A stretch of 64,000 nucleotides of DNA from Ruminococcus bicirculans (ex Wegman et al. 2014). Lineage in GTDB: Bacteria; Bacillota; Clostridia; Oscillospirales; Ruminococcaceae. Under the pieces are notes generated by a model. The model saw only the letters and a list, made by a program, of their open reading frames with translations. It made no database searches and was not told the DNA's origin. The position numbers were made by a program, and so were the translations under genes. Each line of letters begins with the position of its first letter. Within the stretch, counting starts at the first letter, position 1. The stretch spans positions 1,178,001 through 1,242,000 of the forward strand of contig NZ_HF545616.1 of NCBI RefSeq assembly GCF_000723465.1. Direction: 5' to 3'. This document shows positions 1-64,000 of the stretch, piece by piece.

Positions 1-1
1 A

Positions 2-1174
2 AGACTTTATGACGGCGGATTTACTGCATATACCACTGTTGACAGAAGTATGCAGAAGAAGGTTGAGAAGGAAATGCAGAAGCAAAGCAATTTCACCACC
101 TATGAAATGAACAAAAAGGACGATACTCTGTGGTCAGGCTTTATCGCTATGGACTACCAGGGCAATGTTAAGGCTATCGTTGGCGGACGTGATAAGAAAG
201 AGGAGTCGAGAGTTTATAATATTGCTACTGATGCCAAACGTTCACCAGGTTCTTGTATCAAGCCTATAGCTTCATACGCTCCAGCGCTGGATCAGGATCT
301 TATGACATGGTCAACCCTGTTCACTGATGAGCCTATCACTATTAAGGTAAAGGGCAAGGACAAAAAGTGGCCTGTAAACTATTCTGAAACAGGCGACAGT
401 GCAAACTGGTCTTATCAGCAGCTTACAACTGTAGAAATGCTCACAAGGTCGCTGAACACTCTTCCTGCACAGCTTATCAAAAAAATGACACCTGCTTATT
501 CCTATAACTTCCTTAAGGAAAAGCTTGACATCACTACGCTTGCAGACTCCGACGCTGACTATTCACCAGTAACTGTCGGCGGTCTTACAAATGGTACTAA
601 GCTTGAGGAGCTTGTAGGCGCTTATATGATATTCGGCAATGGCGGTAAGAAGTATGACGTTACCTACGTTTCAAAGGTAGAGGACGCTGACGGAAACGCT
701 ATCTATGAAAAGAGCGACGGATACAAGCAGGCTATCAGCGAGTCTACCGCTTACGTTATGAACAGAATGATGCAGAATGTTATAACTCAGCAGGACGGTA
801 CTGGTAGATATGCTAAGCTAAACAATACTGACCTTGTCGGTAAGACAGGTACTTCATCTGACTGGTTTGACCTTTCATTTGTAGGCTGTACTCCTGACTA
901 CGTTTCAGGTATCTGGATAGGTTATGAAAACCCTGCCACTATCCCTACGAACGAGTATCAGAATATCGGTGCGATTTGGAAGAACGTTTTTGGTGATATC
1001 GCTGAGAATGAGAAGCATAAGTCATTTGACAAGACTTTCAAAATGCCCGATACAGTTGAAAAGCTCACCTACTGCACAAAGACAGGTAAGCTTGCGTCAA
1101 ATTCATGCTATAGCACGGCAACTGGATATTACAAGAAATCCAACGAGCCTGAGTATTGTAGCGGAAATCATTAA
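2..1174 (+). CDS. Class A penicillin-binding protein (PBP1A-like), 3' part
   Basis: This is the C-terminal part of a bifunctional peptidoglycan synthase; the reading frame is open to the window edge, so the glycosyltransferase domain lies outside. The visible part begins in the linker (R-L-Y-D-G-G-F-T-A-Y-T-T-V-D, the strand that opens the transpeptidase domain in PBP1A). The three penicillin-binding motifs follow: S-C-I-K in the context SPGSCIKP (nucleophile Ser), S-L-N, and K-T-G-T. The C-terminus is cysteine-rich (four Cys in the last 33 residues), which could form disulfides outside the cell. The family cross-links peptidoglycan at the outer face of the membrane. A Met at position 50 is internal to the domain and is not the true start. 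A strong terminator follows directly, so this ends its transcript. Confidence 0.93.
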   Translation, partial: RLYDGGFTAYTTVDRSMQKKVEKEMQKQSNFTTYEMNKKDDTLWSGFIAMDYQGNVKAIVGGRDKKEESRVYNIATDAKRSPGSCIKPIASYAPALDQDLMTWSTLFTDEPITIKVKGKDKKWPVNYSETGDSANWSYQQLTTVEMLTRSLNTLPAQLIKKMTPAYSYNFLKEKLDITTLADSDADYSPVTVGGLTNGTKLEELVGAYMIFGNGGKKYDVTYVSKVEDADGNAIYEKSDGYKQAISESTAYVMNRMMQNVITQQDGTGRYAKLNNTDLVGKTGTSSDWFDLSFVGCTPDYVSGIWIGYENPATIPTNEYQNIGAIWKNVFGDIAENEKHKSFDKTFKMPDTVEKLTYCTKTGKLASNSCYSTATGYYKKSNEPEYCSGNH

Positions 1175-1180
1175 AATTAA

Positions 1181-1209
1181 AGCCTCCATAACTCTATGGA
1201 GGCTTTTTT
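1181..1209 (+). terminator. Rho-independent terminator after the PBP gene
   Basis: A 9-bp stem (gcctccata / tatggaggc) with a 4-nt loop is followed by TTTTTT, seven bases after the stop codon of the penicillin-binding protein gene. Confidence 0.9.
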
Positions 1210-1223
1210 GAAAGGAAATCATT

Positions 1224-2342
1224 ATGGAAAATAAACTGCGAATGTGCGTTCCATGCCATTTTGGGCTTGAAAGCGTGCTTGCATATGAGATAAAAAAGAT
1301 AGGCGGTGAAAATCTTACCACAACTGACGGGAAGATAAGCTTTGAAGGTGGCTTTGACGTGCTTGCAAAGGCAAATCTTTGGATTGCCACAGGAGAGCGT
1401 GTGCTTATCGAGCTTGGCAGCTTTAGAGCAGAAAGCTTTGAACAGCTTTTTGACGGTGTTATGAATCTTCCGCTGGAGAACTTTATCGGCAGGGAGGACG
1501 CTTTTCCTGTTAAGGGTCATGCCCTTAATTCAAAGCTTCATTCTATCCCTGATTGTCAGAAGATAATCAAAAAAGCCTGCGTTAAAAGACTTGAAAAAGC
1601 CTATGGCATAAGCTATTTTGAGGAAACTGCATCGAAACATCAGATACAGTTTGCTATCCATAAGGACATTGCGACTATCTATCTTGATACATCAGGTGTA
1701 GGACTTCACAAGCGTGGCTACAGAAGAAATTCCAACGACGCACCTATCAAGGAAACACTTGCCGCAGGTATAGTTGACCTTGCAAGAGTTCGTGCGGACT
1801 CAGTTGTGGTGGATCCTATGTGCGGTTCAGGTACATTTCTTATTGAGTCGGCATACAAGGCACTGAAAGTTGCACCTGGTCTGAGAAGAAATTTTGCGGC
1901 AGAGCAGTGGTCACAGATACCTGAAACAGCGTGGCGCAATGCAAGAGCCGAGGCTATGGACGCTATCGACAGGCAGGGTGCATTCAAGGCGTTTGGCTTT
2001 GATGTTGATGATATAGCGGTTGAGCTTACAAGAAACAACGCTAAAAAGGCAGGAGTAGGCTCGAAGCTTACAGTAAAACAGCAGGATATCTCAAAATACA
2101 GCCAGATAGAGGGTTCGATAACAATTGTCAATCCCCCATATGGCGAGCGTATGCTTGAAATAAAGGAAGCCGAGGAGCTTTATAAGAAAATGGGACAAAG
2201 ACTTTGCCCGTCAAAGGAGAACCCATGCTATATAATCTCCCCACATGAGGAGTTTGAGGTGTTTTTCGGCAAAAAGGCTGACAAAAAGCGTAAGCTTTAC
2301 AACGGCATGATAAAATGTAATCTGTATATGTATTTCAAGTGA
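1224..2342 (+). CDS. THUMP-domain class I SAM-dependent 23S rRNA methyltransferase (RlmL N-domain / YpsC family)
   Basis: The protein has an N-terminal ferredoxin-like/THUMP RNA-binding region (about residues 1-160) and a C-terminal Rossmann methyltransferase domain. The SAM-binding motif is V-D-P-M-C-G-S-G-T-F near residue 197, and the N6-adenine/N2-guanine-type catalytic motif N-P-P-Y-G-E-R-M is near residue 306. Its 372 residues match the stand-alone YpsC/RlmL-N family, which methylates a guanine N2 in 23S rRNA. A GAAAGGA ribosome-binding site precedes the ATG. The next gene starts at or just after its stop, so the two are probably co-transcribed. The family is clear, the exact target base is not. 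Confidence 0.88.
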   Translation: MENKLRMCVPCHFGLESVLAYEIKKIGGENLTTTDGKISFEGGFDVLAKANLWIATGERVLIELGSFRAESFEQLFDGVMNLPLENFIGREDAFPVKGHALNSKLHSIPDCQKIIKKACVKRLEKAYGISYFEETASKHQIQFAIHKDIATIYLDTSGVGLHKRGYRRNSNDAPIKETLAAGIVDLARVRADSVVVDPMCGSGTFLIESAYKALKVAPGLRRNFAAEQWSQIPETAWRNARAEAMDAIDRQGAFKAFGFDVDDIAVELTRNNAKKAGVGSKLTVKQQDISKYSQIEGSITIVNPPYGERMLEIKEAEELYKKMGQRLCPSKENPCYIISPHEEFEVFFGKKADKKRKLYNGMIKCNLYMYFK

Positions 2343-2356
2343 GGTGCGTGGTGGGT

Positions 2357-3016
2357 TTGAAATTATCAGAACTTGACGGGATCGTATTCGATATGGACGG
2401 CGTTATTTTCGACAGCGAAGTAATAGGTCTTGAAAGCTGGGAGCGCCTTGGAAAGAAATATGGTCTGACCAACGTTCACGAAAATGCTATGAAGTGCATT
2501 GGCAGAAGCACTGTTGATACAATGGCTATCCTAGAAGCCGCATATGGTGACAAAGTGTCAATACCCGAACTTTATGACGAAGCAAAAGCCATTTGTGCAG
2601 ATATTATCGCTGAGTGTGGTTTGCCTCTGAAAAGCGGAGTAAGGGAGTTGCTTTCTTATCTTAAAGAGCGTGATATAAAGGTAGGACTTGCTTCATCAAC
2701 GTCTTACAAAGGGGTTATCAAAAATCTAAAGGGAGCAGGTCTGCTTGATTATTTCCATGTGATTATTGGCGGAGATATGATAAAACATTCAAAGCCACAG
2801 CCTGAGATATATTTACTTGCCTGTGAGAAGCTGGGAGTAAGGCCTGAGAAAACTGTTGCTGTAGAGGACTCTTACAATGGCATAAAGGCGGCTTACAATG
2901 CAAAGATGATACCAATAATGGTGCCAGATCTTATTGCACCGACAGATGAGATATTGTCAATGGTGTACAAGAAAATGGATAGTTTGGACGCTGTCCTTGA
3001 ATATTTTAAAGCATAA
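2357..3016 (+). CDS. HAD-superfamily hydrolase, beta-phosphoglucomutase-like (subfamily IA)
   Basis: The motif order is that of a HAD phosphatase/phosphomutase: motif I D-M-D-G-V-I-F-D with the nucleophile and general acid Asp residues, motif II Ser in L-A-S-S-T, motif III Lys in K-H-S-K-P, and motif IV E-D-S-Y-N-G. A helical cap lies between motifs I and II, as in beta-phosphoglucomutase and sugar-phosphate phosphatases. The start is uncertain: the frame opens with GTG at 2339, overlapping the previous stop, but the SD-like GAGGTG at 2341-2346 best serves TTG 2357 (M-K-L-S-E-L-D) or GTG 2351. The substrate cannot be assigned. A terminator follows. Confidence 0.85.
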   Translation: MKLSELDGIVFDMDGVIFDSEVIGLESWERLGKKYGLTNVHENAMKCIGRSTVDTMAILEAAYGDKVSIPELYDEAKAICADIIAECGLPLKSGVRELLSYLKERDIKVGLASSTSYKGVIKNLKGAGLLDYFHVIIGGDMIKHSKPQPEIYLLACEKLGVRPEKTVAVEDSYNGIKAAYNAKMIPIMVPDLIAPTDEILSMVYKKMDSLDAVLEYFKA

Positions 3017-3022
3017 ACAAAA

Positions 3023-3054
3023 CCCCTCGGCTTATCACCGAGGGGCTTTGCTTT
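3023..3054 (+). terminator. Rho-independent terminator after the HAD gene
   Basis: An 8-bp GC-rich stem (cccctcgg / ccgagggg) with a 7-nt loop is followed by a T-rich tail, seven bases after the stop. Confidence 0.85.
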
Positions 3055-3149
3055 AAGTGTGATGAAATAAATGCAATGTACTCGTCAAATCCTCCACACT
3101 CTACTCTAAAAAACAGACCATGCAAGGAATTTCCATCCCAGCAGGAGCG

Positions 3150-3190
3150 AATAGACTTTTCTTTGGCAAACGCTTACGAAAAGAAACACC
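3150..3190 (+). repeat. 41-bp direct repeat, copy 1
   Basis: It begins aatagacttttctttggcaa and ends aagaaacacc. It differs from copy 2 at only a few bases in the centre (cgcttacg against cctcacg). An internal 7-bp pairing between TTTCTTT and AAAGAAA is possible. Confidence 0.75.
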
Positions 3191-3240
3191 CACTCAGTTA
3201 CAAAACTGAGTGGGCTTTTCGTTTCGCTTTTACTTGACAA

Positions 3241-3281
3241 AATAGACTTTTCTTTGGCAAACCCTCACGAAAAGAAACACC
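3241..3281 (+). repeat. 41-bp direct repeat, copy 2
   Basis: Same element as at 3150-3190, 91 bp downstream in the same orientation, again followed by a hairpin but with an unrelated stem sequence. Confidence 0.75.
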
Positions 3282-3500
3282 GCCAATAATCTCACAAGTA
3301 ACGGTGTTTCTTTTCACTAAATCTTTGGGAGAAACCGCTTAGCCAATAGGCTTATGCAGTACCCTTTTGTCATTTTTATTATATCACAATGCTAATAAAA
3401 AGTCAAGAGCTATAAGTTCAGAGGATGCCGCTTCTTATCTTATTTTTCGTTCCAATACATTTTTAGATAGTTTTTCAGTTTCGCTACTAAAAAAGCTACA

Positions 3501-3758
3501 CTACGCAAGATATTTTTTAGTGTGTTCTGTCTGCTCAAAAACGAGCTTGCCATTCTTTTCACGGCGTATCAGCAAAACCAACGGACACGGAGTATCATCA
3601 AGAAGTCCATTTGAACCTTTGCTTGGATCACGGTAAGACAACGCCACCGTATTCTTATTCCAGGATTGTGACAACTTTTCAGCCGTATCAAAGTTAAGAC
3701 CCTGCTGCCTACAATAATCTTTAATTTCGTTTCTCCATTCATCAAAAAGCTTGCACAT
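3501..3758 (-). CDS. Small hypothetical protein (85 aa)
   Basis: I do not recognise the family. The product is a soluble protein of 85 residues with an N-terminal helical, charged half (M-C-K-L-F-D-E-W-R-N-E-I) and a C-terminal half that looks like short beta strands (P-L-V-L-L-I-R-R). No signal peptide or membrane segment is seen. ATG 3758 is chosen because a perfect AAAGGAG lies 7 nt upstream; the longer frame from GTG 3785 would overlap the upstream gene. It begins 4 nt after the stop of the 91-aa gene upstream, so the two form a bicistron under the promoter at 4063-4092. A two-gene module (toxin-antitoxin or immunity) fits the layout, but nothing in the sequence proves it. Confidence 0.7.
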   Translation of the reverse strand: MCKLFDEWRNEIKDYCRQQGLNFDTAEKLSQSWNKNTVALSYRDPSKGSNGLLDDTPCPLVLLIRREKNGKLVFEQTEHTKKYLA

Positions 3759-3762
3759 AATA

Positions 3763-4038
3763 TCACTCCTTTGAGGAATTACCACGAATTATGAGTCTAT
3801 CCTTGCCCTTTGTGAACAATGCAAACTCATCTCCTGTGTGAGCAGTCAACGCCGAAAGATCAGCCATATTAACGCTTTTCTTATCGACTATTACTTTGCT
3901 GTCAAACTCAGAAAGCTTTTCGAGTAGATCCTTTTGGCGATTATTAAGCTCAATACCAAAAACAGCGTTTGGATTGCCCTTACCTGTATGTTTCTGCTCA
4001 ATAGGCAATTCAATAGTTTTTTCTATTGAATTTATCAT
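3763..4038 (-). CDS. Small hypothetical protein (91 aa), first gene of a two-gene operon
   Basis: Family not recognised. The 91 residues are mostly polar, with a central helix (N-N-R-Q-K-D-L-L-E-K-L) and a C-terminal strand-rich part (A-L-F-T-K-G-K-D-R-L-I-I-R-G). There is no signal peptide or membrane segment. The frame extends to 4092, but a TTGACA-N18-TATAAT promoter lies inside that extension (4063-4092), so translation must begin downstream; ATG 4038 (M-I-N-S-I-E-K) is the first candidate. Its ribosome-binding site is weak, which suggests low or regulated translation. The neighbouring 85-aa gene follows at once. Confidence 0.65.
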   Translation of the reverse strand: MINSIEKTIELPIEQKHTGKGNPNAVFGIELNNRQKDLLEKLSEFDSKVIVDKKSVNMADLSALTAHTGDEFALFTKGKDRLIIRGNSSKE

Positions 4039-4062
4039 TATATTTTCAACTATCTTTCTATC

Positions 4063-4092
4063 ATTATACCTCTTTTCAGAGGCTTCTGTCAA
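4063..4092 (-). promoter_or_regulatory. SigA-type promoter of the two small hypothetical genes
   Basis: On the minus strand, TTGACA (4087-4092) and TATAAT (4063-4068) are both perfect matches to consensus, with an 18-bp spacer. Transcription would start near 4056, leaving a leader under 20 nt. Confidence 0.75.
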
Positions 4093-4138
4093 GTCTATTT
4101 TTCCTCTGTTGCTGACCTCAACAAAAGAAAAAGGTCAA

Positions 4139-4173
4139 CAAAAAAGAGAGCATCTTATATTTAAGACACTCTC
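4139..4173 (-). terminator. Hairpin with T-run between tsf and the small operon
   Basis: On the minus strand a stem gagagtgtctta / taagatgctctc (4146-4173, one mismatch) is followed by TTTTTT. tsf already has its own terminator at 4265-4300, so this may be a second one or end a short unannotated transcript. The remainder of 4093-4264 shows no gene. Confidence 0.5.
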
Positions 4174-4264
4174 TACTGAAGACATATTAACTTGTACTTA
4201 TATTATATCGCATAGTCGAATGACGCAGTATAATAAAAGTTGACAAGTTACAATCAAAAGCCCA

Positions 4265-4300
4265 TAAAAAAAGTCCCTCGGCTCACCACCGAGGGACTTT
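4265..4300 (-). terminator. Rho-independent terminator after tsf
   Basis: On the minus strand, stem aaagtccctcgg / ccgagggacttt is followed by a run of seven T, just after the tsf stop codon. Confidence 0.9.
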
Positions 4301-4317
4301 CATTTATGTCAGAAAGA

Positions 4318-5238
4318 TTACTTTGTCATTGCTGCAACTTCGTCAGCGAAGTTCTCTTCCTTCTTCTCTACGCCTTCGCCTCTCTCGAAACGAACGTACT
4401 CAACAACGTCGATCTTGCCGCCAAGCTTCTTAGCTACAGACTCAACGTACTTGCCAACAGATACCTTATCATCCTTAACGAATGCCTGCTCAAGGAGGCA
4501 GTTCTCAGAATAGTATTTGCCAATCTTACCGTCGATGATCTTGTGCTTAACCTGCTCAGGCTTGTTAGCCATCTTAGGATCTTCAGCCATCTGAGCCAGC
4601 ATGATCTCTCTCTCCTTGTCAAGAGCGTCAGCAGGAACAGCCTCTCTGTTCAGGTATGCAGGATTCATAGCTGCAACCTGAAGTGCACAGTCCTTACCAG
4701 CAGCAAGGAGCTCAGCATTGTCAGCTGCAATGTCAGAATCAAGCTTTACCATAACGCCGATGCTGCCTGCACCGTGAACGTAAGGAACAAGAATGCCTTC
4801 CATTCTCTTGAATCTTCTGATTACCATGTTCTCTCTGATCTTGATGAACAGATCCTGAAGTGTCTCTTCAACTGTCTTGTCACCACCGCTGATCTTTGTT
4901 GCCTTAAGTGCGTCAACATCAGCAGGGTTTGTCTCGATTACTGTATCAGCAACTGCTGCAACGAAAGCCTTGAACTCATCATTGTTAGCAGCAAAGTCTG
5001 TTTCGATGTTTACTTCAAGAACGCAGCCTACGTTGCCCTTAACTACAGCTGTGCAGATACCCTCTGCTGCAACTCTGCCGCTCTTCTTGGCCTGTGTAGC
5101 AAGTCCCTTTTCACGGAGAAGTGTTACTGCCTTTTCCATATCGCCGTCAGCTTCTACAAGAGCCTTCTTGCAGTCCATCATGCCAACGCCTGTTGCTGTC
5201 ATAAGTTCTTTGATCTCTGCTACGGATACCTTACCCAT
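4318..5238 (-). CDS. tsf: Elongation factor Ts
   Basis: EF-Ts catalyses GDP-GTP exchange on EF-Tu during translation. The N-terminal UBA-like domain (V-A-E-I-K-E-L-M-T-A-T-G-V-G-M-M-D-C-K-K-A-L, first 30 residues) is the classic signature, followed by the core dimerisation subdomains with the T-D-F-A-A motif. Its 306 residues are of normal family length. AGGAGG precedes the ATG. It lies 75 nt downstream of rpsB in the conserved rpsB-tsf order and is presumably co-transcribed from the rpsB promoter, ending at the terminator at 4265-4300. Confidence 0.97.
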   Translation of the reverse strand: MGKVSVAEIKELMTATGVGMMDCKKALVEADGDMEKAVTLLREKGLATQAKKSGRVAAEGICTAVVKGNVGCVLEVNIETDFAANNDEFKAFVAAVADTVIETNPADVDALKATKISGGDKTVEETLQDLFIKIRENMVIRRFKRMEGILVPYVHGAGSIGVMVKLDSDIAADNAELLAAGKDCALQVAAMNPAYLNREAVPADALDKEREIMLAQMAEDPKMANKPEQVKHKIIDGKIGKYYSENCLLEQAFVKDDKVSVGKYVESVAKKLGGKIDVVEYVRFERGEGVEKKEENFADEVAAMTK

Positions 5239-5313
5239 TATTATTCCTCCTAGTGTTTTATATCGAAATAGGCAGACAAATATACTATAAATGCCTGCCT
5301 GAAATTTCAGCTC

Positions 5314-6057
5314 TTATTCAGCAGCCTCGTCAGCTTCTTCCACCTTATCTGCCTCTTCAGCGGACTCAGCGTCCTCACCCTGTCTGCCTTCGATTATAGC
5401 GTTAGCCATGCAGCCAGCGATAAGCTTAACTGCTCTGATAGCGTCATCGTTACCTGGGATAACATAATCAACATCGTCAGGATCGCAGTTTGTGTCAACG
5501 ATAGCTACTACAGGTATGCCAAGCTTCTTAGCCTCTGCTACAGCGATCTTTTCCTTTCTTGGGTCAACAACGAAAAGTGCGCCTGGAAGCTTCTTCATGT
5601 TCTTGATACCGCCCATGAACTTTTCAAGCTTTTCTATCTCAAGCTTCAGCTTAACAACTTCCTTCTTAGGGAGAAGGTCGAATGTGCCGTCCTCTTCCAT
5701 TGTGTGGAGCTGCTCAAGTCTCTTGATTCTCTGCTGGATCGTCTTGTAGTTTGTCATCATACCGCCGAGCCATCTTGCATTTACATAATGTGCATTAGCT
5801 CTCAGTGCCTCTTCCTTGATAGAATCTCCAGCCTGCTTCTTTGTACCTACGAAAAGTACCTCTTCGCCATTAGCTGAGATGTCACGGATAAACATATAAG
5901 CTTCTTCAAGCTTCTTAACGGTCTTCTGAAGATCGATGATGTAAATTCCGTTTCTTTCTGTGAAAATGTATGGAGCCATTTTAGGGTTCCATCTTCTTGT
6001 CTGGTGACCAAAGTGTACACCAGCTTCAAGAAGCTGCTTCATTGATACTACTCCCAT
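5314..6057 (-). CDS. rpsB: 30S ribosomal protein S2
   Basis: S2 binds 16S rRNA at the head-body junction of the small subunit. The start ([20 protein letters not shown]) and the motif [16 protein letters not shown] are diagnostic. The 247 residues include an acidic C-terminal tail rich in Glu/Ala/Asp, common in this protein. The first of two Met codons is taken because AGGAGG lies 8 nt upstream. A leader of about 125 nt separates it from a strong promoter and may carry autoregulation. Confidence 0.97.
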
Positions 6058-6183
6058 TGTAGTAACCTCCTGTTTGGTTTTAGATTTCTGCTTATGCAGA
6101 TGTTTTTATCCTCCGGACGGCTTTACTTGCTTTCACCTGTCTTACGGCAGGACCAACGGCAAAAACCTGTCCGTGCGAATTGC
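6058..6183 (-). promoter_or_regulatory. 5' leader of rpsB-tsf, possibly autoregulatory
   Basis: The leader contains several possible helices: a long-range gcacggac / gtccg pairing, a cctg / cagg hairpin, and a tctgc-ataa-gcaga hairpin close to the ribosome-binding site. Ribosomal-protein leaders of this kind often bind the encoded protein. That role here is inference from position and structure only. Confidence 0.4.
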
Positions 6184-6189
6184 TTTAAT

Positions 6190-6218
6190 ATTATATCATA
6201 TTTTCTATTTCATTTCAA
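6190..6218 (-). promoter_or_regulatory. Promoter of rpsB-tsf
   Basis: On the minus strand, TTGAAA (6213-6218) and TATAAT (6190-6195) are separated by 17 bp. Confidence 0.75.
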
Positions 6219-6232
6219 GAGCTTTCGACAAT

Positions 6233-6523
6233 TTATTTTAACAAATTTTCGATTTTTACAGTTCTGCTCTTTGTGCATACTGCACTATCGTTGAATTTTA
6301 CAAGTATGGTATCTTCGCCGATAAGCTCGATATCCGAGCATTTTATGATAATATCCTCATCTCTGCCCATGATACCGAAAGCCCTTGGTTTGCCATAGAC
6401 GATCAGTGAAACTATGTTCGCTCCCTGAGTATCCATTTCTATATCATCAACATAGCCTATTTTCAGTCCTGTTCGCATATTGACGACCTCTTTATTTCGT
6501 AAGCTTGAAAAACTACAGATCAT
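6233..6523 (-). CDS. YlmC/YmxH-family PRC-barrel protein
   Basis: A 96-residue PRC-barrel protein of the family found beside sporulation and cell-division genes in Firmicutes. The N-terminal signature is S-S-L-R-N-K-E-V-V-N (family pattern L-x-x-K-E-V-I-N), followed by G-x-x-I-G-Y-V-D-D-I-E and a short beta-rich C-terminal half. ATG 6523 is preceded by AAGGGGAAGG; the longer frame has no suitable site. It lies downstream of the Spo0A-like gene but is separated from it by a terminator, so it may be expressed apart. The molecular role of the family is unknown. Confidence 0.75.
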   Translation of the reverse strand: MICSFSSLRNKEVVNMRTGLKIGYVDDIEMDTQGANIVSLIVYGKPRAFGIMGRDEDIIIKCSDIELIGEDTILVKFNDSAVCTKSRTVKIENLLK

Positions 6524-6538
6524 GAAACCTTCCCCTTT

Positions 6539-6578
6539 CAAAAAAAGTGCATACCCTTTATAATAGGTATGCACTTTG
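6539..6578 (-). terminator. Terminator after the Spo0A-like gene
   Basis: On the minus strand, stem aaagtgcatacc / ggtatgcacttt is followed by a T7 run. It sits between the Spo0A-like gene and the PRC-barrel gene. Confidence 0.88.
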
Positions 6579-6587
6579 GGGATCGTC

Positions 6588-7373
6588 CTATGTATGATCG
6601 TTTTTGTTTTTGTAATACATCTCCAGCTGATCGTTATACAAATGCTTTATATATAAAGCTATGGTGTTTATGTACATTGCATTTGTAGGCTTTGTTCCGT
6701 TAGCAAGGCAACTTTCAAAAAGCATTTGCTTATCCACAGGCTTCATTTTTTCCCAGCCTGAAACTATAGCACTTCTTGTTGAGCGTTCAATAGCTGCAGT
6801 GTTTTTTCCGTATTGTTTTTCAATGTCCTTATAAAGTTCGCCTATTTGTACTTTATTACCGTTATATTTGAATATAATAAGAAATATCATGTAGTAGATA
6901 TGGTCATATCCTGAATGTTTGCGGTTTATGCCCGTTGATGTTATGATCCTATGTATCTCCTTTGAAATATTCTGTCTAAGGATATCAGGATCGACAGGTA
7001 TCCTTTTTAGCTTGTCAAGCATATAGTGGCATACGTTCTTAGCGTCGTATGGCATAAGTATGTGCAGAATATCATCATAATCGAGAAGAATACGGATCGT
7101 TTCTGTGTCATCATAAGTGTAGATGTTATATATTATGGGATGAATGTCATCTTCGTGAAGTATCTCACGAAAATGCAGAAGCTTTTTATATCCCAGCTTA
7201 CAGCAGTCAATAACGATAACGTCAGGAGTATATTTTACAGCACCTATCTCAAGCTCTATTTCAGTATCACCGCATATATGGACCTTTGTACCCTTGCGTT
7301 TAAGTTCCTCGGTCAACAGTTTATGCTGGCCGTCATATGACTCGGAAATAAGGACCGAATAATCAGTCAGCAT
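6588..7373 (-). CDS. Spo0A-like transcription factor with a degenerate receiver domain
   Basis: The C-terminal half (about residues 130-245) matches the Spo0A DNA-binding domain: I-H-R-I-I-T-S-T-G-I, then Y-K-D-I-E-K-Q-Y-G-K-N-T-A-A-I-E-R-S-T-R as recognition region and G-T-K-P-T-N near the end. The N-terminal half has the length of a response-regulator receiver, but key residues are altered. The acidic pair near residue 10 is replaced by Ser-Glu-Ser, the phospho-acceptor-like Asp56 is present, and the conserved Lys of strand 5 is Met107. Phosphorylation control is therefore doubtful. ATG 7373 is chosen because AAGGGAG lies 9 nt upstream; a TTG three codons earlier is less well placed. It may be a Spo0A paralogue; a canonical spo0A could lie elsewhere. 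Confidence 0.75.
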   Translation of the reverse strand: MLTDYSVLISESYDGQHKLLTEELKRKGTKVHICGDTEIELEIGAVKYTPDVIVIDCCKLGYKKLLHFREILHEDDIHPIIYNIYTYDDTETIRILLDYDDILHILMPYDAKNVCHYMLDKLKRIPVDPDILRQNISKEIHRIITSTGINRKHSGYDHIYYMIFLIIFKYNGNKVQIGELYKDIEKQYGKNTAAIERSTRSAIVSGWEKMKPVDKQMLFESCLANGTKPTNAMYINTIALYIKHLYNDQLEMYYKNKNDHT

Positions 7374-7419
7374 ACACTTCAACTCCCTTATGACGATTTA
7401 ACATAATAACTCCTATATT

Positions 7420-7448
7420 ATTATATCAAATTTTTTGACTACAAGCAA
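7420..7448 (-). promoter_or_regulatory. Promoter of the Spo0A-like gene
   Basis: On the minus strand, TTGCTT (7443-7448), 17-bp spacer and TATAAT (7420-7425). The leader to ATG 7373 is about 40 nt. Confidence 0.6.
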
Positions 7449-7554
7449 CTTTAATGGCACATTATTAATCAAATTGTTTCAAAAAAGTGACCTTAATGTA
7501 ATTGTATATAAGAAAAATATTCATAAATGTCGATTTAACGTATTGCGACAGAAG

Positions 7555-8325
7555 TTAGATACTTTTCTTGATGTGTTCCAATGCACCTTTTTCAAGCCGT
7601 GATACCTGTGCCTGAGAGATGCCGATATTTTTTGCTACCTCCACCTGAGTTTGTCCTTTGAAAAAGCGCAGGAAGAGTATATTACGTTCACGAGGCTGAA
7701 GCTCACTCATGGCTTGCTTCAATGAAAGCTCTTCAAGCCAGCTTTTATCGTCACAGGAGTCGCTCACCTGATCCAATACATAAAGAGCATCGCCGTTGTC
7801 AGAATACACAGGCTCATAGAGTGAGACCGGGTCGGTTATGGCTTCAAGGGCAATGACCACTTGACTAGGCTTTTCGGTGATAGTGTCTGCTATCTGCTCA
7901 ACAGTAGGTTCTTTCTGGTTTTCGCATATGAGCTGTTCTTTCGCCTGCATTGCTTTATAAGCAAGGTCACGGAGAGAACGGCTCACCCTCATGGGCTGAA
8001 AATCACGAAGAAATCTTCTAAGCTCTCCTGCTATCATAGGCACAGCGTAGGTAGAAAACTTCACATCAAGAGAGGTATCGAAATTATCTATCGCCTTGAT
8101 AAGCCCCACAACACCCACCTGAAAAAGGTCGTCAGGGGAGTCGCTTCGGCTCACAAACTTCTGCAAAACGCTCAGCACGAGCCTGAGATTGCCGTTTATA
8201 AGCTCCTCACGGGCTTTCTTGTCACCTGAATGGGCTTTTTTCAAAAGCTCCAGCTTTTCTGACTCTTTCAGCGTTTTAAGCTCATTGGTGTTCACTCCGC
8301 TTATCTCAACTTTATTGTACTGCAT
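7555..8325 (-). CDS. sigG: Sporulation sigma factor SigG
   Basis: This is the late forespore sigma factor. The N-terminus N-K-V-E-I-S-G-V-N-T is the family hallmark (Bacillus: N-K-V-E-I-C-G-V-D-T). Region 2 includes N-G-N-L-R-L-V-L-S-V and D-D-L-F-Q-V-G-V-V-G-L-I-K-A-I-D-N-F-D, followed by K-F-S-T-Y-A-V-P-M-I; region 4 ends with I-G-I-S-Q-A-Q-V-S-R-L-E-K. The 256 residues are normal. AGGAG precedes ATG 8325 by 7 nt. Upstream are a predicted sigma-F type promoter and a hairpin in the leader. In many Firmicutes sigG follows spoIIGA-sigE directly; here about 3.5 kb with four other genes lies between. Confidence 0.93.
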   Translation of the reverse strand: MQYNKVEISGVNTNELKTLKESEKLELLKKAHSGDKKAREELINGNLRLVLSVLQKFVSRSDSPDDLFQVGVVGLIKAIDNFDTSLDVKFSTYAVPMIAGELRRFLRDFQPMRVSRSLRDLAYKAMQAKEQLICENQKEPTVEQIADTITEKPSQVVIALEAITDPVSLYEPVYSDNGDALYVLDQVSDSCDDKSWLEELSLKQAMSELQPRERNILFLRFFKGQTQVEVAKNIGISQAQVSRLEKGALEHIKKSI

Positions 8326-8339
8326 CGCACGCTCCTGTT

Positions 8340-8363
8340 AAAAAGCAGCATTTTATGCTGCCG
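8340..8363 (-). promoter_or_regulatory. Terminator-like hairpin in the sigG leader
   Basis: On the minus strand the sequence reads ggcagcat-aaa-atgctgctttttaac, a 6-8 bp stem followed by five T, between the predicted promoter and the sigG ribosome-binding site. It could attenuate sigG transcription or dampen translation. Confidence 0.55.
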
Positions 8364-8372
8364 TGATAATAT

Positions 8373-8401
8373 AATTATTACCTTTCGATCAGGAACTATA
8401 C
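8373..8401 (-). promoter_or_regulatory. Predicted sigma-F type promoter of sigG
   Basis: On the minus strand, GTATA (8397-8401), 14-bp spacer and GGTAATAATT (8373-8382). The latter matches the sigma-F -10 pattern G-G-N-N-A-N-A-M-T-W at every position. Dependence of sigG on sigma-F is established in Bacillus; here it is predicted from sequence. Confidence 0.55.
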
Positions 8402-8427
8402 AGATATTTTTCAGGAAAATCTGACCA

Positions 8428-8459
8428 TAAAAAAATGCAGAGCCGTGTGACTCTGCATT
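8428..8459 (-). terminator. Terminator of the three-gene glycan operon
   Basis: On the minus strand, stem atgcagag / ctctgcat with an 8-nt loop is followed by a T7 run, just after the stop of the 69-aa membrane protein gene. Confidence 0.88.
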
Positions 8460-8463
8460 AGTT

Positions 8464-8673
8464 CTATTCTTTTCTGTCGCTCTTGCGCTGATAGTAGACC
8501 GCCAGTATCGCTGTTATTATGGCTGATATGCAAAATGCCAGCAGAAGCTTGTTGGATATTTTTCTGTTTATGAAATTCATTGTAGGGTTGAGTATATCCA
8601 ATATCCAGAATACAATGAACATTCCCGCAAGTATTATCGTGATATGTGGGAGAATTTTGCTTAGTCTTTTCAT
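8464..8673 (-). CDS. Small membrane protein (69 aa)
   Basis: A short protein with two predicted transmembrane helices (about residues 9-28 and 43-60) and a positively charged C-terminus. It does not match a family I can name. AGGAGG lies 6 nt before the ATG. The start is 2 nt after the stop of the phosphodiester glycosidase gene, and a terminator follows, so it is the third gene of the glycan operon. A role as a membrane partner in that pathway is plausible but unproven. Confidence 0.75.
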   Translation of the reverse strand: MKRLSKILPHITIILAGMFIVFWILDILNPTMNFINRKISNKLLLAFCISAIITAILAVYYQRKSDRKE

Positions 8674-8675
8674 TT

Positions 8676-9791
8676 TTATCCTCCTATATAGATAATGTCG
8701 CTGAGGTCACGTCCACCGCCGTCAGGAGCGTTCACAATGCTTTTGTTGAAGTACATCATAGCGGACTTTCCACCGTCAAGATTGAACGCAGACATACAGC
8801 CCTCATCGCTCATGATAGCCGCAAGCTCGCTGAGAGTTGCGCCCTTTGAGTAGCCTTCGTTTCTGCCGTCAACTGTCACGAAAATATAGTGGCCTGCCGA
8901 CACACAGCCGATAGCTGAACGTGGATTTGCACTGTTGAGATATTTTGTTGTGTTGAACGTTTCAAGAACGTTGCCACTTCCGTCAAGAAGCGCAGGACCA
9001 AAGTTCCAAGCCTGCCATGCACCTTTTGCTATAACAGCGTCGCTGTCATATTCAGACGGGGAGTAGGTCTGCATTGTGCCGTCTGTGAACAGCACGCACA
9101 CGTCTGCGTCGTTGACATCATCACGGTATTTTATACCGTTTCTTATAACGATACTGCGTTCTGAATTACCATAGAAATCACCGTTTATGGCGAAAAGAGC
9201 TTTGTTTTCCACCGCCATACTGAATACTGAGTCCTTGATGTTCTTACCGAATTCTCCGTCTGCAAAGGCGGCTTTTATCTCGCTTGCGCTTGTGACATAA
9301 ACATCAGCCACAAAATAGGTTATCTTGTTGCTGCCCTCACCGATAGATTTTTTGTATACTGTCACCTGAGCATTGTCAGTTGAAGCCGAGCCAAGCTCCG
9401 CAGAGGTTATGGCACCGTTTGTTATACTGCTTATAGCGTTCTGGTCTGAACGATAGTCGGCAGTGTCCTGATTGCCCCAGTTTCTGCGGTTCGTCTGCTC
9501 AGTACGCAGTGTGGTTGTAGCCTTTTCTGCCTGCGGAGCTGTTGTGGTAACTGCAGGCTCGCTGTCGTCCTGCGCAGTGCTTTCTGCCTGCGAGTTGTCA
9601 GCCGCATTTGGCAGGGTGAAGCTACCCTCTGCGGAGCTGTCAACTGTTGCGATCACTTCTCCCTTTATTCCTGAGCTTTGCGGCATAACGTAGTCAAAAA
9701 GCATGAACACGCCTATCGCTGCCGCTGTAAGCACAACGTCCGTTATGATCATTGCCCAGACAGGCATTGGCTTTTTTGTCTTATTCGTCAA
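8676..9791 (-). CDS. Membrane-anchored phosphodiester glycosidase (NAGPA domain)
   Basis: The 371-residue product has one N-terminal transmembrane helix (about residues 13-33), a Ser/Thr/Ala/Gln-rich low-complexity linker (about 45-125), and a C-terminal NAGPA-type domain. That domain ends with N-P-R-S-A-I-G, F-V-T-V-D-G-R, L-A-A-I-M, A-F-N-L-D-G-G-K-S and P-D-G-G-G-R-D-L-S-D. The family cleaves sugar-phosphodiester bonds, including on bacterial exopolysaccharide or teichoic-type polymers. The layout places the enzyme outside the cell, tethered to the membrane. The start is TTG 9791, preceded by GAGGGAAAG; it overlaps the upstream glycosyltransferase gene by 11 nt, so the two are translationally linked. 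Confidence 0.85.
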   Translation of the reverse strand: MTNKTKKPMPVWAMIITDVVLTAAAIGVFMLFDYVMPQSSGIKGEVIATVDSSAEGSFTLPNAADNSQAESTAQDDSEPAVTTTAPQAEKATTTLRTEQTNRRNWGNQDTADYRSDQNAISSITNGAITSAELGSASTDNAQVTVYKKSIGEGSNKITYFVADVYVTSASEIKAAFADGEFGKNIKDSVFSMAVENKALFAINGDFYGNSERSIVIRNGIKYRDDVNDADVCVLFTDGTMQTYSPSEYDSDAVIAKGAWQAWNFGPALLDGSGNVLETFNTTKYLNSANPRSAIGCVSAGHYIFVTVDGRNEGYSKGATLSELAAIMSDEGCMSAFNLDGGKSAMMYFNKSIVNAPDGGGRDLSDIIYIGG

Positions 9792-10827
9792 TTTTTCTTT
9801 CCCTCTTTCTGAAAACGAAACTTTTTTGCGCCGCCCAGCTTATAAAGAAAAGCAGCACTTCTATAAGTATTTTGCTGATATATTTGTTGTGTATGAGATA
9901 TTTCACACATAGCTCTAGCATTATTGTGTTTGCAGCTAGTATTAATGCGGCAAGCAGAAAGTATTTTGTGGCTGTCTTTGCAATGCCTTCCTTATTTTTA
10001 AAGACGAATTTTTTGTTCATCGAAAAGTTGAAAATGGAGCTTATCACTCTTGCACATATGTTAGAAAACGCTACGTTCCCGCTTATCATTGCGAAAATGC
10101 TGTAGCAAATATAGTCCACGCAGAAGCTAAGAAGTGATGAGCATGAGAATTTCAGTATATCCTTGTATATTCTCCATGAGTCTTTGATAGGATTAAAATG
10201 TGATGACTCGTTTTTGCCAAGGTAAACTGTTTCGATAGGCACTTCATAGAATCTTATGCCTTCTCTTGCACATTCAAGTAGCATATTCATCTCAAACTCA
10301 TATCTGTCACCGTTTACCGACAGCATAAAAGGTATGAGCTTTGAGGAAAAACCACGCAAGCCCGTCTGCGTGTCGCTTACCTTTACTCCTGCGGCAAATG
10401 AGAAAACAAATTTTGTGATATTGTTGCCGAATTTGCTTCGCAGCGGTATCTTTCCTGAAAATCTGCGACAACCCATAATAAGCTTGTCAGGGGAGCTTTT
10501 CAGGGCTTCCGACACCCTTATTATATCCTCCACCTTGTGCTGTCCGTCTGCGTCTGCGATGACGATGCCCACAGTGTCGGCTTCATGTTCTTTTATGTAT
10601 TCAAGTGCGGTTTTTATGCCACGCCCCTTGCCTTTGTTTACCTCATGGGTGAGAACTATGGCTTTTTTTGCGGCTTCGGCAAAAATCGGCAGCTTATCCT
10701 TGCCGCTGCCGTCATTAATGACAATTATATGAAAATCGGTCAATGAAGATATATCGTCAATAACAGCCAGCATTTTTTCATCAGGCTCATAAGCGGGTAT
10801 CACCGCATAAAATCTATCTATCGCCAA
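9781..10827 (-). CDS. Bifunctional glycosyltransferase family 2 / GtrA-like membrane protein
   Basis: The N-terminal GT-A domain (about residues 1-220) starts F-Y-A-V-I-P-A-Y-E-P and has the nucleotide-sugar site V-I-N-D-G-S-G and the metal-binding D-A-D-G-Q-H-K, as in dolichol/polyprenyl-phosphate sugar synthases. The C-terminal part (about 230-345) has four membrane helices of the GtrA type and ends in a basic tail. Such fusions make and flip polyprenyl-phosphate sugars for envelope glycan decoration. The start is TTG 10827 (M-A-I-D-R-F-Y): AAAGGAG lies 8 nt upstream, and the ATG further upstream lies inside that ribosome-binding site. It is the first gene of a three-gene operon. Confidence 0.88.
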   Translation of the reverse strand: MAIDRFYAVIPAYEPDEKMLAVIDDISSLTDFHIIVINDGSGKDKLPIFAEAAKKAIVLTHEVNKGKGRGIKTALEYIKEHEADTVGIVIADADGQHKVEDIIRVSEALKSSPDKLIMGCRRFSGKIPLRSKFGNNITKFVFSFAAGVKVSDTQTGLRGFSSKLIPFMLSVNGDRYEFEMNMLLECAREGIRFYEVPIETVYLGKNESSHFNPIKDSWRIYKDILKFSCSSLLSFCVDYICYSIFAMISGNVAFSNICARVISSIFNFSMNKKFVFKNKEGIAKTATKYFLLAALILAANTIMLELCVKYLIHNKYISKILIEVLLFFISWAAQKSFVFRKRERKIDE

Positions 10828-10860
10828 GATATCTTCTCCTTTCATTTATCGTATGGTCTA

Positions 10861-10889
10861 AGTATATCACATATGCTTTAAAATTACAA
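10861..10889 (-). promoter_or_regulatory. Promoter of the glycan operon
   Basis: On the minus strand, TTGTAA (10884-10889), 17-bp spacer and TATACT (10861-10866), the latter preceded by TGTGA. Confidence 0.6.
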
Positions 10890-10960
10890 TAAAACTTCTG
10901 AAGAATTTATACATAGTTTATCTGTCGAAATTTTGCGAAAATGAAATTGTGTCAGTATTA

Positions 10961-10989
10961 TTGACAAAATAATAAAAATGTCGTATAAT
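10961..10989 (+). promoter_or_regulatory. Promoter of the SnoaL-LytTR regulator gene
   Basis: TTGACA (10961-10966), 17-bp spacer and TATAAT (10984-10989), both perfect. A TGTCGAA heptamer (10923-10929), the core of a Spo0A box, lies 31 bp upstream of the -35; a 7-mer is weak evidence alone. Confidence 0.8.
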
Positions 10990-11044
10990 AAAAGAAACAA
11001 TAAAAAATGTACTAATAAATTCAGCAAACGGAGGATTTGATTTC

Positions 11045-11821
11045 ATGGAATATAGAGTTCTTGAAACACGTTCAGCCGATATTCTCACTAAGTACTACAG
11101 TAACGAGATAGACAGCTTTCTTAATGCCTGTCATGAAGACATTCTGTGGATAGGTCCTGCTGAGAAGCATGTGATACGCACCAGAAAGGAGCTTGTTGAT
11201 GCTTTTTCGCAAGAAGAACACAAGCTTGAATTTGTGCTCAGCGACCTAAAGGTGTTTTCCATAGGTCTTACGGAATGTTCCTGCGAGGTCATAATGTTTT
11301 TCATTTTGGATACGATTTGGCCTGACAGCAGTGTTGGGAGAGCAGATCAAAGGATGCAGTTTACATGGGTGAGCGAGAACGGCGAGGAAAAAATAAAGCT
11401 TTGTCACATTTCCAATGCCATTAAATATGATGAACGTGACAGGATATATCCTGTACATTATGAAGAAATATACAAGAAAAATGTCTGTTCAGGTGAAAGG
11501 CGTACAAAGAGAGTGATAGTAAATGGCGTAGACAGGTCGCTTGTTTTTCTGGATAGGTCATGGATAGCTTATGTGGAAAGCAGTGGCAGTCACTGCGTCA
11601 TATATACCATTGACGGCTCATTTGAATCAGTGCAGAGCCTTAAGGTGTTTGAAAGACGATATAGGGATATGTTTGTGCGCTGTCATGAAAATTATCTTGT
11701 AAATCCTGAATATGTAAGCCGCATAAGCCGTTACAGAATAGAGCTTACATATGGCAAGGTGATCCCTATTTCTGAGAAGAATTACACTGCTGTGAAAACA
11801 AAATTATCCCATATAACATAA
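11045..11821 (+). CDS. Transcriptional regulator with SnoaL-like N-domain and LytTR DNA-binding domain
   Basis: The N-terminal 130 residues look like an NTF2/SnoaL-type alpha+beta barrel (Y-Y-S-N-E-I-D-S-F-L-N-A-C-H-E-D-I-L-W-I-G-P, with later strands), a fold that often binds small ligands. The C-terminal 100 residues are a LytTR domain: D-R-S-W-I-A-Y-V-E-S-S-G-S-H-C, then F-V-R-C-H-E-N-Y-L-V-N-P-E-Y-V and the final I-P-I-S-E-K-N-Y strand. There is no receiver domain, so a ligand or protein signal rather than phosphorylation is likely. GGAGG precedes ATG 11045. The gene lies between the glycan operon (divergent) and sigE (convergent). Confidence 0.8.
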   Translation: MEYRVLETRSADILTKYYSNEIDSFLNACHEDILWIGPAEKHVIRTRKELVDAFSQEEHKLEFVLSDLKVFSIGLTECSCEVIMFFILDTIWPDSSVGRADQRMQFTWVSENGEEKIKLCHISNAIKYDERDRIYPVHYEEIYKKNVCSGERRTKRVIVNGVDRSLVFLDRSWIAYVESSGSHCVIYTIDGSFESVQSLKVFERRYRDMFVRCHENYLVNPEYVSRISRYRIELTYGKVIPISEKNYTAVKTKLSHIT

Positions 11822-11858
11822 AAACTGGTGAACATTTTGCGTGTTCGCCAGTTTTTTA
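11819..11858. terminator. Bidirectional terminator between the LytTR gene and sigE
   Basis: The stem aaaactggtgaac / gttcgccagtttt is flanked by A4 on the left and T6 on the right, so it can serve the plus-strand regulator gene and the minus-strand sigE transcript. Confidence 0.85.
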
Positions 11859-11859
11859 A

Positions 11860-12579
11860 TCAGCATATTTTTTCTAAATTTCGTCGTATGGATTTTATTA
11901 TCCGCTTTTCAAGTCTTGATATGTAGGATTGGGATATACCGACTTCATCAGCGACCTGCTTCTGGGTCATTTCTTTTTTGCCTGAAAGCCCAAATCGCAT
12001 TTTCATAATCTGCTTTTCACGAGGGCAGAGCTTTTCGATCTCCTCCAGAAGAAGCTGTTTCTCAACTTCGCTTTCTATGCCCTTGTTCACGGTGTCGTCA
12101 TCGGTGCCTAGAATATCGGATAAAAGCAGTTCGTTGCCGTCCCAGTCAACGTTCAGCGGTTCGTCTATGGATATTTCATTTTTATACTGATTTGATTTCC
12201 TAAGAAACATAAGTATCTCGTTTTCTATGCACCGTGAAGCATAGGTCGCGAGCTTGATGTTTTTATCAGGACAGAAGGTGTTCACCGCCTTGATCAGCCC
12301 TATAGAGCCTATTGAGATAAGATCCTCTATGCCTGTGCCTGTTGACTCAAACTTCTTTGCTATATATACCACAAGCCTGAGATTATGCACGATAAGCAGT
12401 TCTCGGGCTTTTTTCGGGTCTGTTTCAAGAAGCTCAAAGGCTTTTTTCTCTTCCTCTTTGTTTAGAGGCGGCGGTAACGAATCTGCACCGTTTAGGTAAT
12501 CTATAGTTTCGGGGTCGTCTGAAAACAAACGGCTCAAAAATCTGTTCAGCCCTAGAGCAAGTGTTTTAAGTGTGGTCAT
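11860..12579 (-). CDS. sigE: Sporulation sigma factor SigE (mother cell)
   Basis: The early mother-cell sigma factor. Region 2 carries [34 protein letters not shown] and [13 protein letters not shown]; region 4 has [12 protein letters not shown] and [13 protein letters not shown]. The N-terminal stretch before region 2 is the pro-sequence that SpoIIGA removes in Bacillus; its [11 protein letters not shown] segment lies just after the expected cleavage zone. GGAGG precedes the ATG. It lies 16 nt downstream of spoIIGA. Confidence 0.94.
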
Positions 12580-12595
12580 TTGTATTCCTCCTGTA

Positions 12596-13426
12596 TTATC
12601 CCAGCAATGCGGGGTTGAATATAGCCCGTGACTTTCCGTTCAGCGAGGGCTTTATGCCCACATAACACCTGACGTTGTGTACACGGTCTTTATCGTCGAT
12701 TATCTTTACGCTCCCTGCGGCGGTTATGTGGATAATTCCCTCGCCGCTGACAGTAGAGCAGGGGATAAGCCTGAAACCGCTTAGAGGGTCAGGCTCGTCA
12801 CGGTCAAGGTCGTAGTGATAGAAAAGCCTGTCACAGCAGAAAACCACCACTGGCGTGCCGGTGAAGCTGTCGCAAAGCCTGTTCCCACTGTCGCATATGG
12901 CAGGGACTTTCACTATACAGCCACCATTTTCGTATATGGCTTCGTATTTTGCGACCCTGTTGAAACACCTGCGTGTGATGTTCTCATAAAGACAGAGCAG
13001 ACCATATGCTATACCGCAGGCAAGGGCAAGCTTAAATAGAGAGATGTCAAAATACACAGTGAGGTTTCTGAAAAAAATCACCTTGCTCCCTGACATCTGC
13101 CAAAGGGTCACCACTATACCCGTGAAAACTGCGTCCACTGCACAGTATATGATAAAGTATCGAAGTAGTTGCCAAGGGTCTTTACACCCAAAGGCTATAA
13201 GCACTGTGAATACCGCACTGACAAGCTTTATCACCACAATAAGAACTGCAGTGAAATATCCTCTGCTGTCTATAGCCATAACAAGCGACGAAAGTCCTCC
13301 CACCGAGCAAGCTGTCAACAGCCGCAGCGGACTTATGACCTTGTGACATATCCTGCCTGCCGCTTCCAGCATTATAAGCGTCATAATGGCGTTTGTCACA
13401 AGGAGTATATCTATGTAAATTTTCAT
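12596..13426 (-). CDS. spoIIGA: Pro-sigma-E processing protease SpoIIGA
   Basis: A membrane aspartic protease that activates pro-SigE in the mother cell after engulfment signalling. Five hydrophobic helices fill the first 150 residues, starting [13 protein letters not shown] as in the family. The C-terminal soluble domain carries the protease motif C-D-S-G-N-R-L-C-D and ends with the I-F-N-P-A-L-L motif typical of SpoIIGA. The 276 residues are normal. GGGAGG precedes the ATG by a few bases. It is first in the spoIIGA-sigE operon. The upstream region has an inverted TTGTC-N8-GACAA sequence that could be a Spo0A site. Confidence 0.9.
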
Positions 13427-13473
13427 GGCGTTCCTCCCTTTGATATTATGATAGCACTGCTTGGATGGAAAAA

Positions 13474-13491
13474 TTGTCGCAATGGGGACAA
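13474..13491. promoter_or_regulatory. Candidate Spo0A-type operator upstream of spoIIGA
   Basis: An inverted repeat TTGTC-N8-GACAA lies about 50 bp upstream of the spoIIGA start. One half (TTGTCGCA) is one mismatch from the Spo0A box core TGTCGAA. In Bacillus the spoIIG operon is Spo0A-activated. Here the site is a guess from position and partial consensus. Confidence 0.35.
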
Positions 13492-13527
13492 AAAAAGATC
13501 CGCCTTCCCGAAATGGGAAAGCAGATA
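13488..13527 (-). terminator. Terminator after the M18 aminopeptidase gene
   Basis: On the minus strand, an 8-bp stem gctttccc / gggaaggc with two G-U pairs is followed by ggatc and a T7 run. Confidence 0.75.
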
Positions 13528-13545
13528 TGCTTATTTGATATCAAA

Positions 13546-14958
13546 TTAGTCAGCAAAGAAAACTGAGAAAGCCTTATATGCCATATAAGTGTCTATCTTT
13601 GAGGTTATCTCAAATGGTGCGTGCATTGAAAGTACTGGTACGCCAACGTCGATAACGTTCATGTCAAGGTTTGCGATATACTGTGCGACAGTTCCTCCAC
13701 CGCCGCCGTCGACCTTGCCAAGCTCGCCTGTCTGCCAAACGATGTTGTGTTCGTCAAAGAGCTTTCTTACTCTGCCCACAAACTCAGCAGAAGCATCGGA
13801 AGTGCCTGACTTGCCTCTTGCGCCTGTGAACTTTGTGGCAACAACGCCGTAGTTTATCTGTGATGAGTTTCTTATCTCGAACGGCTCTGAGAATGTTGGG
13901 TCATATGCCGCATTTACGTCGGCTGAAAGGCACTCGGAAGCAGAAATAACGTTTCTGCCCTCAAGTCCGTATACCTTTGCAAGGTCAGCAATGAAGTATG
14001 GCAGATATGAGCTGTTAAGTCCTGTGTTGCCGTCGCTTCCTGTTTCTTCCTTGTCTGTGAGTATGGTCATGCAGGTCTTTTTAGGGTCTTTGCATTTGAG
14101 GATAGCCTGCAAAGCTGTGTATGCACAAACTCTGTCATCCTGACCATAAGAGCCTACCATGCTTCTGTCAAAGCCAACGTCCTGTGCCTTGAATGCTGGA
14201 ACAGCTTCAAGCTCTGCGGAAACGAAATCGTCCTCTACGATGCCATATTTCTCGTTAAGGATAGCCATTATGTTGAGTTTTACCTTGTTTGAAACAGTGT
14301 CATCTCTGAATGGTCTGGAGCCTATGAGCAGATTAAGCTCCTCGCCCTTGATGAGCTGTGGAGCAGGTCTTTTCATCTGAGCGTCTGCAAGGTGTGGCAG
14401 GATATCAGTTACGCAGAAAACAGGGTCGTCTTTGTCCTCGCCGATATTTACTGTAACGCTTTCGCCGTCAGCCTTTATAACAACGCCATGAAGTGACATT
14501 GGAACAGTTGTCCACTGATATTTTTTAATGCCGCCGTAATAGTGTGTCTTGAACAGGCAAAGCTCCTTGTCCTCGTAAAGTGGGTTCTGCTTAAGGTCAA
14601 GACGTGGTGAGTCGATATGAGCGGCAGCAAGTCTGATACCTTTTTCAAGACCGTCCTTGCCCATAACTGTAAGTATGATGGCCTTTCCTCTATTTACAAA
14701 ATAGAACTTGTCGCCGGCGTCATACTTCTTGCCCTTTTCATAAGGCTTGAAGCCTGCTTTTTCAGCCTGAGCCACTGCCTCGATAACAGCCTCACGCTCT
14801 GTCTTTGCAGTGTTCAGAAAGCTTTTATAGCCCTCGCAGAACTTGTCTGCCTTTTTGAGTTTTTCTTCGCTAAGGCGAAGTCCACCGTTTTTCTTATCCG
14901 AAAGAAGCTTTTCTGCAAGCTTTTCGCCCTCGGACTTTTCTTTCTTCTTGTTATCCAT
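13546..14958 (-). CDS. M18 family aminopeptidase (zinc metalloprotease)
   Basis: A cytosolic peptidase removing N-terminal residues from peptides. The metal-binding and catalytic signatures of M18 are present: A-A-H-I-D-S-P-R-L-D near residue 112, D-K-E-E-T-G-S-D-G-N-T-G near residue 302, D-V-N-A-A-Y-D-P near residue 350, and S-M-H-A-P-F-E-I near the end. The 470 residues match the family. The N-terminal 40 residues are strongly charged (Lys/Glu). AAAGGAGG precedes the ATG. The gene lies at the end of a minus-strand cluster but is separated from the transglycosylase by a palindromic repeat, so it may have its own promoter. Confidence 0.9.
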   Translation of the reverse strand: MDNKKKEKSEGEKLAEKLLSDKKNGGLRLSEEKLKKADKFCEGYKSFLNTAKTEREAVIEAVAQAEKAGFKPYEKGKKYDAGDKFYFVNRGKAIILTVMGKDGLEKGIRLAAAHIDSPRLDLKQNPLYEDKELCLFKTHYYGGIKKYQWTTVPMSLHGVVIKADGESVTVNIGEDKDDPVFCVTDILPHLADAQMKRPAPQLIKGEELNLLIGSRPFRDDTVSNKVKLNIMAILNEKYGIVEDDFVSAELEAVPAFKAQDVGFDRSMVGSYGQDDRVCAYTALQAILKCKDPKKTCMTILTDKEETGSDGNTGLNSSYLPYFIADLAKVYGLEGRNVISASECLSADVNAAYDPTFSEPFEIRNSSQINYGVVATKFTGARGKSGTSDASAEFVGRVRKLFDEHNIVWQTGELGKVDGGGGGTVAQYIANLDMNVIDVGVPVLSMHAPFEITSKIDTYMAYKAFSVFFAD

Positions 14959-15004
14959 TGTAAAGTCCTCCTTTTAATGTATTCTTATTGAAACTGCGTT
15001 ACAA

Positions 15005-15030
15005 TGGGCGGACACTGTTCGCCCCTGCGC
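15005..15030. repeat. Interspersed palindromic repeat, copy 1
   Basis: The core gggcggacactgttcgcccc is an imperfect palindrome of the same family as the copies at 57149, 61667, 61778 and 63971. This copy is the most diverged and lies between two minus-strand genes. Confidence 0.7.
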
Positions 15031-15040
15031 ATGGTTTTTC

Positions 15041-15703
15041 TTAACTGTTTTCTGTAATATCCCCATGACTGCTGAGTATATCCTTATAATTGTCATAGGC
15101 TTTGCGTATCTTTCGCACATAGTTTGAAGTCTGGTCATTTTCGTCAGGTATGTCGCTGACTTTGAAATTGTCAGGGTCAACAGTGCCGTTTTCTATCCAA
15201 TTGTCAACAAGATTCATTCCGCAGTGATATGCCGCCGCTGTCAGCTCTACAGAGCCGTCATACTTTTCCATAAGATAGCTGAGATAATATGTGCCATATT
15301 GGATATTAAGTTCAGGGTCGAACATATCATCATAGGTGTTGTCACGCTGATCGTCAAGGCGATATTTTATCCAATCGTATGCGTCCTCCATAAGCTGCAT
15401 AAGACCTCTAGCACCAACTGATGAAACAGCGTCCTTATTAAAGCCGCTTTCCACTTTTATTACAGAGAACACAAGCACAGGGTCGCACTTGTACTTGGTG
15501 CTGTATCTTATTACATACTCCTCATAATCTGTAGGATATGAAAAAGAGTTCGGAATATCCTTTGCCTTGTTGATTATCTGCTCGTGATAAAGATATGTGA
15601 GCCAGCCTATACCGCACAGCAGAAGTATGACTGCTATGAGTACGGGACCTTTTTTTATGTGCCTTTTCTTTTTACGCCTGCTGTTTTTTCCATTAGCCGC
15701 CAT
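15041..15703 (-). CDS. Membrane-anchored lytic transglycosylase (SLT domain)
   Basis: The product cleaves peptidoglycan glycan strands at the outer membrane face. It has a basic N-terminus, one transmembrane helix (about residues 19-40) and an SLT domain. The catalytic Glu is in V-I-K-V-E-S-G-F-N, followed by S-S-V-G-A-R-G-L-M-Q-L-M and A-A-A-Y-H-C-G, where most relatives have A-Y-N-A-G. The gene overlaps coaE by 11 nt, which suggests coupled translation. The 220 residues are typical of the short membrane-bound Slt35-like proteins in Firmicutes. Confidence 0.88.
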   Translation of the reverse strand: MAANGKNSRRKKKRHIKKGPVLIAVILLLCGIGWLTYLYHEQIINKAKDIPNSFSYPTDYEEYVIRYSTKYKCDPVLVFSVIKVESGFNKDAVSSVGARGLMQLMEDAYDWIKYRLDDQRDNTYDDMFDPELNIQYGTYYLSYLMEKYDGSVELTAAAYHCGMNLVDNWIENGTVDPDNFKVSDIPDENDQTSNYVRKIRKAYDNYKDILSSHGDITENS

Positions 15704-16295
15704 TATATCTTTCCTTTATTGTTTCTATGACCTCACAGGTCTTTTGGAATGTGTCATTCACAGAGCCGTTGTTTTCAATGACGAAATCGCTGTGAGCCTT
15801 GAAAAACTCCATAGTATGCTGAGAAGAAAAACGCTTTTTTGCAAGCTCCGCCGAAATGCCGTCTCTTTTGGTTATCCTTTCAAGCCTTATGCCAAAGTCT
15901 GCCACAACGCTTACGATAACACTGCAAAGCTTATCCGCACCTGCTTCAAAAAGGGTCGGTGCGTCAAGAAGTATGAACCTGCTTGGTGCGGCGTTTATCT
16001 TTTCGTCAATAAGCTTGTTTATAAAAGGGTATATGGTATCATTGAGCATTTGAAGCTTATTCTTATCTGAAAAAACTATCTCCCCGAGCTTCTGTCTGTC
16101 AAGAGAATAGTTCTCGTCAAAGCAGTTTGGGAAAAGCTTTGCAAGCTCTTTACAGCATTCGTTCCCTGCCTGTGTGACTTCTCTTGCGACTATATCGCAA
16201 TTTATTATCTCAAAGCCATTTTCTCTGAAAGCGTCCGATATAGTTGTCTTGCCTGCACCGCTTTGACCTGTAAGCCCTACTACTGTTTTTTTCAC
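15693..16295 (-). CDS. coaE: Dephospho-CoA kinase
   Basis: The enzyme phosphorylates dephospho-CoA in the last step of coenzyme A synthesis. The P-loop G-Q-S-G-A-G-K-T-T is at residues 8-16, followed by the conserved D-I-V-A-R-E-V sequence and L-D-A-P-T-L-F-E-A-G, and R-x-x-x-R-D in the lid. The 200 residues are typical. The start is GTG 16295, whose last bases overlap the stop of the upstream Sua5-type gene (GTGA overlap). It belongs to a tight minus-strand operon with prfA and the Sua5 gene. Confidence 0.93.
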   Translation of the reverse strand: MKKTVVGLTGQSGAGKTTISDAFRENGFEIINCDIVAREVTQAGNECCKELAKLFPNCFDENYSLDRQKLGEIVFSDKNKLQMLNDTIYPFINKLIDEKINAAPSRFILLDAPTLFEAGADKLCSVIVSVVADFGIRLERITKRDGISAELAKKRFSSQHTMEFFKAHSDFVIENNGSVNDTFQKTCEVIETIKERYNGG

Positions 16296-17311
16296 AGTTT
16301 CACCACCTGAAAGCCTGCGGCTCTTAAAAGTCGGTTATACACTGCAAGCCCCACGCCGTCTTTGTTAGGACAGCGTGCATAGACTTTCTTTGCACCTATA
16401 ATGTCAAGTTCTCTGAGAACGTCAAAAAGCTCTTTGGCTTGTTCCTCGTCATTTGCGCCATAGCAGATGTGGGGTATATCAAGCCCCTCGCAATCGCTGT
16501 CAGTGAACACCATAAGAGTGGTGTCATTGTCAGCGTGAGTTTTCACATATTCTCTGAAAGCCTCAAGACTGCTGTCAATGATAGTCACATCAGCCTTTGG
16601 GGCATAGTGCTTGTATTTCATACCAGGGGAGCGGACTTTTACATTCTCACCCAGCTTTTCCAAAACGCCCTTGTCGATAAGAACGTTCGGGGTGATCTCC
16701 ATAAGATCCTCGGCTGAGATAAATCCCGGTCTGAGAAGTCTTATTCCGTCCTCGCCTTCAAAGCTTATAACAGTTGATTCAACGCCCACTCCGCAAGCTC
16801 CACCGTCTATTATGGCAGGTATCCTGCCGTGCATATCGTTAAGGACGTGCTGTGCTGTTGTAGGCGACGGGCTTCCTGAAAGGTTTGCCGACGGTGCGGC
16901 GATAGGGAAGCCGCAGGCTGAGATAAGCGCTCTTGCCACCTTATGTGACGGCATTCTTATGCCCACTGTGTCAAGTCCTCCGCTCGTTACCATTGGTATT
17001 TTTTCAGATTTTGGCATTATCATGGTGAGAGGTCCTGCCCAAAATTTTTCTGCGCACTTTACAGCAAGGGGCGGTATCCTATCCACAAGCCCCTCAAGCT
17101 GAGAAATGTCAGATATATGCACTATTAGAGGATTGTCGGCAGGTCTGCCCTTTGCTGCGAATATTTTTCTTACAGCCGCTTCATCAAAAGCGTTCGCCGC
17201 AAGACCATATACAGTTTCCGTCGGCATACCAACGACTTCACCCTGTGAGAGCAGCTTTGCGGCATATGCTATGCTGTCCTCGTCAGTGCCAAGTATTTTT
17301 GTGTCAAACAT
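16292..17311 (-). CDS. L-threonylcarbamoyladenylate synthase (Sua5 type)
   Basis: It makes the TC-AMP intermediate for the t6A modification of ANN-decoding tRNAs. The YrdC domain has the motifs G-E-V-V-G-M-P-T-E-T-V-Y-G-L, K-G-R-P-A-D-N-P-L and S-A-N-L-S-G. The C-terminal extension (about residues 215-339) is the Sua5 domain, so this is the long Sua5/YwlC form rather than the short TsaC. It lies 2 nt downstream of prfA. The prmC gene that often sits between prfA and this gene is absent here. Confidence 0.93.
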   Translation of the reverse strand: MFDTKILGTDEDSIAYAAKLLSQGEVVGMPTETVYGLAANAFDEAAVRKIFAAKGRPADNPLIVHISDISQLEGLVDRIPPLAVKCAEKFWAGPLTMIMPKSEKIPMVTSGGLDTVGIRMPSHKVARALISACGFPIAAPSANLSGSPSPTTAQHVLNDMHGRIPAIIDGGACGVGVESTVISFEGEDGIRLLRPGFISAEDLMEITPNVLIDKGVLEKLGENVKVRSPGMKYKHYAPKADVTIIDSSLEAFREYVKTHADNDTTLMVFTDSDCEGLDIPHICYGANDEEQAKELFDVLRELDIIGAKKVYARCPNKDGVGLAVYNRLLRAAGFQVVKL

Positions 17312-17313
17312 TT

Positions 17314-18393
17314 TTATTCTTCTTCCTGACTTGCAAGCTTGGCAGCCTGATCGGCTGTTGCAAGTGCGTCGATTATTTCATCAAGTGCGCCGTTAAGCAC
17401 CTGTTCAAGTCTGTAGATAGTAAGACCGATTCTGTGGTCGGAAATTCTTCCCTCAGGATAGTTGTAAGTTCTTATTCTTTCGGAACGGTCACCTGTTCCC
17501 ACCTGTGAACGTCTGTTGTCTGCGATCTCCTTGTTCTGTGCCTGAACTTTCTGATCAAGAAGTCTTGAACGGAGAACTTTCAGAGCCTTTTCCTTGTTCT
17601 TGAATTGTGAACGCTCGTCCTGACACTCAACTACCATACCTGTAGGCAGGTGAGTTATTCTGATAGCGGAAGATGTCTTGTTGATGTGCTGTCCGCCTGC
17701 TCCTGATGAACGGAACACGTCTATTTTCAGATCTTTTTCTTCGTTAAGGTCAAGCTCCACTTCGTCAGCCTCTGGAAGCACGGCAACTGTAACAGTAGAC
17801 GTGTGAACTCTGCCCTGTGACTCAGTTTCAGGTACACGCTGAACTCTGTGTACTCCGCTTTCGTATTTCAGTCTTGAATATGCTCCCTCGCCTGACACGC
17901 TGAAAGTTATTTCCTTATAGCCACCAAGCTCTGTTTCGTTGGCGTTCATGACTTCTATGGTCCAGCCCTTTGAAGCGGCATACATTGAATACATTCTATA
18001 AAGAGAGCCTGCAAACAGTGCAGCTTCCTCACCGCCTGCTCCGCCTCTTATCTCTATGATAACGTTACGCTCATCGTTAGGGTCTTTCGGCAGCAGGAGA
18101 AGCTTAAGCTCTTCTTCAAGCTTAGCCATATCTTCCTTGGACTCCTCAAGCTGCATCTGCACCATTTCCTTGAAGTCCTTATCCATTCCGCCTGCGTCAA
18201 GAAGCTCGATGGCTTCGTCATTGGCAGCCTTTGCCTTTTTGTATTCGCCGAACTTTTCAACTATCGGCGTAAGTGTCTTGTATTCTTTCATAAGGCTCGT
18301 ATACAGTGAAGTGTTGTTTACAGTTTCAGGCTGCATGAGCTTTTCGTTTATTTCATTGAATTTATCTTCGAGTGCTTTGAGTTTTTCAAACAT
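17314..18393 (-). CDS. prfA: Peptide chain release factor 1
   Basis: RF1 recognises UAA and UAG stop codons. The G-G-Q motif that triggers peptide release is in [11 protein letters not shown] near residue 235, with the usual [11 protein letters not shown] after it. The start M-F-E-K-L-K-A-L-E and the 359-residue length are standard. AGGAG precedes ATG 18393. It opens the operon prfA-Sua5-coaE-transglycosylase. The DUF951 gene lies 68 nt upstream on the same strand. Confidence 0.96.
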
Positions 18394-18461
18394 AGTTATA
18401 TTCTCCTGTCATTTTTATTTCATATCATACATTTGTTATATATCATAAATTGCGAGAATAG

Positions 18462-18650
18462 CTATGACTCAGCCTCTCTGATAATAGTTTTTACGTTCTT
18501 TTCGGCTTTGCTGCGTACTATCATGAACTCTCGTCCGCAGCCCTCGCAGCGCAGCTTGAAATCCATGCCTGAGCGCAGAACTATCATTCTGTTACTGCCG
18601 CAGGGGTGACTTTTCTTCATTACAAGAATATCGCCTTTTACAATATCCAT
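18462..18650 (-). CDS. DUF951 family protein
   Basis: A 62-residue protein with the family pattern M-D-I-x-x-G-D-I, M-K-K-x-H-P-C-G-S-N, G-M-D-F-K-L-R-C and G-C-G-R-E. The Cys residues (C-x-x-C-G and H-P-C-G) suggest a small metal-binding fold. The start is ATG 18650, preceded by GAAAGGAAAG; the frame runs 19 codons further upstream but without a comparable site. Function unknown; the family occurs widely in Firmicutes near housekeeping genes. Confidence 0.82.
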   Translation of the reverse strand: MDIVKGDILVMKKSHPCGSNRMIVLRSGMDFKLRCEGCGREFMIVRSKAEKNVKTIIREAES

Positions 18651-18851
18651 TTTGCACCACTTTCCTTTCTTAAAAGGTGAAGCAGAGCGAATACTCTGCC
18701 CATACATCGTTATTATAACACATTTCTCCCTTTATTGCAATAGCGGAGAGGGCGGTTTTATTGCTGTACAAATATTATAGTCCATATATTTGATTTTTGT
18801 TGCATTGTTACAAAAATGACATTATAAGAAGCTGAATTTACAAAATGTTCA

Positions 18852-18880
18852 TTGAATAGCTTTTGAAAAAGCGTTAATAT
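18852..18880 (+). promoter_or_regulatory. Promoter of the MarR-ABC operon
   Basis: TTGAAT (18852-18857), 17-bp spacer and TAATAT (18875-18880). The -10 hexamer overlaps the left arm of the palindrome at 18876-18911. Confidence 0.6.
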
Positions 18881-18911
18881 TAGATTGTTCAAATTTGAAA
18901 TATCTAATATT
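18876..18911. promoter_or_regulatory. 36-bp palindrome, likely MarR operator
   Basis: Outer arms aatattagat (18876-18885) and atctaatatt (18902-18911) are perfect complements, and the centre ttcaaatttgaa (18888-18899) is itself a perfect palindrome. In all 16 of 18 symmetric base pairs match. It covers the -10 hexamer and ends one base before the GGAGG of the MarR gene, a good place for autorepression. Confidence 0.75.
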
Positions 18912-18923
18912 GGAGGTTTGACA

Positions 18924-19379
18924 ATGAACGATAATATGACAACAGCAACGCATATGTTTGATCATTCAAAGAAGCTTGCAGAAGCATATGAAAAAGTCAT
19001 GCAGCCCCTTTGTAAAAAGCTCGATATGCCAAAGACGGCGCTTGACGTGCTCATGTTCCTTGCGAACAATCCTGAGTTCAACACAGCGGGTGATGTGTGT
19101 AGATATAGGAATATCAAGGCGGCGCTTGTGTCTTTCCATGTAGAAAAGCTTGTGGAAGCAGGCTTTGTTGAAAGGCAGGCGGTAAAGGGCGACAGAAGAA
19201 AATGCCGTCTGGTCTGCACAGAAAAGGCCCAGCCTGTTATAAAAGAGGGCAGAGAGCTGCAGAAAAAGTTCGCACACAAGCTTATCGCTGGCTTTTCGGA
19301 CGATGACATGGCACATTTCAAAAAATGCCTGCATATCGTTAGCAACAATATAGACAGCATTCTTAAAGAATGTATGTAG
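18924..19379 (+). CDS. MarR-family transcriptional regulator
   Basis: The product has 151 residues with a winged helix-turn-helix in the middle: T-A-L-D-V-L-M-F-L as first helix, D-V-C-R-Y-R-N-I-K-A-A-L-V-S-F-H-V-E-K-L as helix-turn-helix, and the wing R-Q-A-V-K-G-D-R-R-K-C-R-L with the conserved D-x-R. The start is ATG 18924, with TTGGAGG upstream; the frame extends 13 codons further, but that stretch lies within the palindrome. It is 15 nt upstream of an ABC exporter pair, so it probably represses the exporter until a drug or metabolite is bound. Confidence 0.88.
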   Translation: MNDNMTTATHMFDHSKKLAEAYEKVMQPLCKKLDMPKTALDVLMFLANNPEFNTAGDVCRYRNIKAALVSFHVEKLVEAGFVERQAVKGDRRKCRLVCTEKAQPVIKEGRELQKKFAHKLIAGFSDDDMAHFKKCLHIVSNNIDSILKECM

Positions 19380-19394
19380 AAGGAGGTAACAAAT

Positions 19395-21152
19395 ATGATA
19401 AAACTGCTTAAAAAGATGGGCAAGCGTGAGGTGCTTATGGCTGTTCTCTGTGCACTTCTGGTGCTGGGACAGGTGTATTTTGACCTGACGCTGCCTGACT
19501 ATATGACTGACCTGACCATGATGCTCAACACGGCAGGCAGTGAAACTTCCGATATCCTGAACGTCGGACTTAAAATGCTTGGCTGTACCCTTGCAAGTGC
19601 CGCTCTTGCTATCGTCTGCGGCTATCTTTCCGCAAAGACTGCCTCAGGATTCAGCTACACAATAAGAGAAAAGCTGTTCAACCATGTTATGGATATGGGC
19701 AGCGAGGAGATGCAGGACTTTTCCATACCGAGCCTTATAACAAGGACAACAAACGACATCACACAGATACAGATGATAGTGTCAATGGGACTTCAGATGA
19801 TAATAAAATCTCCTATCATGGCAGTGTGGGCTGTTATAAAGATACTTGGCAAGAGCTGGGAGCTTTCAGCGGTGACTGCGGCGTTCGTTGTGGTGATATG
19901 CGTATTCGTTCTTGCAGTTATGGCGACCTGCATACCGAGATTCCGTATCGTTCAGAAGCTAACTGATAAAATAAACCGTGTGGCAAGAGAAAATCTCACA
20001 GGCATAAACGTTGTCCATGCTTTCAATGCTGAGAAATATCAGAACGACAAGTTCGATGTTCCAAGCAAGGATATGATGAACACACAGCTTAAAAACCAGA
20101 GAATGTTCGCACTTATGATGCCAGTTATGAATATCGGAATGAATGGTCTGACCCTTGCTATCTACTGGCTTGGTGCAGTACTTATCCAGCAGATAGCCCT
20201 GACGGCTGTTCAGGACAGGATAACGTTTTTCAGCAACGTTGTTGTTTTCAGCACATATGCCACATACGTTGTAATGTCATTTATGATGCTCGTTATGATA
20301 TTCATGATGCTCCCTGCGGCTCAGGTATCAGCAGAGCGTATCAACGAAGTGCTTGAGCGTGACGTGAACATAAAAGAGGGCAGCGTCAGCGAGGGAAGAG
20401 AGCAGGGTACTGTGGAATTTAAAAACGTTTCTTTCAGATATCCTCATGCCTCTGAGGACGAGCTGAGCAACATAAGTTTCAAGATAGAAAAGGGTCAGAC
20501 CCTTGCCATAATCGGTGCAACAGGAAGCGGCAAGACAACGCTTATAAGCCTTATACCAAGATTTTATGACGCAACAGAGGGCGAAGTCCTTGTGGACGGC
20601 GTAAACGTAAAAAACTATAAGTTCGACACCCTTTATGACAAGCTTGGATATGTCACGCAAAAGGCTGTGCTTTTTGCAGGCAGTATAAGAGAAAACGTAT
20701 TTTTCGGCGAGAGTGCCGCTCCTGAAAGTGACGAGGAGCTAAAAAACGCTATCGAGCTTTCTCAGGCGGAGGAGTTTGTGGATAAGCTTCCTGACGGCAC
20801 AGAGCATATGATATCTCAAATGGGCAGAAACGTTTCAGGCGGACAGAAGCAGCGTTTGTCTATTTCGAGAGCGCTTTCAAGAAAGCCTGAGATACTTGTA
20901 TTTGATGATTCTTTCTCAGCCCTTGATTACAAGACAGACGCAAAGCTCAGAGAGGGTCTTAACGAGAAGCTTGGGGATACAACAAAGATAATCGTTGCGC
21001 AGAGAATAAGCACTATCCGTCATGCAGACAAGATAATAGTCCTTGACCGTGGCGAAGCCGTGGGCATGGGAACTCATGAGGAGCTTATGAAAAACTGCGA
21101 CGTATACAAAGAGATAGCACTTTCACAGCTAAGTGCGGCAGAGCTTGCATAG
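19395..21152 (+). CDS. ABC exporter half-transporter (degenerate ATP site subunit)
   Basis: A 585-residue half-transporter with six membrane helices in the first 300 residues and a C-terminal ATPase domain. Walker A is G-A-T-G-S-G-K-T-T and the signature is V-S-G-G-Q-K-Q-R. Walker B ends F-D-D-S, with Asp in place of the catalytic Glu. That substitution is typical of one partner in heterodimeric exporters such as LmrCD or BmrCD. AGGAGG precedes the ATG. The second subunit begins 16 nt later. Export of drugs or toxic peptides is likely, substrate unknown. Confidence 0.9.
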   Translation: MIKLLKKMGKREVLMAVLCALLVLGQVYFDLTLPDYMTDLTMMLNTAGSETSDILNVGLKMLGCTLASAALAIVCGYLSAKTASGFSYTIREKLFNHVMDMGSEEMQDFSIPSLITRTTNDITQIQMIVSMGLQMIIKSPIMAVWAVIKILGKSWELSAVTAAFVVVICVFVLAVMATCIPRFRIVQKLTDKINRVARENLTGINVVHAFNAEKYQNDKFDVPSKDMMNTQLKNQRMFALMMPVMNIGMNGLTLAIYWLGAVLIQQIALTAVQDRITFFSNVVVFSTYATYVVMSFMMLVMIFMMLPAAQVSAERINEVLERDVNIKEGSVSEGREQGTVEFKNVSFRYPHASEDELSNISFKIEKGQTLAIIGATGSGKTTLISLIPRFYDATEGEVLVDGVNVKNYKFDTLYDKLGYVTQKAVLFAGSIRENVFFGESAAPESDEELKNAIELSQAEEFVDKLPDGTEHMISQMGRNVSGGQKQRLSISRALSRKPEILVFDDSFSALDYKTDAKLREGLNEKLGDTTKIIVAQRISTIRHADKIIVLDRGEAVGMGTHEELMKNCDVYKEIALSQLSAAELA

Positions 21153-21168
21153 AAAGGGGGACTGCACA

Positions 21169-22947
21169 ATGAGAAAATACGAAAAGTCTAGTAAGGGCGA
21201 AATGGCGTCCGCTATGAAAAAAATAATAGAGTATATGAAAGGCAGTGTAGGTATCGTTGCCGTGGCATTGGTTCTTGCGGCGCTTGGTGCGGTGCTGACT
21301 ATCATAGGGCCTGACAAGGTGGGCGAGATAACCGACCTTATAGCAGACGGACTTATGACAGGCATTGACCTTAAAGCGGTGGCAAGGGTAGGAATATTCC
21401 TTGGAGCGATATATATTTCAAGCTCGCTTTTTACCTTTATTCAGCAGTATATAATGGCAACTGTCACGCTGAAAATGTCATACAGAATGAGAAGCGACCT
21501 TTCAAGGAAGATAAACTGCGTTCCTCAGAAGTATTTCAACTCACATTCACAGGGCGATATACTCAGCCGTATCACAAATGATGTATCAACGTTACAACAG
21601 GGTCTTACAAACAGTCTTCCGACCATAATCAGTGCAGCGGCACAGTTTGTGGGCTGTCTTATAATGATGTTCGTTACAGAATGGCGACTTGCACTCATCT
21701 CACTGTTCATCACATTCTTGGGACTTTTCCTGATAGTTTTCATAATGTCAAAATCACAGAAGTTCTTCCTCGACAGACAGGAAAGCCTTGGTAAGCTCAA
21801 CGGCTATGTTGAGGAGATGTATTCAGGTCACGAGGTAGTAAGGATATCCCGTGGAGCAGATAATGTAAAGGAACATTTTGGTGGACTTAACGAGGCGGTA
21901 TACAACGCAAACTGGAAGTCACAGTTTCTTTCAGGCATGATGCAGCCGCTTATGAACGTTATCGGAAATATTGCATACGTTGCAGTATGCGTGTTCGGCT
22001 CAGTGCTTGCACTTAACGGCACTATAAAGTTCGGCGTTATAATCTCATTTATACTTTATGTAAGACTTTTCACATCTCCTCTTGGTCAGATAGCTCAGGG
22101 CATGACAAATATGCAGACAGCTTCCGCCTCGGCTCAGAGAATATTTGACTTTATCGAAAGCGAGGAACTTTCAGACGAGAGCGACAAGAGCAGTGAAGTC
22201 CCTGAGGTAAAGGGCAATGTAAGCTTTGAAAATGTTCGTTTCAGCTATCCTGATACTCCTGACAAGGTGATAATAAAGAACTTCTCCGCAGAGGTAAAGG
22301 CAGGTCAGAAGGTGGCTATCGTCGGACCTACCGGTGCAGGTAAGACCACAATGGTAAATCTGCTTATGAGATTTTTCGAGATAAATAGTGGAAGTATCTC
22401 CATAGACGGCACGCCTATATCACAGCTCAGCCGTGAAACGGTGCACAATATGTTCAGCATGGTTTTGCAGGACACATGGCTTTTTGAGGGCACTGTGAGA
22501 GAAAACCTTGTTTACAACATGGAAGGCATAAGCGACGAGTCCCTTGAAAGAGTGTGCAAAGCCTGCGGTCTGGATAAGTTCGTTCATACGCTCCCTGAGG
22601 GCTTTGATACAGTGCTTTCTGAAAGCGTGGCAATATCCGCAGGACAGAAACAGCTTCTCACTATCGCAAGAGCAATGCTCCAGAATGCGCCTATGCTCAT
22701 ACTTGATGAAGCAACATCTTCTGTCGATACGAGAACGGAGCTTCTTATCCAAAGGGCAATGGATAAGCTTACAAAGGGCAGAACGAGCTTTGTTATCGCA
22801 CACAGACTTTCGACTATCAAAAACGCAGACCTGATACTTGTTATGCGTGACGGCGACGTTATCGAAAGCGGAAACCATGAAACCCTTATGGCAAAGGGTG
22901 GATTTTATGCCGAGCTTTATAACAGCCAGTTCGATCAGGCTTCATAA
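21169..22947 (+). CDS. ABC exporter half-transporter (catalytic ATP site subunit)
   Basis: Partner of the preceding gene: 592 residues, six membrane helices, then an ATPase domain with Walker A G-P-T-G-A-G-K-T-T, signature I-S-A-G-Q-K-Q and a canonical Walker B L-D-E-A. The signature has Ala where the first subunit has Gly. Because sites form between subunits, the dimer would have one canonical and one degenerate ATP site. The start is ATG 21169, with AAAGGGGG upstream; the frame is open 12 codons earlier and would overlap the first subunit. A terminator follows. Confidence 0.9.
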   Translation: MRKYEKSSKGEMASAMKKIIEYMKGSVGIVAVALVLAALGAVLTIIGPDKVGEITDLIADGLMTGIDLKAVARVGIFLGAIYISSSLFTFIQQYIMATVTLKMSYRMRSDLSRKINCVPQKYFNSHSQGDILSRITNDVSTLQQGLTNSLPTIISAAAQFVGCLIMMFVTEWRLALISLFITFLGLFLIVFIMSKSQKFFLDRQESLGKLNGYVEEMYSGHEVVRISRGADNVKEHFGGLNEAVYNANWKSQFLSGMMQPLMNVIGNIAYVAVCVFGSVLALNGTIKFGVIISFILYVRLFTSPLGQIAQGMTNMQTASASAQRIFDFIESEELSDESDKSSEVPEVKGNVSFENVRFSYPDTPDKVIIKNFSAEVKAGQKVAIVGPTGAGKTTMVNLLMRFFEINSGSISIDGTPISQLSRETVHNMFSMVLQDTWLFEGTVRENLVYNMEGISDESLERVCKACGLDKFVHTLPEGFDTVLSESVAISAGQKQLLTIARAMLQNAPMLILDEATSSVDTRTELLIQRAMDKLTKGRTSFVIAHRLSTIKNADLILVMRDGDVIESGNHETLMAKGGFYAELYNSQFDQAS

Positions 22948-22963
22948 AGCAGGCTTTTATATG

Positions 22964-23007
22964 CAAAGCACACGGCTTTTACGGCTGTGTGCTTTGTGCT
23001 TTTTTTA
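22964..23007 (+). terminator. Terminator of the MarR-ABC operon
   Basis: Stem aaagcacac / gtgtgcttt with a ggctttt-rich loop is followed by gtgc and a T7 run. Confidence 0.85.
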
Positions 23008-23089
23008 CTAAAATGGGTGTGACAGTGGTGTGGCTGTATTGAAAAATGACAATAAAGTGTATTTTATTTCTTAAAATCAGATATTTCAC

Positions 23090-23118
23090 TTGACTAATCC
23101 GTATTAAAATGGTATGAT
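23090..23118 (+). promoter_or_regulatory. Promoter of lysA
   Basis: TTGACT (23090-23095), 17-bp spacer and TATGAT (23113-23118). The AT-rich leader to the start codon is about 50 nt. Confidence 0.65.
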
Positions 23119-23176
23119 GAATATGTATTTTTATTAATGTATGTAAAATATATTTTAGCAGAAGGATTGATATATA

Positions 23177-24451
23177 ATGAAAACACCATTTATAACCAAG
23201 GAAAAGGCTGAGGAGATAATCAAGCAGTATCCTACACCTTTTCATATCTACGACGAAAAGGGTATCAGACAGAGAGCCAGAGATCTTTACAAGGCATTTA
23301 GCTGGAACAAAGGCTTCAAAGAGTATTTCGCTGTAAAGGCTACTCCTAACCCATTCATTTTGAAAATACTCAAGGAAGAGGGCTGCGGCGTTGACTGTTC
23401 TTCTCTTACTGAGCTTATGATGAGCGACTGCTGCGGATTCAGCGGAAGCGACATCATGTTTTCTTCAAACGTAACTCCAAAGGCGGATTTTCTCAAGGCA
23501 AGAGAGCTTGGCGCTTATATCAACCTTGACGATTTCACACACATAGATTATCTTGACGACCTTTGCGGTATTCCTGAAACTATCTGTTGCCGTTTCAATC
23601 CGGGCGGACATTTCGAGATAGAAACTCAGATAATGGACAACCCTGGTGAGGCTAAGTACGGCTTCACAAGAGAGCAGCTTTTTGAGGGCTTCAAGGTACT
23701 TCAGCAGAAAGGCGCAAAGCATTTCGGACTTCACGCTTTCCTTGCTTCAAACACTGTTTCAAACGCTTATTATCCAAAGCTTGCAAGAATACTTTTCGAG
23801 CTTGCTGTTGAGCTTCATGAAAAGACGGGTGCAGACATCAAGTTCGTAAACCTTTCAGGCGGTGTTGGTATAGCATATGAGCCTGACAAGCCACAGAACG
23901 ATATCTTCGCTATCGGCGAGGGCGTTCGCAAGGCATTTGAGGATATAATGGTTCCTGCTGGTCTTGGTGACGTTGCTATCTTCACAGAACTTGGCAGATA
24001 TATGCTCGCTCCATTCGGTCATCTCGTTGCTACCTGCACACATCATAAGCATACTTATAAGGAGTATGTTGGACTTGATGCTTGTGCCTGCAACCTTATG
24101 CGTCCTGCTATGTACGGTTCATATCATCACATTACAGTTCTTGGCAAGGAGAACGCTCCGTGCGACCACAAGTATGACGTAACTGGCGGTCTTTGCGAGA
24201 ACAACGATAAGTTTGCGATCGACAGAATGTTGCCTGAGATAGACACTGGCGATATAATCGTTATCCACGATACAGGCGCACACGGTTTCTCAATGGGTTA
24301 TAACTACAACGGAAAGCTCCGTTCAGCAGAGATACTTCTCCACGAGGACGGCTCATTCGATATGATAAGACGTGCCGAAACTCCTGCTGACTATTTCGCA
24401 ACATTTGATTTCACTGATATTTTCGATAAATATACAAAGAATAATAAGTAA
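23177..24451 (+). CDS. lysA: Diaminopimelate decarboxylase
   Basis: A PLP enzyme of fold type III that converts meso-diaminopimelate to lysine. The PLP-binding Lys is in Y-F-A-V-K-A-T-P-N-P near residue 54. The glycine loop N-L-S-G-G-V-G is near residue 225, E-L-G-R-Y follows, and the dimer-interface Cys is in G-G-L-C-E-N-N-D. The protein is 424 residues, in the LysA range. Carboxynorspermidine decarboxylase (same fold) was considered, but its motifs fit less well. The gene is monocistronic, with its own promoter and terminator. Confidence 0.85.
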   Translation: MKTPFITKEKAEEIIKQYPTPFHIYDEKGIRQRARDLYKAFSWNKGFKEYFAVKATPNPFILKILKEEGCGVDCSSLTELMMSDCCGFSGSDIMFSSNVTPKADFLKARELGAYINLDDFTHIDYLDDLCGIPETICCRFNPGGHFEIETQIMDNPGEAKYGFTREQLFEGFKVLQQKGAKHFGLHAFLASNTVSNAYYPKLARILFELAVELHEKTGADIKFVNLSGGVGIAYEPDKPQNDIFAIGEGVRKAFEDIMVPAGLGDVAIFTELGRYMLAPFGHLVATCTHHKHTYKEYVGLDACACNLMRPAMYGSYHHITVLGKENAPCDHKYDVTGGLCENNDKFAIDRMLPEIDTGDIIVIHDTGAHGFSMGYNYNGKLRSAEILLHEDGSFDMIRRAETPADYFATFDFTDIFDKYTKNNK

Positions 24452-24461
24452 TGACGCTTAG

Positions 24462-24497
24462 ATCCACAGGGAATTTCTCTGTGGGTCTTGCTGTTTT
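24462..24497 (+). terminator. Terminator after lysA
   Basis: Stem gatccacaggg / tctgtgggtc with an aattt loop is followed by a moderate T-rich tail (ttgctgtttt). Confidence 0.7.
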
Positions 24498-24550
24498 CAG
24501 GGCGTTTGGTGAGCAAATATTAAAAAAATCGGAATTTATGTGATTTTTGC

Positions 24551-24579
24551 TTGCAAAATAGTATGAGATGTAGTATAAT
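24551..24579 (+). promoter_or_regulatory. Promoter of the gatCAB-aspS operon
   Basis: TTGCAA (24551-24556), 17-bp spacer and TATAAT (24574-24579). Confidence 0.7.
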
Positions 24580-24649
24580 ATTAAATTGAATTGGTGTATT
24601 TTTGCACCTAAGGCGTTGCCTTAATATTAAGAAAGGTCAGGGATTATAT

Positions 24650-24928
24650 ATGGATTTGAACATGGTCAAGTATCTGGCAGAGCTTAGCAAGCTGGAATAT
24701 TCCGATAAAGAGCTTGCAGCCACAGCCGAGCAGATGACTGATATTATTGATCTTATGGATACCGTAAAGGAAATCGACATTACCTATGACGATCTCAAGG
24801 ACAATCATGATGTTTACCTCAACGATCTGAGAAAAGACGAGGTCATCGAATCTATGCCTACTTCAAAGGTCCTTTCAAATGCAGTGAATACAAACAACTG
24901 CTTTGTAGTGCCTAAGGTCGTAGAGTAA
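24650..24928 (+). CDS. gatC: Asp/Glu-tRNA amidotransferase subunit C
   Basis: The small GatC subunit that wraps around and stabilises GatA in the amidotransferase making Asn-tRNA(Asn) and Gln-tRNA(Gln). The signature Y-L-A-E-L-S-K-L-E-Y-S, then M-x-x-I-I-D-L-M-D and the C-terminal L-R-K-D-E-V belong to the family. ATG 24650 is chosen because AGAAAGG lies upstream and the 92-residue length is normal; the frame is open for 16 more codons. First gene of the operon, 25 nt before gatA. Confidence 0.9.
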   Translation: MDLNMVKYLAELSKLEYSDKELAATAEQMTDIIDLMDTVKEIDITYDDLKDNHDVYLNDLRKDEVIESMPTSKVLSNAVNTNNCFVVPKVVE

Positions 24929-24953
24929 ATTTAACAGGAAGGTAGTGTGAAAT

Positions 24954-26402
24954 TTGGACGTTTCTTCAATGAAAATCCGTGATATGCGTAAGGCTCTTGA
25001 CAGTAAGGAAATTTCCGCTAAAGAGCTTGCACAGACATATTTTGAGAGAATAAAGAAATATGACGATAAGGTAAAGAGCTTTATCACTGTTACTGAGGAA
25101 AAGGCTCTGGAGCAGGCTGAAAAGGCTCAGGGCGTTATCGATAAGGGCGAAGCAAAGGCTCTCACAGGAATACCTGTGGCAGTAAAGGACAATATTTGTA
25201 CAGAGGGCGTAAAGACCACCTGCGCATCAAAAATGCTCGAAAACTTTGTTCCACCTTATAATGCGACTGTTATGGAAAAGCTCGACGCTGAGAATATCGT
25301 AATGCTCGGCAAGACTTCCATGGACGAGTTCGCAATGGGAGGCTCTACACAGACCTCCGCTTTTGCAAAGACAAAGAATCCTTATGATCTTGACCGTGTA
25401 CCTGGCGGCTCATCAGGCGGATCTGCTGCGGCTGTCGCTGCGGGACTTGCACCTGTTGCTCTTGGTACTGATACAGGCGGATCTATCAGACAGCCTGCTG
25501 CTTTCTGCGGCGTAACAGGTATCAAGCCAACATACAGCAGAGTTTCAAGATTTGGTCTTGTGGCTTTCGCTTCATCTCTTGACCAGATAGGCTCTATCGG
25601 TCTTGACGCTCATGACTGTGCTATACTCCTTAACGAGATATGTGGTTATGACTTCCATGACGGCACAAGCTCAAAGCTTGAAGTGCCTGACTTCACTGCA
25701 AAGATAGGCGAGTCAATGAAGGGCATGAAGATAGCACTCCCTAAGGAGTTCTATGCAGAGGGCATCAATGATGAGGTAAAGACTGCCGTTTTAAAGGCTG
25801 CTGAGGAATATAAGGCAATGGGCGCTGAGCTTATCGAGTGTTCTATGCCGTCGCTTAAGTATGCTGTTCCTTGTTATTATCTTCTTGCCTGCGCTGAGGC
25901 GGCTTCAAACCTGTCAAGATATGACGGTATCAAGTATGGCCACAGAACGCTCACAGCCGACAGCTATGAGGAGCTTATAATCAAGTCACGTTCAGAGGGC
26001 TTCGGCGAGGAAGTAAAGAGAAGAATACTTCTTGGAAACTACTGTCTGTCAAGCGGATATTATGACGCTTACTACAGAAAAGCAATGGCTCTCAGACAGC
26101 TTATCAGAAAAGAATACAACGATATATTCGAGAAGTGCGACGTTATTCTTACGCCGACAACTCCTGCTGTTGCATACAGCCCTGAGATGACTTCCGACCC
26201 TGTTCAGATGTATCAGGCTGATATATGCACAGTTACAGTAAATATTGCAGGTCTGCCTGCAATATCAACTCCTTGCGGCTATGACAGCAAGGGTATGCCT
26301 ATCGGTATGTCTGTTATAGGCAGAAAGTTCGACGAGGCAACTATCATCAAGACTGCCGACGCATACGAAAAGGGCTTCAAGCCTGTTGCGCCAAAGCTTT
26401 AA
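24954..26402 (+). CDS. gatA: Asp/Glu-tRNA amidotransferase subunit A (amidase)
   Basis: The glutaminase subunit that supplies ammonia to GatB. The amidase-signature triad is visible: Lys in I-P-V-A-V-K-D-N, and the two serines in [10 protein letters not shown] and [10 protein letters not shown]. The 482 residues match. The likely start is TTG 24954, with AGGAAGG 10 nt upstream; ATG 24969 would leave a 25-nt gap from that site. It is followed 14 nt later by the gatB-aspS fusion. Confidence 0.95.
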
Positions 26403-26416
26403 GGGAGGTAAGACAA

Positions 26417-29290
26417 ATGGAAAAATGGAGAACGGTCATCGGCCTTGAGATCCACGCCGAGCTGCTTACCAAAACTAAGATCTTTTGTAACTGCTCCGCT
26501 GAGTTCGGAGGTGCGCCAAATACAAGATGCTGCCCTGTATGTACAGGTATGCCTGGTACTCTGCCTATCATCAATCAGCAGGCTGTAGAGTATGCTGTAA
26601 AGGCAGGATATGCGCTCAACTGCGGTATCAACAAGTTTTCAGTATTCGACAGAAAGAACTACTTCTATCCTGACCTGCCAAAGGCATATCAGATATCACA
26701 GCTTTACAGACCTATCGTAGGTCCTGGATATGTGCCTATCGAGGTGAATGGTCAGAAGAAGAACATCAGAATAAACCATATCCACCTTGAGGAAGACGCC
26801 GGTAAGCTCGTTCATGACGCTTTCAACGGAATCTCAATGGCTGACTATAACAGATGCGGTATCCCGCTTATCGAGATAGTTACAGAGCCTGATATAGCGT
26901 CAGCAGAAGAAGCTATGGCTTTCGTTGAGCAGATATCTCTGCTTTTGCAGTATGCAGGTGTTTGCGACTGTAAAATGGAGCAGGGCTCACTGAGATGTGA
27001 CGTTAATATCTCTCTTATGCGTCCTGACGCAACTGAGTTCGGTACTCGTGCGGAGATAAAGAACATCAACTCTATCAAGTCTGTTGGCAGAGCTATAAAG
27101 TATGAGGAAAAAAGACAGGCGCTTCTTCTTGAAGCTGGCAAAAAGGTCGTTCAGGAAACAAGACGTTACAACGCAAACAGAGATAAAACAACTTCAATGC
27201 GTACAAAGGAAAACGCTAACGATTATCGTTATTTCCCAGAGCCTGATATTCTTCAGGTAAACCTTACGGACGCTCAGCTTGATGAGATAAAGGCTAAGCT
27301 CCCTGAAATGCCAAGCAGCAGATTCAAGAGATACACTGAGGAATACGGTATTTCTGAGATAGACGCAAAAACGCTTATCCAAACAAAGATAATCTCAGAT
27401 TTCTTTGAGAATGCACTTAAGAGATATAACAATCCTAAGAGCGTGGCTGTGTTCATTCTCGGCGAGTTTATGAGAAGAGTAAATCTGGGCGAGATAGATA
27501 TAAACAATATCAGCTTCACACCTGAGGAGTTTGCAGAGCTTGTTGAAATGGCTGATACAGAGAAGGTATCAAAGAACGACGCTAAGACCGTGTTCAGAGC
27601 AATGGTAGAAGAGGGCGGCAAGCCTATGGACATTGCAAAGAGCAAGGGTATGATAATCACTGTGGATACTGCAAAGGTTGAGGCAGGCGTTGACGAGATA
27701 CTCGCCGCAAATGCCGCACAGGTAGAGCAGTATAAGAACGGTGAAACAAAGGTATTCGGCTTTATCATGGGTCAGTGTACAAAGGCTCTCAAGGGCGTTG
27801 CAACACCTAAGATAATCAAGGAAATTCTTGAAAGCAAGCTGAAAGCTGCCGCTGCAAGCGCTGCTTCTGACGCAGAGAAGAAAGAGGACGTAAAGGACAA
27901 CGTTATCGACACTTCAAAGCTCACAAAGTATGAGAACGCTGATAAGTATGTTCCTGAAAATGACGGCAAAATGCTTATGATAGATACGGCTGATGTTAAG
28001 AAAGAGTTTATGCTTGCTGACGCTAAGGCTAACATGGGCAAGGAAGTTGAGTTTTCAGGCTGTGTTCATAGAATAAAGAACATGGGAAGCATTGCATTTA
28101 TCGTTGTAAGAACCTCAAGAGATGTTATACAGACAGTTTACTCTGCCGACAACTGCAAGGATTCTATCGAGGGTCTGAGAGAAGGCTTCTTTGTAAATGT
28201 AAAGGGTATCGTTAAGGAAAACCCTAAGGATTTCAATGGTCTTGAAATAGAGCTTAATTCTATCAAGCTTATCTCCACAAACGCCGCTGAGCTTCCTTTG
28301 AAGATATCACAGGGCAGACTTAACTGCACAATAGAAGTAAATCTTGACAACCGTGCGGCTTCACTGAGAAACCCTTATGAGAGAGCTATATTCAAGCTCC
28401 AGGAGGGTCTTGTTCAGGGTATGCACAAGTTCATGCAGGCAAACAACTTCACTGAGATACACTCGCCAAAGATTGTTGCACAAGGTGCAGAGGGCGGCGC
28501 TAACATCTTCCGTCTTGACTATTTCGGCAAGTCTGCGTTCCTTAACCAGTCACCGCAGTTCTATAAGCAAATGGCTGTGGCGTTCTTTGACAGAGTTTAC
28601 GAGATAGCACCTGTATACAGAGCTGAAAAGCACGCTACTTCACGTCATATCAACGAGTATATCGGTCTTGATTTTGAAATGGGCTATATCGACAGTATGT
28701 ATGACGTTATGAAAATGGAAATAGCAATGCTCAAGTCCATTTTCGAGTATATCAAGGAGAACTATCAGAACGAGTTGAAGATACTTGACGCTGACGTTCC
28801 TGAGATAAAGGAAGTTCCGTCTATTAAGTTTGCTGACGCTATCGAACTGCTGAGAGGCGGCGAGGGCAGCGGCAAGAAGTTCGATCTTGACCCAGAGGAC
28901 GAGGTAAACCTCGGCAAGTATGCAAAGGAAAAGTACGATTCAGACTTTATCTTTGTTACACACTTCCCATCTTCAAAGCCTCCGTTCTATGCAATGAACT
29001 CCAGAGAAGACCCAAGAGAAGCATACAAGTTTGATTTGTTGTTCAGAGGACTTGAAATTACTTCGGGCGGTCAGAGAATACACGATTATAACGAGCAGGT
29101 AGAGAAGATGAAGGCTCAGGGACTTGACCCTGCTGACTTCAAGAACTATCTTGAGGCTCACAAGTATGGTCTGCCACCTCACGGTGGACTTGGTATCGGT
29201 CTTGAAAGACTTCTCATGAAGCTTCTTAACAAGAACAACATCAGGGAAACATCACTGTTCCCAAGAGATATCAACAGACTTCTTCCATAG
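26417..29290 (+). CDS. GatB-AspRS fusion: amidotransferase subunit B joined to aspartyl-tRNA synthetase
   Basis: One uninterrupted frame of 957 residues encodes two enzymes. Residues 1 to about 475 are GatB: W-R-T-V-I-G-L-E-I-H-A-E-L, C-P-V-C-T-G-M-P-G, the kinase-like core and the C-terminal Yqey domain ending I-I-K-E-I-L-E-S-K-L. An Ala/Lys/Glu-rich linker (about 475-515) leads to an archaeal-type AspRS: anticodon-binding OB fold (about 540-625), class II motif 2 in Y-R-A-E-K-H-A-T-S-R-H (near 730), and motif 3 G-L-G-I-G-L-E-R-L-L near 925. GatB carries the kinase step that activates Asp-tRNA(Asn), which a non-discriminating AspRS would supply. No ribosome-binding site is seen at any Met in the linker, so a fused product is expected. 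AspRS specificity is inferred, not shown. Confidence 0.93.
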   Translation: MEKWRTVIGLEIHAELLTKTKIFCNCSAEFGGAPNTRCCPVCTGMPGTLPIINQQAVEYAVKAGYALNCGINKFSVFDRKNYFYPDLPKAYQISQLYRPIVGPGYVPIEVNGQKKNIRINHIHLEEDAGKLVHDAFNGISMADYNRCGIPLIEIVTEPDIASAEEAMAFVEQISLLLQYAGVCDCKMEQGSLRCDVNISLMRPDATEFGTRAEIKNINSIKSVGRAIKYEEKRQALLLEAGKKVVQETRRYNANRDKTTSMRTKENANDYRYFPEPDILQVNLTDAQLDEIKAKLPEMPSSRFKRYTEEYGISEIDAKTLIQTKIISDFFENALKRYNNPKSVAVFILGEFMRRVNLGEIDINNISFTPEEFAELVEMADTEKVSKNDAKTVFRAMVEEGGKPMDIAKSKGMIITVDTAKVEAGVDEILAANAAQVEQYKNGETKVFGFIMGQCTKALKGVATPKIIKEILESKLKAAAASAASDAEKKEDVKDNVIDTSKLTKYENADKYVPENDGKMLMIDTADVKKEFMLADAKANMGKEVEFSGCVHRIKNMGSIAFIVVRTSRDVIQTVYSADNCKDSIEGLREGFFVNVKGIVKENPKDFNGLEIELNSIKLISTNAAELPLKISQGRLNCTIEVNLDNRAASLRNPYERAIFKLQEGLVQGMHKFMQANNFTEIHSPKIVAQGAEGGANIFRLDYFGKSAFLNQSPQFYKQMAVAFFDRVYEIAPVYRAEKHATSRHINEYIGLDFEMGYIDSMYDVMKMEIAMLKSIFEYIKENYQNELKILDADVPEIKEVPSIKFADAIELLRGGEGSGKKFDLDPEDEVNLGKYAKEKYDSDFIFVTHFPSSKPPFYAMNSREDPREAYKFDLLFRGLEITSGGQRIHDYNEQVEKMKAQGLDPADFKNYLEAHKYGLPPHGGLGIGLERLLMKLLNKNNIRETSLFPRDINRLLP

Positions 29291-29308
29291 TCTGCAAATA
29301 TGTTTATC

Positions 29309-29345
29309 AAAGAACGGACGGTTTTTCTGTCCGTTCTTTTTTTCT
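29309..29345 (+). terminator. Terminator of the gatCAB-aspS operon
   Basis: A 10-bp stem aagaacggac / gtccgttctt is followed by a T7 run. Confidence 0.92.
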
Positions 29346-29419
29346 TTTGAATACTGATTGAATATTTGTCCAATAAGAATAGTATAATTCAATGATACTG
29401 ATTCGGAGGACTGATATTC

Positions 29420-30667
29420 TTGAAAAAAATTCTTACTTTACTTATTTGTTTTTTGACCCTTTGCTCCTGCGAAGGTGAGGTAAATTCCCAGAGGGACAGG
29501 CTTGTGACTATGGAAAAAGCATCGGTGATACCTGTGTGCGGAGAGAAAAACTACACTGATGTGGAAACGTCACACAAGCTTAATTATACTGTGCAGAAAG
29601 CTATATGGATATCCTATATTGACCTTGCTGATATGCTCACCGGGAAAAGTGCCGAGGAGTTTCGTGTGAATTTTTCGCAGGCGTGCGACAATGCTTTGAG
29701 CATAGGTTGTAATACGCTGTATGTTCACGTCAGACCTTTCGGGGACGCTATATATGATTCGGAACTTTATCCTGCATCAAGATATATAACAGGCATGGCA
29801 GGTGAGCAGGGCGGCTTCGACCCGCTTGATATAATGATACAGACCGCACATGACAAGGGGCTTTCTTTTCACGCATGGATAAACCCTCTCAGGTGTGAGA
29901 ATGAGGACTGTTTTCAGAATTATGACGATAGCTTTCTTCTGAAAAAGTGGTATGACGAGGACAACGGCTATCTTGAAAGTGTTGAGGGCGACAGCCATTT
30001 GTGGCTTGATCCTGCTTATGATGAGGTAAGACAGCTTATCGCAGAGGGTGCGGCGGAGCTTGCAGAAAATTATGATATTGACGGCTTGCACTTTGACGAT
30101 TATTTTTATCCCACAACGGCTGAGGACTTTGACGCACAGTGCTTTGCGGCTCAGACGGAGTTTGACGATCTAGCAAAATGGCGGCTGAACAATATCTCAC
30201 TTATGGTGGGTGAGATATACAGTGCGGTAAAAGCAGTGGATAAGGATATCCTCGTGGGAGTTTCACCTCAGGGAAATATGGAAAATAACTATGAGTATAT
30301 GTACGCTGATGTGAAAAAGTGGTGTAGTGAGGAGGGGTATATAGACTATATCTGTCCGCAGATATACTTTGGTTATGAAAATTCTGTCAAGCCTTATAAG
30401 GATACCCTACAGCAGTGGGCTGATATCTGCACAACTGATGTTACGCTGGTGGCAGGTCTGGGAGTATATAAGATAGACAGCGAGAGTGAATTTTCTGAAA
30501 ATATCGGCATTATCGGCAGGCAGATAAATGACGCTGTAGTTAGTTATAACTACGCAGGAGCGGCGGTCTACGGCTATGCAAGCTTGTTTGGTGGCAGTGA
30601 TAGAGGTGTTCAGGAGCAGGAGTTTATCGAAATTGCTTTTGATAAACTTGATACATCTGTAAAATGA
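29420..30667 (+). CDS. Lipoprotein with glycoside hydrolase-like 10 (GHL10) domain
   Basis: A secreted lipoprotein: a short basic N-terminus, a hydrophobic stretch and the lipobox L-C-S-C put the lipidated Cys near residue 17. The remaining sequence is a TIM-barrel of the GHL10 type (K-A-I-W-I-S-Y-I-D-L, then N-T-L-Y-V-H-V-R-P-F-G-D-A-I-Y, H-A-W-I-N-P, G-L-H-F-D-D-Y-F-Y, Y-I-C-P-Q-I-Y-F-G-Y). Members are thought to act on carbohydrates of the cell envelope or environment. The start is TTG 29420, with GGAGGA 9 nt upstream. It is monocistronic between the gat operon and nfnAB. Confidence 0.87.
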   Translation: MKKILTLLICFLTLCSCEGEVNSQRDRLVTMEKASVIPVCGEKNYTDVETSHKLNYTVQKAIWISYIDLADMLTGKSAEEFRVNFSQACDNALSIGCNTLYVHVRPFGDAIYDSELYPASRYITGMAGEQGGFDPLDIMIQTAHDKGLSFHAWINPLRCENEDCFQNYDDSFLLKKWYDEDNGYLESVEGDSHLWLDPAYDEVRQLIAEGAAELAENYDIDGLHFDDYFYPTTAEDFDAQCFAAQTEFDDLAKWRLNNISLMVGEIYSAVKAVDKDILVGVSPQGNMENNYEYMYADVKKWCSEEGYIDYICPQIYFGYENSVKPYKDTLQQWADICTTDVTLVAGLGVYKIDSESEFSENIGIIGRQINDAVVSYNYAGAAVYGYASLFGGSDRGVQEQEFIEIAFDKLDTSVK

Positions 30668-30752
30668 TATGCGATATATAAATTATGGTATGTTAAATGT
30701 AAACAAATTGTGATATATTATTATAAAATTTATGGAAGTAAACAAAAAACTA

Positions 30753-30781
30753 TTGAAATTTCTTTTTAAATATAGTATAAT
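30753..30781 (+). promoter_or_regulatory. Promoter of the nfnAB operon
   Basis: TTGAAA (30753-30758), 17-bp spacer and TATAAT (30776-30781). The leader of about 85 nt before GTG 30872 is AT-rich, with no clear structure. Confidence 0.75.
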
Positions 30782-30871
30782 GTTATATGCTGTAAGGCGA
30801 TAATAGAAAATGTTTTTGTATTATTTGCCTAAAACAATATTATTTTGCTAATTATTCAGGGAGGGATTTTA

Positions 30872-31705
30872 GTGTACAAAATCGTAACAAGAAAGCAGCT
30901 CAACGACGCTGTTGTTCTTATGGAGATCGACGCACCTTACATTGCCGCTAAGGCTGAGGCTGGTCAGTTCATCATCTACAGAGTTGATGAGAAGGGCGAG
31001 CGTGTTCCGCTCACTATCGCTGACTATGACAGAGAAAAGGGCACGATCACAATTATTTTCCAGGTAGTAGGTGCATCTACAACTGAGCTTGCAAGACTTA
31101 ATGAGGGCGACTATATCCATGACGTTGTTGGTCCTCTCGGCGTTGCTACAGAGTATGACGAGGGTATCAAGAGAGTTGCAGTAGTAGGTGGCGGCGTTGG
31201 TTGTGCTATCGCTTATCCACAGGCTAAGAAACTCCATAACATGGGCGTTGAAGTTGATCTTATCGCAGGCTTCAGAAGCAAGGATATCGTTATCCTCGAG
31301 GACGAAATGGGCAAGGCTTCTTCACATCTTCATATCTGTACAGACGACGGTTCATACGGCTATCACGGATTTGTTACAAACAAGCTTCAGGAGCTTATTG
31401 ACGGCGGTGCTAAGTTTGACGAAGTTATCGCTATCGGACCAGTTCCAATGATGAAGTTCGTTTGCAAGGTAACAAAGCCTTATGACATCAAGACACTCGT
31501 TTCACTCAACCCTATCATGATCGACGGCACAGGAATGTGCGGCGGATGTCGTGTAACTGTTGACGGCAAGATCAAGTATGCTTGCGTTGACGGTCCTGAC
31601 TTTGACGGTCAGAAGGTAGATTTCGACGAGCTTATGAGAAGAAACTCAACTTATAAGGAGCAGGAAAAGGCTCACTTGTGCAGACTTACTGGAGGTGTAA
31701 GATAA
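30872..31705 (+). CDS. NADH-dependent ferredoxin:NADP oxidoreductase small subunit / sulfide dehydrogenase subunit (NfnA type)
   Basis: A 277-residue flavoprotein of the ferredoxin-NADP reductase family. The FAD site is in the N-terminal beta barrel (R-V-P-L-T-I-A-D-Y), the NAD(P) domain has V-A-V-V-G-G-G-V-G-C-A-I, and the C-terminal [2Fe-2S] motif is M-I-D-G-T-G-M-C-G-G-C-R-V-T with further Cys in Y-A-C-V-D-G. In clostridia this subunit pairs with a GltA-like large subunit for electron bifurcation between NADH, ferredoxin and NADP. The start is GTG 30872, with GGGAGGG upstream; the ATG 27 nt earlier is inside an AT-rich stretch and not preceded by a site. Confidence 0.88.
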   Translation: MYKIVTRKQLNDAVVLMEIDAPYIAAKAEAGQFIIYRVDEKGERVPLTIADYDREKGTITIIFQVVGASTTELARLNEGDYIHDVVGPLGVATEYDEGIKRVAVVGGGVGCAIAYPQAKKLHNMGVEVDLIAGFRSKDIVILEDEMGKASSHLHICTDDGSYGYHGFVTNKLQELIDGGAKFDEVIAIGPVPMMKFVCKVTKPYDIKTLVSLNPIMIDGTGMCGGCRVTVDGKIKYACVDGPDFDGQKVDFDELMRRNSTYKEQEKAHLCRLTGGVR

Positions 31706-33090
31706 TGGCTAATATGAGTTTGACAAAGACTCCTATCGCAGAGCAGGAGCCAAAGGTAAGAGCTAGAAACTTCAAGGAAGTTACTTTGGGTTACACCCCT
31801 GAGCAGGCTATAGAAGAAGCTCAGAGATGTCTTAACTGCAAGCACAAGCCTTGTATGACAGGATGTCCTGTAAGCGTTAGGATCCCTGAGTTTATCGCAA
31901 AGGTAGCAGAGGGCAAGTTTGAAGAAGCTTATGCTATCATCAAAACAACAAACGCTCTGCCGGCTGTTTGCGGACGTGTATGTCCACAGGAGCATCAGTG
32001 CGAGGGCAAGTGTGTAAGAGGTATCAAGGGTGAGCCTGTTGGTATAGGCAGACTTGAGAGATTCTGTGCAGACTATATGATGGACAAGGCAGTTGCAGTT
32101 GAAAAGGCTGAACCAAACGGTCACAAGGTAGCTGTTGTAGGCGGCGGCCCTTCAAGCCTTACAGTTGCAGGCGACCTTGCTAAGCTTGGTTATGACGTAA
32201 CTATCTATGAGGCATTCCATACAGCAGGCGGCGTTCTTATGTATGGTATCCCTGAGTTCAGACTTCCAAAGGCTATCGTTCAGCACGAGATAGACAATCT
32301 GACAAACATGGGCGTACATATCATGACAAACATGGTTATCGGCAGAGTTCTTTCTATCGACGAGCTTATGGGCATGGGCTATGAGGCTGTATTCGTAGGC
32401 TCAGGCGCAGGTCTTCCAAGATTCATGGGTATCGAGGGCGAAGGTCTTGTAGGCGTTTACTCTGCTAACGAGTACCTTACAAGAATCAACCTTATGAAGG
32501 CATACAAGGACGATTATGAGACTCCTATCATGAAGTCTAAGAACGTAGCTGTAGTAGGTGGTGGTAACGTTGCTATGGACGCTGCTCGTTCTGCAATGAG
32601 ACTTGGCGCTGAGCACGTTTATATCGTATACAGACGTTCAATGGACGAGCTTCCTGCAAGAAAGGAAGAAGTTCATCACGCTCAGGAAGAGGGCATCGAG
32701 TTCCTCGTTCTTAACAACCCTGTTAAGATAGTTGGCGACGAGAACGGTCATGTAAACGGCATGGAGTGCATCAAAATGGAGCTGGGCGAGCCTGACGCAA
32801 GCGGCAGAAGACGTCCTATCCCTATCGAGGGTTCAAACTTCATTCTTGACGTTGATACAGCTATCATGTCTATCGGTACATCACCTAACCCACTTATCAG
32901 AAGTACAACTCCTGGTCTTGAAACAAACGATCACGGCTGCCTTATCGTTGACGAGAACGAGTCAACAACTAAGGAAGGTGTTTACGCAGGCGGTGACGCT
33001 GTTACAGGCGCTGCTACTGTTATCCTCGCTATGGGCGCAGGCAAAAAGGCTGCTGCCGCTATCGACGAGTATATCAAGAACAAGAAATAA
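31705..33090 (+). CDS. NADPH-dependent glutamate synthase small-chain-like protein (NfnB-type subunit)
   Basis: The large partner of the preceding subunit, starting with a 1-nt overlap (TAATG). Two iron-sulfur cysteine groups lie in the first 110 residues: C-L-N-C-K-H-K-P-C-M-T-G-C-P and C-G-R-V-C-P-Q-E-H-Q-C-E-G-K-C. The FAD-binding site A-V-V-G-G-G-P-S-S-L and the NADPH-binding site A-V-V-G-G-G-N-V-A-M-D-A-A follow, and A-G-G-D-A-V-T-G-A closes the flavin site. Glutamate synthase beta subunits look the same, but the side-by-side NfnA-type gene favours the transhydrogenase. ATG 31705 with GGAGGTG is used; the frame extends 9 codons upstream. Confidence 0.88.
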   Translation: MANMSLTKTPIAEQEPKVRARNFKEVTLGYTPEQAIEEAQRCLNCKHKPCMTGCPVSVRIPEFIAKVAEGKFEEAYAIIKTTNALPAVCGRVCPQEHQCEGKCVRGIKGEPVGIGRLERFCADYMMDKAVAVEKAEPNGHKVAVVGGGPSSLTVAGDLAKLGYDVTIYEAFHTAGGVLMYGIPEFRLPKAIVQHEIDNLTNMGVHIMTNMVIGRVLSIDELMGMGYEAVFVGSGAGLPRFMGIEGEGLVGVYSANEYLTRINLMKAYKDDYETPIMKSKNVAVVGGGNVAMDAARSAMRLGAEHVYIVYRRSMDELPARKEEVHHAQEEGIEFLVLNNPVKIVGDENGHVNGMECIKMELGEPDASGRRRPIPIEGSNFILDVDTAIMSIGTSPNPLIRSTTPGLETNDHGCLIVDENESTTKEGVYAGGDAVTGAATVILAMGAGKKAAAAIDEYIKNKK

Positions 33091-33123
33091 TTTCTTGTAA
33101 ATGAAAATTATTTGTTAAAAGGC

Positions 33124-33152
33124 TTGAAGTTTGTGCAAATATCTGATATACT
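33124..33152 (+). promoter_or_regulatory. Promoter of yajC
   Basis: TTGAAG (33124-33129), 17-bp spacer and TATACT (33147-33152), about 30 nt ahead of the start codon. Confidence 0.6.
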
Positions 33153-33184
33153 AATATAGTATTATTAGATTTGGAGGTCTTTTG

Positions 33185-33517
33185 ATGAATTTGTCAGCAA
33201 TTATTTCAGTTTTGGCAGCTGAGCAGAGTTCACCTGCATCACTTGCCATGACTTTTATCCCACTGGTACTCATAATCGTGTTCTTCTATTTCTTTATTAT
33301 CCGTCCGCAGAAAAAGCAGGATAAGAAAGACGCTGAGATGAGAGATAACCTTGAGATAGGTGACGAGGTCGTTACAAACGGCGGAATCGTTGGTATCGTG
33401 TTCTCTATCAAGGACGACACTGTTGTTATCGAAACAGGCGGCGACAGAAGTAAGATACGTGTTAAAAAGTGGGCTATCGCTAAGAACGAAACAATTCATG
33501 ATGGTGACGCAAAGTAA
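33185..33517 (+). CDS. yajC: Preprotein translocase subunit YajC
   Basis: An accessory protein of the Sec-dependent export machinery. It has one transmembrane helix near residues 22-40 ending F-F-I-I-R-P-Q-K-K-Q-D-K-K, the hallmark of YajC, followed by a soluble domain with G-D-E-V-V-T-N-G-G-I-V-G. The 110 residues are normal. GGAGG precedes ATG 33185; an in-frame TTG directly before it is not needed. A terminator follows. Confidence 0.95.
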   Translation: MNLSAIISVLAAEQSSPASLAMTFIPLVLIIVFFYFFIIRPQKKQDKKDAEMRDNLEIGDEVVTNGGIVGIVFSIKDDTVVIETGGDRSKIRVKKWAIAKNETIHDGDAK

Positions 33518-33528
33518 ATATCGCTTTT

Positions 33529-33559
33529 AAGGGACGGGTAGTTTTATCCGTCCCTTTTT
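33529..33559 (+). terminator. Terminator after yajC
   Basis: Stem aagggacgg / ccgtccctt is followed by TTTTT. Confidence 0.88.
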
Positions 33560-33623
33560 GTGTTCTTATTGTCCGTGGCTTTGAATATAATTTCTTTAGG
33601 ATATTCAGTGTGGGGGTGCGGAT

Positions 33624-34028
33624 ATGAAAAATAACAGGCTTTTTGGGGGCAGAAAGCTGTCGGTGCTGTCGTCAACGGCGTTGTCTGCCTGCGTGGGGTG
33701 CGGTGCGATATTTGTTGCTGTGCTTGCTTTTGCGTATGTTATCACTAAGATAGATGCCACCGACCTTATGCTGTCGGTGATGTCAACAGCGGCACTTGGT
33801 ATCGGAGCGTATGCAGGGGGATATGTCTGCGGAAAAAGGCAACGTAGAAACGGTCTGCTGTCAGGTGTGCTGTGCGGAGTGTTCATTTTTCTTATCATTG
33901 TCATTCTCAGTGCACTGTTTTCTAAGGCAGCCGAAAGCTTTTCCGTGCCTGCAAAGCTTGTGCTTACCCTTGTGTGTGCAGGCGTAGGCGGAGTTGTAGG
34001 GGTAAATTCTAAAAGCAGTCGTTTTTGA
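33624..34028 (+). CDS. TIGR04086-family membrane protein
   Basis: A 134-residue protein with four predicted membrane helices (about residues 18-42, 48-68, 76-98 and 108-126). Gly-rich segments such as G-I-G-A-Y-A-G-G-Y and the C-terminal G-V-G-G-V-V-G-V-N are typical of the family, which clostridial genomes often place between yajC and the SCIFF genes, exactly as here. The start is ATG 33624, with a GGGGTGCGGAT region upstream. Function unknown. Confidence 0.8.
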   Translation: MKNNRLFGGRKLSVLSSTALSACVGCGAIFVAVLAFAYVITKIDATDLMLSVMSTAALGIGAYAGGYVCGKRQRRNGLLSGVLCGVFIFLIIVILSALFSKAAESFSVPAKLVLTLVCAGVGGVVGVNSKSSRF

Positions 34029-34085
34029 TAAGGATAAATGTTTATATTGCATTAACTATTCGTTCATAAAACACAGTGGGATATG

Positions 34086-34094
34086 TGGTATAAT
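34086..34094 (+). promoter_or_regulatory. Extended -10 promoter of the SCIFF precursor gene
   Basis: TGGTATAAT at 34086-34094 is a perfect extended -10; no good -35 is visible. Confidence 0.55.
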
Positions 34095-34126
34095 TAGTGT
34101 AAATCAATTATTGGAGGTAAAATCCT

Positions 34127-34270
34127 ATGAAACATATCAAGACGATCAATAAGGCTAATCTCAAGAAGACTGCTGCTAAGGGTGGCTGCGGCAAGTGTCA
34201 GGCATCATGTCAGTCAGCTTGCAAGACCTCCTGCACAGTTGCTAACCAGAAGTGCGAGAGAGAAGCTTAA
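34127..34270 (+). CDS. scfA: SCIFF ribosomal peptide precursor
   Basis: A 47-residue peptide starting M-K-H-I-K-T-I-N-K-A and holding six cysteines (positions 21, 24, 28, 32, 36 and 43), the definition of SCIFF (six cysteines in forty-five residues). The family is a near-universal clostridial peptide; the adjacent radical SAM enzyme installs a Cys-Thr thioether, and Thr35 and Thr38 are candidates here. TTGGAGG lies a few bases before ATG 34127. It is short enough to be missed by automatic gene callers. Biological function unknown. Confidence 0.95.
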   Translation: MKHIKTINKANLKKTAAKGGCGKCQASCQSACKTSCTVANQKCEREA

Positions 34271-34286
34271 TATTCCGATCTTTCTG

Positions 34287-34310
34287 AGGCGTGCGAGCGT
34301 ACACACGCCT
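34287..34310 (+). promoter_or_regulatory. Hairpin downstream of the SCIFF precursor
   Basis: Stem aggcgtg / cacgcct with a 10-nt loop, directly upstream of the terminator hairpin. It may protect the 3' end of the short precursor mRNA. Confidence 0.55.
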
Positions 34311-34313
34311 TGC

Positions 34314-34345
34314 TAAAGGGACATTTTTATGTCCCTTTATTTTTG
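34314..34345 (+). terminator. Terminator or attenuator between SCIFF precursor and maturase
   Basis: Stem aaagggacat / atgtcccttt is followed by ATTTTTG. Partial read-through would give more precursor than maturase. Confidence 0.8.
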
Positions 34346-34388
34346 TATAAATTTGTATATGAATATAAATGCGAAAGGTGATTTTTAA

Positions 34389-35762
34389 ATGATACACAAG
34401 TTTAAGCTTGGCGGCTTTAATGCACTGCTTGACGTGAACAGTGGCGGAGTACATATTATAGACGATCTGACATATGATTTGTTAGACAATGTTGAGCCGC
34501 CTTTTGAGGAGAAATGTCCTGAGGACGTTGTAAGAAAGCTGTCAAAGATGTATGACAGCAAGGATATCGAGGATTGTTATGAGGAGATAGTTTCTCTTTA
34601 CAATGACAAGATATTGTTCAGCGAGGACGATTACGAGAAGTATGCACTGTCTGCTGTGGCTTCGCCTATCAAGGCAATGTGTCTGCATATTGCTCACGAC
34701 TGTAACCTGAGATGTAAATATTGCTTTGCTTCAACAGGCGATTTCGGTCAGGGCAGAATGCTCATGGACTATGAAACAGGCAAGCGTGCTATAGATTTTC
34801 TTATAGAGCGTTCAGGAGACAGAAAATTTCTTGAGGTGGACTTCTTCGGCGGTGAGCCGTCACTGAATTTCGGTACGGTAGAAAAGCTTGTTGAGTATGC
34901 ACGTTCACAGGAGGAGCCTCACAATAAAAAGTTCAGATTTACTGTTACAACAAATGGTGTACACCTCACTGACGAGATGATAGACTTCATCAACAAGGAA
35001 ATGTACAACGTTGTTCTGTCTATCGACGGAAGAAAAGAAGTCAATGACAGAATGAGAGTGCGTGTTGACGGTTCAGGAAGCTATGACAGGATTATCCCTA
35101 ACTTTAAGAAGCTTGTTGAGAAACGTCCTAAGAACAAGGATTGGTATGTAAGAGGCACTTACACAAAGTATAATCTTGACTTCTCAAATGATGTAATGCA
35201 CCTTTATGATCTGGGATTCGACCAGATATCCGTTGAGCCTGTTATGGCAGACCCTAGCGAGCCTTATGCTATAACAGAAGCTGACCTGCCGAGGATTTTC
35301 AAGGAGTATGAGATACTTTCTGAGAAGATACAGAAGATAAGGGACGAGGGCAAGTTCATAAACTTCTTCCATTTTATGATAGACCTCGATCAGGGTCCTT
35401 GTGCGATAAAGAGACTTAGGGGCTGTGGAAGCGGAAACGAGTATGTTTCTGTTACTCCTGACGGCGATATTTACCCATGTCATCAGTTCGTTGGTATCAC
35501 CGAGTTCAAAATGGGCAATCTCTATGACGGCACATTTAACGAGGAAATGAAAGATATGTTTGCTCACGCACACGTTTACAATAAGCCTGAGTGCAAAAAG
35601 TGCTGGGCAAAGTTCTATTGCAGTGGCGGTTGCAATGCAAACAACTACATTTACGCAGGTGATATCCACAATGCGCATAAGCTGTCATGTCAGATACAGA
35701 AGAAGCGTCTTGAATGCGCTATCATGATGAAGGCTGTTAAAATGCTCGACAGCGCAGAATGA
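34389..35762 (+). CDS. scfB: SCIFF radical SAM maturase (thioether-forming, SPASM domain)
   Basis: A radical SAM enzyme of 457 residues. The [4Fe-4S]-SAM motif C-N-L-R-C-K-Y-C puts the ligands at Cys105, 109 and 112. The N-terminal 90 residues form a peptide-recognition (RRE-like) region. The C-terminal SPASM region carries auxiliary cluster cysteines: R-G-C-G-S-G, Y-P-C-H-Q-F, and P-E-C-K-K-C-W-A-K-F-Y-C-S-G-G-C. Known members link a Cys sulfur to a Thr alpha-carbon in SCIFF. ATG 34389 follows GAAAGGTG. It pairs with the precursor gene 118 nt upstream. Confidence 0.95.
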   Translation: MIHKFKLGGFNALLDVNSGGVHIIDDLTYDLLDNVEPPFEEKCPEDVVRKLSKMYDSKDIEDCYEEIVSLYNDKILFSEDDYEKYALSAVASPIKAMCLHIAHDCNLRCKYCFASTGDFGQGRMLMDYETGKRAIDFLIERSGDRKFLEVDFFGGEPSLNFGTVEKLVEYARSQEEPHNKKFRFTVTTNGVHLTDEMIDFINKEMYNVVLSIDGRKEVNDRMRVRVDGSGSYDRIIPNFKKLVEKRPKNKDWYVRGTYTKYNLDFSNDVMHLYDLGFDQISVEPVMADPSEPYAITEADLPRIFKEYEILSEKIQKIRDEGKFINFFHFMIDLDQGPCAIKRLRGCGSGNEYVSVTPDGDIYPCHQFVGITEFKMGNLYDGTFNEEMKDMFAHAHVYNKPECKKCWAKFYCSGGCNANNYIYAGDIHNAHKLSCQIQKKRLECAIMMKAVKMLDSAE

Positions 35763-35875
35763 ATATAAATATTTTGTAAATTTCACGCATGGTAACTTTT
35801 GTGTACATATATAAACTTAATATGTACAAAAACGTTTGAAGTTTAACAAAAAAATTTATTGAATAATCGGTTTAA

Positions 35876-35912
35876 AAAGCACGGAATAACAAATGACGTT
35901 ATTCCGTGCTTT
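35876..35912 (+). terminator. Terminator after scfB
   Basis: A 14-bp stem aagcacggaataac / gttattccgtgctt with a 7-nt loop is followed by a T-rich tail. Confidence 0.85.
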
Positions 35913-36015
35913 CTGCTGTTATTACATAGTATGATCATGTCGAAAAATAGCAAAATGTGTCTGACATATTAATAAGTATTAAGATAAATATAATGTATAC
36001 TAAGCTGGTAGCTTA

Positions 36016-36044
36016 TTGACAAAGCGGGTCGAATTTAGCATAAT
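36016..36044 (+). promoter_or_regulatory. Promoter of the first TasA-like gene
   Basis: TTGACA (36016-36021), 17-bp spacer and CATAAT (36039-36044). Transcription would start near 36051. Confidence 0.75.
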
Positions 36045-36050
36045 ATTGAC

Positions 36051-36158
36051 ATAAACAAAAGGTGCTTGGCGGTCATGTTACCGCAAATCGGCTATAACGA
36101 GCGCCCTCTGTATCGGACAGGATAAAACGACAAATTATTATGAAAAGGACGAAGAGAT
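36051..36158 (+). promoter_or_regulatory. Structured leader of the first TasA-like gene, unrecognised RNA element
   Basis: Pairings visible are ggtgct (36060-36065) with agcgcc, enclosing a gcggt / accgc hairpin (36069-36084), and a ctgt / acag hairpin further down. It does not match c-di-GMP class I or II or other riboswitch consensus patterns that I know. It may be a regulatory element or simply a stabilising leader for a highly expressed gene. Confidence 0.4.
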
Positions 36159-37157
36159 ATGAAAACTAATGAAAAGAAGAATACTTCTGCTAAGAAGAAA
36201 CTTATACCTGCAGTTGCAATGCTCACAACTTCCGCTGTAATGCTTTCTACTGCTACTTATGCTTGGTTTACGATGAGCAGAGAAGTTGAAGTAACAGGCA
36301 TTAAGCTTACTGCTACAACTCCACAGACAATTGAAATTTCACTTGGTAAAGCTACAACTGGCAACACGCTGACTGCTGGACAAGAGGCAACTGCACCTGG
36401 TGCTGATGAAACACTTTGGTCACACACTGCTGCTATGGGTTCTGTATATAAAGATTTTGGTAAGCTTATTCCTGCATCTTCTGTTAATGGTTTTGATATG
36501 TTCTATACTGTAAAAGCAACAGAAAATGGTAAGAAAGTTTCTGATGTTGACAATCCTTTCAACAAGGCAACTACTGCTGCTGGCTGGGAATTTCAGGATG
36601 ACGGTAAATCTTCTGAAAAAGGTGATGCTGTTACAGCTGTTGATAAGGAAGGCTCAGGATATTATCTTGACATTCCGGTTTGGTTCAGAACAACAAGCAC
36701 TAGTGCTGTAAACCTTGGTCTTGACGTTGAAGTTAAACAGGGTAGTGATAGTGATACAACTACAGAACTTTACAAGGCTGCTCGTGTTGCAATACTCCCT
36801 GACACTAAGGCAGCACAGAGTGTGTTCCTTGGTGCAGAGGGAAATGCTACTACAAATTATTACACAGACGGTAAGGCTGTTTCGACCGCGGCAGCAACTT
36901 TAACTGCTTCATATGGTGAAGTTTCTGTTGCAACAGAGGTTAAAGCTACTGACGGAAAGGTTACTAATGCTGCTAATGCAACACATGTTGCTACTGTAAC
37001 AAAATCAACGGGTACAGGTTATGGTGGCGCTGTTAAGTATTACATTCGTGTATGGCTTGAGGGAGAAGATGAGGCTTGTTGGAATGCTAATGCAGGTCAG
37101 GACTTCCAGATTAATCTTAAATTCTATGACCTTTCAAACACAGGCACAGGTGTTTAA
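36159..37157 (+). CDS. TasA/CalY-like surface fibre protein with SipW-type signal
   Basis: A secreted protein of 332 residues. The basic N-terminus, hydrophobic helix (about 17-34) and S-T-A-T-Y-A-W-F-T cleavage region fit SipW substrates such as TasA and camelysin. The mature part is Thr/Ala/Ser-rich and beta-strand rich, consistent with a jelly-roll fibre subunit. Near the C-terminus V-W-L-E-G-E-D-E-A-C recurs in the gene at 38088 (I-W-L-E-G-N-D-P-D-C). Many codons end in T, unlike the neighbouring housekeeping genes. It has its own promoter, structured leader and terminator. It is probably the major fibre subunit; that is inference. Confidence 0.78.
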   Translation: MKTNEKKNTSAKKKLIPAVAMLTTSAVMLSTATYAWFTMSREVEVTGIKLTATTPQTIEISLGKATTGNTLTAGQEATAPGADETLWSHTAAMGSVYKDFGKLIPASSVNGFDMFYTVKATENGKKVSDVDNPFNKATTAAGWEFQDDGKSSEKGDAVTAVDKEGSGYYLDIPVWFRTTSTSAVNLGLDVEVKQGSDSDTTTELYKAARVAILPDTKAAQSVFLGAEGNATTNYYTDGKAVSTAAATLTASYGEVSVATEVKATDGKVTNAANATHVATVTKSTGTGYGGAVKYYIRVWLEGEDEACWNANAGQDFQINLKFYDLSNTGTGV

Positions 37158-37177
37158 TCCATAACAATAAAACAAAA

Positions 37178-37206
37178 AAGACGCCGAAGAAATTCGGCGT
37201 TTTTTG
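37178..37206 (+). terminator. Terminator after the first TasA-like gene
   Basis: Stem gacgccgaa / ttcggcgtt with a gaaa loop is followed by a run of T and preceded by a run of A, so it could act in both directions. Confidence 0.9.
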
Positions 37207-37261
37207 GTAAATGGGCATAAAAAATAATTTTCCATATTTGGGGAAATCTCCCGATTTTTCT

Positions 37262-37289
37262 TTGTTTTTTGTCGAAAATATGCTATAAT
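37262..37289 (+). promoter_or_regulatory. Promoter of the surface-assembly operon, with Spo0A-box match
   Basis: TTGTTT (37262-37267), 16-bp spacer and TATAAT (37284-37289). Within the spacer, TTTGTCGAAAA (37268-37278) matches the full 11-bp Spo0A box. A Spo0A-type regulator bound there would sit on the -35 side of the promoter. Confidence 0.6.
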
Positions 37290-37322
37290 AATACATTGGA
37301 GCAGAAAGGAAGTGGCTTTGCT

Positions 37323-38069
37323 TTGGGCGAAAATTCTACAGTTGACGGCGTTCGTGCCGTGGAGCTTTTCTATAGACCTATAAAAAATACCGACAGCGGC
37401 AGGGTCACTTTTTTGCAGTCGCAAACAAGGCTCAATTCTCCTGTTATGGGAACGCTAATGCCTGCGGATTATCTCCCTGTGGCTCAGCTTTCCGACCGAT
37501 GTGTTAGCATTTTCAAGCTTGCTTTTGTTCAGCTTTTGCAGGCTTTGGGCAAGTTTCACGAAAGGGAAGTTGACGTTGATTGGGCAAGCGTGTTCATGCC
37601 TGCAAGATTTTTAAGGCAGACGGAAGCTCCGAGAATTGCGGCAGATTATTGCGATAAGTTTGGCGTGAAGTATGAGCGTGTCTGCTTTGAGTTGTCGCCT
37701 GATGTGCTTGATGAAGCTGACAGCACAGTGGCAGATAACGTGGCTCTTATGAGAAGACAGGGCTTTCATTTTCTGCTCACAGGCTTCGGCACTGAGGGCT
37801 TTAAAATGCTTAAGACCGCTGAGTTCAAGGTAGATAATATCATGCTTTACGGCTCAGTGGCTCAGGTTCTTGGTAAGAGCGACAGGTATGATACCTGCGT
37901 GAACTCTCTGCTGAATTTCGTTTTTGACCTTAATGCTGAGGTCATAGCTGACGGCATTACTGATGATAAGCAGGTGAAACAGCTCAGCGGTATGCAGTGC
38001 CTTTACTATTCGGGAGAAAATGCAGGAAAATATATTGCGGAAAGATACGTTCGCAATAGAAATGAGTAA
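37323..38069 (+). CDS. Degenerate EAL-domain protein
   Basis: A cytoplasmic protein of 248 residues with the layout of an EAL c-di-GMP phosphodiesterase: V-E-L-F-Y-R-P-I at the start, V-C-F-E-L-S-P in mid-domain (usual L-E-I-T-E-S) and F-L-L-T-G-F-G-T-E-G-F near residue 155 (usual D-D-F-G-T-G). The E-A-L signature itself is replaced by L-Q-S-Q-T-R-L and the metal-binding D-D pair is lost. It is therefore probably a ligand-binding or scaffold protein, not an active phosphodiesterase. The start is TTG 37323, with AAGGAAG 10 nt upstream. It is the first gene of the large surface operon. Confidence 0.68.
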   Translation: MGENSTVDGVRAVELFYRPIKNTDSGRVTFLQSQTRLNSPVMGTLMPADYLPVAQLSDRCVSIFKLAFVQLLQALGKFHEREVDVDWASVFMPARFLRQTEAPRIAADYCDKFGVKYERVCFELSPDVLDEADSTVADNVALMRRQGFHFLLTGFGTEGFKMLKTAEFKVDNIMLYGSVAQVLGKSDRYDTCVNSLLNFVFDLNAEVIADGITDDKQVKQLSGMQCLYYSGENAGKYIAERYVRNRNE

Positions 38070-38087
38070 TAAACGGGTGATACGGTT

Positions 38088-38822
38088 TTGGACGGTAAAA
38101 ATATAGATAAAAATACAAGAGTAGTCGATACCCTTGCACTTCGCAGGACCGCCAAGGAAGCTAAACGCTATGTGGTATTGATGAGATTGCTTAAAATACT
38201 TGCCATTATACTTATCGCTATCGTGGCGGCGGCTTATGCGGTGTCTTATTTTTACGACAAGTATGGTAGCTTTACAGTTAAGATAAGTAAGTATGATATG
38301 ATAAATCAGGGGCTTACTCTTTCGGAAACTCCTGACTATACCACGAGCAATTCAAGGCTCAATGCGGATATCCTCTATGATATGACAAATATCAGTGGCG
38401 AAGATCTCCCTGATAATATCGACAAGATAAACGGCAGCCATAATGGCGAGGGGTATATAGCTTATACTTTCTATCTCATAAATTCCGGTAAAGACACACT
38501 TAGCTATGACAGCGAAATGACTATCGAGAACGTCACGAACGGTGTTGATGAAGCTATCAGAGTGGAGCTTTTCGTGAATGGCGAGAAAACTGTTTATGGT
38601 AAAACAAAGTCTGACGGCAGTGGTAAGGAAAGCGATTGCGACAAGGAGTTCGCCTCCTCTACTGAGGTCATGAAGGACCGACGTGAAAAGCTTGGTCCTG
38701 GTGAGAAAGACAAGTATACAGTAGTCATATGGCTTGAGGGAAATGACCCTGATTGTGTTGACAAAATAATCGGTGGCACAATGAAGCTTGGTATGAATTT
38801 CAAGATCGTTGAAACAACTTAA
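38088..38822 (+). CDS. Membrane-anchored TasA-like accessory protein
   Basis: A 244-residue protein with a short cytoplasmic N-terminus, one hydrophobic helix (about residues 33-55, I-L-A-I-I-L-I-A-I-V-A-A-A-Y-A-V) and an extracellular domain. Near the C-terminus V-I-W-L-E-G-N-D-P-D-C is shared with the first TasA-like protein, so the two belong to one fold family. It lacks the A-W-F-T cleavage region of the other members, so it may remain in the membrane as an anchor or chaperone. The start is TTG 38088 with a weak GGGTGA site. Confidence 0.68.
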   Translation: MDGKNIDKNTRVVDTLALRRTAKEAKRYVVLMRLLKILAIILIAIVAAAYAVSYFYDKYGSFTVKISKYDMINQGLTLSETPDYTTSNSRLNADILYDMTNISGEDLPDNIDKINGSHNGEGYIAYTFYLINSGKDTLSYDSEMTIENVTNGVDEAIRVELFVNGEKTVYGKTKSDGSGKESDCDKEFASSTEVMKDRREKLGPGEKDKYTVVIWLEGNDPDCVDKIIGGTMKLGMNFKIVETT

Positions 38823-38841
38823 AGAATTAGAAGGGAGGAAG

Positions 38842-38857
38842 CCTCGGGTTTCCGAGG
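38842..38857 (+). promoter_or_regulatory. Hairpin between the ribosome-binding site and start codon of the first sipW
   Basis: A cctcgg-gttt-ccgagg stem-loop separates GGGAGG (38833-38838) from ATG 38867. With the hairpin folded, the effective spacing drops from 28 to about 12 nt. Confidence 0.55.
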
Positions 38858-38866
38858 TTTTGAATT

Positions 38867-39526
38867 ATGAAAAAAGCTTTGAAGATCGTTTTTAATGTTA
38901 TCGCATGGGTGGTGCTTATCTTTGCACTGCTTATAACAATTCTCGTGTTCTCGTCTGATAAGAATAATGGTACGGCAAGTCTGCTGGGATATGTCCCACT
39001 CACAGTTGAATCTGACTCAATGAAGCCAACTTTCAAAAAAGGCGACCTTATTATCTCAAAGGAAATAGACGATATCAATTCTCTGAAAAAGGGCGACGTT
39101 ATCACTTTCTGGACTCTTATAAAGGGCCAAAAGGTGAAGAATACCCACCGTATCGCAGAGGTACTCAATGATAACGGCTCTGTAGGCTTTATCACACGAG
39201 GCGATGCTAATAACGTAGATGATACATACACTGTTTATGCAGGTGATATAATCGGTCAGTGGAAAGGTGCAAAAATAGGCGGTTTCGGCAAGGTAATGGA
39301 TTTTCTCAGAACAAAAACGGGATTTTTCATTTGCATACTTTTGCCCATAGCACTGTTTTTCCTCTTTGAGCTTTATAAGCTTATCGCAACCATAATCGAG
39401 ATAAAGCGTCCTGCTATCACAGAGAGCGATGAGGAAGAAATAAAAAGACGTGCAGTTGAGGAATACCTTGCACAGCAGAAGAAAAAGGAAGAGGAAAATG
39501 CACAGCAGGAGAAAAATGACAAATAA
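38867..39526 (+). CDS. sipW: SipW-type signal peptidase I (first copy)
   Basis: A signal peptidase of the archaeal/ER-like (S26B) type used for TasA-family substrates. It has an N-terminal membrane helix (about 8-28), the catalytic Ser51 in E-S-D-S-M-K-P and His94 in N-T-H-R-I instead of the usual bacterial Lys. The G-D-A-N box follows, then a second membrane helix (about 151-172) and a basic, Glu/Lys-rich cytoplasmic tail. AGGAGG lies unusually far upstream, with a hairpin between. A second SipW-type gene occurs 4.4 kb downstream. Confidence 0.9.
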   Translation: MKKALKIVFNVIAWVVLIFALLITILVFSSDKNNGTASLLGYVPLTVESDSMKPTFKKGDLIISKEIDDINSLKKGDVITFWTLIKGQKVKNTHRIAEVLNDNGSVGFITRGDANNVDDTYTVYAGDIIGQWKGAKIGGFGKVMDFLRTKTGFFICILLPIALFFLFELYKLIATIIEIKRPAITESDEEEIKRRAVEEYLAQQKKKEEENAQQEKNDK

Positions 39527-39547
39527 CTGCTGCTTGGGTGATACATT

Positions 39548-41116
39548 ATGAATGGATTTCTGAAATGGTTTTTTGTTTTCATGTCGTCAATGCTTGCAGG
39601 CTTTGGGCAGATCTTCAAAGGTCTGTGGAACGGCATAAAACAGATCTTCAATATAAAAAACTACATAAGGATATTCAAGACCTACTCGGCAGACTTTGGT
39701 GCGCTGGGCTGGATACTTTCTGTGCTTGCAATTATCGTTGTTGTGGCTATCTTTGTGCTTATTATTTTTATGATAGTGCTTGCTGTGAGAAAGTACATAA
39801 GATTCAGACACTCTATCGTCAGCAACGAGGATCTTATCGAAGAAATATCTGACCTGCAGCGTCAGGTGGTCAAAATGACCAAGGAAAAAGATGAGATCAT
39901 GGCAATGAAGGTGGCTCAGCTTGGGGTCTATGATAACACCGCTCTTGCAGAAGGTGAAACAAAGCTTGCAGAGGGCGAGCAGATGCCTGCACAGGGCGAA
40001 GTTCAAACCATTGTGGACGGCGTTGTTCAGACAGCAGATTGCCGTTTTTCAAAGCTTATCGAGGTGGACAATTTCTACAAGACATACGAGCCGCCTGCTT
40101 ACAATAATGACATCACCCTTAGCGGTATCTGCGAAGCATACAGAAACTTTGCCTGCTCAAGAATGCACCTTTATTATGACATAAAAACTATCCGACTTTT
40201 CATTGCAGGCATGGCTTCAACAAAGCTCATTATCCTGCAAGGTATCTCTGGTACAGGTAAAACATCACTGCCGTATTCATTCGGTAAGTTCTTGCAGAAT
40301 GATACCACTATTGCATCTGTTCAGCCGTCATGGCGTGACAGAACTGAGCTTTTTGGCTACTTCAACGAGTTCACGAAGAACTTTAATGAAACAGAAGTCC
40401 TCAAAAGAATTTATTCTTCTGAATACAATGACGATGTAAACTTCATACTCCTCGACGAGATGAACATTGCGAGAGTAGAATATTACTTTGCAGAAATGCT
40501 CTCAATTCTTGAAATGCCTGATCCTGCCGAGTGGGAGCTTGATCTTGTTCCTAACGTGTGGAGTACCGACCCTGTTCGCCTTGATAAGGGCAAGCTGCGT
40601 ATTCCGCAGAACATTTGGTATATCGGTACTGCCAACAACGACGATTCCACGTTTACTATCTCAGATAAGGTATACGACCGTGCACAGCCTATCAATCTTG
40701 ACGCAAAGGGAGTTGCCTTTGACGCACCTGACACGCCGCCTATGAATTTAAGCTTTGAACATCTTGATACACTTTTCAAGGAAGCTTTTCAAATGTATCC
40801 TGTTTCACAGGACAGTCTGAAAAAGATCCAGCAGCTTGACCTGTGGGTAATTGAAAAGCTGAGAGTGGCTTTCGGTAACCGTATACTTAAACAGATGAAC
40901 TTGTTTGTTCCTGTATATGTTGCCTGCGGTGGAGATGAACTTGACGGCATTGACTATGTGCTTGCCACAAAGATATTCAGAAAATTTGAGTCGCTTAACT
41001 TGGCAATGCTAAGAGAAGAGCTGAAAGAGCTTTGCACCTATATGCTGAAGCTTTTTGGCAGAAACACTATGAAAGAATCTATAGCATATCTTGAAAGATT
41101 GCAAAAACTGTACTAA
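39548..41116 (+). CDS. Membrane-anchored McrB-like AAA+ ATPase
   Basis: A 522-residue protein with hydrophobic N-terminal segments (about 4-25) and a strong transmembrane helix (about 54-80), then a coiled-coil stretch (about 95-125) and an AAA+ domain of the McrB type. Walker A G-I-S-G-T-G-K-T-S is at 232-240, Walker B F-I-L-L-D-E-M-N at 299-306 and the sensor-1 motif I-G-T-A-N-N-D-D at 359-366. McrB-like ATPases usually drive DNA restriction with an McrC or DUF2357 partner; the next gene is such a partner. Here the ATPase is fixed to the membrane inside a surface-protein operon, which suggests a motor for assembly or export. That role is inference. Confidence 0.82.
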   Translation: MNGFLKWFFVFMSSMLAGFGQIFKGLWNGIKQIFNIKNYIRIFKTYSADFGALGWILSVLAIIVVVAIFVLIIFMIVLAVRKYIRFRHSIVSNEDLIEEISDLQRQVVKMTKEKDEIMAMKVAQLGVYDNTALAEGETKLAEGEQMPAQGEVQTIVDGVVQTADCRFSKLIEVDNFYKTYEPPAYNNDITLSGICEAYRNFACSRMHLYYDIKTIRLFIAGMASTKLIILQGISGTGKTSLPYSFGKFLQNDTTIASVQPSWRDRTELFGYFNEFTKNFNETEVLKRIYSSEYNDDVNFILLDEMNIARVEYYFAEMLSILEMPDPAEWELDLVPNVWSTDPVRLDKGKLRIPQNIWYIGTANNDDSTFTISDKVYDRAQPINLDAKGVAFDAPDTPPMNLSFEHLDTLFKEAFQMYPVSQDSLKKIQQLDLWVIEKLRVAFGNRILKQMNLFVPVYVACGGDELDGIDYVLATKIFRKFESLNLAMLREELKELCTYMLKLFGRNTMKESIAYLERLQKLY

Positions 41117-41152
41117 AATTTGTACTCATAAGCTTTGAGAGGAGGGACGGGC

Positions 41153-43267
41153 ATGAGCGAATACAACGAACAGCGTGCAGCTTTTGACAAAGCTGTAAAG
41201 ACGCTTGACGGCAATAACAGCTTTGCGGCAGCCCGTGCCTTGCTTCTTTCGGGCGAAAAAACTGTATCTTTTAATCGTAAGATAATCGAGAAGAATATAG
41301 ATTCGTCCTGGCTCACAGAGATAGAAAAAGCTCTGCCACATCTTGATACGGTAATAAGAAATCCAAGAAACACCATTAAAGAAGTGGAAGAGATCGTGCC
41401 TATCGCTATGTCAAGGAAGATAACGGTAGAGTCCATAAAACATCTAGGTCAGCACACCGATCTTATTCAGGATATCGACAAAAAGACTGGAAAGATAACT
41501 CCGTCAAAGATACTCAACATTCATAAAGAGGAAACTCTTGATACATATGAAAATAGATTTGTAAATACCCTTATCGACAGGCTATACATATTTATAAATA
41601 TAAGATACAATAAGCTTGTCCAGACCGCAGAGGCGCAGGAGGCTTATTCTTTTAATTACGATACCGTGGCGGACAGCGGCGACGGGAGAAAGGTCAACAT
41701 TAGTTTTAAGATAGAAACCGTTGACTGTCTTGTCGGCGGCAGCAAGGATACTGACATTTGGGCAAGGCTTGAAAGGGTCAAAAAGGCTATCGAAGGCTAT
41801 AAAGGCTCAGTGCTTTGTACCACTCTTGGCAACGCTTTTATCAGACCGCCTGTTATGAGAACAAACGCTATCACTAAAAATGTGGACCTTATGGCGTGTC
41901 TTACCCTTTGGCAGTTTATCGAAAGCTACGATAAGGCAGGCTACGAGGTCAACGTTTCTGATACTGCACAAAGACCTGATGATTCTTATATCGAGGATAT
42001 ATATGGTCTGACCGCAATGAACTATATGCTTTTCCGCTCCTATACCCATGGGGCAGATAAGTCGGAGGAGCTTAAAACCATAAAGAGCAAGACCCTTGCA
42101 CCAAAGGTTGTCAGGCGTTTTGATAAGCAGACGTCTGATAAATATGATGTCATAGTTGGCGAGGGTGAACAAAGTAGTGCAGGTAAGACAGATATGGGTA
42201 TGTCTGCCGAAGAGGCAGGAAACCTTACGGCAGAGCTTGACCGTATAGTTGAGATAGAAAAGCAGTTTCTCAAAGACGAGGAAGACCGTAAGAGGGCTGA
42301 GGAGCTTGCGGCTGCAGAAGCTGAAAGAAAGCGTGCCGAGCAGGAGAAACTTGAGCGTCAGCGGCGTGAGGAAGAAGAGCGCATAAGGCTGGAGCATGAG
42401 GAAGCTGAACGCAGAAGATTGGAGCTTATCCAAAAACAGCAGGCGGAGCAGGCTGCAAGAGAAAAGGCGGAGCGTGAGGAACGTGAACGCCGTGAAAAAG
42501 AGGAAGAGATCAAGCATATCGCAAGACGCAAAAGGCAAATGGAAGAGCGTAAGCGCCGTGAAGAGGAGCAGCGTGTCCGTGAGGAAAGAGCTAGGATCCG
42601 AGAGGAGAAAAAGCTCGTCCGCAGCAGCCTTGGATCTGCTATGGATCAGCAGATCAGCACGAATGAAGAAGCCGTGTCTTCAAGCTTTGTGTCAGAGTAT
42701 GAGTCCCCTGAGATCGCTGCAAAAAAGGCGAAAGAAGCACAACAGCAGCGTGAGCAGGAACGCCGTGAGCGTGAACGTGCTGAGCGTCTTAAAGCTGAAC
42801 GTGAAAGCTTTGAAAATAAAAATATCAATGAGATATTTAAAGAATATTCCAAAAATCCATATTACATGGCAAAACGTGGCATAACATATGTTCTGGCTCA
42901 CGCATTTGGGATCATACCTGTTGTGACGGATAATCCAGACTATATCAGGATGTTCAAAGTCAAGAAGGAAAAAGAACTGGCTGAGGCAGAGAGAAAACGT
43001 GCAGAGCGTGAAATTGAGATCATCTATGAAAAATATGCTCCGTATCTGAAATATGATGTAAAGAGGCATATCAAAAACAGGCAGTTTAAAAAGAGAAAAC
43101 GTCTTGAGCGAAAGAACAGACCGCCAAGACCATATATTCCGCCACAGCGCACCGCTGAGGAGCAGAAAGCTATCGACGCTGAAATGAAACGACTCTATAA
43201 GGAGTATCATGTTTCAGCAGTTGGCAGAATGGCAAGGCATTTGAAAGAGAAATATAGGAAACAATAA
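41153..43267 (+). CDS. DUF2357-like protein with a long charged coiled coil
   Basis: A 704-residue cytoplasmic protein. The first 290 residues resemble DUF2357, the partner domain of McrB-like ATPases; T-Y-E-N-R-F-V-N-T-L-I-D-R-L near residue 130 is the clearest stretch. Residues about 365-500 are a highly charged Glu/Arg/Lys repeat expected to form a long helix or coiled coil. The C-terminal 180 residues are basic and helical. I see no PD-(D/E)XK nuclease motif, so this is probably not a restriction enzyme. The start is ATG 41153, with GGAGGG 6 nt upstream; a TTG 18 nt earlier is less likely. Confidence 0.68.
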   Translation: MSEYNEQRAAFDKAVKTLDGNNSFAAARALLLSGEKTVSFNRKIIEKNIDSSWLTEIEKALPHLDTVIRNPRNTIKEVEEIVPIAMSRKITVESIKHLGQHTDLIQDIDKKTGKITPSKILNIHKEETLDTYENRFVNTLIDRLYIFINIRYNKLVQTAEAQEAYSFNYDTVADSGDGRKVNISFKIETVDCLVGGSKDTDIWARLERVKKAIEGYKGSVLCTTLGNAFIRPPVMRTNAITKNVDLMACLTLWQFIESYDKAGYEVNVSDTAQRPDDSYIEDIYGLTAMNYMLFRSYTHGADKSEELKTIKSKTLAPKVVRRFDKQTSDKYDVIVGEGEQSSAGKTDMGMSAEEAGNLTAELDRIVEIEKQFLKDEEDRKRAEELAAAEAERKRAEQEKLERQRREEEERIRLEHEEAERRRLELIQKQQAEQAAREKAEREERERREKEEEIKHIARRKRQMEERKRREEEQRVREERARIREEKKLVRSSLGSAMDQQISTNEEAVSSSFVSEYESPEIAAKKAKEAQQQREQERRERERAERLKAERESFENKNINEIFKEYSKNPYYMAKRGITYVLAHAFGIIPVVTDNPDYIRMFKVKKEKELAEAERKRAEREIEIIYEKYAPYLKYDVKRHIKNRQFKKRKRLERKNRPPRPYIPPQRTAEEQKAIDAEMKRLYKEYHVSAVGRMARHLKEKYRKQ

Positions 43268-43300
43268 CACGGAGGGAGCGTCGGTATCATCGGCAAGGCG

Positions 43301-43972
43301 TTGAGGATAGTAAAAATAGCTTTGACAATACTTGGCTCTGCTGTGTTTGCGGCACTGCTGAGTGTGACGGTGTACATAATGGTCTGCGGCTGTATCGGCA
43401 AAACAGCAAGCATTTTTGGTTACAGCGTACTGAAAGTCGTGAGCGGAAGTATGGAGCCGTCTATACATGAGGGTGACTATATTTACATCAAAAGGACGGA
43501 TACTGACAGCTTAAAGGCAGGGGATATCATTTCGTTCTACTCTCAAGATGATAGTATTAAAGGCGAGATAAATACTCACAGGATATCTGAGGTTTTGAGC
43601 GACGGCACTTTTGTTACTAAAGGCGATGCTAACAAAATAGAGGACAGCGTGACGGTGCAAAAAGTCAGCATTATTGGAAAATACTATGGAAAGCTCAGAT
43701 TTTTCAAGTGGCTTGGGTCATTTGCATCAACAAAGAAGCTCCTCATACTGCTTGTGATAATCCCAACAGTTTGCATGGCGGTGTATGAGGTAAAAACTAT
43801 CGCTGAGATAAAAATATATTCAAACCGTGAGGAAGCCTTGAAAGCGGCTGAGGAAGAAAAGGAAAAGCTTATGCGTGAGGCTGTTGAAAAAGAAGTTCAG
43901 CGGCTGAAAATGCAGGAAAACGAGAAAAAGGAGGCGAACAGCTTTGAATCAGGAAAAGATAATGAAGGCTAA
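43301..43972 (+). CDS. SipW-type signal peptidase I (second copy)
   Basis: A second S26B-type peptidase, with catalytic Ser50 in V-V-S-G-S-M-E-P and His93 in N-T-H-R-I, the G-D-A-N box, a second membrane helix and a Glu/Lys-rich C-terminal tail. The annotated start is TTG 43301, but the ribosome-binding site GGAGGG (43271-43276) is too far upstream for it. In-frame ATC codons at 43286 and 43289 fit that site, and the residues they add (I-I-G-K-A-L) align with M-K-K-A-L of the first SipW. A non-canonical AUC start is therefore likely. Two peptidases may split substrates between them. Confidence 0.85.
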   Translation: MRIVKIALTILGSAVFAALLSVTVYIMVCGCIGKTASIFGYSVLKVVSGSMEPSIHEGDYIYIKRTDTDSLKAGDIISFYSQDDSIKGEINTHRISEVLSDGTFVTKGDANKIEDSVTVQKVSIIGKYYGKLRFFKWLGSFASTKKLLILLVIIPTVCMAVYEVKTIAEIKIYSNREEALKAAEEEKEKLMREAVEKEVQRLKMQENEKKEANSFESGKDNEG

Positions 43973-44396
43973 AATGATAACGGCTATCGTTATTTGTATT
44001 GCGGCACTTGCAGGGCTGTTCGTTTTTATCGGGCTTTATATGGACAAGTCCGAGGAAGTCAGAAAGACTTACATTGCTAAGTATATGGAAAATCTGTCTG
44101 CCGTCTCTGAGGAGATAGACACTTATCTTGAAAGCGGCAAGGATCTTCCAACGAGATATAACATGATACTTTCGGACATGGGTGCGGCAAGGTCGCTGGT
44201 GTTTCTTATCGACGATTATACGGAGGAGCAGAAGGCTATAAATGAGCTTCATTACTGCTTGGTTAAATATCCAGAGCAGATGCAGGGCAAGCTTGAGGAC
44301 GTAAAAAAAGCACTTGACCATATCACCGAAAATCTTGACAAAGGCTATAGGGAAGTCAACGAGATAGTTGATTCGGTTGATAAAATGGGAAATTAA
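43944..44396 (+). CDS. Small membrane-anchored helical protein
   Basis: A 150-residue protein with one N-terminal transmembrane helix (about 9-32) and a long helical extracellular part rich in Glu/Lys. No family recognised. The start is TTG 43944, with AAGGAGG 9 nt upstream, 29 nt inside the end of the second sipW gene, so translation is probably coupled. It may act as an adaptor for the peptidase or for the fibre. Confidence 0.65.
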   Translation: MNQEKIMKAKMITAIVICIAALAGLFVFIGLYMDKSEEVRKTYIAKYMENLSAVSEEIDTYLESGKDLPTRYNMILSDMGAARSLVFLIDDYTEEQKAINELHYCLVKYPEQMQGKLEDVKKALDHITENLDKGYREVNEIVDSVDKMGN

Positions 44397-44414
44397 TGCA
44401 AGGAGGACAATAAC

Positions 44415-44642
44415 GTGAGCAGTAAAGGGCAGCTTAAAAGAGAAATAAAGAAATGCAGACTTACTATCGAGGAGATAGAGCGTAAGAGATCACGTTCACA
44501 ATCAGCACTCGTTCAGGCAATTCTTTTGCAGGAAGAGCCTAACGAAATGGACGTTGAGTGGTTCAACAAATACACAGGCGAGATAACCGCTTGCAGAAAC
44601 CACATGATAGAATTGCAGAAAGAGCTTGACTCGATGAAATAA
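44415..44642 (+). CDS. Small coiled-coil protein (75 aa)
   Basis: A charged, almost fully helical protein with no signal peptide or membrane helix, likely cytoplasmic. Two helices are separated by a P-N-E-M-D turn, giving a helical hairpin. The start is GTG 44415, with AAGGAGG 9 nt upstream. It could be a chaperone or regulator for the operon; family not recognised. Confidence 0.65.
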   Translation: MSSKGQLKREIKKCRLTIEEIERKRSRSQSALVQAILLQEEPNEMDVEWFNKYTGEITACRNHMIELQKELDSMK

Positions 44643-44656
44643 TGGAGGTCGCCAAA

Positions 44657-45607
44657 GTGGCTGAGCATAAAGTGATAGAGAAAGCAGACAGCGAGGAAGA
44701 AAAGAAGAAACGCAAACTGCTTATTATAAAAATAATACCAGTTGCAGTGCTGGCATTTATACTTATTGCGGTCAGTCTGGCTTGGTTTACCATTGATAAA
44801 GCCCTTGATCTTGATTCATTTGGAATGAAAAGCGTAGATTCGCCATTTGAACTGAAAACAGTAGGCAGTGCCAATGTGCTTAAAGCTGAGATACTTGACA
44901 GCAATGACTACTCTAAGGTGTCTGATGGGAGCAACATCACTTCTGACGAGAACAACAAGATCTACTGGCTTCTTGATGAAGAAAGCGGTATGACGAAAGG
45001 TATTAATCCTGGTAGTCATGGAAAGCTTACTTTTTATGTTGTCCCGAACCAGTCGGGGGAAATGGAGATACAGTTCAAGTTGAGTATCACGGGGTATGCA
45101 GAGAATAAAAACGAAGACGCTGTTTCTTATGAAAAGATTACTGAAGAAGAAGTAACTAGATTTATGAATGGACATATCATGTTTTTTGAGAAATATGATG
45201 AGAACAATCACACATATTCCGATTTTCTTCATGATGAAACATTCACAAGGACGCTTAAAGATTGTAAAGTAGGCGTTCCGCAGGAAGTGAACGTATATTG
45301 GGTGTGGCCGAACACGCTTGGTCAGATACTAATGAAAAGCACAGATGAAAATCTGGCAGAGAAAAATGTGCTGTTTGATGATGACAGTGAAGAACGTTTG
45401 AATTTTGCGGAATATATAAAGGGTAATTTAAGCTTGTTCTTGTCAGGTGATGCTGATAAAGAACAAAATAAAACAGTTATTGAGAAAATACTTAATGGTG
45501 ATAAATACAGCACAGCACAGTTATCATCACTAAGCTCCATGTATAATGACGCTGACGAAAAGATAGGTACAAAGGTGCAATATATCCTTGTTGAACTAAA
45601 CGTATAG
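44657..45607 (+). CDS. SipW-type secreted protein with A-W-F-T signal
   Basis: A 316-residue protein with a charged N-terminus, one hydrophobic helix (about 21-43) and the cleavage region V-S-L-A-W-F-T shared with other SipW substrates here. The remaining 270 residues are mostly beta strands, with Y-V-V-P-N-Q-S-G-E and V-N-V-Y-W-V-W-P as aromatic-rich segments. GTG 44657 is chosen because GGAGG lies 8 nt upstream; the ATG at 44642 overlaps the previous stop and lies before that site. It lies directly before the giant gene, so it may be its partner or base. Confidence 0.7.
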   Translation: MAEHKVIEKADSEEEKKKRKLLIIKIIPVAVLAFILIAVSLAWFTIDKALDLDSFGMKSVDSPFELKTVGSANVLKAEILDSNDYSKVSDGSNITSDENNKIYWLLDEESGMTKGINPGSHGKLTFYVVPNQSGEMEIQFKLSITGYAENKNEDAVSYEKITEEEVTRFMNGHIMFFEKYDENNHTYSDFLHDETFTRTLKDCKVGVPQEVNVYWVWPNTLGQILMKSTDENLAEKNVLFDDDSEERLNFAEYIKGNLSLFLSGDADKEQNKTVIEKILNGDKYSTAQLSSLSSMYNDADEKIGTKVQYILVELNV

Positions 45608-45642
45608 ATAAGAATATTAACTTTGCACGGAGGCAGTTGAAA

Positions 45643-48600
45643 GTGAAAGCTAATAGAAATCAGAAAATTAATAGAATATGCCACAAGCTTTACAGCAAGT
45701 ATCGCAAGAATGTTATTTCTTTAGTTACCGCTGCCGTATTGCTTGTCACGAGTATGCCGCTTGCAGACATTTCAGGTGTTGTGTCTAAAATGGTATCAAC
45801 TGTCACCAACGCTATTACGGCTATGGCGGAAGATACATATACTGACATAACTAACGATATCAAAAATGGCGTTTTTACGATACAGAATGCAGATGATTTT
45901 AAAAAGCTTCTTAATGCAGATCCTTCTGTTTATCAGAAAATCACTGTATTGTTTTCAAACAACCAATCTCAGTTTAAGGCTTCTGATTTTACAGGAATAG
46001 AAAAAGGACTTGGCAATGAAGAATATCCTTTCATGGGAACAGTCAAAGCAAATGAGGGTTCAGCTATTAATCTTCCTATTAATTTTGCTCTGTTTGAATA
46101 TCTTAGTGACAGTGCAAATTTAGATACTATTATTTTTGCTAGACCGGAAGAAAAAAATTCAGCTTTGCTTGCTGAGAATGTTATACACGGTGATGTGGCT
46201 TCAGCTAATAAGTGGAAAATAAAAGCTGATCCTGTAGATGATTCAGGTGCTACAAATTATAAATCCTTCACGTCTGTTATAGGCAATATGAAAAATGGAG
46301 CAAATGTCGATCTTGATATCACTCTAAGTAATGATGTCAAGGTGGAAGTATCAGGCGGGGATAATGCAGGTCTTGCTTGTGGCACTATGGACGAAAACGC
46401 AAGTCTTGCCGTAAGCTTGTCAAGCAGTTCACTTGACATTTCCGGTAAATCGAACGCAGGTGTATTTATCGGGAAAATGAGTACTGGTGCAACACTGAAC
46501 GTTGACAAGTGTGATGTCTTGACAGGCGTAAATGTATCCGCAAACAACGCAGGCGGACTTGTGGGCAGTGCAGAGAATGCAGAAATAAATGTCGGCGAAG
46601 GTGTCACCCTTACCATGACCGGAAGCGTTACAGGCTCTGTAACTGTGGGCGGTCTTTTCGGCTCTTATACATACAGTAAAGCCAACGAAAAGACATTTGA
46701 CATTTCAAAATTCAGTGGCATGAAAATGGCACTTGCTTGTTCATCAGGAGATACCGCTGACAGTGCGGCTGTTGGTTCTGTTTTCGGACTGCTGACAAAC
46801 AGCGCAGATAGTGCAAAAATTAGTATCACAGGCACCGCTAATGATACTATTACTTCAAACTTCAATGGCACTGTCAGGGCAGGCTTTTATGGTGGTATTG
46901 TCGGAAGATATTCTGCCAATGCTCTTAGCTCTGAACTAGCACTAAGTGATATCATTGTAAAAGTGACTGGCTCATGCAATGCCCTTGATTTTGGCGGCCT
47001 TATTGGTAAGATAGGTGATAACAGCAAGGCTTATGTAAGCGTCAAGAATACCACTATACGTATTAATAATCCCACATCATCACAAAATAATTATGGCGGA
47101 CTTGTGGGCTATGCAGATCAGGCTTTTATAGATGTTGGCGGCAAAGTCACAGTTACTGCAAATAATGTTTCTGCAAACCAGAGCGTAGGTGGCATTGTTG
47201 GCAAATTTAATAAAAATGGCGTTGTAAGGCTTGGCGGTGAAACAAACCTTTCAGGCTTTTATCCTAAAGACCCTAACAAAAACAGATGTCAGATAGTAGG
47301 AAATAGAGGCATTGCTTTGATCTATAGCTTAAGCGGCTGGTCATTTACAAGGACATCTTCAAAAGTCATAGACGATATGGATTGGGGCGGAGTGCTTCGA
47401 CTTAACAATTCCGATCTGCTTGAGAGTGCTGACGGTGTTCTGTCTTTTGATGGATCAGGGCATACTGTTACAATAAATGGATTTCCTAATAATAATATAA
47501 CCATAAGCAATAGGGCAGATTTTGCCCGTGCAGCTTTGATAATGCAGCACGATAGCAATGTTTTTGTTAAGTATAGCGGTGCTAGTAGGGCAGATATGCT
47601 TGCGGCAAATATCAGCCTTAGTGCAGATGTTGATATAAGCGACACAGGTCTAACCGGATTTATGCGTGATAATGGTGAGGATACATTCACAGGCACGCTT
47701 ACTGGCAATAGTCATAAACTTACCATGACAGTGGGAACAGAAAATGATAAAATAGTTTTCCATACTCACAACGGACTTTTTGCAAAGACAAGCGGTGCAA
47801 AAATAAGCGATTTAACGATTGTTTCAAACTTTAATATTGTCGGTGACAATGTTTCTGGCGGTGATGCTTGTTATATTGGTTCTGTATCTGCATACAACAG
47901 CGGAGCTTTGACTATTGACAAAGTGACCGCTGATGTGACCGCATCTCCAAGTGGTGCGTATACTAATTTTGTCGGAGGTCTGGTTGGATATGTTGCTGAC
48001 GCCACAAGTGAAGTTTCGTTCACTAATTCTGCTGTAACAGCAAATCTTACATACAATAATAGCACAACAAAGGTAGATTGTACTTGTCTTGGCGGAGTTA
48101 TCGGAATGGTAGGAGCTGTTACATCAAAGCCTACAACTGGTATTAAGTTTGATAATGTCACTGTTGGCGGAAAGATAACTGACAAACACACAGGAAGTAA
48201 CTCTAGAGTTGGCGGACTTATTGCAGAGGTCGGTGCTAAGGATAATTCAGCTTCTGTTGTACCTAATAAGATATCTATCACCAATGTTAATATTAATGCT
48301 TTAACAATAAATTCTAGTGGTAAATCAAATAGCGGTGGATTTTTAGGGCATAACTGGTATAGAGTAGAAATTGATCTGAATAGTTTGAATGTAAACGATT
48401 CAAGATTAACAGTGAACAATGGCACAGAACTGGGCGGCCTTGTACTTTCCACAACAGGTTATTGGAGCATAAAAGAGGTTAGCTTTGACGGTGTGACAGT
48501 GAAAGCAACAAAATGTATAAATTTCGGCATGCTTGCCTCAACTCTTTTTGGCAGAGATTATGACTCTTATGGCTTTGACTATTTTAAAGGTGAAAATGTC

Positions 48601-51600
48601 AATAATTACAGAAGCTCACGAGATGCAACTTATTTTGAACTTACTGAACCTAATGGATATAAGATCTCACAAGATACTAAGATAAATATAAGCCCAAGCT
48701 ATTCGTATTTTGATGAGATAGCTCGTTGTAGTATTTATTATTCTTCTTCAGCTAGTTTTATGTCTAATCGTCAAGCCATAATTTCAATTCCTGCTGTTAC
48801 AGCGGACGGAGAGCGTTTGCTGTATATGGACGGAAAGAACTGCAATACCTATCAAAATCAAACAACAAATAATGGTGCTGTGTGGAAAAATAATTCTTGG
48901 GCAAGATATTATTATAACCTTGATGTATATAAAAACGGTAAAGCCACCACAGGCGGAGCTAAGGCTGTTGAGTGGAGCGCAAAGCTTTTTGCGGCAAATA
49001 ATATAAAAGCATATATTAATAGCACAAATATAGATTTTCCAACAGATGCAGAAATAGATTTGACAGGATATTCATTTTATCCAGTTGATACAAATGGTTG
49101 TAATATAAAATCAAATTCAACTATTACTTTTGAAAATAATGGCTTTAATCAGTCTGAAATGGTATCAAGCAGTAATAGTGACAATTATGCCCGTACAACT
49201 GACGGAATAGATGGAACAAATTTAACTAATGACCATAATCAACATTACATGATGCAATCTGGACTTTTCAGAAATGAAAATGGAACTGTTACCATAAGTG
49301 GTAAAATGACCTTTAAGGGAAATATCGGTAAGGTGAATGGTGGTTCAGGTGCATTGGTTTGCGGCTCGGTTGCTGACGACACCAATACTTCAAAAAAATC
49401 TGTCAAAATTACCGGCAGTATCGTTCTTGATGATCTGTATGTGAATGATACTTCTTTAAGTTTAAATGGTGAAAATTCTTATGCCCCTTTGCTTATAAAT
49501 AAGATAGGCAACATGACAGAGATCACTATACAGAATGTGTCACAGAAAAAACACAGTATGACTACTGCTAAATATGATAAAGGCGGTCAGGATTATACTG
49601 CAACAAGCCTTATAGGCGATGTAGGAAGCAAAAAGGGTCAAAATATATCTCTGACTTTCTCAAATATCAAGCTTGACGCAAGTGATGTAAATTCAATTTT
49701 CAAAAATGCTACTTTGCTTGAAAGCTTTCAGCATTCTGACGGAGCAGGCTCTTCTGCAATATACAACTATAAATGGGACGACGATTGGGGTACAGACTCA
49801 GCTGGCAATATTAAGCATAATGTAACCTACGGAAAAGAAGTGTCTGACACCATAAAGAATCGTGTAGATGATGTGAGCAGGCAGAATAAGTATCATGGCG
49901 ATTGGAGTAGGGATGACAGGTATACTTCTCCTGTCAAAAATAACGCAACAGAGGAATATAGCTTTACTGAATACAAGCCATATGTTGCTAAATCGTATGA
50001 TACCACCCAAAACTATGATGAGATAGACGTAAACCTTGAGCGACCATATCTGGACGAGGGTTGCGGAACATACTCTGATCCATATATCCTTGACGCTTCT
50101 ACACTTGCAGAGGTCGCACGAGTTATCAGTACAGCCGCACCTACAAATGGCTGGGAAGTAAACTATAATGCAAATGTTTCTGCCGATAAATCGACTGTTA
50201 ATGCTAATAGTGCTTTTTGCAAAGGCACTAATCATAAAACTTATACTTATGATGGAACAGGCAATTTCGTAAGCGGAAAGGAAACAGTTTCAAAAGATAA
50301 CATGATCAAATATCTTTGCGAGGCTTATTACAAGATAAATGATGATATAGTTCTTGGCAGTTCTTTTGCAGGTCTTGGCGGAACATCAAACAGTTACGTT
50401 TTCAGGGGCGTTATTGTTGGACAGAAGAAATCCGACGGAACATATCCAACTATCACCAATAATTCTGCAAGCCCTCTCATCAGGTTCAGCAGCGGAAGTG
50501 TTGTAAAAGATATCAATATAAAATATACCAAAGAAGTAACGCTTTCAAAAAACAATAATAATAAATTAAACTATAGTACCGGAAAGACGGAGTATTATGG
50601 CGGTGTTATGGGCGTTGTGTTCGGTGGAGATAATATCATTGATAATGTCAAGGTAACAAATCCTAATATAAAATTTGCGAATAACGATAACAGCAAACAA
50701 CATCTCATTACTGCAGGCGGATATGTTGGTGCCATAGTTTACGGCGGTGTTATTTTCAGAAATATGGACATCGTTGCCAAAGATAGTGCGCTTACAACCA
50801 ACAATACTGAGGCAGTGGGTGAAGACGTATATACCAATCTTTTTATCAATCCATATATAGGCAGAGTTGTAAACGGCTTTGCTATCGAAGAGGGAACAAC
50901 GTTTGGTAAGTCAACTAACCTTAACAATGGCAGGAAAAATTATCTCATCACGCAGTTTAAGAGTGAGCTAAGTGATGGTGAGAAATTAAATGTTATTGCC
51001 GGCACGACCAATACCATTGAAGTACCTAATGCACAAGCGTTGTTTATGCTGTCTATCATATCACAGTCCGGTATGGGATATACAGACCGTAATAAAAATA
51101 CTTGCGGCTATGGTCATTATACTTTTACTCGAAATGCAGACTATTCAAAAGTTGGCACAGCTACATTGACTTCTGATGATAAAGATTACAAAACTGCGCT
51201 CTCAGATTATCAAAGACTTGAAAAGGCTACAAGCAGGGAATATGAAAAGAAAAATTCTGTAATGCTAAAAAAATATACAAAGCCAAGTGAAAAAGGTCTT
51301 TATGAAGCAAAGTGGGCACACGAATTAAATAAGAACTTTACTGTTAAACTCACAGGAAATGGAACCTATGACCTCATCAACACAGGTTTTCGTGGTATAA
51401 ATCAGTTGTTTGATGCAAAGGATAGTAACCTTGGCGACATTAAATGTGATTATACTTTATCTTTGACAACTATCCAGGGAAATGATCAGACTATAAAGCT
51501 CGATACAGATATAAAAGCCTATGCTGTGAAAATAACGGATAACAAGAGCGGTAACACTATTGAAATCCAAGATATGGATAACTATAAATATCGTACCGCA

Positions 51601-54051
51601 TTTGCCTCCGTAAAAGGAGTTGGGTTGATAAACTGTTCAACGTATGCTTTAATTGTAAATGACCTTAAGCTTTCCGGCAAGATCAGCGTTAAGACATATA
51701 ACAACGATGGACAATCGTATGTTAATGAAGACCTTTCTACAGGTGGTATCGTTGGCGGAGTACAGAGTTCTTGCACGTTTAGCGGAATAACATTGACTGA
51801 TCTTGAAATATATGGTGCATATACTGTGGGAGGACTTATAGGAAAGTCAACAAATAATATTAATATAAGTAACGTTAAGTCTGAAAACAGTGGCGTTTAT
51901 GTGTATGGCGGATTTGAAACAGGCGGTCTTGTGGGAAATTCTCAGAAAGGCAACGAATTCGCTGTTAAGGATTCTAAGATAAAAATTAATAAAGTTGAAT
52001 TTGCTAATCTTGATAAAGGCACAAAAACTTGGTTTGGCGTAGGTGGAATCGCAGGCACTGCAAATATCAAAACGACAATAAGCAATGTTCAGCTTACAGC
52101 CTATAATGAAGACAGCTTTATCGGTTCAAAAAAAGACAATAAACCCCTTGCAACCCAGACAATGAACGAGGGCGGTCTTATAGGACTGTCTAACGGAGCC
52201 TGCACAATAACAAACACAAGCGTCAGCGTCGATGTTTATGGTAGTAATGCCGGTGGATTCGTTGGAATAAACAAAAACCAGTTGTCTATCAATGACTGTT
52301 ACTATGGAGAAACATCTGAAACATCAGCTTGCGGTGTTTATGGCTATACAAGTTCAGGCGGAATGGTCGGCACACAGAATGCGGCTGTGACCATATCAAA
52401 GTCTGCTGTAAAAAATGCAACGATAGGTATACCGGTTGCTAAAAATGGTGATGCAGGTATCGGAGGTTATGTTGGTATAAAAGCTAATGGTGATCTGAAG
52501 ATATCTGATTGTGAAGTCAACAATGTTACTCTGTCAGCAGAAGATAAGTCCAATGGTGCAGGTGCAGGCGGCGTGATCGGTCATAATGACCGTGGAAACA
52601 CATATGCTTATGATATTCTCATAAATAAATTAGGCTATGTAAGAGGCAACAATAGCGTATCTGTTTCTAACTTGATAGGTTGGAACTATGATAAAAATCT
52701 ATCATCTAAATTTATTGGAGTATCGGTAAATAACACGGATTGTTTACCTGATATACAGTATAATGCTTCACAGATACCTGCCAGCTTCACCGCAGTTCAC
52801 TCCGACTACAACGGTACTCAGGACAATACCAAAAATATCGGCGAGGGAAGCGGCACGCACGTTGATAACTATTCACCTTATGTCAATATAAACCCAAGCG
52901 TTACTGTAGGCGGTAAGACTTTCGCAGGTGATTTTGTTGGTGGAAATATGCAGACTATCATTAGTGACGCTGCTTCTTATACGAATGGCACAAAGAAAAA
53001 ATCCTATGGCATAAACAGTACCATAAAGACATATGCAGAGGATCTGGCTAATTCAAAGCTTACAACATTTCGTCAGGCCTCTGAGCTTGATGTTCAGGAG
53101 CTGAACGATCTTCCAGTTTTGCTTATAGATGATAACTCATCGTTGAATATCACACAAATGCTCGCAAAGTATATCTCAGTTCTGACAAATTGTGATGTTT
53201 GCGACAGCAGTTCAAATAAGCTGAAAACAACAGATCTTATGAATGTAAGCACAGCGACTTATGTGTATGATAACGGCGTTTTGAAAAAATCAGACAAAAG
53301 CACTCTTACGTTTAACAGCAAGACAGGATATTTCAAGGTCACAGACGGTCAGTATGACAATGACGGCACAAACAGATTTACTGTCATTACTCTTGATTAT
53401 ATCGACCCAACGGGAAGTGACAAAACTGCTCTTAGACTTCATATTCCTGTTTTTGTAAGAAAGGTGCTTGATTTCAGCTTCCAATCTTACGTTATCTCAG
53501 GCACAGACTATAACCATTCTCACTATACGGATAAAACAAAGCTTGCTTTTGAGAGCTTTGATGCACCTGTTACTACTTATTTTAAGTATTCCTATTACAA
53601 ATCCGCTAACGAATGGGAAAAAATGCTCAATAACGGTGACAGTCTGCTTTGGAGTTTTGACAAAAAGCTTTATCTTATTGGTGATAGCGCCACTGACAGT
53701 GGTGTGCTTACCGATGATACAAAGCTAACTCTTGTTGATGCAAATAACAATGACAAGACTTATCATTCTACCGCAAGTGATGCTAAGTTTAATAAAACAA
53801 CTGGTGAGCTTGACTTGACAAATATAAGTGGCTTTAAACCGGTTACAATGAATGATGTACTGTTAAGATATGCGTCGGTAACAGCTATAGAAGCATCTGA
53901 CGGAACTCTTGTTGAAGCTGATGAAGCTACAGCTACTGTAAAAACGAGCGACGGCAAGTATTATAGACCTGCTGGTGAGAATGAAACAGGCACTTATAAG
54001 ATAACTGTTTCAGCGAATAGTGATACACAAAAAATGATAATGACGAAATGA
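45643..54051 (+). CDS. Giant GLUG-repeat surface protein (2,802 aa)
   Basis: A very large secreted protein. The N-terminus has a Sec-type signal (N-V-I-S-L-V-T-A-A-V-L-L-V-T-S-M-P-L-A, about residues 24-43). Residues about 220-2300 hold many GLUG-like repeats, e.g. A-G-G-L-V-G near residue 300, F-G-G-L-I-G, G-G-I-V-G and A-G-G-V-I-G near 2275, which predict a long right-handed beta helix as in bacterial adhesins. The C-terminal 500 residues change to bacterial Ig-like or jelly-roll strands. No LPXTG motif or membrane anchor is seen. The start is GTG 45643, 9 nt after GGAGG. The frame ends at TGA 54049, where the next ORF overlaps by 4 nt and seems to continue the protein. Confidence 0.82.
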   Translation: MKANRNQKINRICHKLYSKYRKNVISLVTAAVLLVTSMPLADISGVVSKMVSTVTNAITAMAEDTYTDITNDIKNGVFTIQNADDFKKLLNADPSVYQKITVLFSNNQSQFKASDFTGIEKGLGNEEYPFMGTVKANEGSAINLPINFALFEYLSDSANLDTIIFARPEEKNSALLAENVIHGDVASANKWKIKADPVDDSGATNYKSFTSVIGNMKNGANVDLDITLSNDVKVEVSGGDNAGLACGTMDENASLAVSLSSSSLDISGKSNAGVFIGKMSTGATLNVDKCDVLTGVNVSANNAGGLVGSAENAEINVGEGVTLTMTGSVTGSVTVGGLFGSYTYSKANEKTFDISKFSGMKMALACSSGDTADSAAVGSVFGLLTNSADSAKISITGTANDTITSNFNGTVRAGFYGGIVGRYSANALSSELALSDIIVKVTGSCNALDFGGLIGKIGDNSKAYVSVKNTTIRINNPTSSQNNYGGLVGYADQAFIDVGGKVTVTANNVSANQSVGGIVGKFNKNGVVRLGGETNLSGFYPKDPNKNRCQIVGNRGIALIYSLSGWSFTRTSSKVIDDMDWGGVLRLNNSDLLESADGVLSFDGSGHTVTINGFPNNNITISNRADFARAALIMQHDSNVFVKYSGASRADMLAANISLSADVDISDTGLTGFMRDNGEDTFTGTLTGNSHKLTMTVGTENDKIVFHTHNGLFAKTSGAKISDLTIVSNFNIVGDNVSGGDACYIGSVSAYNSGALTIDKVTADVTASPSGAYTNFVGGLVGYVADATSEVSFTNSAVTANLTYNNSTTKVDCTCLGGVIGMVGAVTSKPTTGIKFDNVTVGGKITDKHTGSNSRVGGLIAEVGAKDNSASVVPNKISITNVNINALTINSSGKSNSGGFLGHNWYRVEIDLNSLNVNDSRLTVNNGTELGGLVLSTTGYWSIKEVSFDGVTVKATKCINFGMLASTLFGRDYDSYGFDYFKGENVNNYRSSRDATYFELTEPNGYKISQDTKINISPSYSYFDEIARCSIYYSSSASFMSNRQAIISIPAVTADGERLLYMDGKNCNTYQNQTTNNGAVWKNNSWARYYYNLDVYKNGKATTGGAKAVEWSAKLFAANNIKAYINSTNIDFPTDAEIDLTGYSFYPVDTNGCNIKSNSTITFENNGFNQSEMVSSSNSDNYARTTDGIDGTNLTNDHNQHYMMQSGLFRNENGTVTISGKMTFKGNIGKVNGGSGALVCGSVADDTNTSKKSVKITGSIVLDDLYVNDTSLSLNGENSYAPLLINKIGNMTEITIQNVSQKKHSMTTAKYDKGGQDYTATSLIGDVGSKKGQNISLTFSNIKLDASDVNSIFKNATLLESFQHSDGAGSSAIYNYKWDDDWGTDSAGNIKHNVTYGKEVSDTIKNRVDDVSRQNKYHGDWSRDDRYTSPVKNNATEEYSFTEYKPYVAKSYDTTQNYDEIDVNLERPYLDEGCGTYSDPYILDASTLAEVARVISTAAPTNGWEVNYNANVSADKSTVNANSAFCKGTNHKTYTYDGTGNFVSGKETVSKDNMIKYLCEAYYKINDDIVLGSSFAGLGGTSNSYVFRGVIVGQKKSDGTYPTITNNSASPLIRFSSGSVVKDINIKYTKEVTLSKNNNNKLNYSTGKTEYYGGVMGVVFGGDNIIDNVKVTNPNIKFANNDNSKQHLITAGGYVGAIVYGGVIFRNMDIVAKDSALTTNNTEAVGEDVYTNLFINPYIGRVVNGFAIEEGTTFGKSTNLNNGRKNYLITQFKSELSDGEKLNVIAGTTNTIEVPNAQALFMLSIISQSGMGYTDRNKNTCGYGHYTFTRNADYSKVGTATLTSDDKDYKTALSDYQRLEKATSREYEKKNSVMLKKYTKPSEKGLYEAKWAHELNKNFTVKLTGNGTYDLINTGFRGINQLFDAKDSNLGDIKCDYTLSLTTIQGNDQTIKLDTDIKAYAVKITDNKSGNTIEIQDMDNYKYRTAFASVKGVGLINCSTYALIVNDLKLSGKISVKTYNNDGQSYVNEDLSTGGIVGGVQSSCTFSGITLTDLEIYGAYTVGGLIGKSTNNINISNVKSENSGVYVYGGFETGGLVGNSQKGNEFAVKDSKIKINKVEFANLDKGTKTWFGVGGIAGTANIKTTISNVQLTAYNEDSFIGSKKDNKPLATQTMNEGGLIGLSNGACTITNTSVSVDVYGSNAGGFVGINKNQLSINDCYYGETSETSACGVYGYTSSGGMVGTQNAAVTISKSAVKNATIGIPVAKNGDAGIGGYVGIKANGDLKISDCEVNNVTLSAEDKSNGAGAGGVIGHNDRGNTYAYDILINKLGYVRGNNSVSVSNLIGWNYDKNLSSKFIGVSVNNTDCLPDIQYNASQIPASFTAVHSDYNGTQDNTKNIGEGSGTHVDNYSPYVNINPSVTVGGKTFAGDFVGGNMQTIISDAASYTNGTKKKSYGINSTIKTYAEDLANSKLTTFRQASELDVQELNDLPVLLIDDNSSLNITQMLAKYISVLTNCDVCDSSSNKLKTTDLMNVSTATYVYDNGVLKKSDKSTLTFNSKTGYFKVTDGQYDNDGTNRFTVITLDYIDPTGSDKTALRLHIPVFVRKVLDFSFQSYVISGTDYNHSHYTDKTKLAFESFDAPVTTYFKYSYYKSANEWEKMLNNGDSLLWSFDKKLYLIGDSATDSGVLTDDTKLTLVDANNNDKTYHSTASDAKFNKTTGELDLTNISGFKPVTMNDVLLRYASVTAIEASDGTLVEADEATATVKTSDGKYYRPAGENETGTYKITVSANSDTQKMIMTK
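54029..54034 (+). other. A6 slippery run before the frame break
   Basis: Six consecutive A lie in the codons CAA-AAA-ATG. A -1 slip here would bypass TGA 54049 and fuse the giant ORF to the next frame (S-D-T-Q-K-N-D-N-D-E-M-I-I-S-E). It could be programmed, a mutation, or a sequencing error. Confidence 0.5.
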
Positions 54052-55367
54052 TAATAAGCGAGAACTATTATCTCACTATCAATATTCCGGAAACGGGAAG
54101 CTCGAAAAAAGTCATCAAAAACTTTGTGAATTATTATAGCGGTAATAAGCCAAGAAAGCTCAATGGCAATATTCCTACAAACCTTGTCCAAGTGACAAAT
54201 AATGACACTGGTGCATATGTTATTGCAAACTTTTTTACACAGCTAGTAAGTGTGACGGCTCATGACCCAGAGGAGATAACAGCGTCAAATAACTTTATCC
54301 ATGCCACAATGACGTCAAAGATAAGCATTGATCCGAGCCTTAGAGATACATTTAATGGCTATAAGAGTGACGATTTCAATATGTATCAGGCTTTTAAATT
54401 CTCTATGAAGAGCTTTGATGAAAACGATGCGGGAGCTAATGCAAAGATCATTGCAGGAACTTCGGTGAATGTTGATTACAGCATTTTAAACAGTTCAGAC
54501 ACAGAGTTATCAAACGCAAAAATAAGCAAGACTGAGACACTTTCAGAAGCTAAAGACAGCTATATGCTGATGTATCCCGATTCGGTTTACGATTATATCA
54601 ATAGTGACACAAATGGTTCTATAACTGTCAAGGCTGATATCAGCTTAACTTATGGTACTGCAGGGATCATAGATCAGTTTCCTGAACGTAAGGACGGGGA
54701 TACAAAAACCGGTATAGGCGTAAATGCGTCGTCATATGTTGCATATAGCCAGAACAATATTGAGAACAGCTCTATCTCTGCAAGTGGAGATATGCCTGCC
54801 AGACGCTACTATAGAAAGGCAATGACGGTGGCACAGCTAAACTATAACGTTGCAGAGTCAACGGTTCTTGAGTCGAAGGATTCACCATTTTCGCAGCTTG
54901 GTATCAATGCCAAAGATATGACTACAGAAGAAATGGCAATAACAGCAAATGCTATCTATGATCTGTCTGCTTTGAGTCGATCAACAAAGGACAGTGGCAA
55001 AAAAATACAGTATACAATGAGGTTGTATGTTAAGGACAATAGTGGTGATTATAAGCAGACGAACGATATTAGCAAATATCTCAGTAGCTTTACTTTGGAA
55101 AACGCCACATCAAGCAGTGGTCTGAATGGCAAGGAGTGCGTTTTTACCACTGACTATAATGGCGAAGAACAAAACACAGCCGTTACGAAATTTACAGTAA
55201 AAACAGGCAAGGCTTTTGAGGAGCAGGGACTTACCTATGCAAACTACAGAGTTGAGCTTACCGCAGTATTGCTTAATGACAACAACTCAGTTGTTAATGG
55301 AACTACCTCAAGCGACTATGTTGTTTACACAAACGCAAAAATAGAAACAGGCTTTATAAATTCATAA
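54048..55367 (+). CDS. C-terminal continuation of the giant surface protein (frame-shifted)
   Basis: A 439-residue ORF that starts with an ATGA overlap on the stop of the giant gene. It has no ribosome-binding site and no signal peptide, and its first residues (E-N-Y-Y-L-T-I-N-I-P-E-T-G) look like the middle of a beta-strand domain rather than a start. The rest is similar in composition to the end of the giant gene. These points favour one protein of about 3,240 residues broken by a -1 shift. The alternative is translational coupling, giving a separate subunit that would lack a secretion signal. Confidence 0.65.
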   Translation: MIISENYYLTINIPETGSSKKVIKNFVNYYSGNKPRKLNGNIPTNLVQVTNNDTGAYVIANFFTQLVSVTAHDPEEITASNNFIHATMTSKISIDPSLRDTFNGYKSDDFNMYQAFKFSMKSFDENDAGANAKIIAGTSVNVDYSILNSSDTELSNAKISKTETLSEAKDSYMLMYPDSVYDYINSDTNGSITVKADISLTYGTAGIIDQFPERKDGDTKTGIGVNASSYVAYSQNNIENSSISASGDMPARRYYRKAMTVAQLNYNVAESTVLESKDSPFSQLGINAKDMTTEEMAITANAIYDLSALSRSTKDSGKKIQYTMRLYVKDNSGDYKQTNDISKYLSSFTLENATSSSGLNGKECVFTTDYNGEEQNTAVTKFTVKTGKAFEEQGLTYANYRVELTAVLLNDNNSVVNGTTSSDYVVYTNAKIETGFINS

Positions 55368-55393
55368 TAAGCAGGCATTTTCAGGAGAAAATT

Positions 55394-56089
55394 ATGACAA
55401 AAAGCATTTTTGGAAAATTCAGAAAATTAGAAAAAAAGAAGAAGCTCCAGCTAGTCATAGCAGTATCCATCTCGGTGGTACTGCTTGTGGCACTGCCTGT
55501 TTATGCGTGGTTTACTCACAAACGTTCTATTGCTCTTACAACAAAAATAAATGCCCCTACTCAGCTTTATATCACCGCAGGAAACAAAGAATCTGTGGCA
55601 AATCTTGAAATGGCAGATATAGACGTTGAGAACGGCAGTTATAAAGACTTTGTTTTCGGCATAGGCGGGGCAGACGTGCAACAATATCAAATACAGCTTG
55701 CACATACAACGAATATCCCTTTTGAGTATGAGATATACCGTGCGAAAAGCGTCAGTGAAGCTGAAAAATCTGAAGCTGTCGTTTATGTTTCAGATGAAGA
55801 GAATAAAACGTTTTATTACAAAATAGACGGCAATAAGATCTCGGGACATTATCTCAATCAGCAAGGCTCGGAGATACTTGCTAACAGCACACTTCACAAA
55901 AAGTCCTATGACAGCTACGGCAATGTTCAGAAAAATTCCGAAGCACTTTATTGGCAATCGGATACACTGACGGTAATTGACAATAAAGATCCGTTTTGCG
56001 ATTATTTTATAATCAGAGTAAAATGGAATGATAAAGTCCAAAACAATAAAGAAACTGATATGGTCTACCTGACAGTTCAGAGAAAGTAA
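55394..56089 (+). CDS. SipW-type secreted protein with Y-A-W-F-T signal
   Basis: A 231-residue secreted protein: basic N-terminus (K-L-E-K-K-K-K-L-Q), one hydrophobic helix (about 19-36) and the cleavage region V-Y-A-W-F-T-H-K-R. The mature part is beta-rich, with Y-Y-K-I-D-G-N-K and I-R-V-K-W-N-D near the end. It follows the giant protein by 26 nt. CAGGAG lies 8-10 nt before the ATG. It is probably a minor fibre subunit or an anchor for the giant adhesin. Confidence 0.7.
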   Translation: MTKSIFGKFRKLEKKKKLQLVIAVSISVVLLVALPVYAWFTHKRSIALTTKINAPTQLYITAGNKESVANLEMADIDVENGSYKDFVFGIGGADVQQYQIQLAHTTNIPFEYEIYRAKSVSEAEKSEAVVYVSDEENKTFYYKIDGNKISGHYLNQQGSEILANSTLHKKSYDSYGNVQKNSEALYWQSDTLTVIDNKDPFCDYFIIRVKWNDKVQNNKETDMVYLTVQRK

Positions 56090-56121
56090 TAAATCACAAA
56101 ATAGAGAGGAGGGTGGCTGTT

Positions 56122-57096
56122 ATGAAAGACAAATTTATAAAAAAGCTTAAAAGATCGTGGCTTGCAATATGGATAGCTTTTGCGGCAGCCGCACTCAGTA
56201 CTATTGGCGTCCTGGCAGCTTATACCAGCGTTTCAAGTGTAAAGCGAGTTGTGTCCACACAAAAGGGAGCTGGCATGCTGTTTTCATCTAATTATCTTAC
56301 AACAGATGAAAATGATCTTCCAAGGACGATAACTTTTAGCAGTATGGAAAACTCGCCTTGTGTGACAGTCAATGTGTGCAACTATCCGCAAACATTGATA
56401 AAGCATAATGACAAGGATATCACATACACTTTGACAGTCGAGCTTGTGGACAGCAACGGAAATGCCGTTACCGGAGAAAAAACTGCAAAATACTCAGTTG
56501 AATATAACGGTGAAAAAAAGACTTTTGGAAGCAATTCAAAAATAGAGTTTTCACTTCTGAAACTTATGGCTGACGATTTCAACAAGCATGAATTTGTGCT
56601 GACTTTTGATAAGTCACAGCTCACAAATTCTGACATATACATGAGAGTGACAGCCACTCCTACAAATCAGGCTGAGTTGAAACCGCTCTCCGCAAAGCTT
56701 GGCGTTATCTATATAAATAATAACACATCAGCAACATGGACAGGCACATTCATCGACAATGCTACCTCGCCTAAAGATCTTGACGGCTTCAACTACCGCC
56801 TGTCAGGCAGTGGCGAGGGTACTGTCACCCTGACTTGGAATACGAACTATGTTGATATCAGCCCATGGTTTAAGAATACTTATGATCTGACTATTTCAAA
56901 GGACAGTTCTGGCATAGCCACTGCAACTTTGAAAGTGAATTCTGCCGAGAAAAATCAGTATGACATTCAGTTTTATCGAACGAACGGCATTAACAGTGCA
57001 GAGCAGTGGTCTGACGGTAATCATACCGATATTACGGTGACTGGTACGGGATTTGTTTCAATGAGTTTCACTCAAAGCACAGCGACAGAAAATTAG
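56122..57096 (+). CDS. Secreted protein with SipW-like N-terminus, last gene of the surface operon
   Basis: A 324-residue protein with a basic N-terminus, hydrophobic helix (about 15-33) and L-A-A-Y-T-S-V-S-S after it, a looser match to the SipW cleavage region. The mature part reads as two or three beta-sandwich domains, with a Gly/Ser-rich link near residue 230 and C-terminal V-T-G-T-G-F-V-S-M-S-F. The start is ATG 56122, with GAGGAGGG 9 nt upstream; the in-frame GTG nine bases earlier abuts that site. The bidirectional terminator after it closes the operon. Confidence 0.68.
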   Translation: MKDKFIKKLKRSWLAIWIAFAAAALSTIGVLAAYTSVSSVKRVVSTQKGAGMLFSSNYLTTDENDLPRTITFSSMENSPCVTVNVCNYPQTLIKHNDKDITYTLTVELVDSNGNAVTGEKTAKYSVEYNGEKKTFGSNSKIEFSLLKLMADDFNKHEFVLTFDKSQLTNSDIYMRVTATPTNQAELKPLSAKLGVIYINNNTSATWTGTFIDNATSPKDLDGFNYRLSGSGEGTVTLTWNTNYVDISPWFKNTYDLTISKDSSGIATATLKVNSAEKNQYDIQFYRTNGINSAEQWSDGNHTDITVTGTGFVSMSFTQSTATEN

Positions 57097-57110
57097 AATA
57101 TGTACAAAAA

Positions 57111-57146
57111 AACGGACTGCACACAAAATGCAGTCCGTGTATTTTT
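57111..57146. terminator. Bidirectional terminator closing the surface operon
   Basis: A 10-bp stem acggactgca / tgcagtccgt is flanked by A7 on the left and T6 on the right. It serves the surface operon on the plus strand and the TSCPD gene on the minus strand. Confidence 0.88.
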
Positions 57147-57148
57147 TC

Positions 57149-57172
57149 TGTAGGGGCGAACAGTGTTCGCAC
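57149..57172. repeat. Interspersed palindromic repeat, copy 2
   Basis: taggggcgaacagtgttcgc is an imperfect palindrome next to the bidirectional terminator. Confidence 0.75.
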
Positions 57173-57206
57173 ATTATTATATCCGTGTAATGTTCAGTAC
57201 GAAAGC

Positions 57207-57452
57207 TTAGAGTGCAGACTTCAAAGCCTCAGCAAGCTGAGCAGGACATGATGTGCCACGTCCGTTGCAGTCGATACCCTCAAGTCTGTCAATAACGTCT
57301 TGAACTTTCATGCCCTCAACAAGCTTTGATACACCCTGTGTGTTGCCGTTACAGCCACCTGTGAAATGCACTTTCTTTACGATACCGTCCTCGACCTCGA
57401 TATCAATTTTTCTTGAACATACTCCCTTTGGAGTGTAGCTGATCGTTGCCAT
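57207..57452 (-). CDS. TSCPD-domain protein (TIGR03905 family)
   Basis: A small 81-residue protein with S-Y-T-P-K-G-V-C-S-R at the start, F-T-G-G-C-N-G-N-T-Q-G near residue 30 and R-G-T-S-C-P-A-Q-L-A near the end. The T-S-C-P motif gives the family its name; the Cys residues suggest metal binding. The domain also occurs at the C-terminus of some ribonucleotide reductases. It starts 12 nt after the malic enzyme stop and is probably co-transcribed with it. Function unknown. Confidence 0.85.
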   Translation of the reverse strand: MATISYTPKGVCSRKIDIEVEDGIVKKVHFTGGCNGNTQGVSKLVEGMKVQDVIDRLEGIDCNGRGTSCPAQLAEALKSAL

Positions 57453-57464
57453 TTGAAAAACCTC

Positions 57465-58637
57465 CTAAATTCTTGCTACGCCTGTTTCTCTTGCAGCCTT
57501 TGCCACAGCCTCAGCCACGGCGACCGGTACAGATCTGTCAAAAGAGTTCGGCAGTATAAATTCCGCACTGAGCTTGTCCTCAGGAACACAGCCTGCGATA
57601 GCCTTTGCGGCAGCCATTTTCATTTCTTCGTTGATGTCAGAAGCCCTTACCGCAAGCGCACCCTTGAAAATTCCAGGGAATGCGATAACGTTGTTTATCT
57701 GGTTAGGGAAGTCTGAACGTCCTGTGCCAACGATAAACGCACCTGCCGCCTTTGCTTCGTCAGGCATTATCTCAGGAGTCGGGTTAGCCATTGCGAAAAG
57801 TATAGGCTTATCGTTCATGGATTTAACCATTTCAGCGGTCACAAGCTTTGGCTTGGAAACACCTACGAAAGCGTCTGCACCCTTGAGTGCGTCGGCAAGA
57901 GAGCCGTGGAGCTTGTTCTTGTTTGTTACCTTTGCCATTTCAGCGTGAGCCTCGTTAAGATAATTGTCGCCCTCGCAGATTATTCCCTCACGGTCTACCA
58001 TGATAAGGTTGCCGATACCAAGAGAAAGCAGCAGCTTTCCGATAGCACAGCCAGCCGCACCTGCGCCGTTTATTACCAGTGTGATGTCGCTTATCTTCTT
58101 GTTTGCTACCTTGCAGGCATTCATAAGTGCCGCACCAACAACGATAGCAGTTCCGTGCTGATCGTCATGGAAAACAGGGATATTAACTCTCTCTTTAAGC
58201 TTAGCCTCTATCTCAAAGCACCTTGGAGCGGCAATATCTTCAAGATTTATACCGCCAAAGCTGTCTGATATCATAGCGATAGTGTTTACTATTTCGTCAA
58301 CGTCATTGGACTTTATGCAAAGTGGAAAAGCGTCAACGTCTGCGAACTCCTTGAAAAGTGCGCACTTGCCCTCCATAACAGGCATACCTGCCAGACCGCC
58401 AATATTGCCAAGACCAAGCACAGCAGAGCCGTCTGTGATAACAGCCACAAGATTTGCACGTCTTGTAAGCTCATATGAAAGGTCAGGATCTTTCTGTATC
58501 TCAAGGCAAGGCTGAGCAACGCCTGGTGTGTAAGCCAGCGTCAGGTCTTTTGCATTGTTTACCTTTGCTCTTGAGCAGACCTCTATCTTGCCTTTCCATT
58601 CTCTGTGTTTCTGTAGGGATTCTTCCATTACGTTCAT
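57465..58637 (-). CDS. NAD(P)-dependent malic enzyme
   Basis: Oxidative decarboxylation of malate to pyruvate. The malic domain has L-A-Y-T-P-G-V-A-Q-P-C near residue 34 and V-I-T-D-G-S-A-V-L-G-L-G-N-I-G. The metal site is in F-G-G-I-N-L-E-D-I and F-H-D-D-Q-H-G-T-A. The NAD(P) domain carries G-A-G-A-A-G near residue 190, and F-A-M-A-N-P-T-P-E-I follows. At 390 residues it is the short bacterial type without a phosphotransacetylase tail. GAGGACTG precedes ATG 58637. A hairpin lies in its leader. Confidence 0.92.
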   Translation of the reverse strand: MNVMEESLQKHREWKGKIEVCSRAKVNNAKDLTLAYTPGVAQPCLEIQKDPDLSYELTRRANLVAVITDGSAVLGLGNIGGLAGMPVMEGKCALFKEFADVDAFPLCIKSNDVDEIVNTIAMISDSFGGINLEDIAAPRCFEIEAKLKERVNIPVFHDDQHGTAIVVGAALMNACKVANKKISDITLVINGAGAAGCAIGKLLLSLGIGNLIMVDREGIICEGDNYLNEAHAEMAKVTNKNKLHGSLADALKGADAFVGVSKPKLVTAEMVKSMNDKPILFAMANPTPEIMPDEAKAAGAFIVGTGRSDFPNQINNVIAFPGIFKGALAVRASDINEEMKMAAAKAIAGCVPEDKLSAEFILPNSFDRSVPVAVAEAVAKAARETGVARI

Positions 58638-58684
58638 TTTATACAGTCCTCTCTATTACAGCCAAACTAGGCTTTGTTACGCAT

Positions 58685-58717
58685 TAAAGGAACATTACCG
58701 CATGATAATGTCCCTTT
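58685..58717 (-). promoter_or_regulatory. Hairpin in the malic enzyme leader
   Basis: A 12-bp stem (minus strand aaagggacatta / taatgttccttt, one G-U pair) lies immediately downstream of the predicted start of transcription. It lacks a clear T-run and may be a stabilising or regulatory element. Confidence 0.45.
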
Positions 58718-58726
58718 ATTATACCA
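58718..58726 (-). promoter_or_regulatory. Extended -10 promoter of the malic enzyme gene
   Basis: On the minus strand, TGGTATAAT: a perfect -10 with a TG extension. No good -35 is seen. Confidence 0.5.
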
Positions 58727-58728
58727 TA

Positions 58729-59601
58729 TTATTTCTCCGTTTTCACAGCCGCTTTGTTAGCTTTTTGTGAATTTATATGAATGAGCTTGAACAGCTTATC
58801 AAGATTTTCCTTGTCAGTGGTCATGCTTCCGATATGTGTCATAGTCTCATTATACAGACCGTGGAAGTCAGAGCCACCGGTCACTATCAGGTCATGTTCC
58901 TTTGCGATATCCACAAGCTTCTGCTGTTGAGTTGGAGTAGCAGAGTAATGATAAGCTTCAATTCCGTCAAGTTTGCCTGCCTCGATAAGCTCAAGTAGCA
59001 GCTCGGTGTTGTTGAACATAACAGGGTGTGCCATAACAGCAATGCCCTTTGCGGAGTGTATAAGGTCAAGCACAAAGTTTACGTCAGGATATTCACGGGT
59101 CACAAGACATTCGCCGTTTGGATATGCAAAAAGCTTGTCGTTCACAGAGCCGTAAAGCTCAGTGGCATAGCCGTAATTTACCAATGCTCTCATGATATGC
59201 TGTTTAAAAATGCTCTTTGAGCTTTTTGTGTAGTGCAGTACAGCGTCGGCAGGGATAGGATATCTTGCCATTACATTTTCTATCATTTCCTTTGCACAGT
59301 CTTTTCTTATCTGGCATGACTTCAGGCAAAGACCTTCCAGCCTGTCAGGTTTCTGCGGTGCATAGCAAAGAATGTGTACTTTTGAATTGCGCTTCTTGTC
59401 CCATGCGGAAAGCTCTACCGCAGGAATGACCTTGACCCCATAACGTTCGCCAAGTATTTGCGCTCTGTTTGATGATGAAAGAGTGTCATGGTCTGTTATC
59501 GCAAGAAAGTCAAGTCCCATTCTTTTTGCCTGAACAATGACCTCTTCTATACCAAGCGAGCCGTCAGACAGTGTTGTGTGACAATGCAGATCTCCTGTCA
59601 T
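58729..59601 (-). CDS. PHP-domain metal-dependent phosphoesterase
   Basis: A 290-residue hydrolase with the PHP metal-binding motifs: D-L-H-C-H-T-T-L-S-D-G near the start, I-T-D-H-D-T, A-V-E-L-S, V-M-A-H-P-V and G-G-S-D-F-H-G. It is the YciV/TrpH-like family, whose members remove phosphates from nucleotide 3',5'-bisphosphates or act as 5'-3' exonucleases on short RNA. The substrate is not assignable. GGAGG lies upstream of ATG 59601. About 200 nt of AT-rich sequence separates it from rluA. Confidence 0.85.
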   Translation of the reverse strand: MTGDLHCHTTLSDGSLGIEEVIVQAKRMGLDFLAITDHDTLSSSNRAQILGERYGVKVIPAVELSAWDKKRNSKVHILCYAPQKPDRLEGLCLKSCQIRKDCAKEMIENVMARYPIPADAVLHYTKSSKSIFKQHIMRALVNYGYATELYGSVNDKLFAYPNGECLVTREYPDVNFVLDLIHSAKGIAVMAHPVMFNNTELLLELIEAGKLDGIEAYHYSATPTQQQKLVDIAKEHDLIVTGGSDFHGLYNETMTHIGSMTTDKENLDKLFKLIHINSQKANKAAVKTEK

Positions 59602-59807
59602 ACCTTTGTTCCTCCAAATCTATAAAATATATCTGTCATTTTCTGTATATATAGTACAGCCGTTAAATTTGACTAAATAATTATAACATATTTTATATAC
59701 ATTTGCAAGCACTTTTGAACAATTTACACAAAATTTGCACGAAAATTATATTATTTTGTCGTATATGACAAATCCACGGTGTCGAAATAGTGCGATTTAA
59801 CGAAATA

Positions 59808-60779
59808 TCAGAGCTTATATCCGAAGAATTTTTCGCAAAACCATACGTCTTTAACCTGAAAGCTCTTGCCGTTTAGATATTCAAGTGTACCTGCGTCAGT
59901 GGTGAATTTAAAGGTGAGCTTGTACGAATAAAGCGCCTGCGTTTTCACATTGTATGCACGATTGACTTTATTTATTCCGTATTTGCCGTCACCGAGAAGT
60001 GGATAGCCGATGTGTGCAAGGTGTGCCCTTATCTGATGCGTTCTGCCTGTGATGAGGTCAACTTCAAGAAGTGCAAGGTCATCAGCCTTGTTTTCCGCAA
60101 GCACACGATAAGATGTTATCATGGTGCGGCTGCCCTGAAACTTTTTGTCAGATACCTTGACAGTTTTTGTGGTTTCATCTTTCTGATGATAAGCCGTGAG
60201 CCGTGCAGACTTCTCCTTTGGTATGCCAACGGTCACGCAAAGATAAAGCTTTTCAAGCTCTCTGTCTTTAACTTTCTGATTAAGCACACGCAAACTTTCA
60301 GCATTTTTCGCACATATTACAATGCCGCCTGTGTTGCGGTCTATCCTGTTGCAAAGGGCAGGAGCAAAAGACAACTCCTCCTCAGGTCGATATTCACCCT
60401 TTTCATAAAGATAGTGCTGTATCCTGTTTATGAGCGTGTCTGTCGAGCCGCTTTCGTCCTCATGTACCACAAGTCCGCACTTTTTGTCGCAAAGGATAAT
60501 ATTCTCGTCCTCGTAAATAATATTCAAAGACGTTGGCGCACTGAGAAAAGCAGGTCTGTCAGCAACTTCGCCCTCGAAAAATTCGTCATTGATGTAAAGC
60601 TGCATAACGTCACCGCAAGCAAGTCGTGTGGATATCTCACAGCGTTTGCCGTTGACCTTGATACGCTTCAGGCGCAGATATTTGTACAGCAGATTTTTAG
60701 GCAGCTTCGGCACAGCCTTTGTGAGAAACTTGTCAACACGCTGACCTGCGTCATTCTGATTTATTATAAATTCCCTCAT
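59808..60779 (-). CDS. RluA-family 23S rRNA pseudouridine synthase
   Basis: A 323-residue enzyme that isomerises uridine in rRNA or tRNA. The N-terminal S4-like RNA-binding domain (Q-R-V-D-K-F-L-T-K-A, I-K-V-N-G-K-R) is followed by the catalytic domain, with the active Asp in R-I-D-R-N-T-G-G, and T-G-R-T-H-Q-I-R-A-H-L near residue 245. The family match is strong; the exact target site (RluC- or RluD-like) is not clear. It starts 8 nt after the ankyrin-like gene, with which it is probably co-transcribed. Confidence 0.92.
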   Translation of the reverse strand: MREFIINQNDAGQRVDKFLTKAVPKLPKNLLYKYLRLKRIKVNGKRCEISTRLACGDVMQLYINDEFFEGEVADRPAFLSAPTSLNIIYEDENIILCDKKCGLVVHEDESGSTDTLINRIQHYLYEKGEYRPEEELSFAPALCNRIDRNTGGIVICAKNAESLRVLNQKVKDRELEKLYLCVTVGIPKEKSARLTAYHQKDETTKTVKVSDKKFQGSRTMITSYRVLAENKADDLALLEVDLITGRTHQIRAHLAHIGYPLLGDGKYGINKVNRAYNVKTQALYSYKLTFKFTTDAGTLEYLNGKSFQVKDVWFCEKFFGYKL

Positions 60780-60787
60780 GCTATACC

Positions 60788-61204
60788 TCAGAGCTTTACA
60801 CGAGCGGAGAATCCTCCGTCAATAAGCTCGTCAAGACCGGTGCTGTCAGCACCGCTGTCACGGAGAAGCAGAAGAATTTCTGACATATCGCAGGCTTTGC
60901 CTTTACGGCGAGATATCTCCTCTTCACATTTGATAGCATATTGTAAAGGCTTTTTGTCAGCAGGGAAGTTCACATCTGACCCTTGAGCGATGAGCCATTT
61001 GATGAAATCAACACTTCGCTTGTCAGGCTTGAGAATGCCGTCCTGCTCAACAAAGTCAGCACTTTCGATAGCAGTGAGCAAGAAAGTAAGCCCGTTGCTG
61101 TCAGTGTCGTTGTAGTCCACATCATCAGAGATGAATAAGAATTTAAGCTCTTCCAGTTCACGCTTTGAGAGGGTGTAGTTGTATTCGTCATATGATCTAT
61201 TCAT
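60788..61204 (-). CDS. Ankyrin-repeat-like hypothetical protein
   Basis: A 138-residue soluble protein. Segments such as D-S-N-G-L-T-F-L-L-T-A-I and L-I-A-Q-G-S-D-V-N-F look like two or three degenerate ankyrin repeats, so it may mediate a protein-protein contact. AGGAGG lies 7 nt before ATG 61204. It is first in a two-gene unit with rluA. Confidence 0.65.
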   Translation of the reverse strand: MNRSYDEYNYTLSKRELEELKFLFISDDVDYNDTDSNGLTFLLTAIESADFVEQDGILKPDKRSVDFIKWLIAQGSDVNFPADKKPLQYAIKCEEEISRRKGKACDMSEILLLLRDSGADSTGLDELIDGGFSARVKL

Positions 61205-61237
61205 GTTACGTCCTCCTGAAATTATTACTATAGTGAT

Positions 61238-61266
61238 ATTATAACCTAAAGTGTGGGAGAATGCAA
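61238..61266 (-). promoter_or_regulatory. Promoter of the ankyrin-rluA operon
   Basis: On the minus strand, TTGCAT (61261-61266), 17-bp spacer and TATAAT (61238-61243). Confidence 0.7.
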
Positions 61267-61282
61267 GAGGGGAGCGGTATTA

Positions 61283-61359
61283 AGTGAGGAATGAGGAATG
61301 AGGAGTGAGGAATGAGGAATGAGGAGTGAGGAATGAGGAATGAGGAGAGAGGAGTGAGG
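61283..61359 (+). repeat. Short tandem repeat (gaggaatgaggagtgag type)
   Basis: About ten imperfect copies of a 7-8 bp purine-rich unit (gaggaat or gaggagt) run in tandem on the plus strand, with occasional gagaggag variants. It is not a CRISPR array: the units are contiguous and have no spacers. Confidence 0.75.
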
Positions 61360-61666
61360 AATGGGCAAAGCTGAACAGAGACGTGGACAAGCACCGAGCG
61401 TAGCGAGCACTTAAACGCAGGCTCAAGCCCGGCGTTAGAGGGCTTGTGGGTTCTTAGGGCAAAGCCCTGAGCGGAGTTTGAGGCAGAGCCTCAATAGGCG
61501 TAAGCCTACTAGGTGCAGATTGAATTATAAAAAGCAGAAGAAGGTTGTGCTCTATTATAAAGTAATATCGGAGCAAAAATCTGCACCGCTTACCCTTTCC
61601 CTAATCAAATGTAACCCCGCAAAGAGCGTAGCGATTTTGCGGCAGAAGAACCTCTCCAGAACAATC

Positions 61667-61691
61667 TGTAGGGGCGAACAGCGTTCGCCCG
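61667..61691. repeat. Interspersed palindromic repeat, copy 3
   Basis: taggggcgaacagcgttcgc with flanking tg and ccg. It is inverted relative to copy 4, 86 bp away. Confidence 0.8.
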
Positions 61692-61777
61692 TGCTCAGGA
61701 TTTGCTGTAAATTCAGAATTGTCGGGGAGAATTTTTTGCTGCCGAACCTTGTTGTTACCGTGGGTTTGTTTCTTCGA

Positions 61778-61804
61778 CGGGCGAACACTGTTCGCCCCTA
61801 CACA
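61778..61804. repeat. Interspersed palindromic repeat, copy 4
   Basis: gggcgaacactgttcgcccc with flanking tacac. It is the reverse orientation of copies 2, 3 and 5. Confidence 0.8.
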
Positions 61805-61894
61805 TACATCGAGCTGATACCGCAGGTTGAGTAACAATACCAGTCCGAAAAATCGTACATATACGCAAATTCAAAAAATATTGATAAAAAAGCC

Positions 61895-61923
61895 TTTACA
61901 ATTAAAAATAATTGTAATATAAT
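61895..61923 (+). promoter_or_regulatory. Promoter of uvrB
   Basis: TTTACA (61895-61900), 17-bp spacer and TATAAT (61918-61923). The spacer is filled by a perfect inverted repeat ttacaatta / taattgtaa (61896-61917), which may be a further operator. Confidence 0.75.
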
Positions 61924-61928
61924 GATTA

Positions 61929-61940
61929 AAACAACTGTTC
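61929..61940. promoter_or_regulatory. Candidate LexA (SOS) box of uvrB
   Basis: AAACaactGTTC matches the Firmicutes LexA pattern GAAC-N4-GTTC except for the first base. It lies just downstream of the -10, where bound LexA would block transcription. uvrB is SOS-controlled in many bacteria. Confidence 0.55.
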
Positions 61941-61956
61941 GATTGAGGAGGCATTT

Positions 61957-63927
61957 ATGGATAAGTTTCAGCTTGTTTCAGATTATAAGCTATCGGGCGA
62001 CCAGCCCGAAGCGGTGGACGCTCTGGTAAAGGGTATCGAAAGCGGCATGAGAGAGCAGACCCTTATGGGCGTTACCGGTTCCGGCAAGACCTTTACTATG
62101 GCAAACGTTATTGCTAGGATAAACCGTCCAACGCTCGTGCTTGCCCATAATAAGATACTTGCCGCTCAGCTTTGCTCTGAGTTCAAGGAGTTTTTTCCGA
62201 ACAATGCCGTGGAATATTTCGTGTCTTACTATGACTATTATCAGCCTGAAGCCTATGTGCCTAGCAAGGACGTTTATATCGAAAAGGACAGCTCCGTTAA
62301 TGACGAGATAGATAAGCTCAGACATTCCGCTACCTCCGCTATTGCTGAACGCCGTGACGTTATTATCGTTGCCAGCGTTTCTTGTATTTACTCCCTCGGC
62401 GACCCTGAGGAGTATAAGTCCATGGTGGTGTCTATACGTCGTGGTATGGAGAAATCCCGTGACAGGCTTATCGCTGACCTTGTGGGTATCCAGTATGAGC
62501 GTAACGATATAAATTTCGTGAGAAATAAGTTTCGTGTCAGGGGAGATGTGGTGGAGATATTCCCTGCAAATTCTACTGATACAGCTATCAGAGTGGAGTT
62601 CTTCGGAGATGAGATAGACCGTATCACTGAAATAAACGTAGTGACTGGCGAGGTGGTTTGCTCACTTGCCCACGCTGCTATTTTCCCTGCTTCCCATTAT
62701 ATTGTCAGCCGTGATAAAATGCACGACGCTATCGAAGAGATCAAGCAGGAGCTTGACGAGAGGATAAAGTATTTTAAGGATAACGATATGCTTATCGAAG
62801 CTCAGCGTATCGCACAGCGCACCAACTATGATATTGAGATGTTGGAGGAGATAGGCTTTTGCAGCGGTATCGAGAACTATTCCCGTGTGCTTGCAAGACG
62901 TCCCGCAGGCTCTACGCCGTTCACTTTGCTTGACTTTTTGCCTGAGGATTTTGTGCTTTTCGTGGACGAATCACACGTTTCTCTGCCGCAGGTAAGAGGT
63001 ATGTATGCAGGCGACAGGGCAAGAAAACAGACCCTTGTTGACTACGGTTTCAGACTGCCGTCAGCAATGGATAACAGACCGCTGACCTTTGATGAGTTTT
63101 ATTCTCATATTAATCAGGCGGTGTTCGTGTCCGCTACCCCTGGACCTATCGAGCAGGAAAGGTCACAGCAGATAGTGGAGCAGGTAATAAGACCGACCGG
63201 TCTGCTTGACCCTGAGATAATCGTAAAGCCCACTGAGGGTCAGATAGAGGATTTGCTCAGCGAGATAAATATGCGCACAGCTAAAAATCAGCGTGTGCTT
63301 GTTACTACTCTTACAAAGAAAATGGCTGAGGATCTCACAAATTATCTCAAGAGCTTTGACGTCAAGGTGAGATATATGCACCACGATATCGACACTATCG
63401 AGCGTATGGAAATAATCCGTGACCTGCGTCTGGGCGAGTTCGATGTGCTTGTGGGTATCAACCTTTTGCGTGAGGGTCTTGATCTGCCTGAGGTAACTCT
63501 TGTGGCTATACTTGATGCTGATAAAGAGGGCTTCCTGCGTTCTGAAAGCGCACTTATACAGACCATAGGCAGAGCCGCACGAAACGCTGAGGGCAAGGTA
63601 ATAATGTATGCCGACACGGTAACACGTTCAATGGAAAAGGCTATCACCGAAACGGAGCGCCGTCGTGCGATACAGATGAAGTTCAACGAAGAGCACGGCA
63701 TAGTTCCGAAAACTATCGTCAAGGATATAAGAGATGTAATAGAGATATCCACCAAGGAAGAGGTGGAATACGAGGCAAGGCAGAAAACAAAGCTTTCAAA
63801 GCAGGAAACTGCAAAGCTCATAGAAAAGCTCACCAAGGAAATGAAAGAGGCGGCAAAGCTGCTTGAATTTGAGCACGCCGCATTCTTGCGTGATAAAATT
63901 GCGGAGTTAAAGGGTGAGAAGAAATAA
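61957..63927 (+). CDS. uvrB: UvrABC excinuclease subunit B
   Basis: The damage-verification helicase of nucleotide excision repair. Walker [10 protein letters not shown] is near residue 38, the beta-hairpin [10 protein letters not shown] near 92, the helicase motif L-F-V-D-E-S-H near 335, and motif VI G-R-A-A-R-N near 545. The C-terminal UVR motif ([15 protein letters not shown]) contacts UvrC. The 656 residues are standard. GAGGAGG precedes the ATG. The window ends 73 nt later; uvrA would be the usual next gene. Confidence 0.97.
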
Positions 63928-63970
63928 AAAGCCTTGTGAAACATAAAACGGATATACCCCCACAAAACGT

Positions 63971-63996
63971 GTGTAGGGGCGAACACCGTTCGCCCG
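63971..63996. repeat. Interspersed palindromic repeat, copy 5
   Basis: taggggcgaacaccgttcgc with flanking gtg and ccg, 43 bp after the uvrB stop. Confidence 0.8.
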
Positions 63997-64000
63997 CCTG

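Follow-up and report, generated by a model that had tools for sequence, protein, structure and literature searches.

A candidate CoCoPALM-type locus of Ruminococcus bicirculans with a putative role in surface-fibre biogenesis

Introduction

Signal peptidases are regarded as energy-independent housekeeping enzymes, and SipW/TasA operons, in which such a peptidase accompanies its substrates, are common in Bacillota. Why, then, do two SipW-type peptidases and several candidate substrates lie beside a membrane-anchored McrB-like AAA+ protein and a DUF2357 protein in a 64,000-nucleotide stretch of the Ruminococcus bicirculans genome (the window)? One possible answer, to which the frequency of such operons lends some plausibility, is an ordinary TasA/SipW operon whose unrelated neighbours are adjacent by chance. 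In the tapA-sipW-tasA operon of Bacillus subtilis, as in the locus here, a SipW peptidase adjoins substrates that are anchored in the membrane and predicted to assemble into fibres, and the part of the source that treats this operon mentions no AAA+, DUF2357 or EAL protein (PMC9674648). The locus here differs in its two SipW, several divergent substrates and giant protein, and in the lack of any TasA-family sequence match.

An earlier note on this DNA, made from the sequence alone, knew of no TasA/SipW locus with an McrB/DUF2357 module. A precedent exists, however, as signal-peptidase-linked McrBC-type systems were named 'CoCoPALM' in one paragraph of an eLife article (2024; PMC11090510). Of the features given there, the locus here shares an NxD-type McrB-like NTPase, a DUF2357 partner with coiled coils, and a signal peptidase family protein beside the pair; the N-terminal membrane helix of its NTPase, with the charged stretch behind it, may correspond to the FtsB-like TM and coiled coil to which the CoCoPALM NTPase is fused. 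In contrast, SipW and TasA do not occur in the main text of that article, and neither a DUF2357-SipW fusion nor a dead EAL protein was found in the portion of it that was available. To the CoCoPALM paragraph the present analysis adds an assignment to the SipW/TasA type, the DUF2357-SipW fusion, the association with a dead EAL protein, the distribution, and a transglutaminase-linked sister group.

Results and Discussion

Locus architecture

All listed genes of the locus are on the plus strand (Table 1), and within the main unit they are packed as tightly as the earlier note had described, with gaps of at most 44 nt or overlaps. That note had also placed every gene between one promoter (37262) and one terminator (57111). 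The terminator was recovered as a hairpin, but the single unit was not: the Tas1 gene is probably a transcription unit of its own outside the main one, because a promoter-like TTGACA-17-CATAAT precedes it at 36016 and a hairpin with a T-run follows it, and the main -10 element is read further downstream, as the extended -10 TGCTATAAT, which is absent from the sigma-70 scan list. For the EAL gene a start at 37323 is more likely than one at 37269, since the latter lies upstream of this -10. Rfam gave no match at gathering scores in 33000-58700, and no tRNA is present within the window. By its sequence, the locus is composed of a conserved core (dead EAL, Tas2, SipW1, membrane AAA+, DUF2357, SipW2, hel1 and hel2) and a variable cargo. 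To the cargo belong the predicted SipW-type substrates Tas1, Tas3, Tas4 and Tas5 as well as a giant secreted repeat protein.

Table 1. Features of the locus in window coordinates
Feature	Coordinates	Strand	Remarks
Tas1: TasA-like secreted protein, YAWFT signal	36159..37157	+	probably separate transcription unit
Terminator-like hairpin after Tas1	37181..37205	+	palindrome then T6 on plus strand; scan listed minus strand
Extended -10 promoter-like TGCTATAAT, main unit	37281..37289	+	read from sequence
Stand-alone EAL-domain protein, catalytic residues lost	37323..38069	+	start moved from 37269
Tas2: membrane-anchored beta-rich protein, locus core	38088..38822	+	
SipW1 signal peptidase (Ser51, His94, Asp113)	38867..39526	+	
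McrB-like AAA+, membrane-anchored (TM 59-77; GISGTGKTS, LLDEMN, NNDD)	39548..41116	+	
DUF2357 (McrC-N-like) with long coiled coil, no nuclease detected	41153..43267	+	
SipW2 signal peptidase	43301..43972	+	DUF2357-fused in 24/63 relatives
hel1: helical protein, one TM	43944..44396	+	
hel2: helical, 75 aa, highly conserved	44415..44642	+	
Tas3: secreted protein, AWFT-type	44642..45607	+	
Giant secreted protein rich in repeats, initial part of 2,804 aa	45637..54051	+	
Giant protein, second part, separated by frame change	54048..55367	+	
Tas4: secreted protein, YAWFT	55394..56089	+	
Tas5: secreted member, looser form	56113..57096	+	
Terminator-like hairpin, end of main unit	57112..57138	+	

Conservation of the gene set

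The neighbourhood was examined on the same strand around the AAA+ gene in 80 related loci, leaving out for each partner the loci with missing flank. Upstream of the membrane AAA+ gene, at a distance of at most 1.2 kb, SipW is found in 76/76 loci (4 dropped). DUF2357 follows within 1.5 kb downstream in 74/74 (6 dropped; the profile includes the coiled coil, which can help matches), and a second SipW, either no more than 5.5 kb downstream or inside the DUF2357 ORF, in 63/63 (17 dropped). The other partners are nearly as constant, with EAL within 6.5 kb upstream in 61/66 (14 dropped), Tas2 within 3.5 kb upstream in 62/66 (14 dropped), and hel2 in 56/58 (22 dropped). A separate draw at order and class level gave SipW within 1.5 kb in all 33 full-length membrane AAA+ loci, and at the same distance in none of 16 soluble McrB-like control loci, some of whose flanks are cut by contig ends. 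The earlier note had reckoned with a chance association should the AAA+/DUF2357 pair mostly stand apart from TasA and SipW genes; SipW adjoins the pair in every locus of the window's clade with enough flank. Chance adjacency, which deserves practically no credence given these counts, the soluble control and the fusions described below, is refuted for this clade, and the locus is a real association and not a chance assembly.

Ten further membrane AAA+ loci (group B) have no SipW, so that the tie between motor and SipW does not hold across the wider family. In these sister modules a large transglutaminase-like protein with a predicted membrane segment adjoins in 6 of the 7 loci tested, which would fit an AAA+/DUF2357 pair acting in general envelope or secretion quality control, such as membrane-protein extraction or another cell-surface step, with fibres as incidental cargo. 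This explanation is unlikely, however, for the window's clade, where SipW is found in every flank-sufficient locus and is fused to DUF2357 in more than a third of those scored. Outside all three locus groups stand L178, L195 and L201 (contig edges), L048 (no AAA label), matches without a fetched locus, and L193, a partial best match whose SipW appears in a larger stretch.

The AAA+ protein and its DUF2357 partner

The membrane AAA+ ATPase and the DUF2357-like partner proposed earlier were both borne out. The former has a single membrane helix, followed in our reading of the sequence by a charged stretch, and intact Walker motifs; its only relatives in a PDB sequence search at E up to 0.1 were three McrB sequences (best E 0.003), and it scores below the cut-offs of the Pfam AAA models. 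Its GTANNDDST motif represents an NxD-type signature, although the letters alone also allow an NxxD reading of NNDD, and the pattern GT.N[NSTP]D[DE] recurs in 96/96 AAA ORFs of at least 500 aa (some contigs counted twice). The protein encoded at 41153 matches DUF2357 with E 1.5e-10 and contains a highly charged repeat and, in a structure model of moderate confidence for this part, a helix at residues 352-489. With this protein the PDB sequence search gave only three matches, all in the coiled-coil part, and a fold search with its model, which is poor overall, found nothing. Like the type IV restriction system McrBC of E. coli, the locus pairs a McrB-like AAA+ protein with a DUF2357 partner, but here the AAA+ protein is membrane-anchored and no PD-(D/E)XK nuclease was detected on the partner by Pfam, which shows DUF2357 only, or by PADLOC.

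This kinship raises the question of a defence function, in which a McrBC-derived membrane module would sense phage or foreign nucleic acid and the SipW and TasA-like proteins would serve as effectors or barrier. McrBC and the CoCoNuTs are described as restriction systems in the portion of PMC11090510 concerned, the AAA+ protein matches the PADLOC candidate-defence model PDC-M26A (E 5.5e-39), and 264 plasmids and 2 phage records contain partial relatives of the AAA domain. However, relatives covering 80% of the protein are found in 0/72,556 plasmid and 0/50,697 phage records. Viral contigs yielded one weak relative only. Besides the missing nuclease domain, the distribution also speaks against defence, as the gene is present together with peptidase and substrate-like genes in 25 of 29 genomes of the genus. 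In this survey Tas2 and a close SipW1 were likewise found in 25/29 and a close EAL in 24/29, with a 25th truncated where its contig ends. AAA, Tas2, SipW1 and EAL are all missing from one set of four genomes, two of them 87% and 70% complete and the other two 99%. A role in defence is therefore quite improbable, and the locus is probably a switchable surface-fibre factory instead.

The EAL protein

The EAL protein matches PF00563 (E 4e-24) and has lost its catalytic residues, in line with its earlier description as degenerate. Among the stand-alone EAL proteins of related loci, leaving out matches of 50 bits or less, the catalytic glutamate is absent from 62/62, which rules out an active phosphodiesterase for this form. 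Domains of the c-di-GMP type accompany the system in three lineages, as a dead EAL, as an EAL whose residues are intact (in the tested cases a GGDEF-EAL), or as HD plus a degenerate EAL, and the system is probably under c-di-GMP control.

Signal peptidases and candidate substrates

The two peptidases at 38867 and 43301 can be assigned to the SipW type (ER-type signal peptidases), as had been proposed. Their scores of 117 and 101 bits with NF046067, the Bacillus SipW model, fall short of the curated cut-off (190), and those of 95 and 89 bits with TIGR02228 exceed the cut-off of that model (51.85). A degenerate second SipW was considered when a crude regular expression flagged a missing motif in 24/142 SipW rows, and was rejected because the triad is intact by column-wise alignment, where Ser-His-Asp is kept in 81/83 upstream rows and 69/69 downstream sequences. 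In 24/63 loci DUF2357 and the second SipW form one continuous frame, a fusion that maps to 4 changes on a quick AAA tree, 3 of them forced by starred branches.

Of the five proteins that the earlier note had grouped by an A-W-F-T cleavage region, three (36159, 44642 and 55394) indeed carry YAWFT or AWFT after a hydrophobic segment, and 38088 and 56113 are looser forms. The genome's only two matches to [YF]AWFT are both within the locus (control 0). No match to the TasA/camelysin family was obtained for Tas1, Tas2, Tas3 and Tas4 with Pfam and NCBIfam, or for Tas5 with Pfam. A Foldseek search of the PDB with the Tas2 model, itself of moderate quality (pLDDT 75), returned a glucosidase first and, as second match, the archaeal bundling pilus 7ueg with E 9e-4 and probability 0.99, but with low TM-scores (0.29/0.37), and the Tas2 profile gave one irrelevant PDB sequence match and none to 7ueg. 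This pilus is called TasA-like in the relevant part of PMC9674648.

The giant protein was previously labelled a GLUG protein of over 2,800 residues. This label is not upheld by Pfam, none of whose GLUG models attains E 1, and repeats of the GGLVG type can be made out only by visual inspection. The 2,804-aa ORF is present but covers only part of the protein. In relatives, 8 ORFs from 7 distinct contigs carry the counterparts of 45637 and 54048 in one continuous frame, and the gene is therefore read as split near 54048 in the genome here. Tas1 matches 62 ORFs, the window's own included; among the 80 loci, many of them cut by contig ends, Tas3 was found in 13, Tas4 in 12, Tas5 in 11 and the giant protein in 14.

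Proposed mechanism

Taken as a CoCoPALM-type surface-fibre biogenesis locus, the genes would encode a McrBC-derived motor, tethered to SipW, that drives the release of fibre subunits, and we consider this reading reasonably probable. An N-terminal helix would hold the TasA-like subunits in the membrane until cleavage at the AWF(T) site by either SipW1 or SipW2, and the freed subunits might then polymerise in the manner of TasA. At the cytoplasmic face of the membrane, an anchored ring of the McrB-like protein would be activated by the DUF2357 protein, much as McrB is by McrC. The coiled coil of the DUF2357 protein would tie this ring to SipW2, so that the ring could use NTP energy to position, open or drive the complex of peptidase and substrate. 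Switching of the machine probably falls to the catalytically dead EAL protein, as a likely sensor of c-di-GMP; the strongly conserved, membrane-anchored Tas2 may be a base or chaperone in the role of TapA, and the giant protein may be a tip or adhesin. The earlier idea of an assembly machine for a large surface fibre thus retains a well-supported gene association, but without the first TasA-like gene in the same unit, the GLUG label or an intact giant gene. A more specific proposal, which we hold tentatively and which may well prove wrong, is a motor-coupled signal peptidase: a McrBC-derived ring under c-di-GMP control by the dead EAL would be wired into SipW2, physically so in fused species, and NTP hydrolysis would meter subunit release, within a wider family of membrane McrBC-derived surface-protein motors that includes the transglutaminase-linked branch.

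If this is true, the presence of the motor beside the peptidase throughout the clade, and the fusion of DUF2357 to that peptidase in many species, would make the timing of secretion an active, switchable step, and a restriction machine would have been reused to build the cell surface. The core may bear on how gut and rumen bacteria attach to plant fibre or to one another; named strains that carry it belong to Ruminococcus albus, R. flavefaciens, Eubacterium ruminantium, E. uniforme and E. xylanophilum.

Locus content and transcription units

The region 36159-57138 (+ strand) encodes five proteins, Tas1 to Tas5, that are secreted or anchored in the membrane and have AWF(T) or looser cleavage sites. 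It also encodes one stand-alone EAL protein, two SipW-type signal peptidases, a membrane-anchored McrB-like AAA+ protein, a protein with DUF2357, the small helical proteins hel1 and hel2, and a giant repeat protein. The earlier note had placed these genes between a single promoter and a single terminator. This arrangement fits the main unit, in which every intergenic gap is at most 44 nt or is replaced by an overlap and which ends at a predicted hairpin, but not Tas1, which has a promoter-like site and a hairpin of its own. All promoters and terminators of the locus are putative, being sequence-pattern matches only. The 75-aa helical protein hel2 is 77-84% identical among the relatives compared, exceeding the conservation of most neighbors, and matched none of the curated families at its cut-off. 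A SCIFF peptide maturase (TIGR03974, 704 bits) downstream of the yajC gene (33182) belongs to the ordinary neighbors.

Features of the locus and its flank (window coordinates)
Feature	Type	Position	Strand	Basis
SCIFF peptide maturase	gene	34389-35762		TIGR03974
Tas1	gene with own promoter-like site	36159 (start)	+	pattern match (promoter)
Tas1 hairpin	hairpin	37181-37205		pattern match
Main unit promoter	extended -10	37281-37289	+	read from sequence, pattern match
DUF2357 protein	gene	41153-43267	+	
SipW2	gene	43301-43972	+	
hel2	gene	44415-44642	+	
Giant protein, first ORF	gene	45637-54051	+	
Giant protein, second ORF	gene	54048-55367	+	
Main unit terminator	hairpin	57112-57138	+	pattern match

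Conservation of the gene neighborhood

With the AAA+ protein as bait, relatives were found in 25 of 29 genomes of the genus (the window's own counted), 26 of 297 in the family (19 with E <1e-100), 31 of 295 in the order, and 40 of 391 in the class. From a scan of GTDB contigs, the best 80 of at least 558 relatives were taken with their flanks, and neighbors were counted only on contigs reaching far enough. Among these best 80, a SipW gene lies within 1.2 kb upstream of the AAA+ gene in 76/76 loci, a DUF2357 gene downstream in 74/74, and a second SipW gene after the latter in 63/63; hel2 is present in 56/58, while Tas2 and the EAL gene are found upstream in 62/66 and 61/66, respectively. The loci without an upstream EAL gene are L134, L146, L148, L149, and L150, and in L134 and L146 a long EAL protein is encoded downstream. 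Since the best 80 are the nearest relatives, a second, broader sample was drawn from the order and class. All 33 full-length membrane AAA+ loci in these draws have a SipW gene within 1.5 kb (only downstream in L191 and L192), as against 0/16 soluble McrB-like relatives. In this clade, the association of the AAA+/DUF2357 pair with SipW is thus not the coincidence that the earlier note had allowed for. The genus genomes lacking the AAA+ gene (G011 and G012, 99% complete; G014, 87%; G027, 70%) all lack Tas2, a close SipW1, and a close EAL gene as well. A close EAL gene occurs in 24/29 genus genomes, and in the 25th carrier, G007, it is truncated by the contig end (locus L104). In the divergent loci L221 and L222, the AAA+/DUF2357 pair is surrounded by several one-TM proteins and, in each locus, by three genes of the SipW type.

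Fusion of DUF2357 and SipW

In 24 of 63 loci with sufficient flank, DUF2357 reads in frame into SipW2, giving products of 973-1053 aa; in the window the two genes are separate. On a quick AAA tree without bootstrap (69 rows, 24 fused), the fused state requires four changes, gains or losses, three of them forced by starred branches. This recurrent fusion, together with the constant neighborhood, is the strongest new fact. Among sequences of at least 170 aa, the Ser-His-Asp residues are kept in 81/83 upstream SipW rows (the exceptions being L125, truncated at the contig start, and L148) and in 69/69 downstream sequences; thus SipW2 is not a dead scaffold. One further SipW-like gene was found in the own genome (348 aa, contig C1 at 517.7 kb; L232 3154-4200), its serine motif absent by eye. 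SipW-like frames of 350-400 aa occur in 27/29 genus genomes, including three of the four without the fibre locus.

Tas proteins and variable cargo

The pattern [YF]AWFT has two matches in the whole 2.97-Mb genome, Tas1 and Tas4, both in the locus (reversed control, 0). No Tas protein matched the TasA/camelysin family by sequence (Tas5 was compared with Pfam only). In the Tas2 model (pLDDT 75, pTM 0.64), beta strands come after a long helix at the N-terminus. The first-ranked PDB match of the model is a glucosidase (probability 0.82). The second is 7ueg, an archaeal bundling pilus (probability 0.99, E 9.4e-4, TM 0.29/0.37) described in PMC9674648 as a TasA-like system. The modeled likeness of Tas2 to this pilus is suggestive, not proof.

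Among the best 80 of at least 558 relatives, 13 loci have a homolog of Tas3, 12 of Tas4, 11 of Tas5, and 14 of the giant protein; all four are found together in 8. Judged by this distribution, these four proteins are cargo, and the core is the conserved part. The protein of over 2,800 residues announced in the earlier note exists as a 2,804-aa ORF and continues in a 439-aa ORF. Both form a single continuous frame in eight relatives' ORFs (seven distinct contigs, L061 and L133 being identical); therefore, the giant gene is split in this genome. The frame change at 54030-54060 may have arisen by genuine mutation, may reflect recoding, or may be an error of sequencing.

EAL proteins

The stand-alone EAL protein matches PF00563 and its catalytic residues are missing. 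Among the best 80 of at least 558 relatives, the EAL glutamate is missing in 62/62 EAL proteins of up to 350 aa, and none has the full catalytic set. A second lineage (L134, L143, L145, L146, L147) encodes a downstream EAL protein of 746-787 aa with intact catalytic residues, which in L145 is a GGDEF-EAL protein. The third lineage is marked by proteins that join an HD domain and a degenerate EAL domain (L054 and L228), and degenerate EAL residues also occur in L051, L053, and L055. A gene of c-di-GMP-related type, with putative binding, accompanies the system in all three lineages.

Proposed function and known systems

In AAA ORFs of at least 500 aa, some contigs being counted twice, Walker A and the sensor motif are present in 96/96 and Walker B in 95/96. 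The AAA+ protein has a predicted membrane anchor, and no nuclease was detected with Pfam or PADLOC. In McrBC, according to PMC11090510, DUF2357 is the part of McrC that binds the McrB ring and activates it. Here, we infer that the AAA+ protein may form a ring on the inner membrane face, from which the DUF2357 coiled coil would extend to SipW2, so that the motor might control subunit cleavage or release. Tas2 would be the membrane base and the dead EAL protein a likely switch. The computed linkage, fusion, and motifs point to a conserved surface-biogenesis system; a fibre, c-di-GMP control, and a motor-driven peptidase would be its predicted parts. The fibre assembly machine proposed in the earlier note has good support as a linkage of genes, and its fibre is a prediction.

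The earlier note knew of no TasA/SipW locus with an McrB/DUF2357 module, but a precedent exists in PMC11090510, whose name for McrBC systems linked to signal peptidases, CoCoPALM, anticipates a name for this system. The locus, a candidate member of the CoCoPALM clade, shares three CoCoPALM features, with a fourth possible, and is therefore not called a new kind of system. Compared with that paper's description of CoCoPALM, SipW/TasA-type substrates, the DUF2357-peptidase fusion, the dead EAL protein, and the distribution are additional here, and these additions possibly overlap with its supplement. Among the papers listed by literature searches, CoCoPALM is the subject of this paper and its preprint, the rest dealing with other matters to judge by their titles, and none combines McrB and SipW.

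In a sister group of ten loci, the membrane AAA+ protein is related over the AAA domain only and has no SipW gene within 1.5 kb; nine loci have a DUF2357-profile match, two of them weak (17-22 bits). Larger stretches of nine sister loci and one more module (L211-L220) contain no SipW match except one of 16 bits on an AAA ORF itself. Several sister modules have a second AAA+ gene of the membrane type. In six of seven examined (L211, L212, L213, L214, L216, L217; not L215), a large transglutaminase-core protein of 900-1,400 aa adjoins the module on the same strand; L211 and L212 are non-independent, belonging to one genus, and L218-L220 lie outside this count. Some of these neighbors have AgI/II C2 matches under the Pfam cut-off. 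No paper with both DUF2357 and transglutaminase was found in a literature search. The transglutaminase-linked sisters support a general cell-surface role for membrane McrBC-like motors. Plasmid stretches L233 (4774-9302) and L234 (4621-9189), in the parts shown without annotated signal peptidase, carry a gene for a larger AAA+ protein (~800 aa) and, after it, one for another protein, which is annotated as DUF2357 in Deinococcus and has no name in Nostoc.
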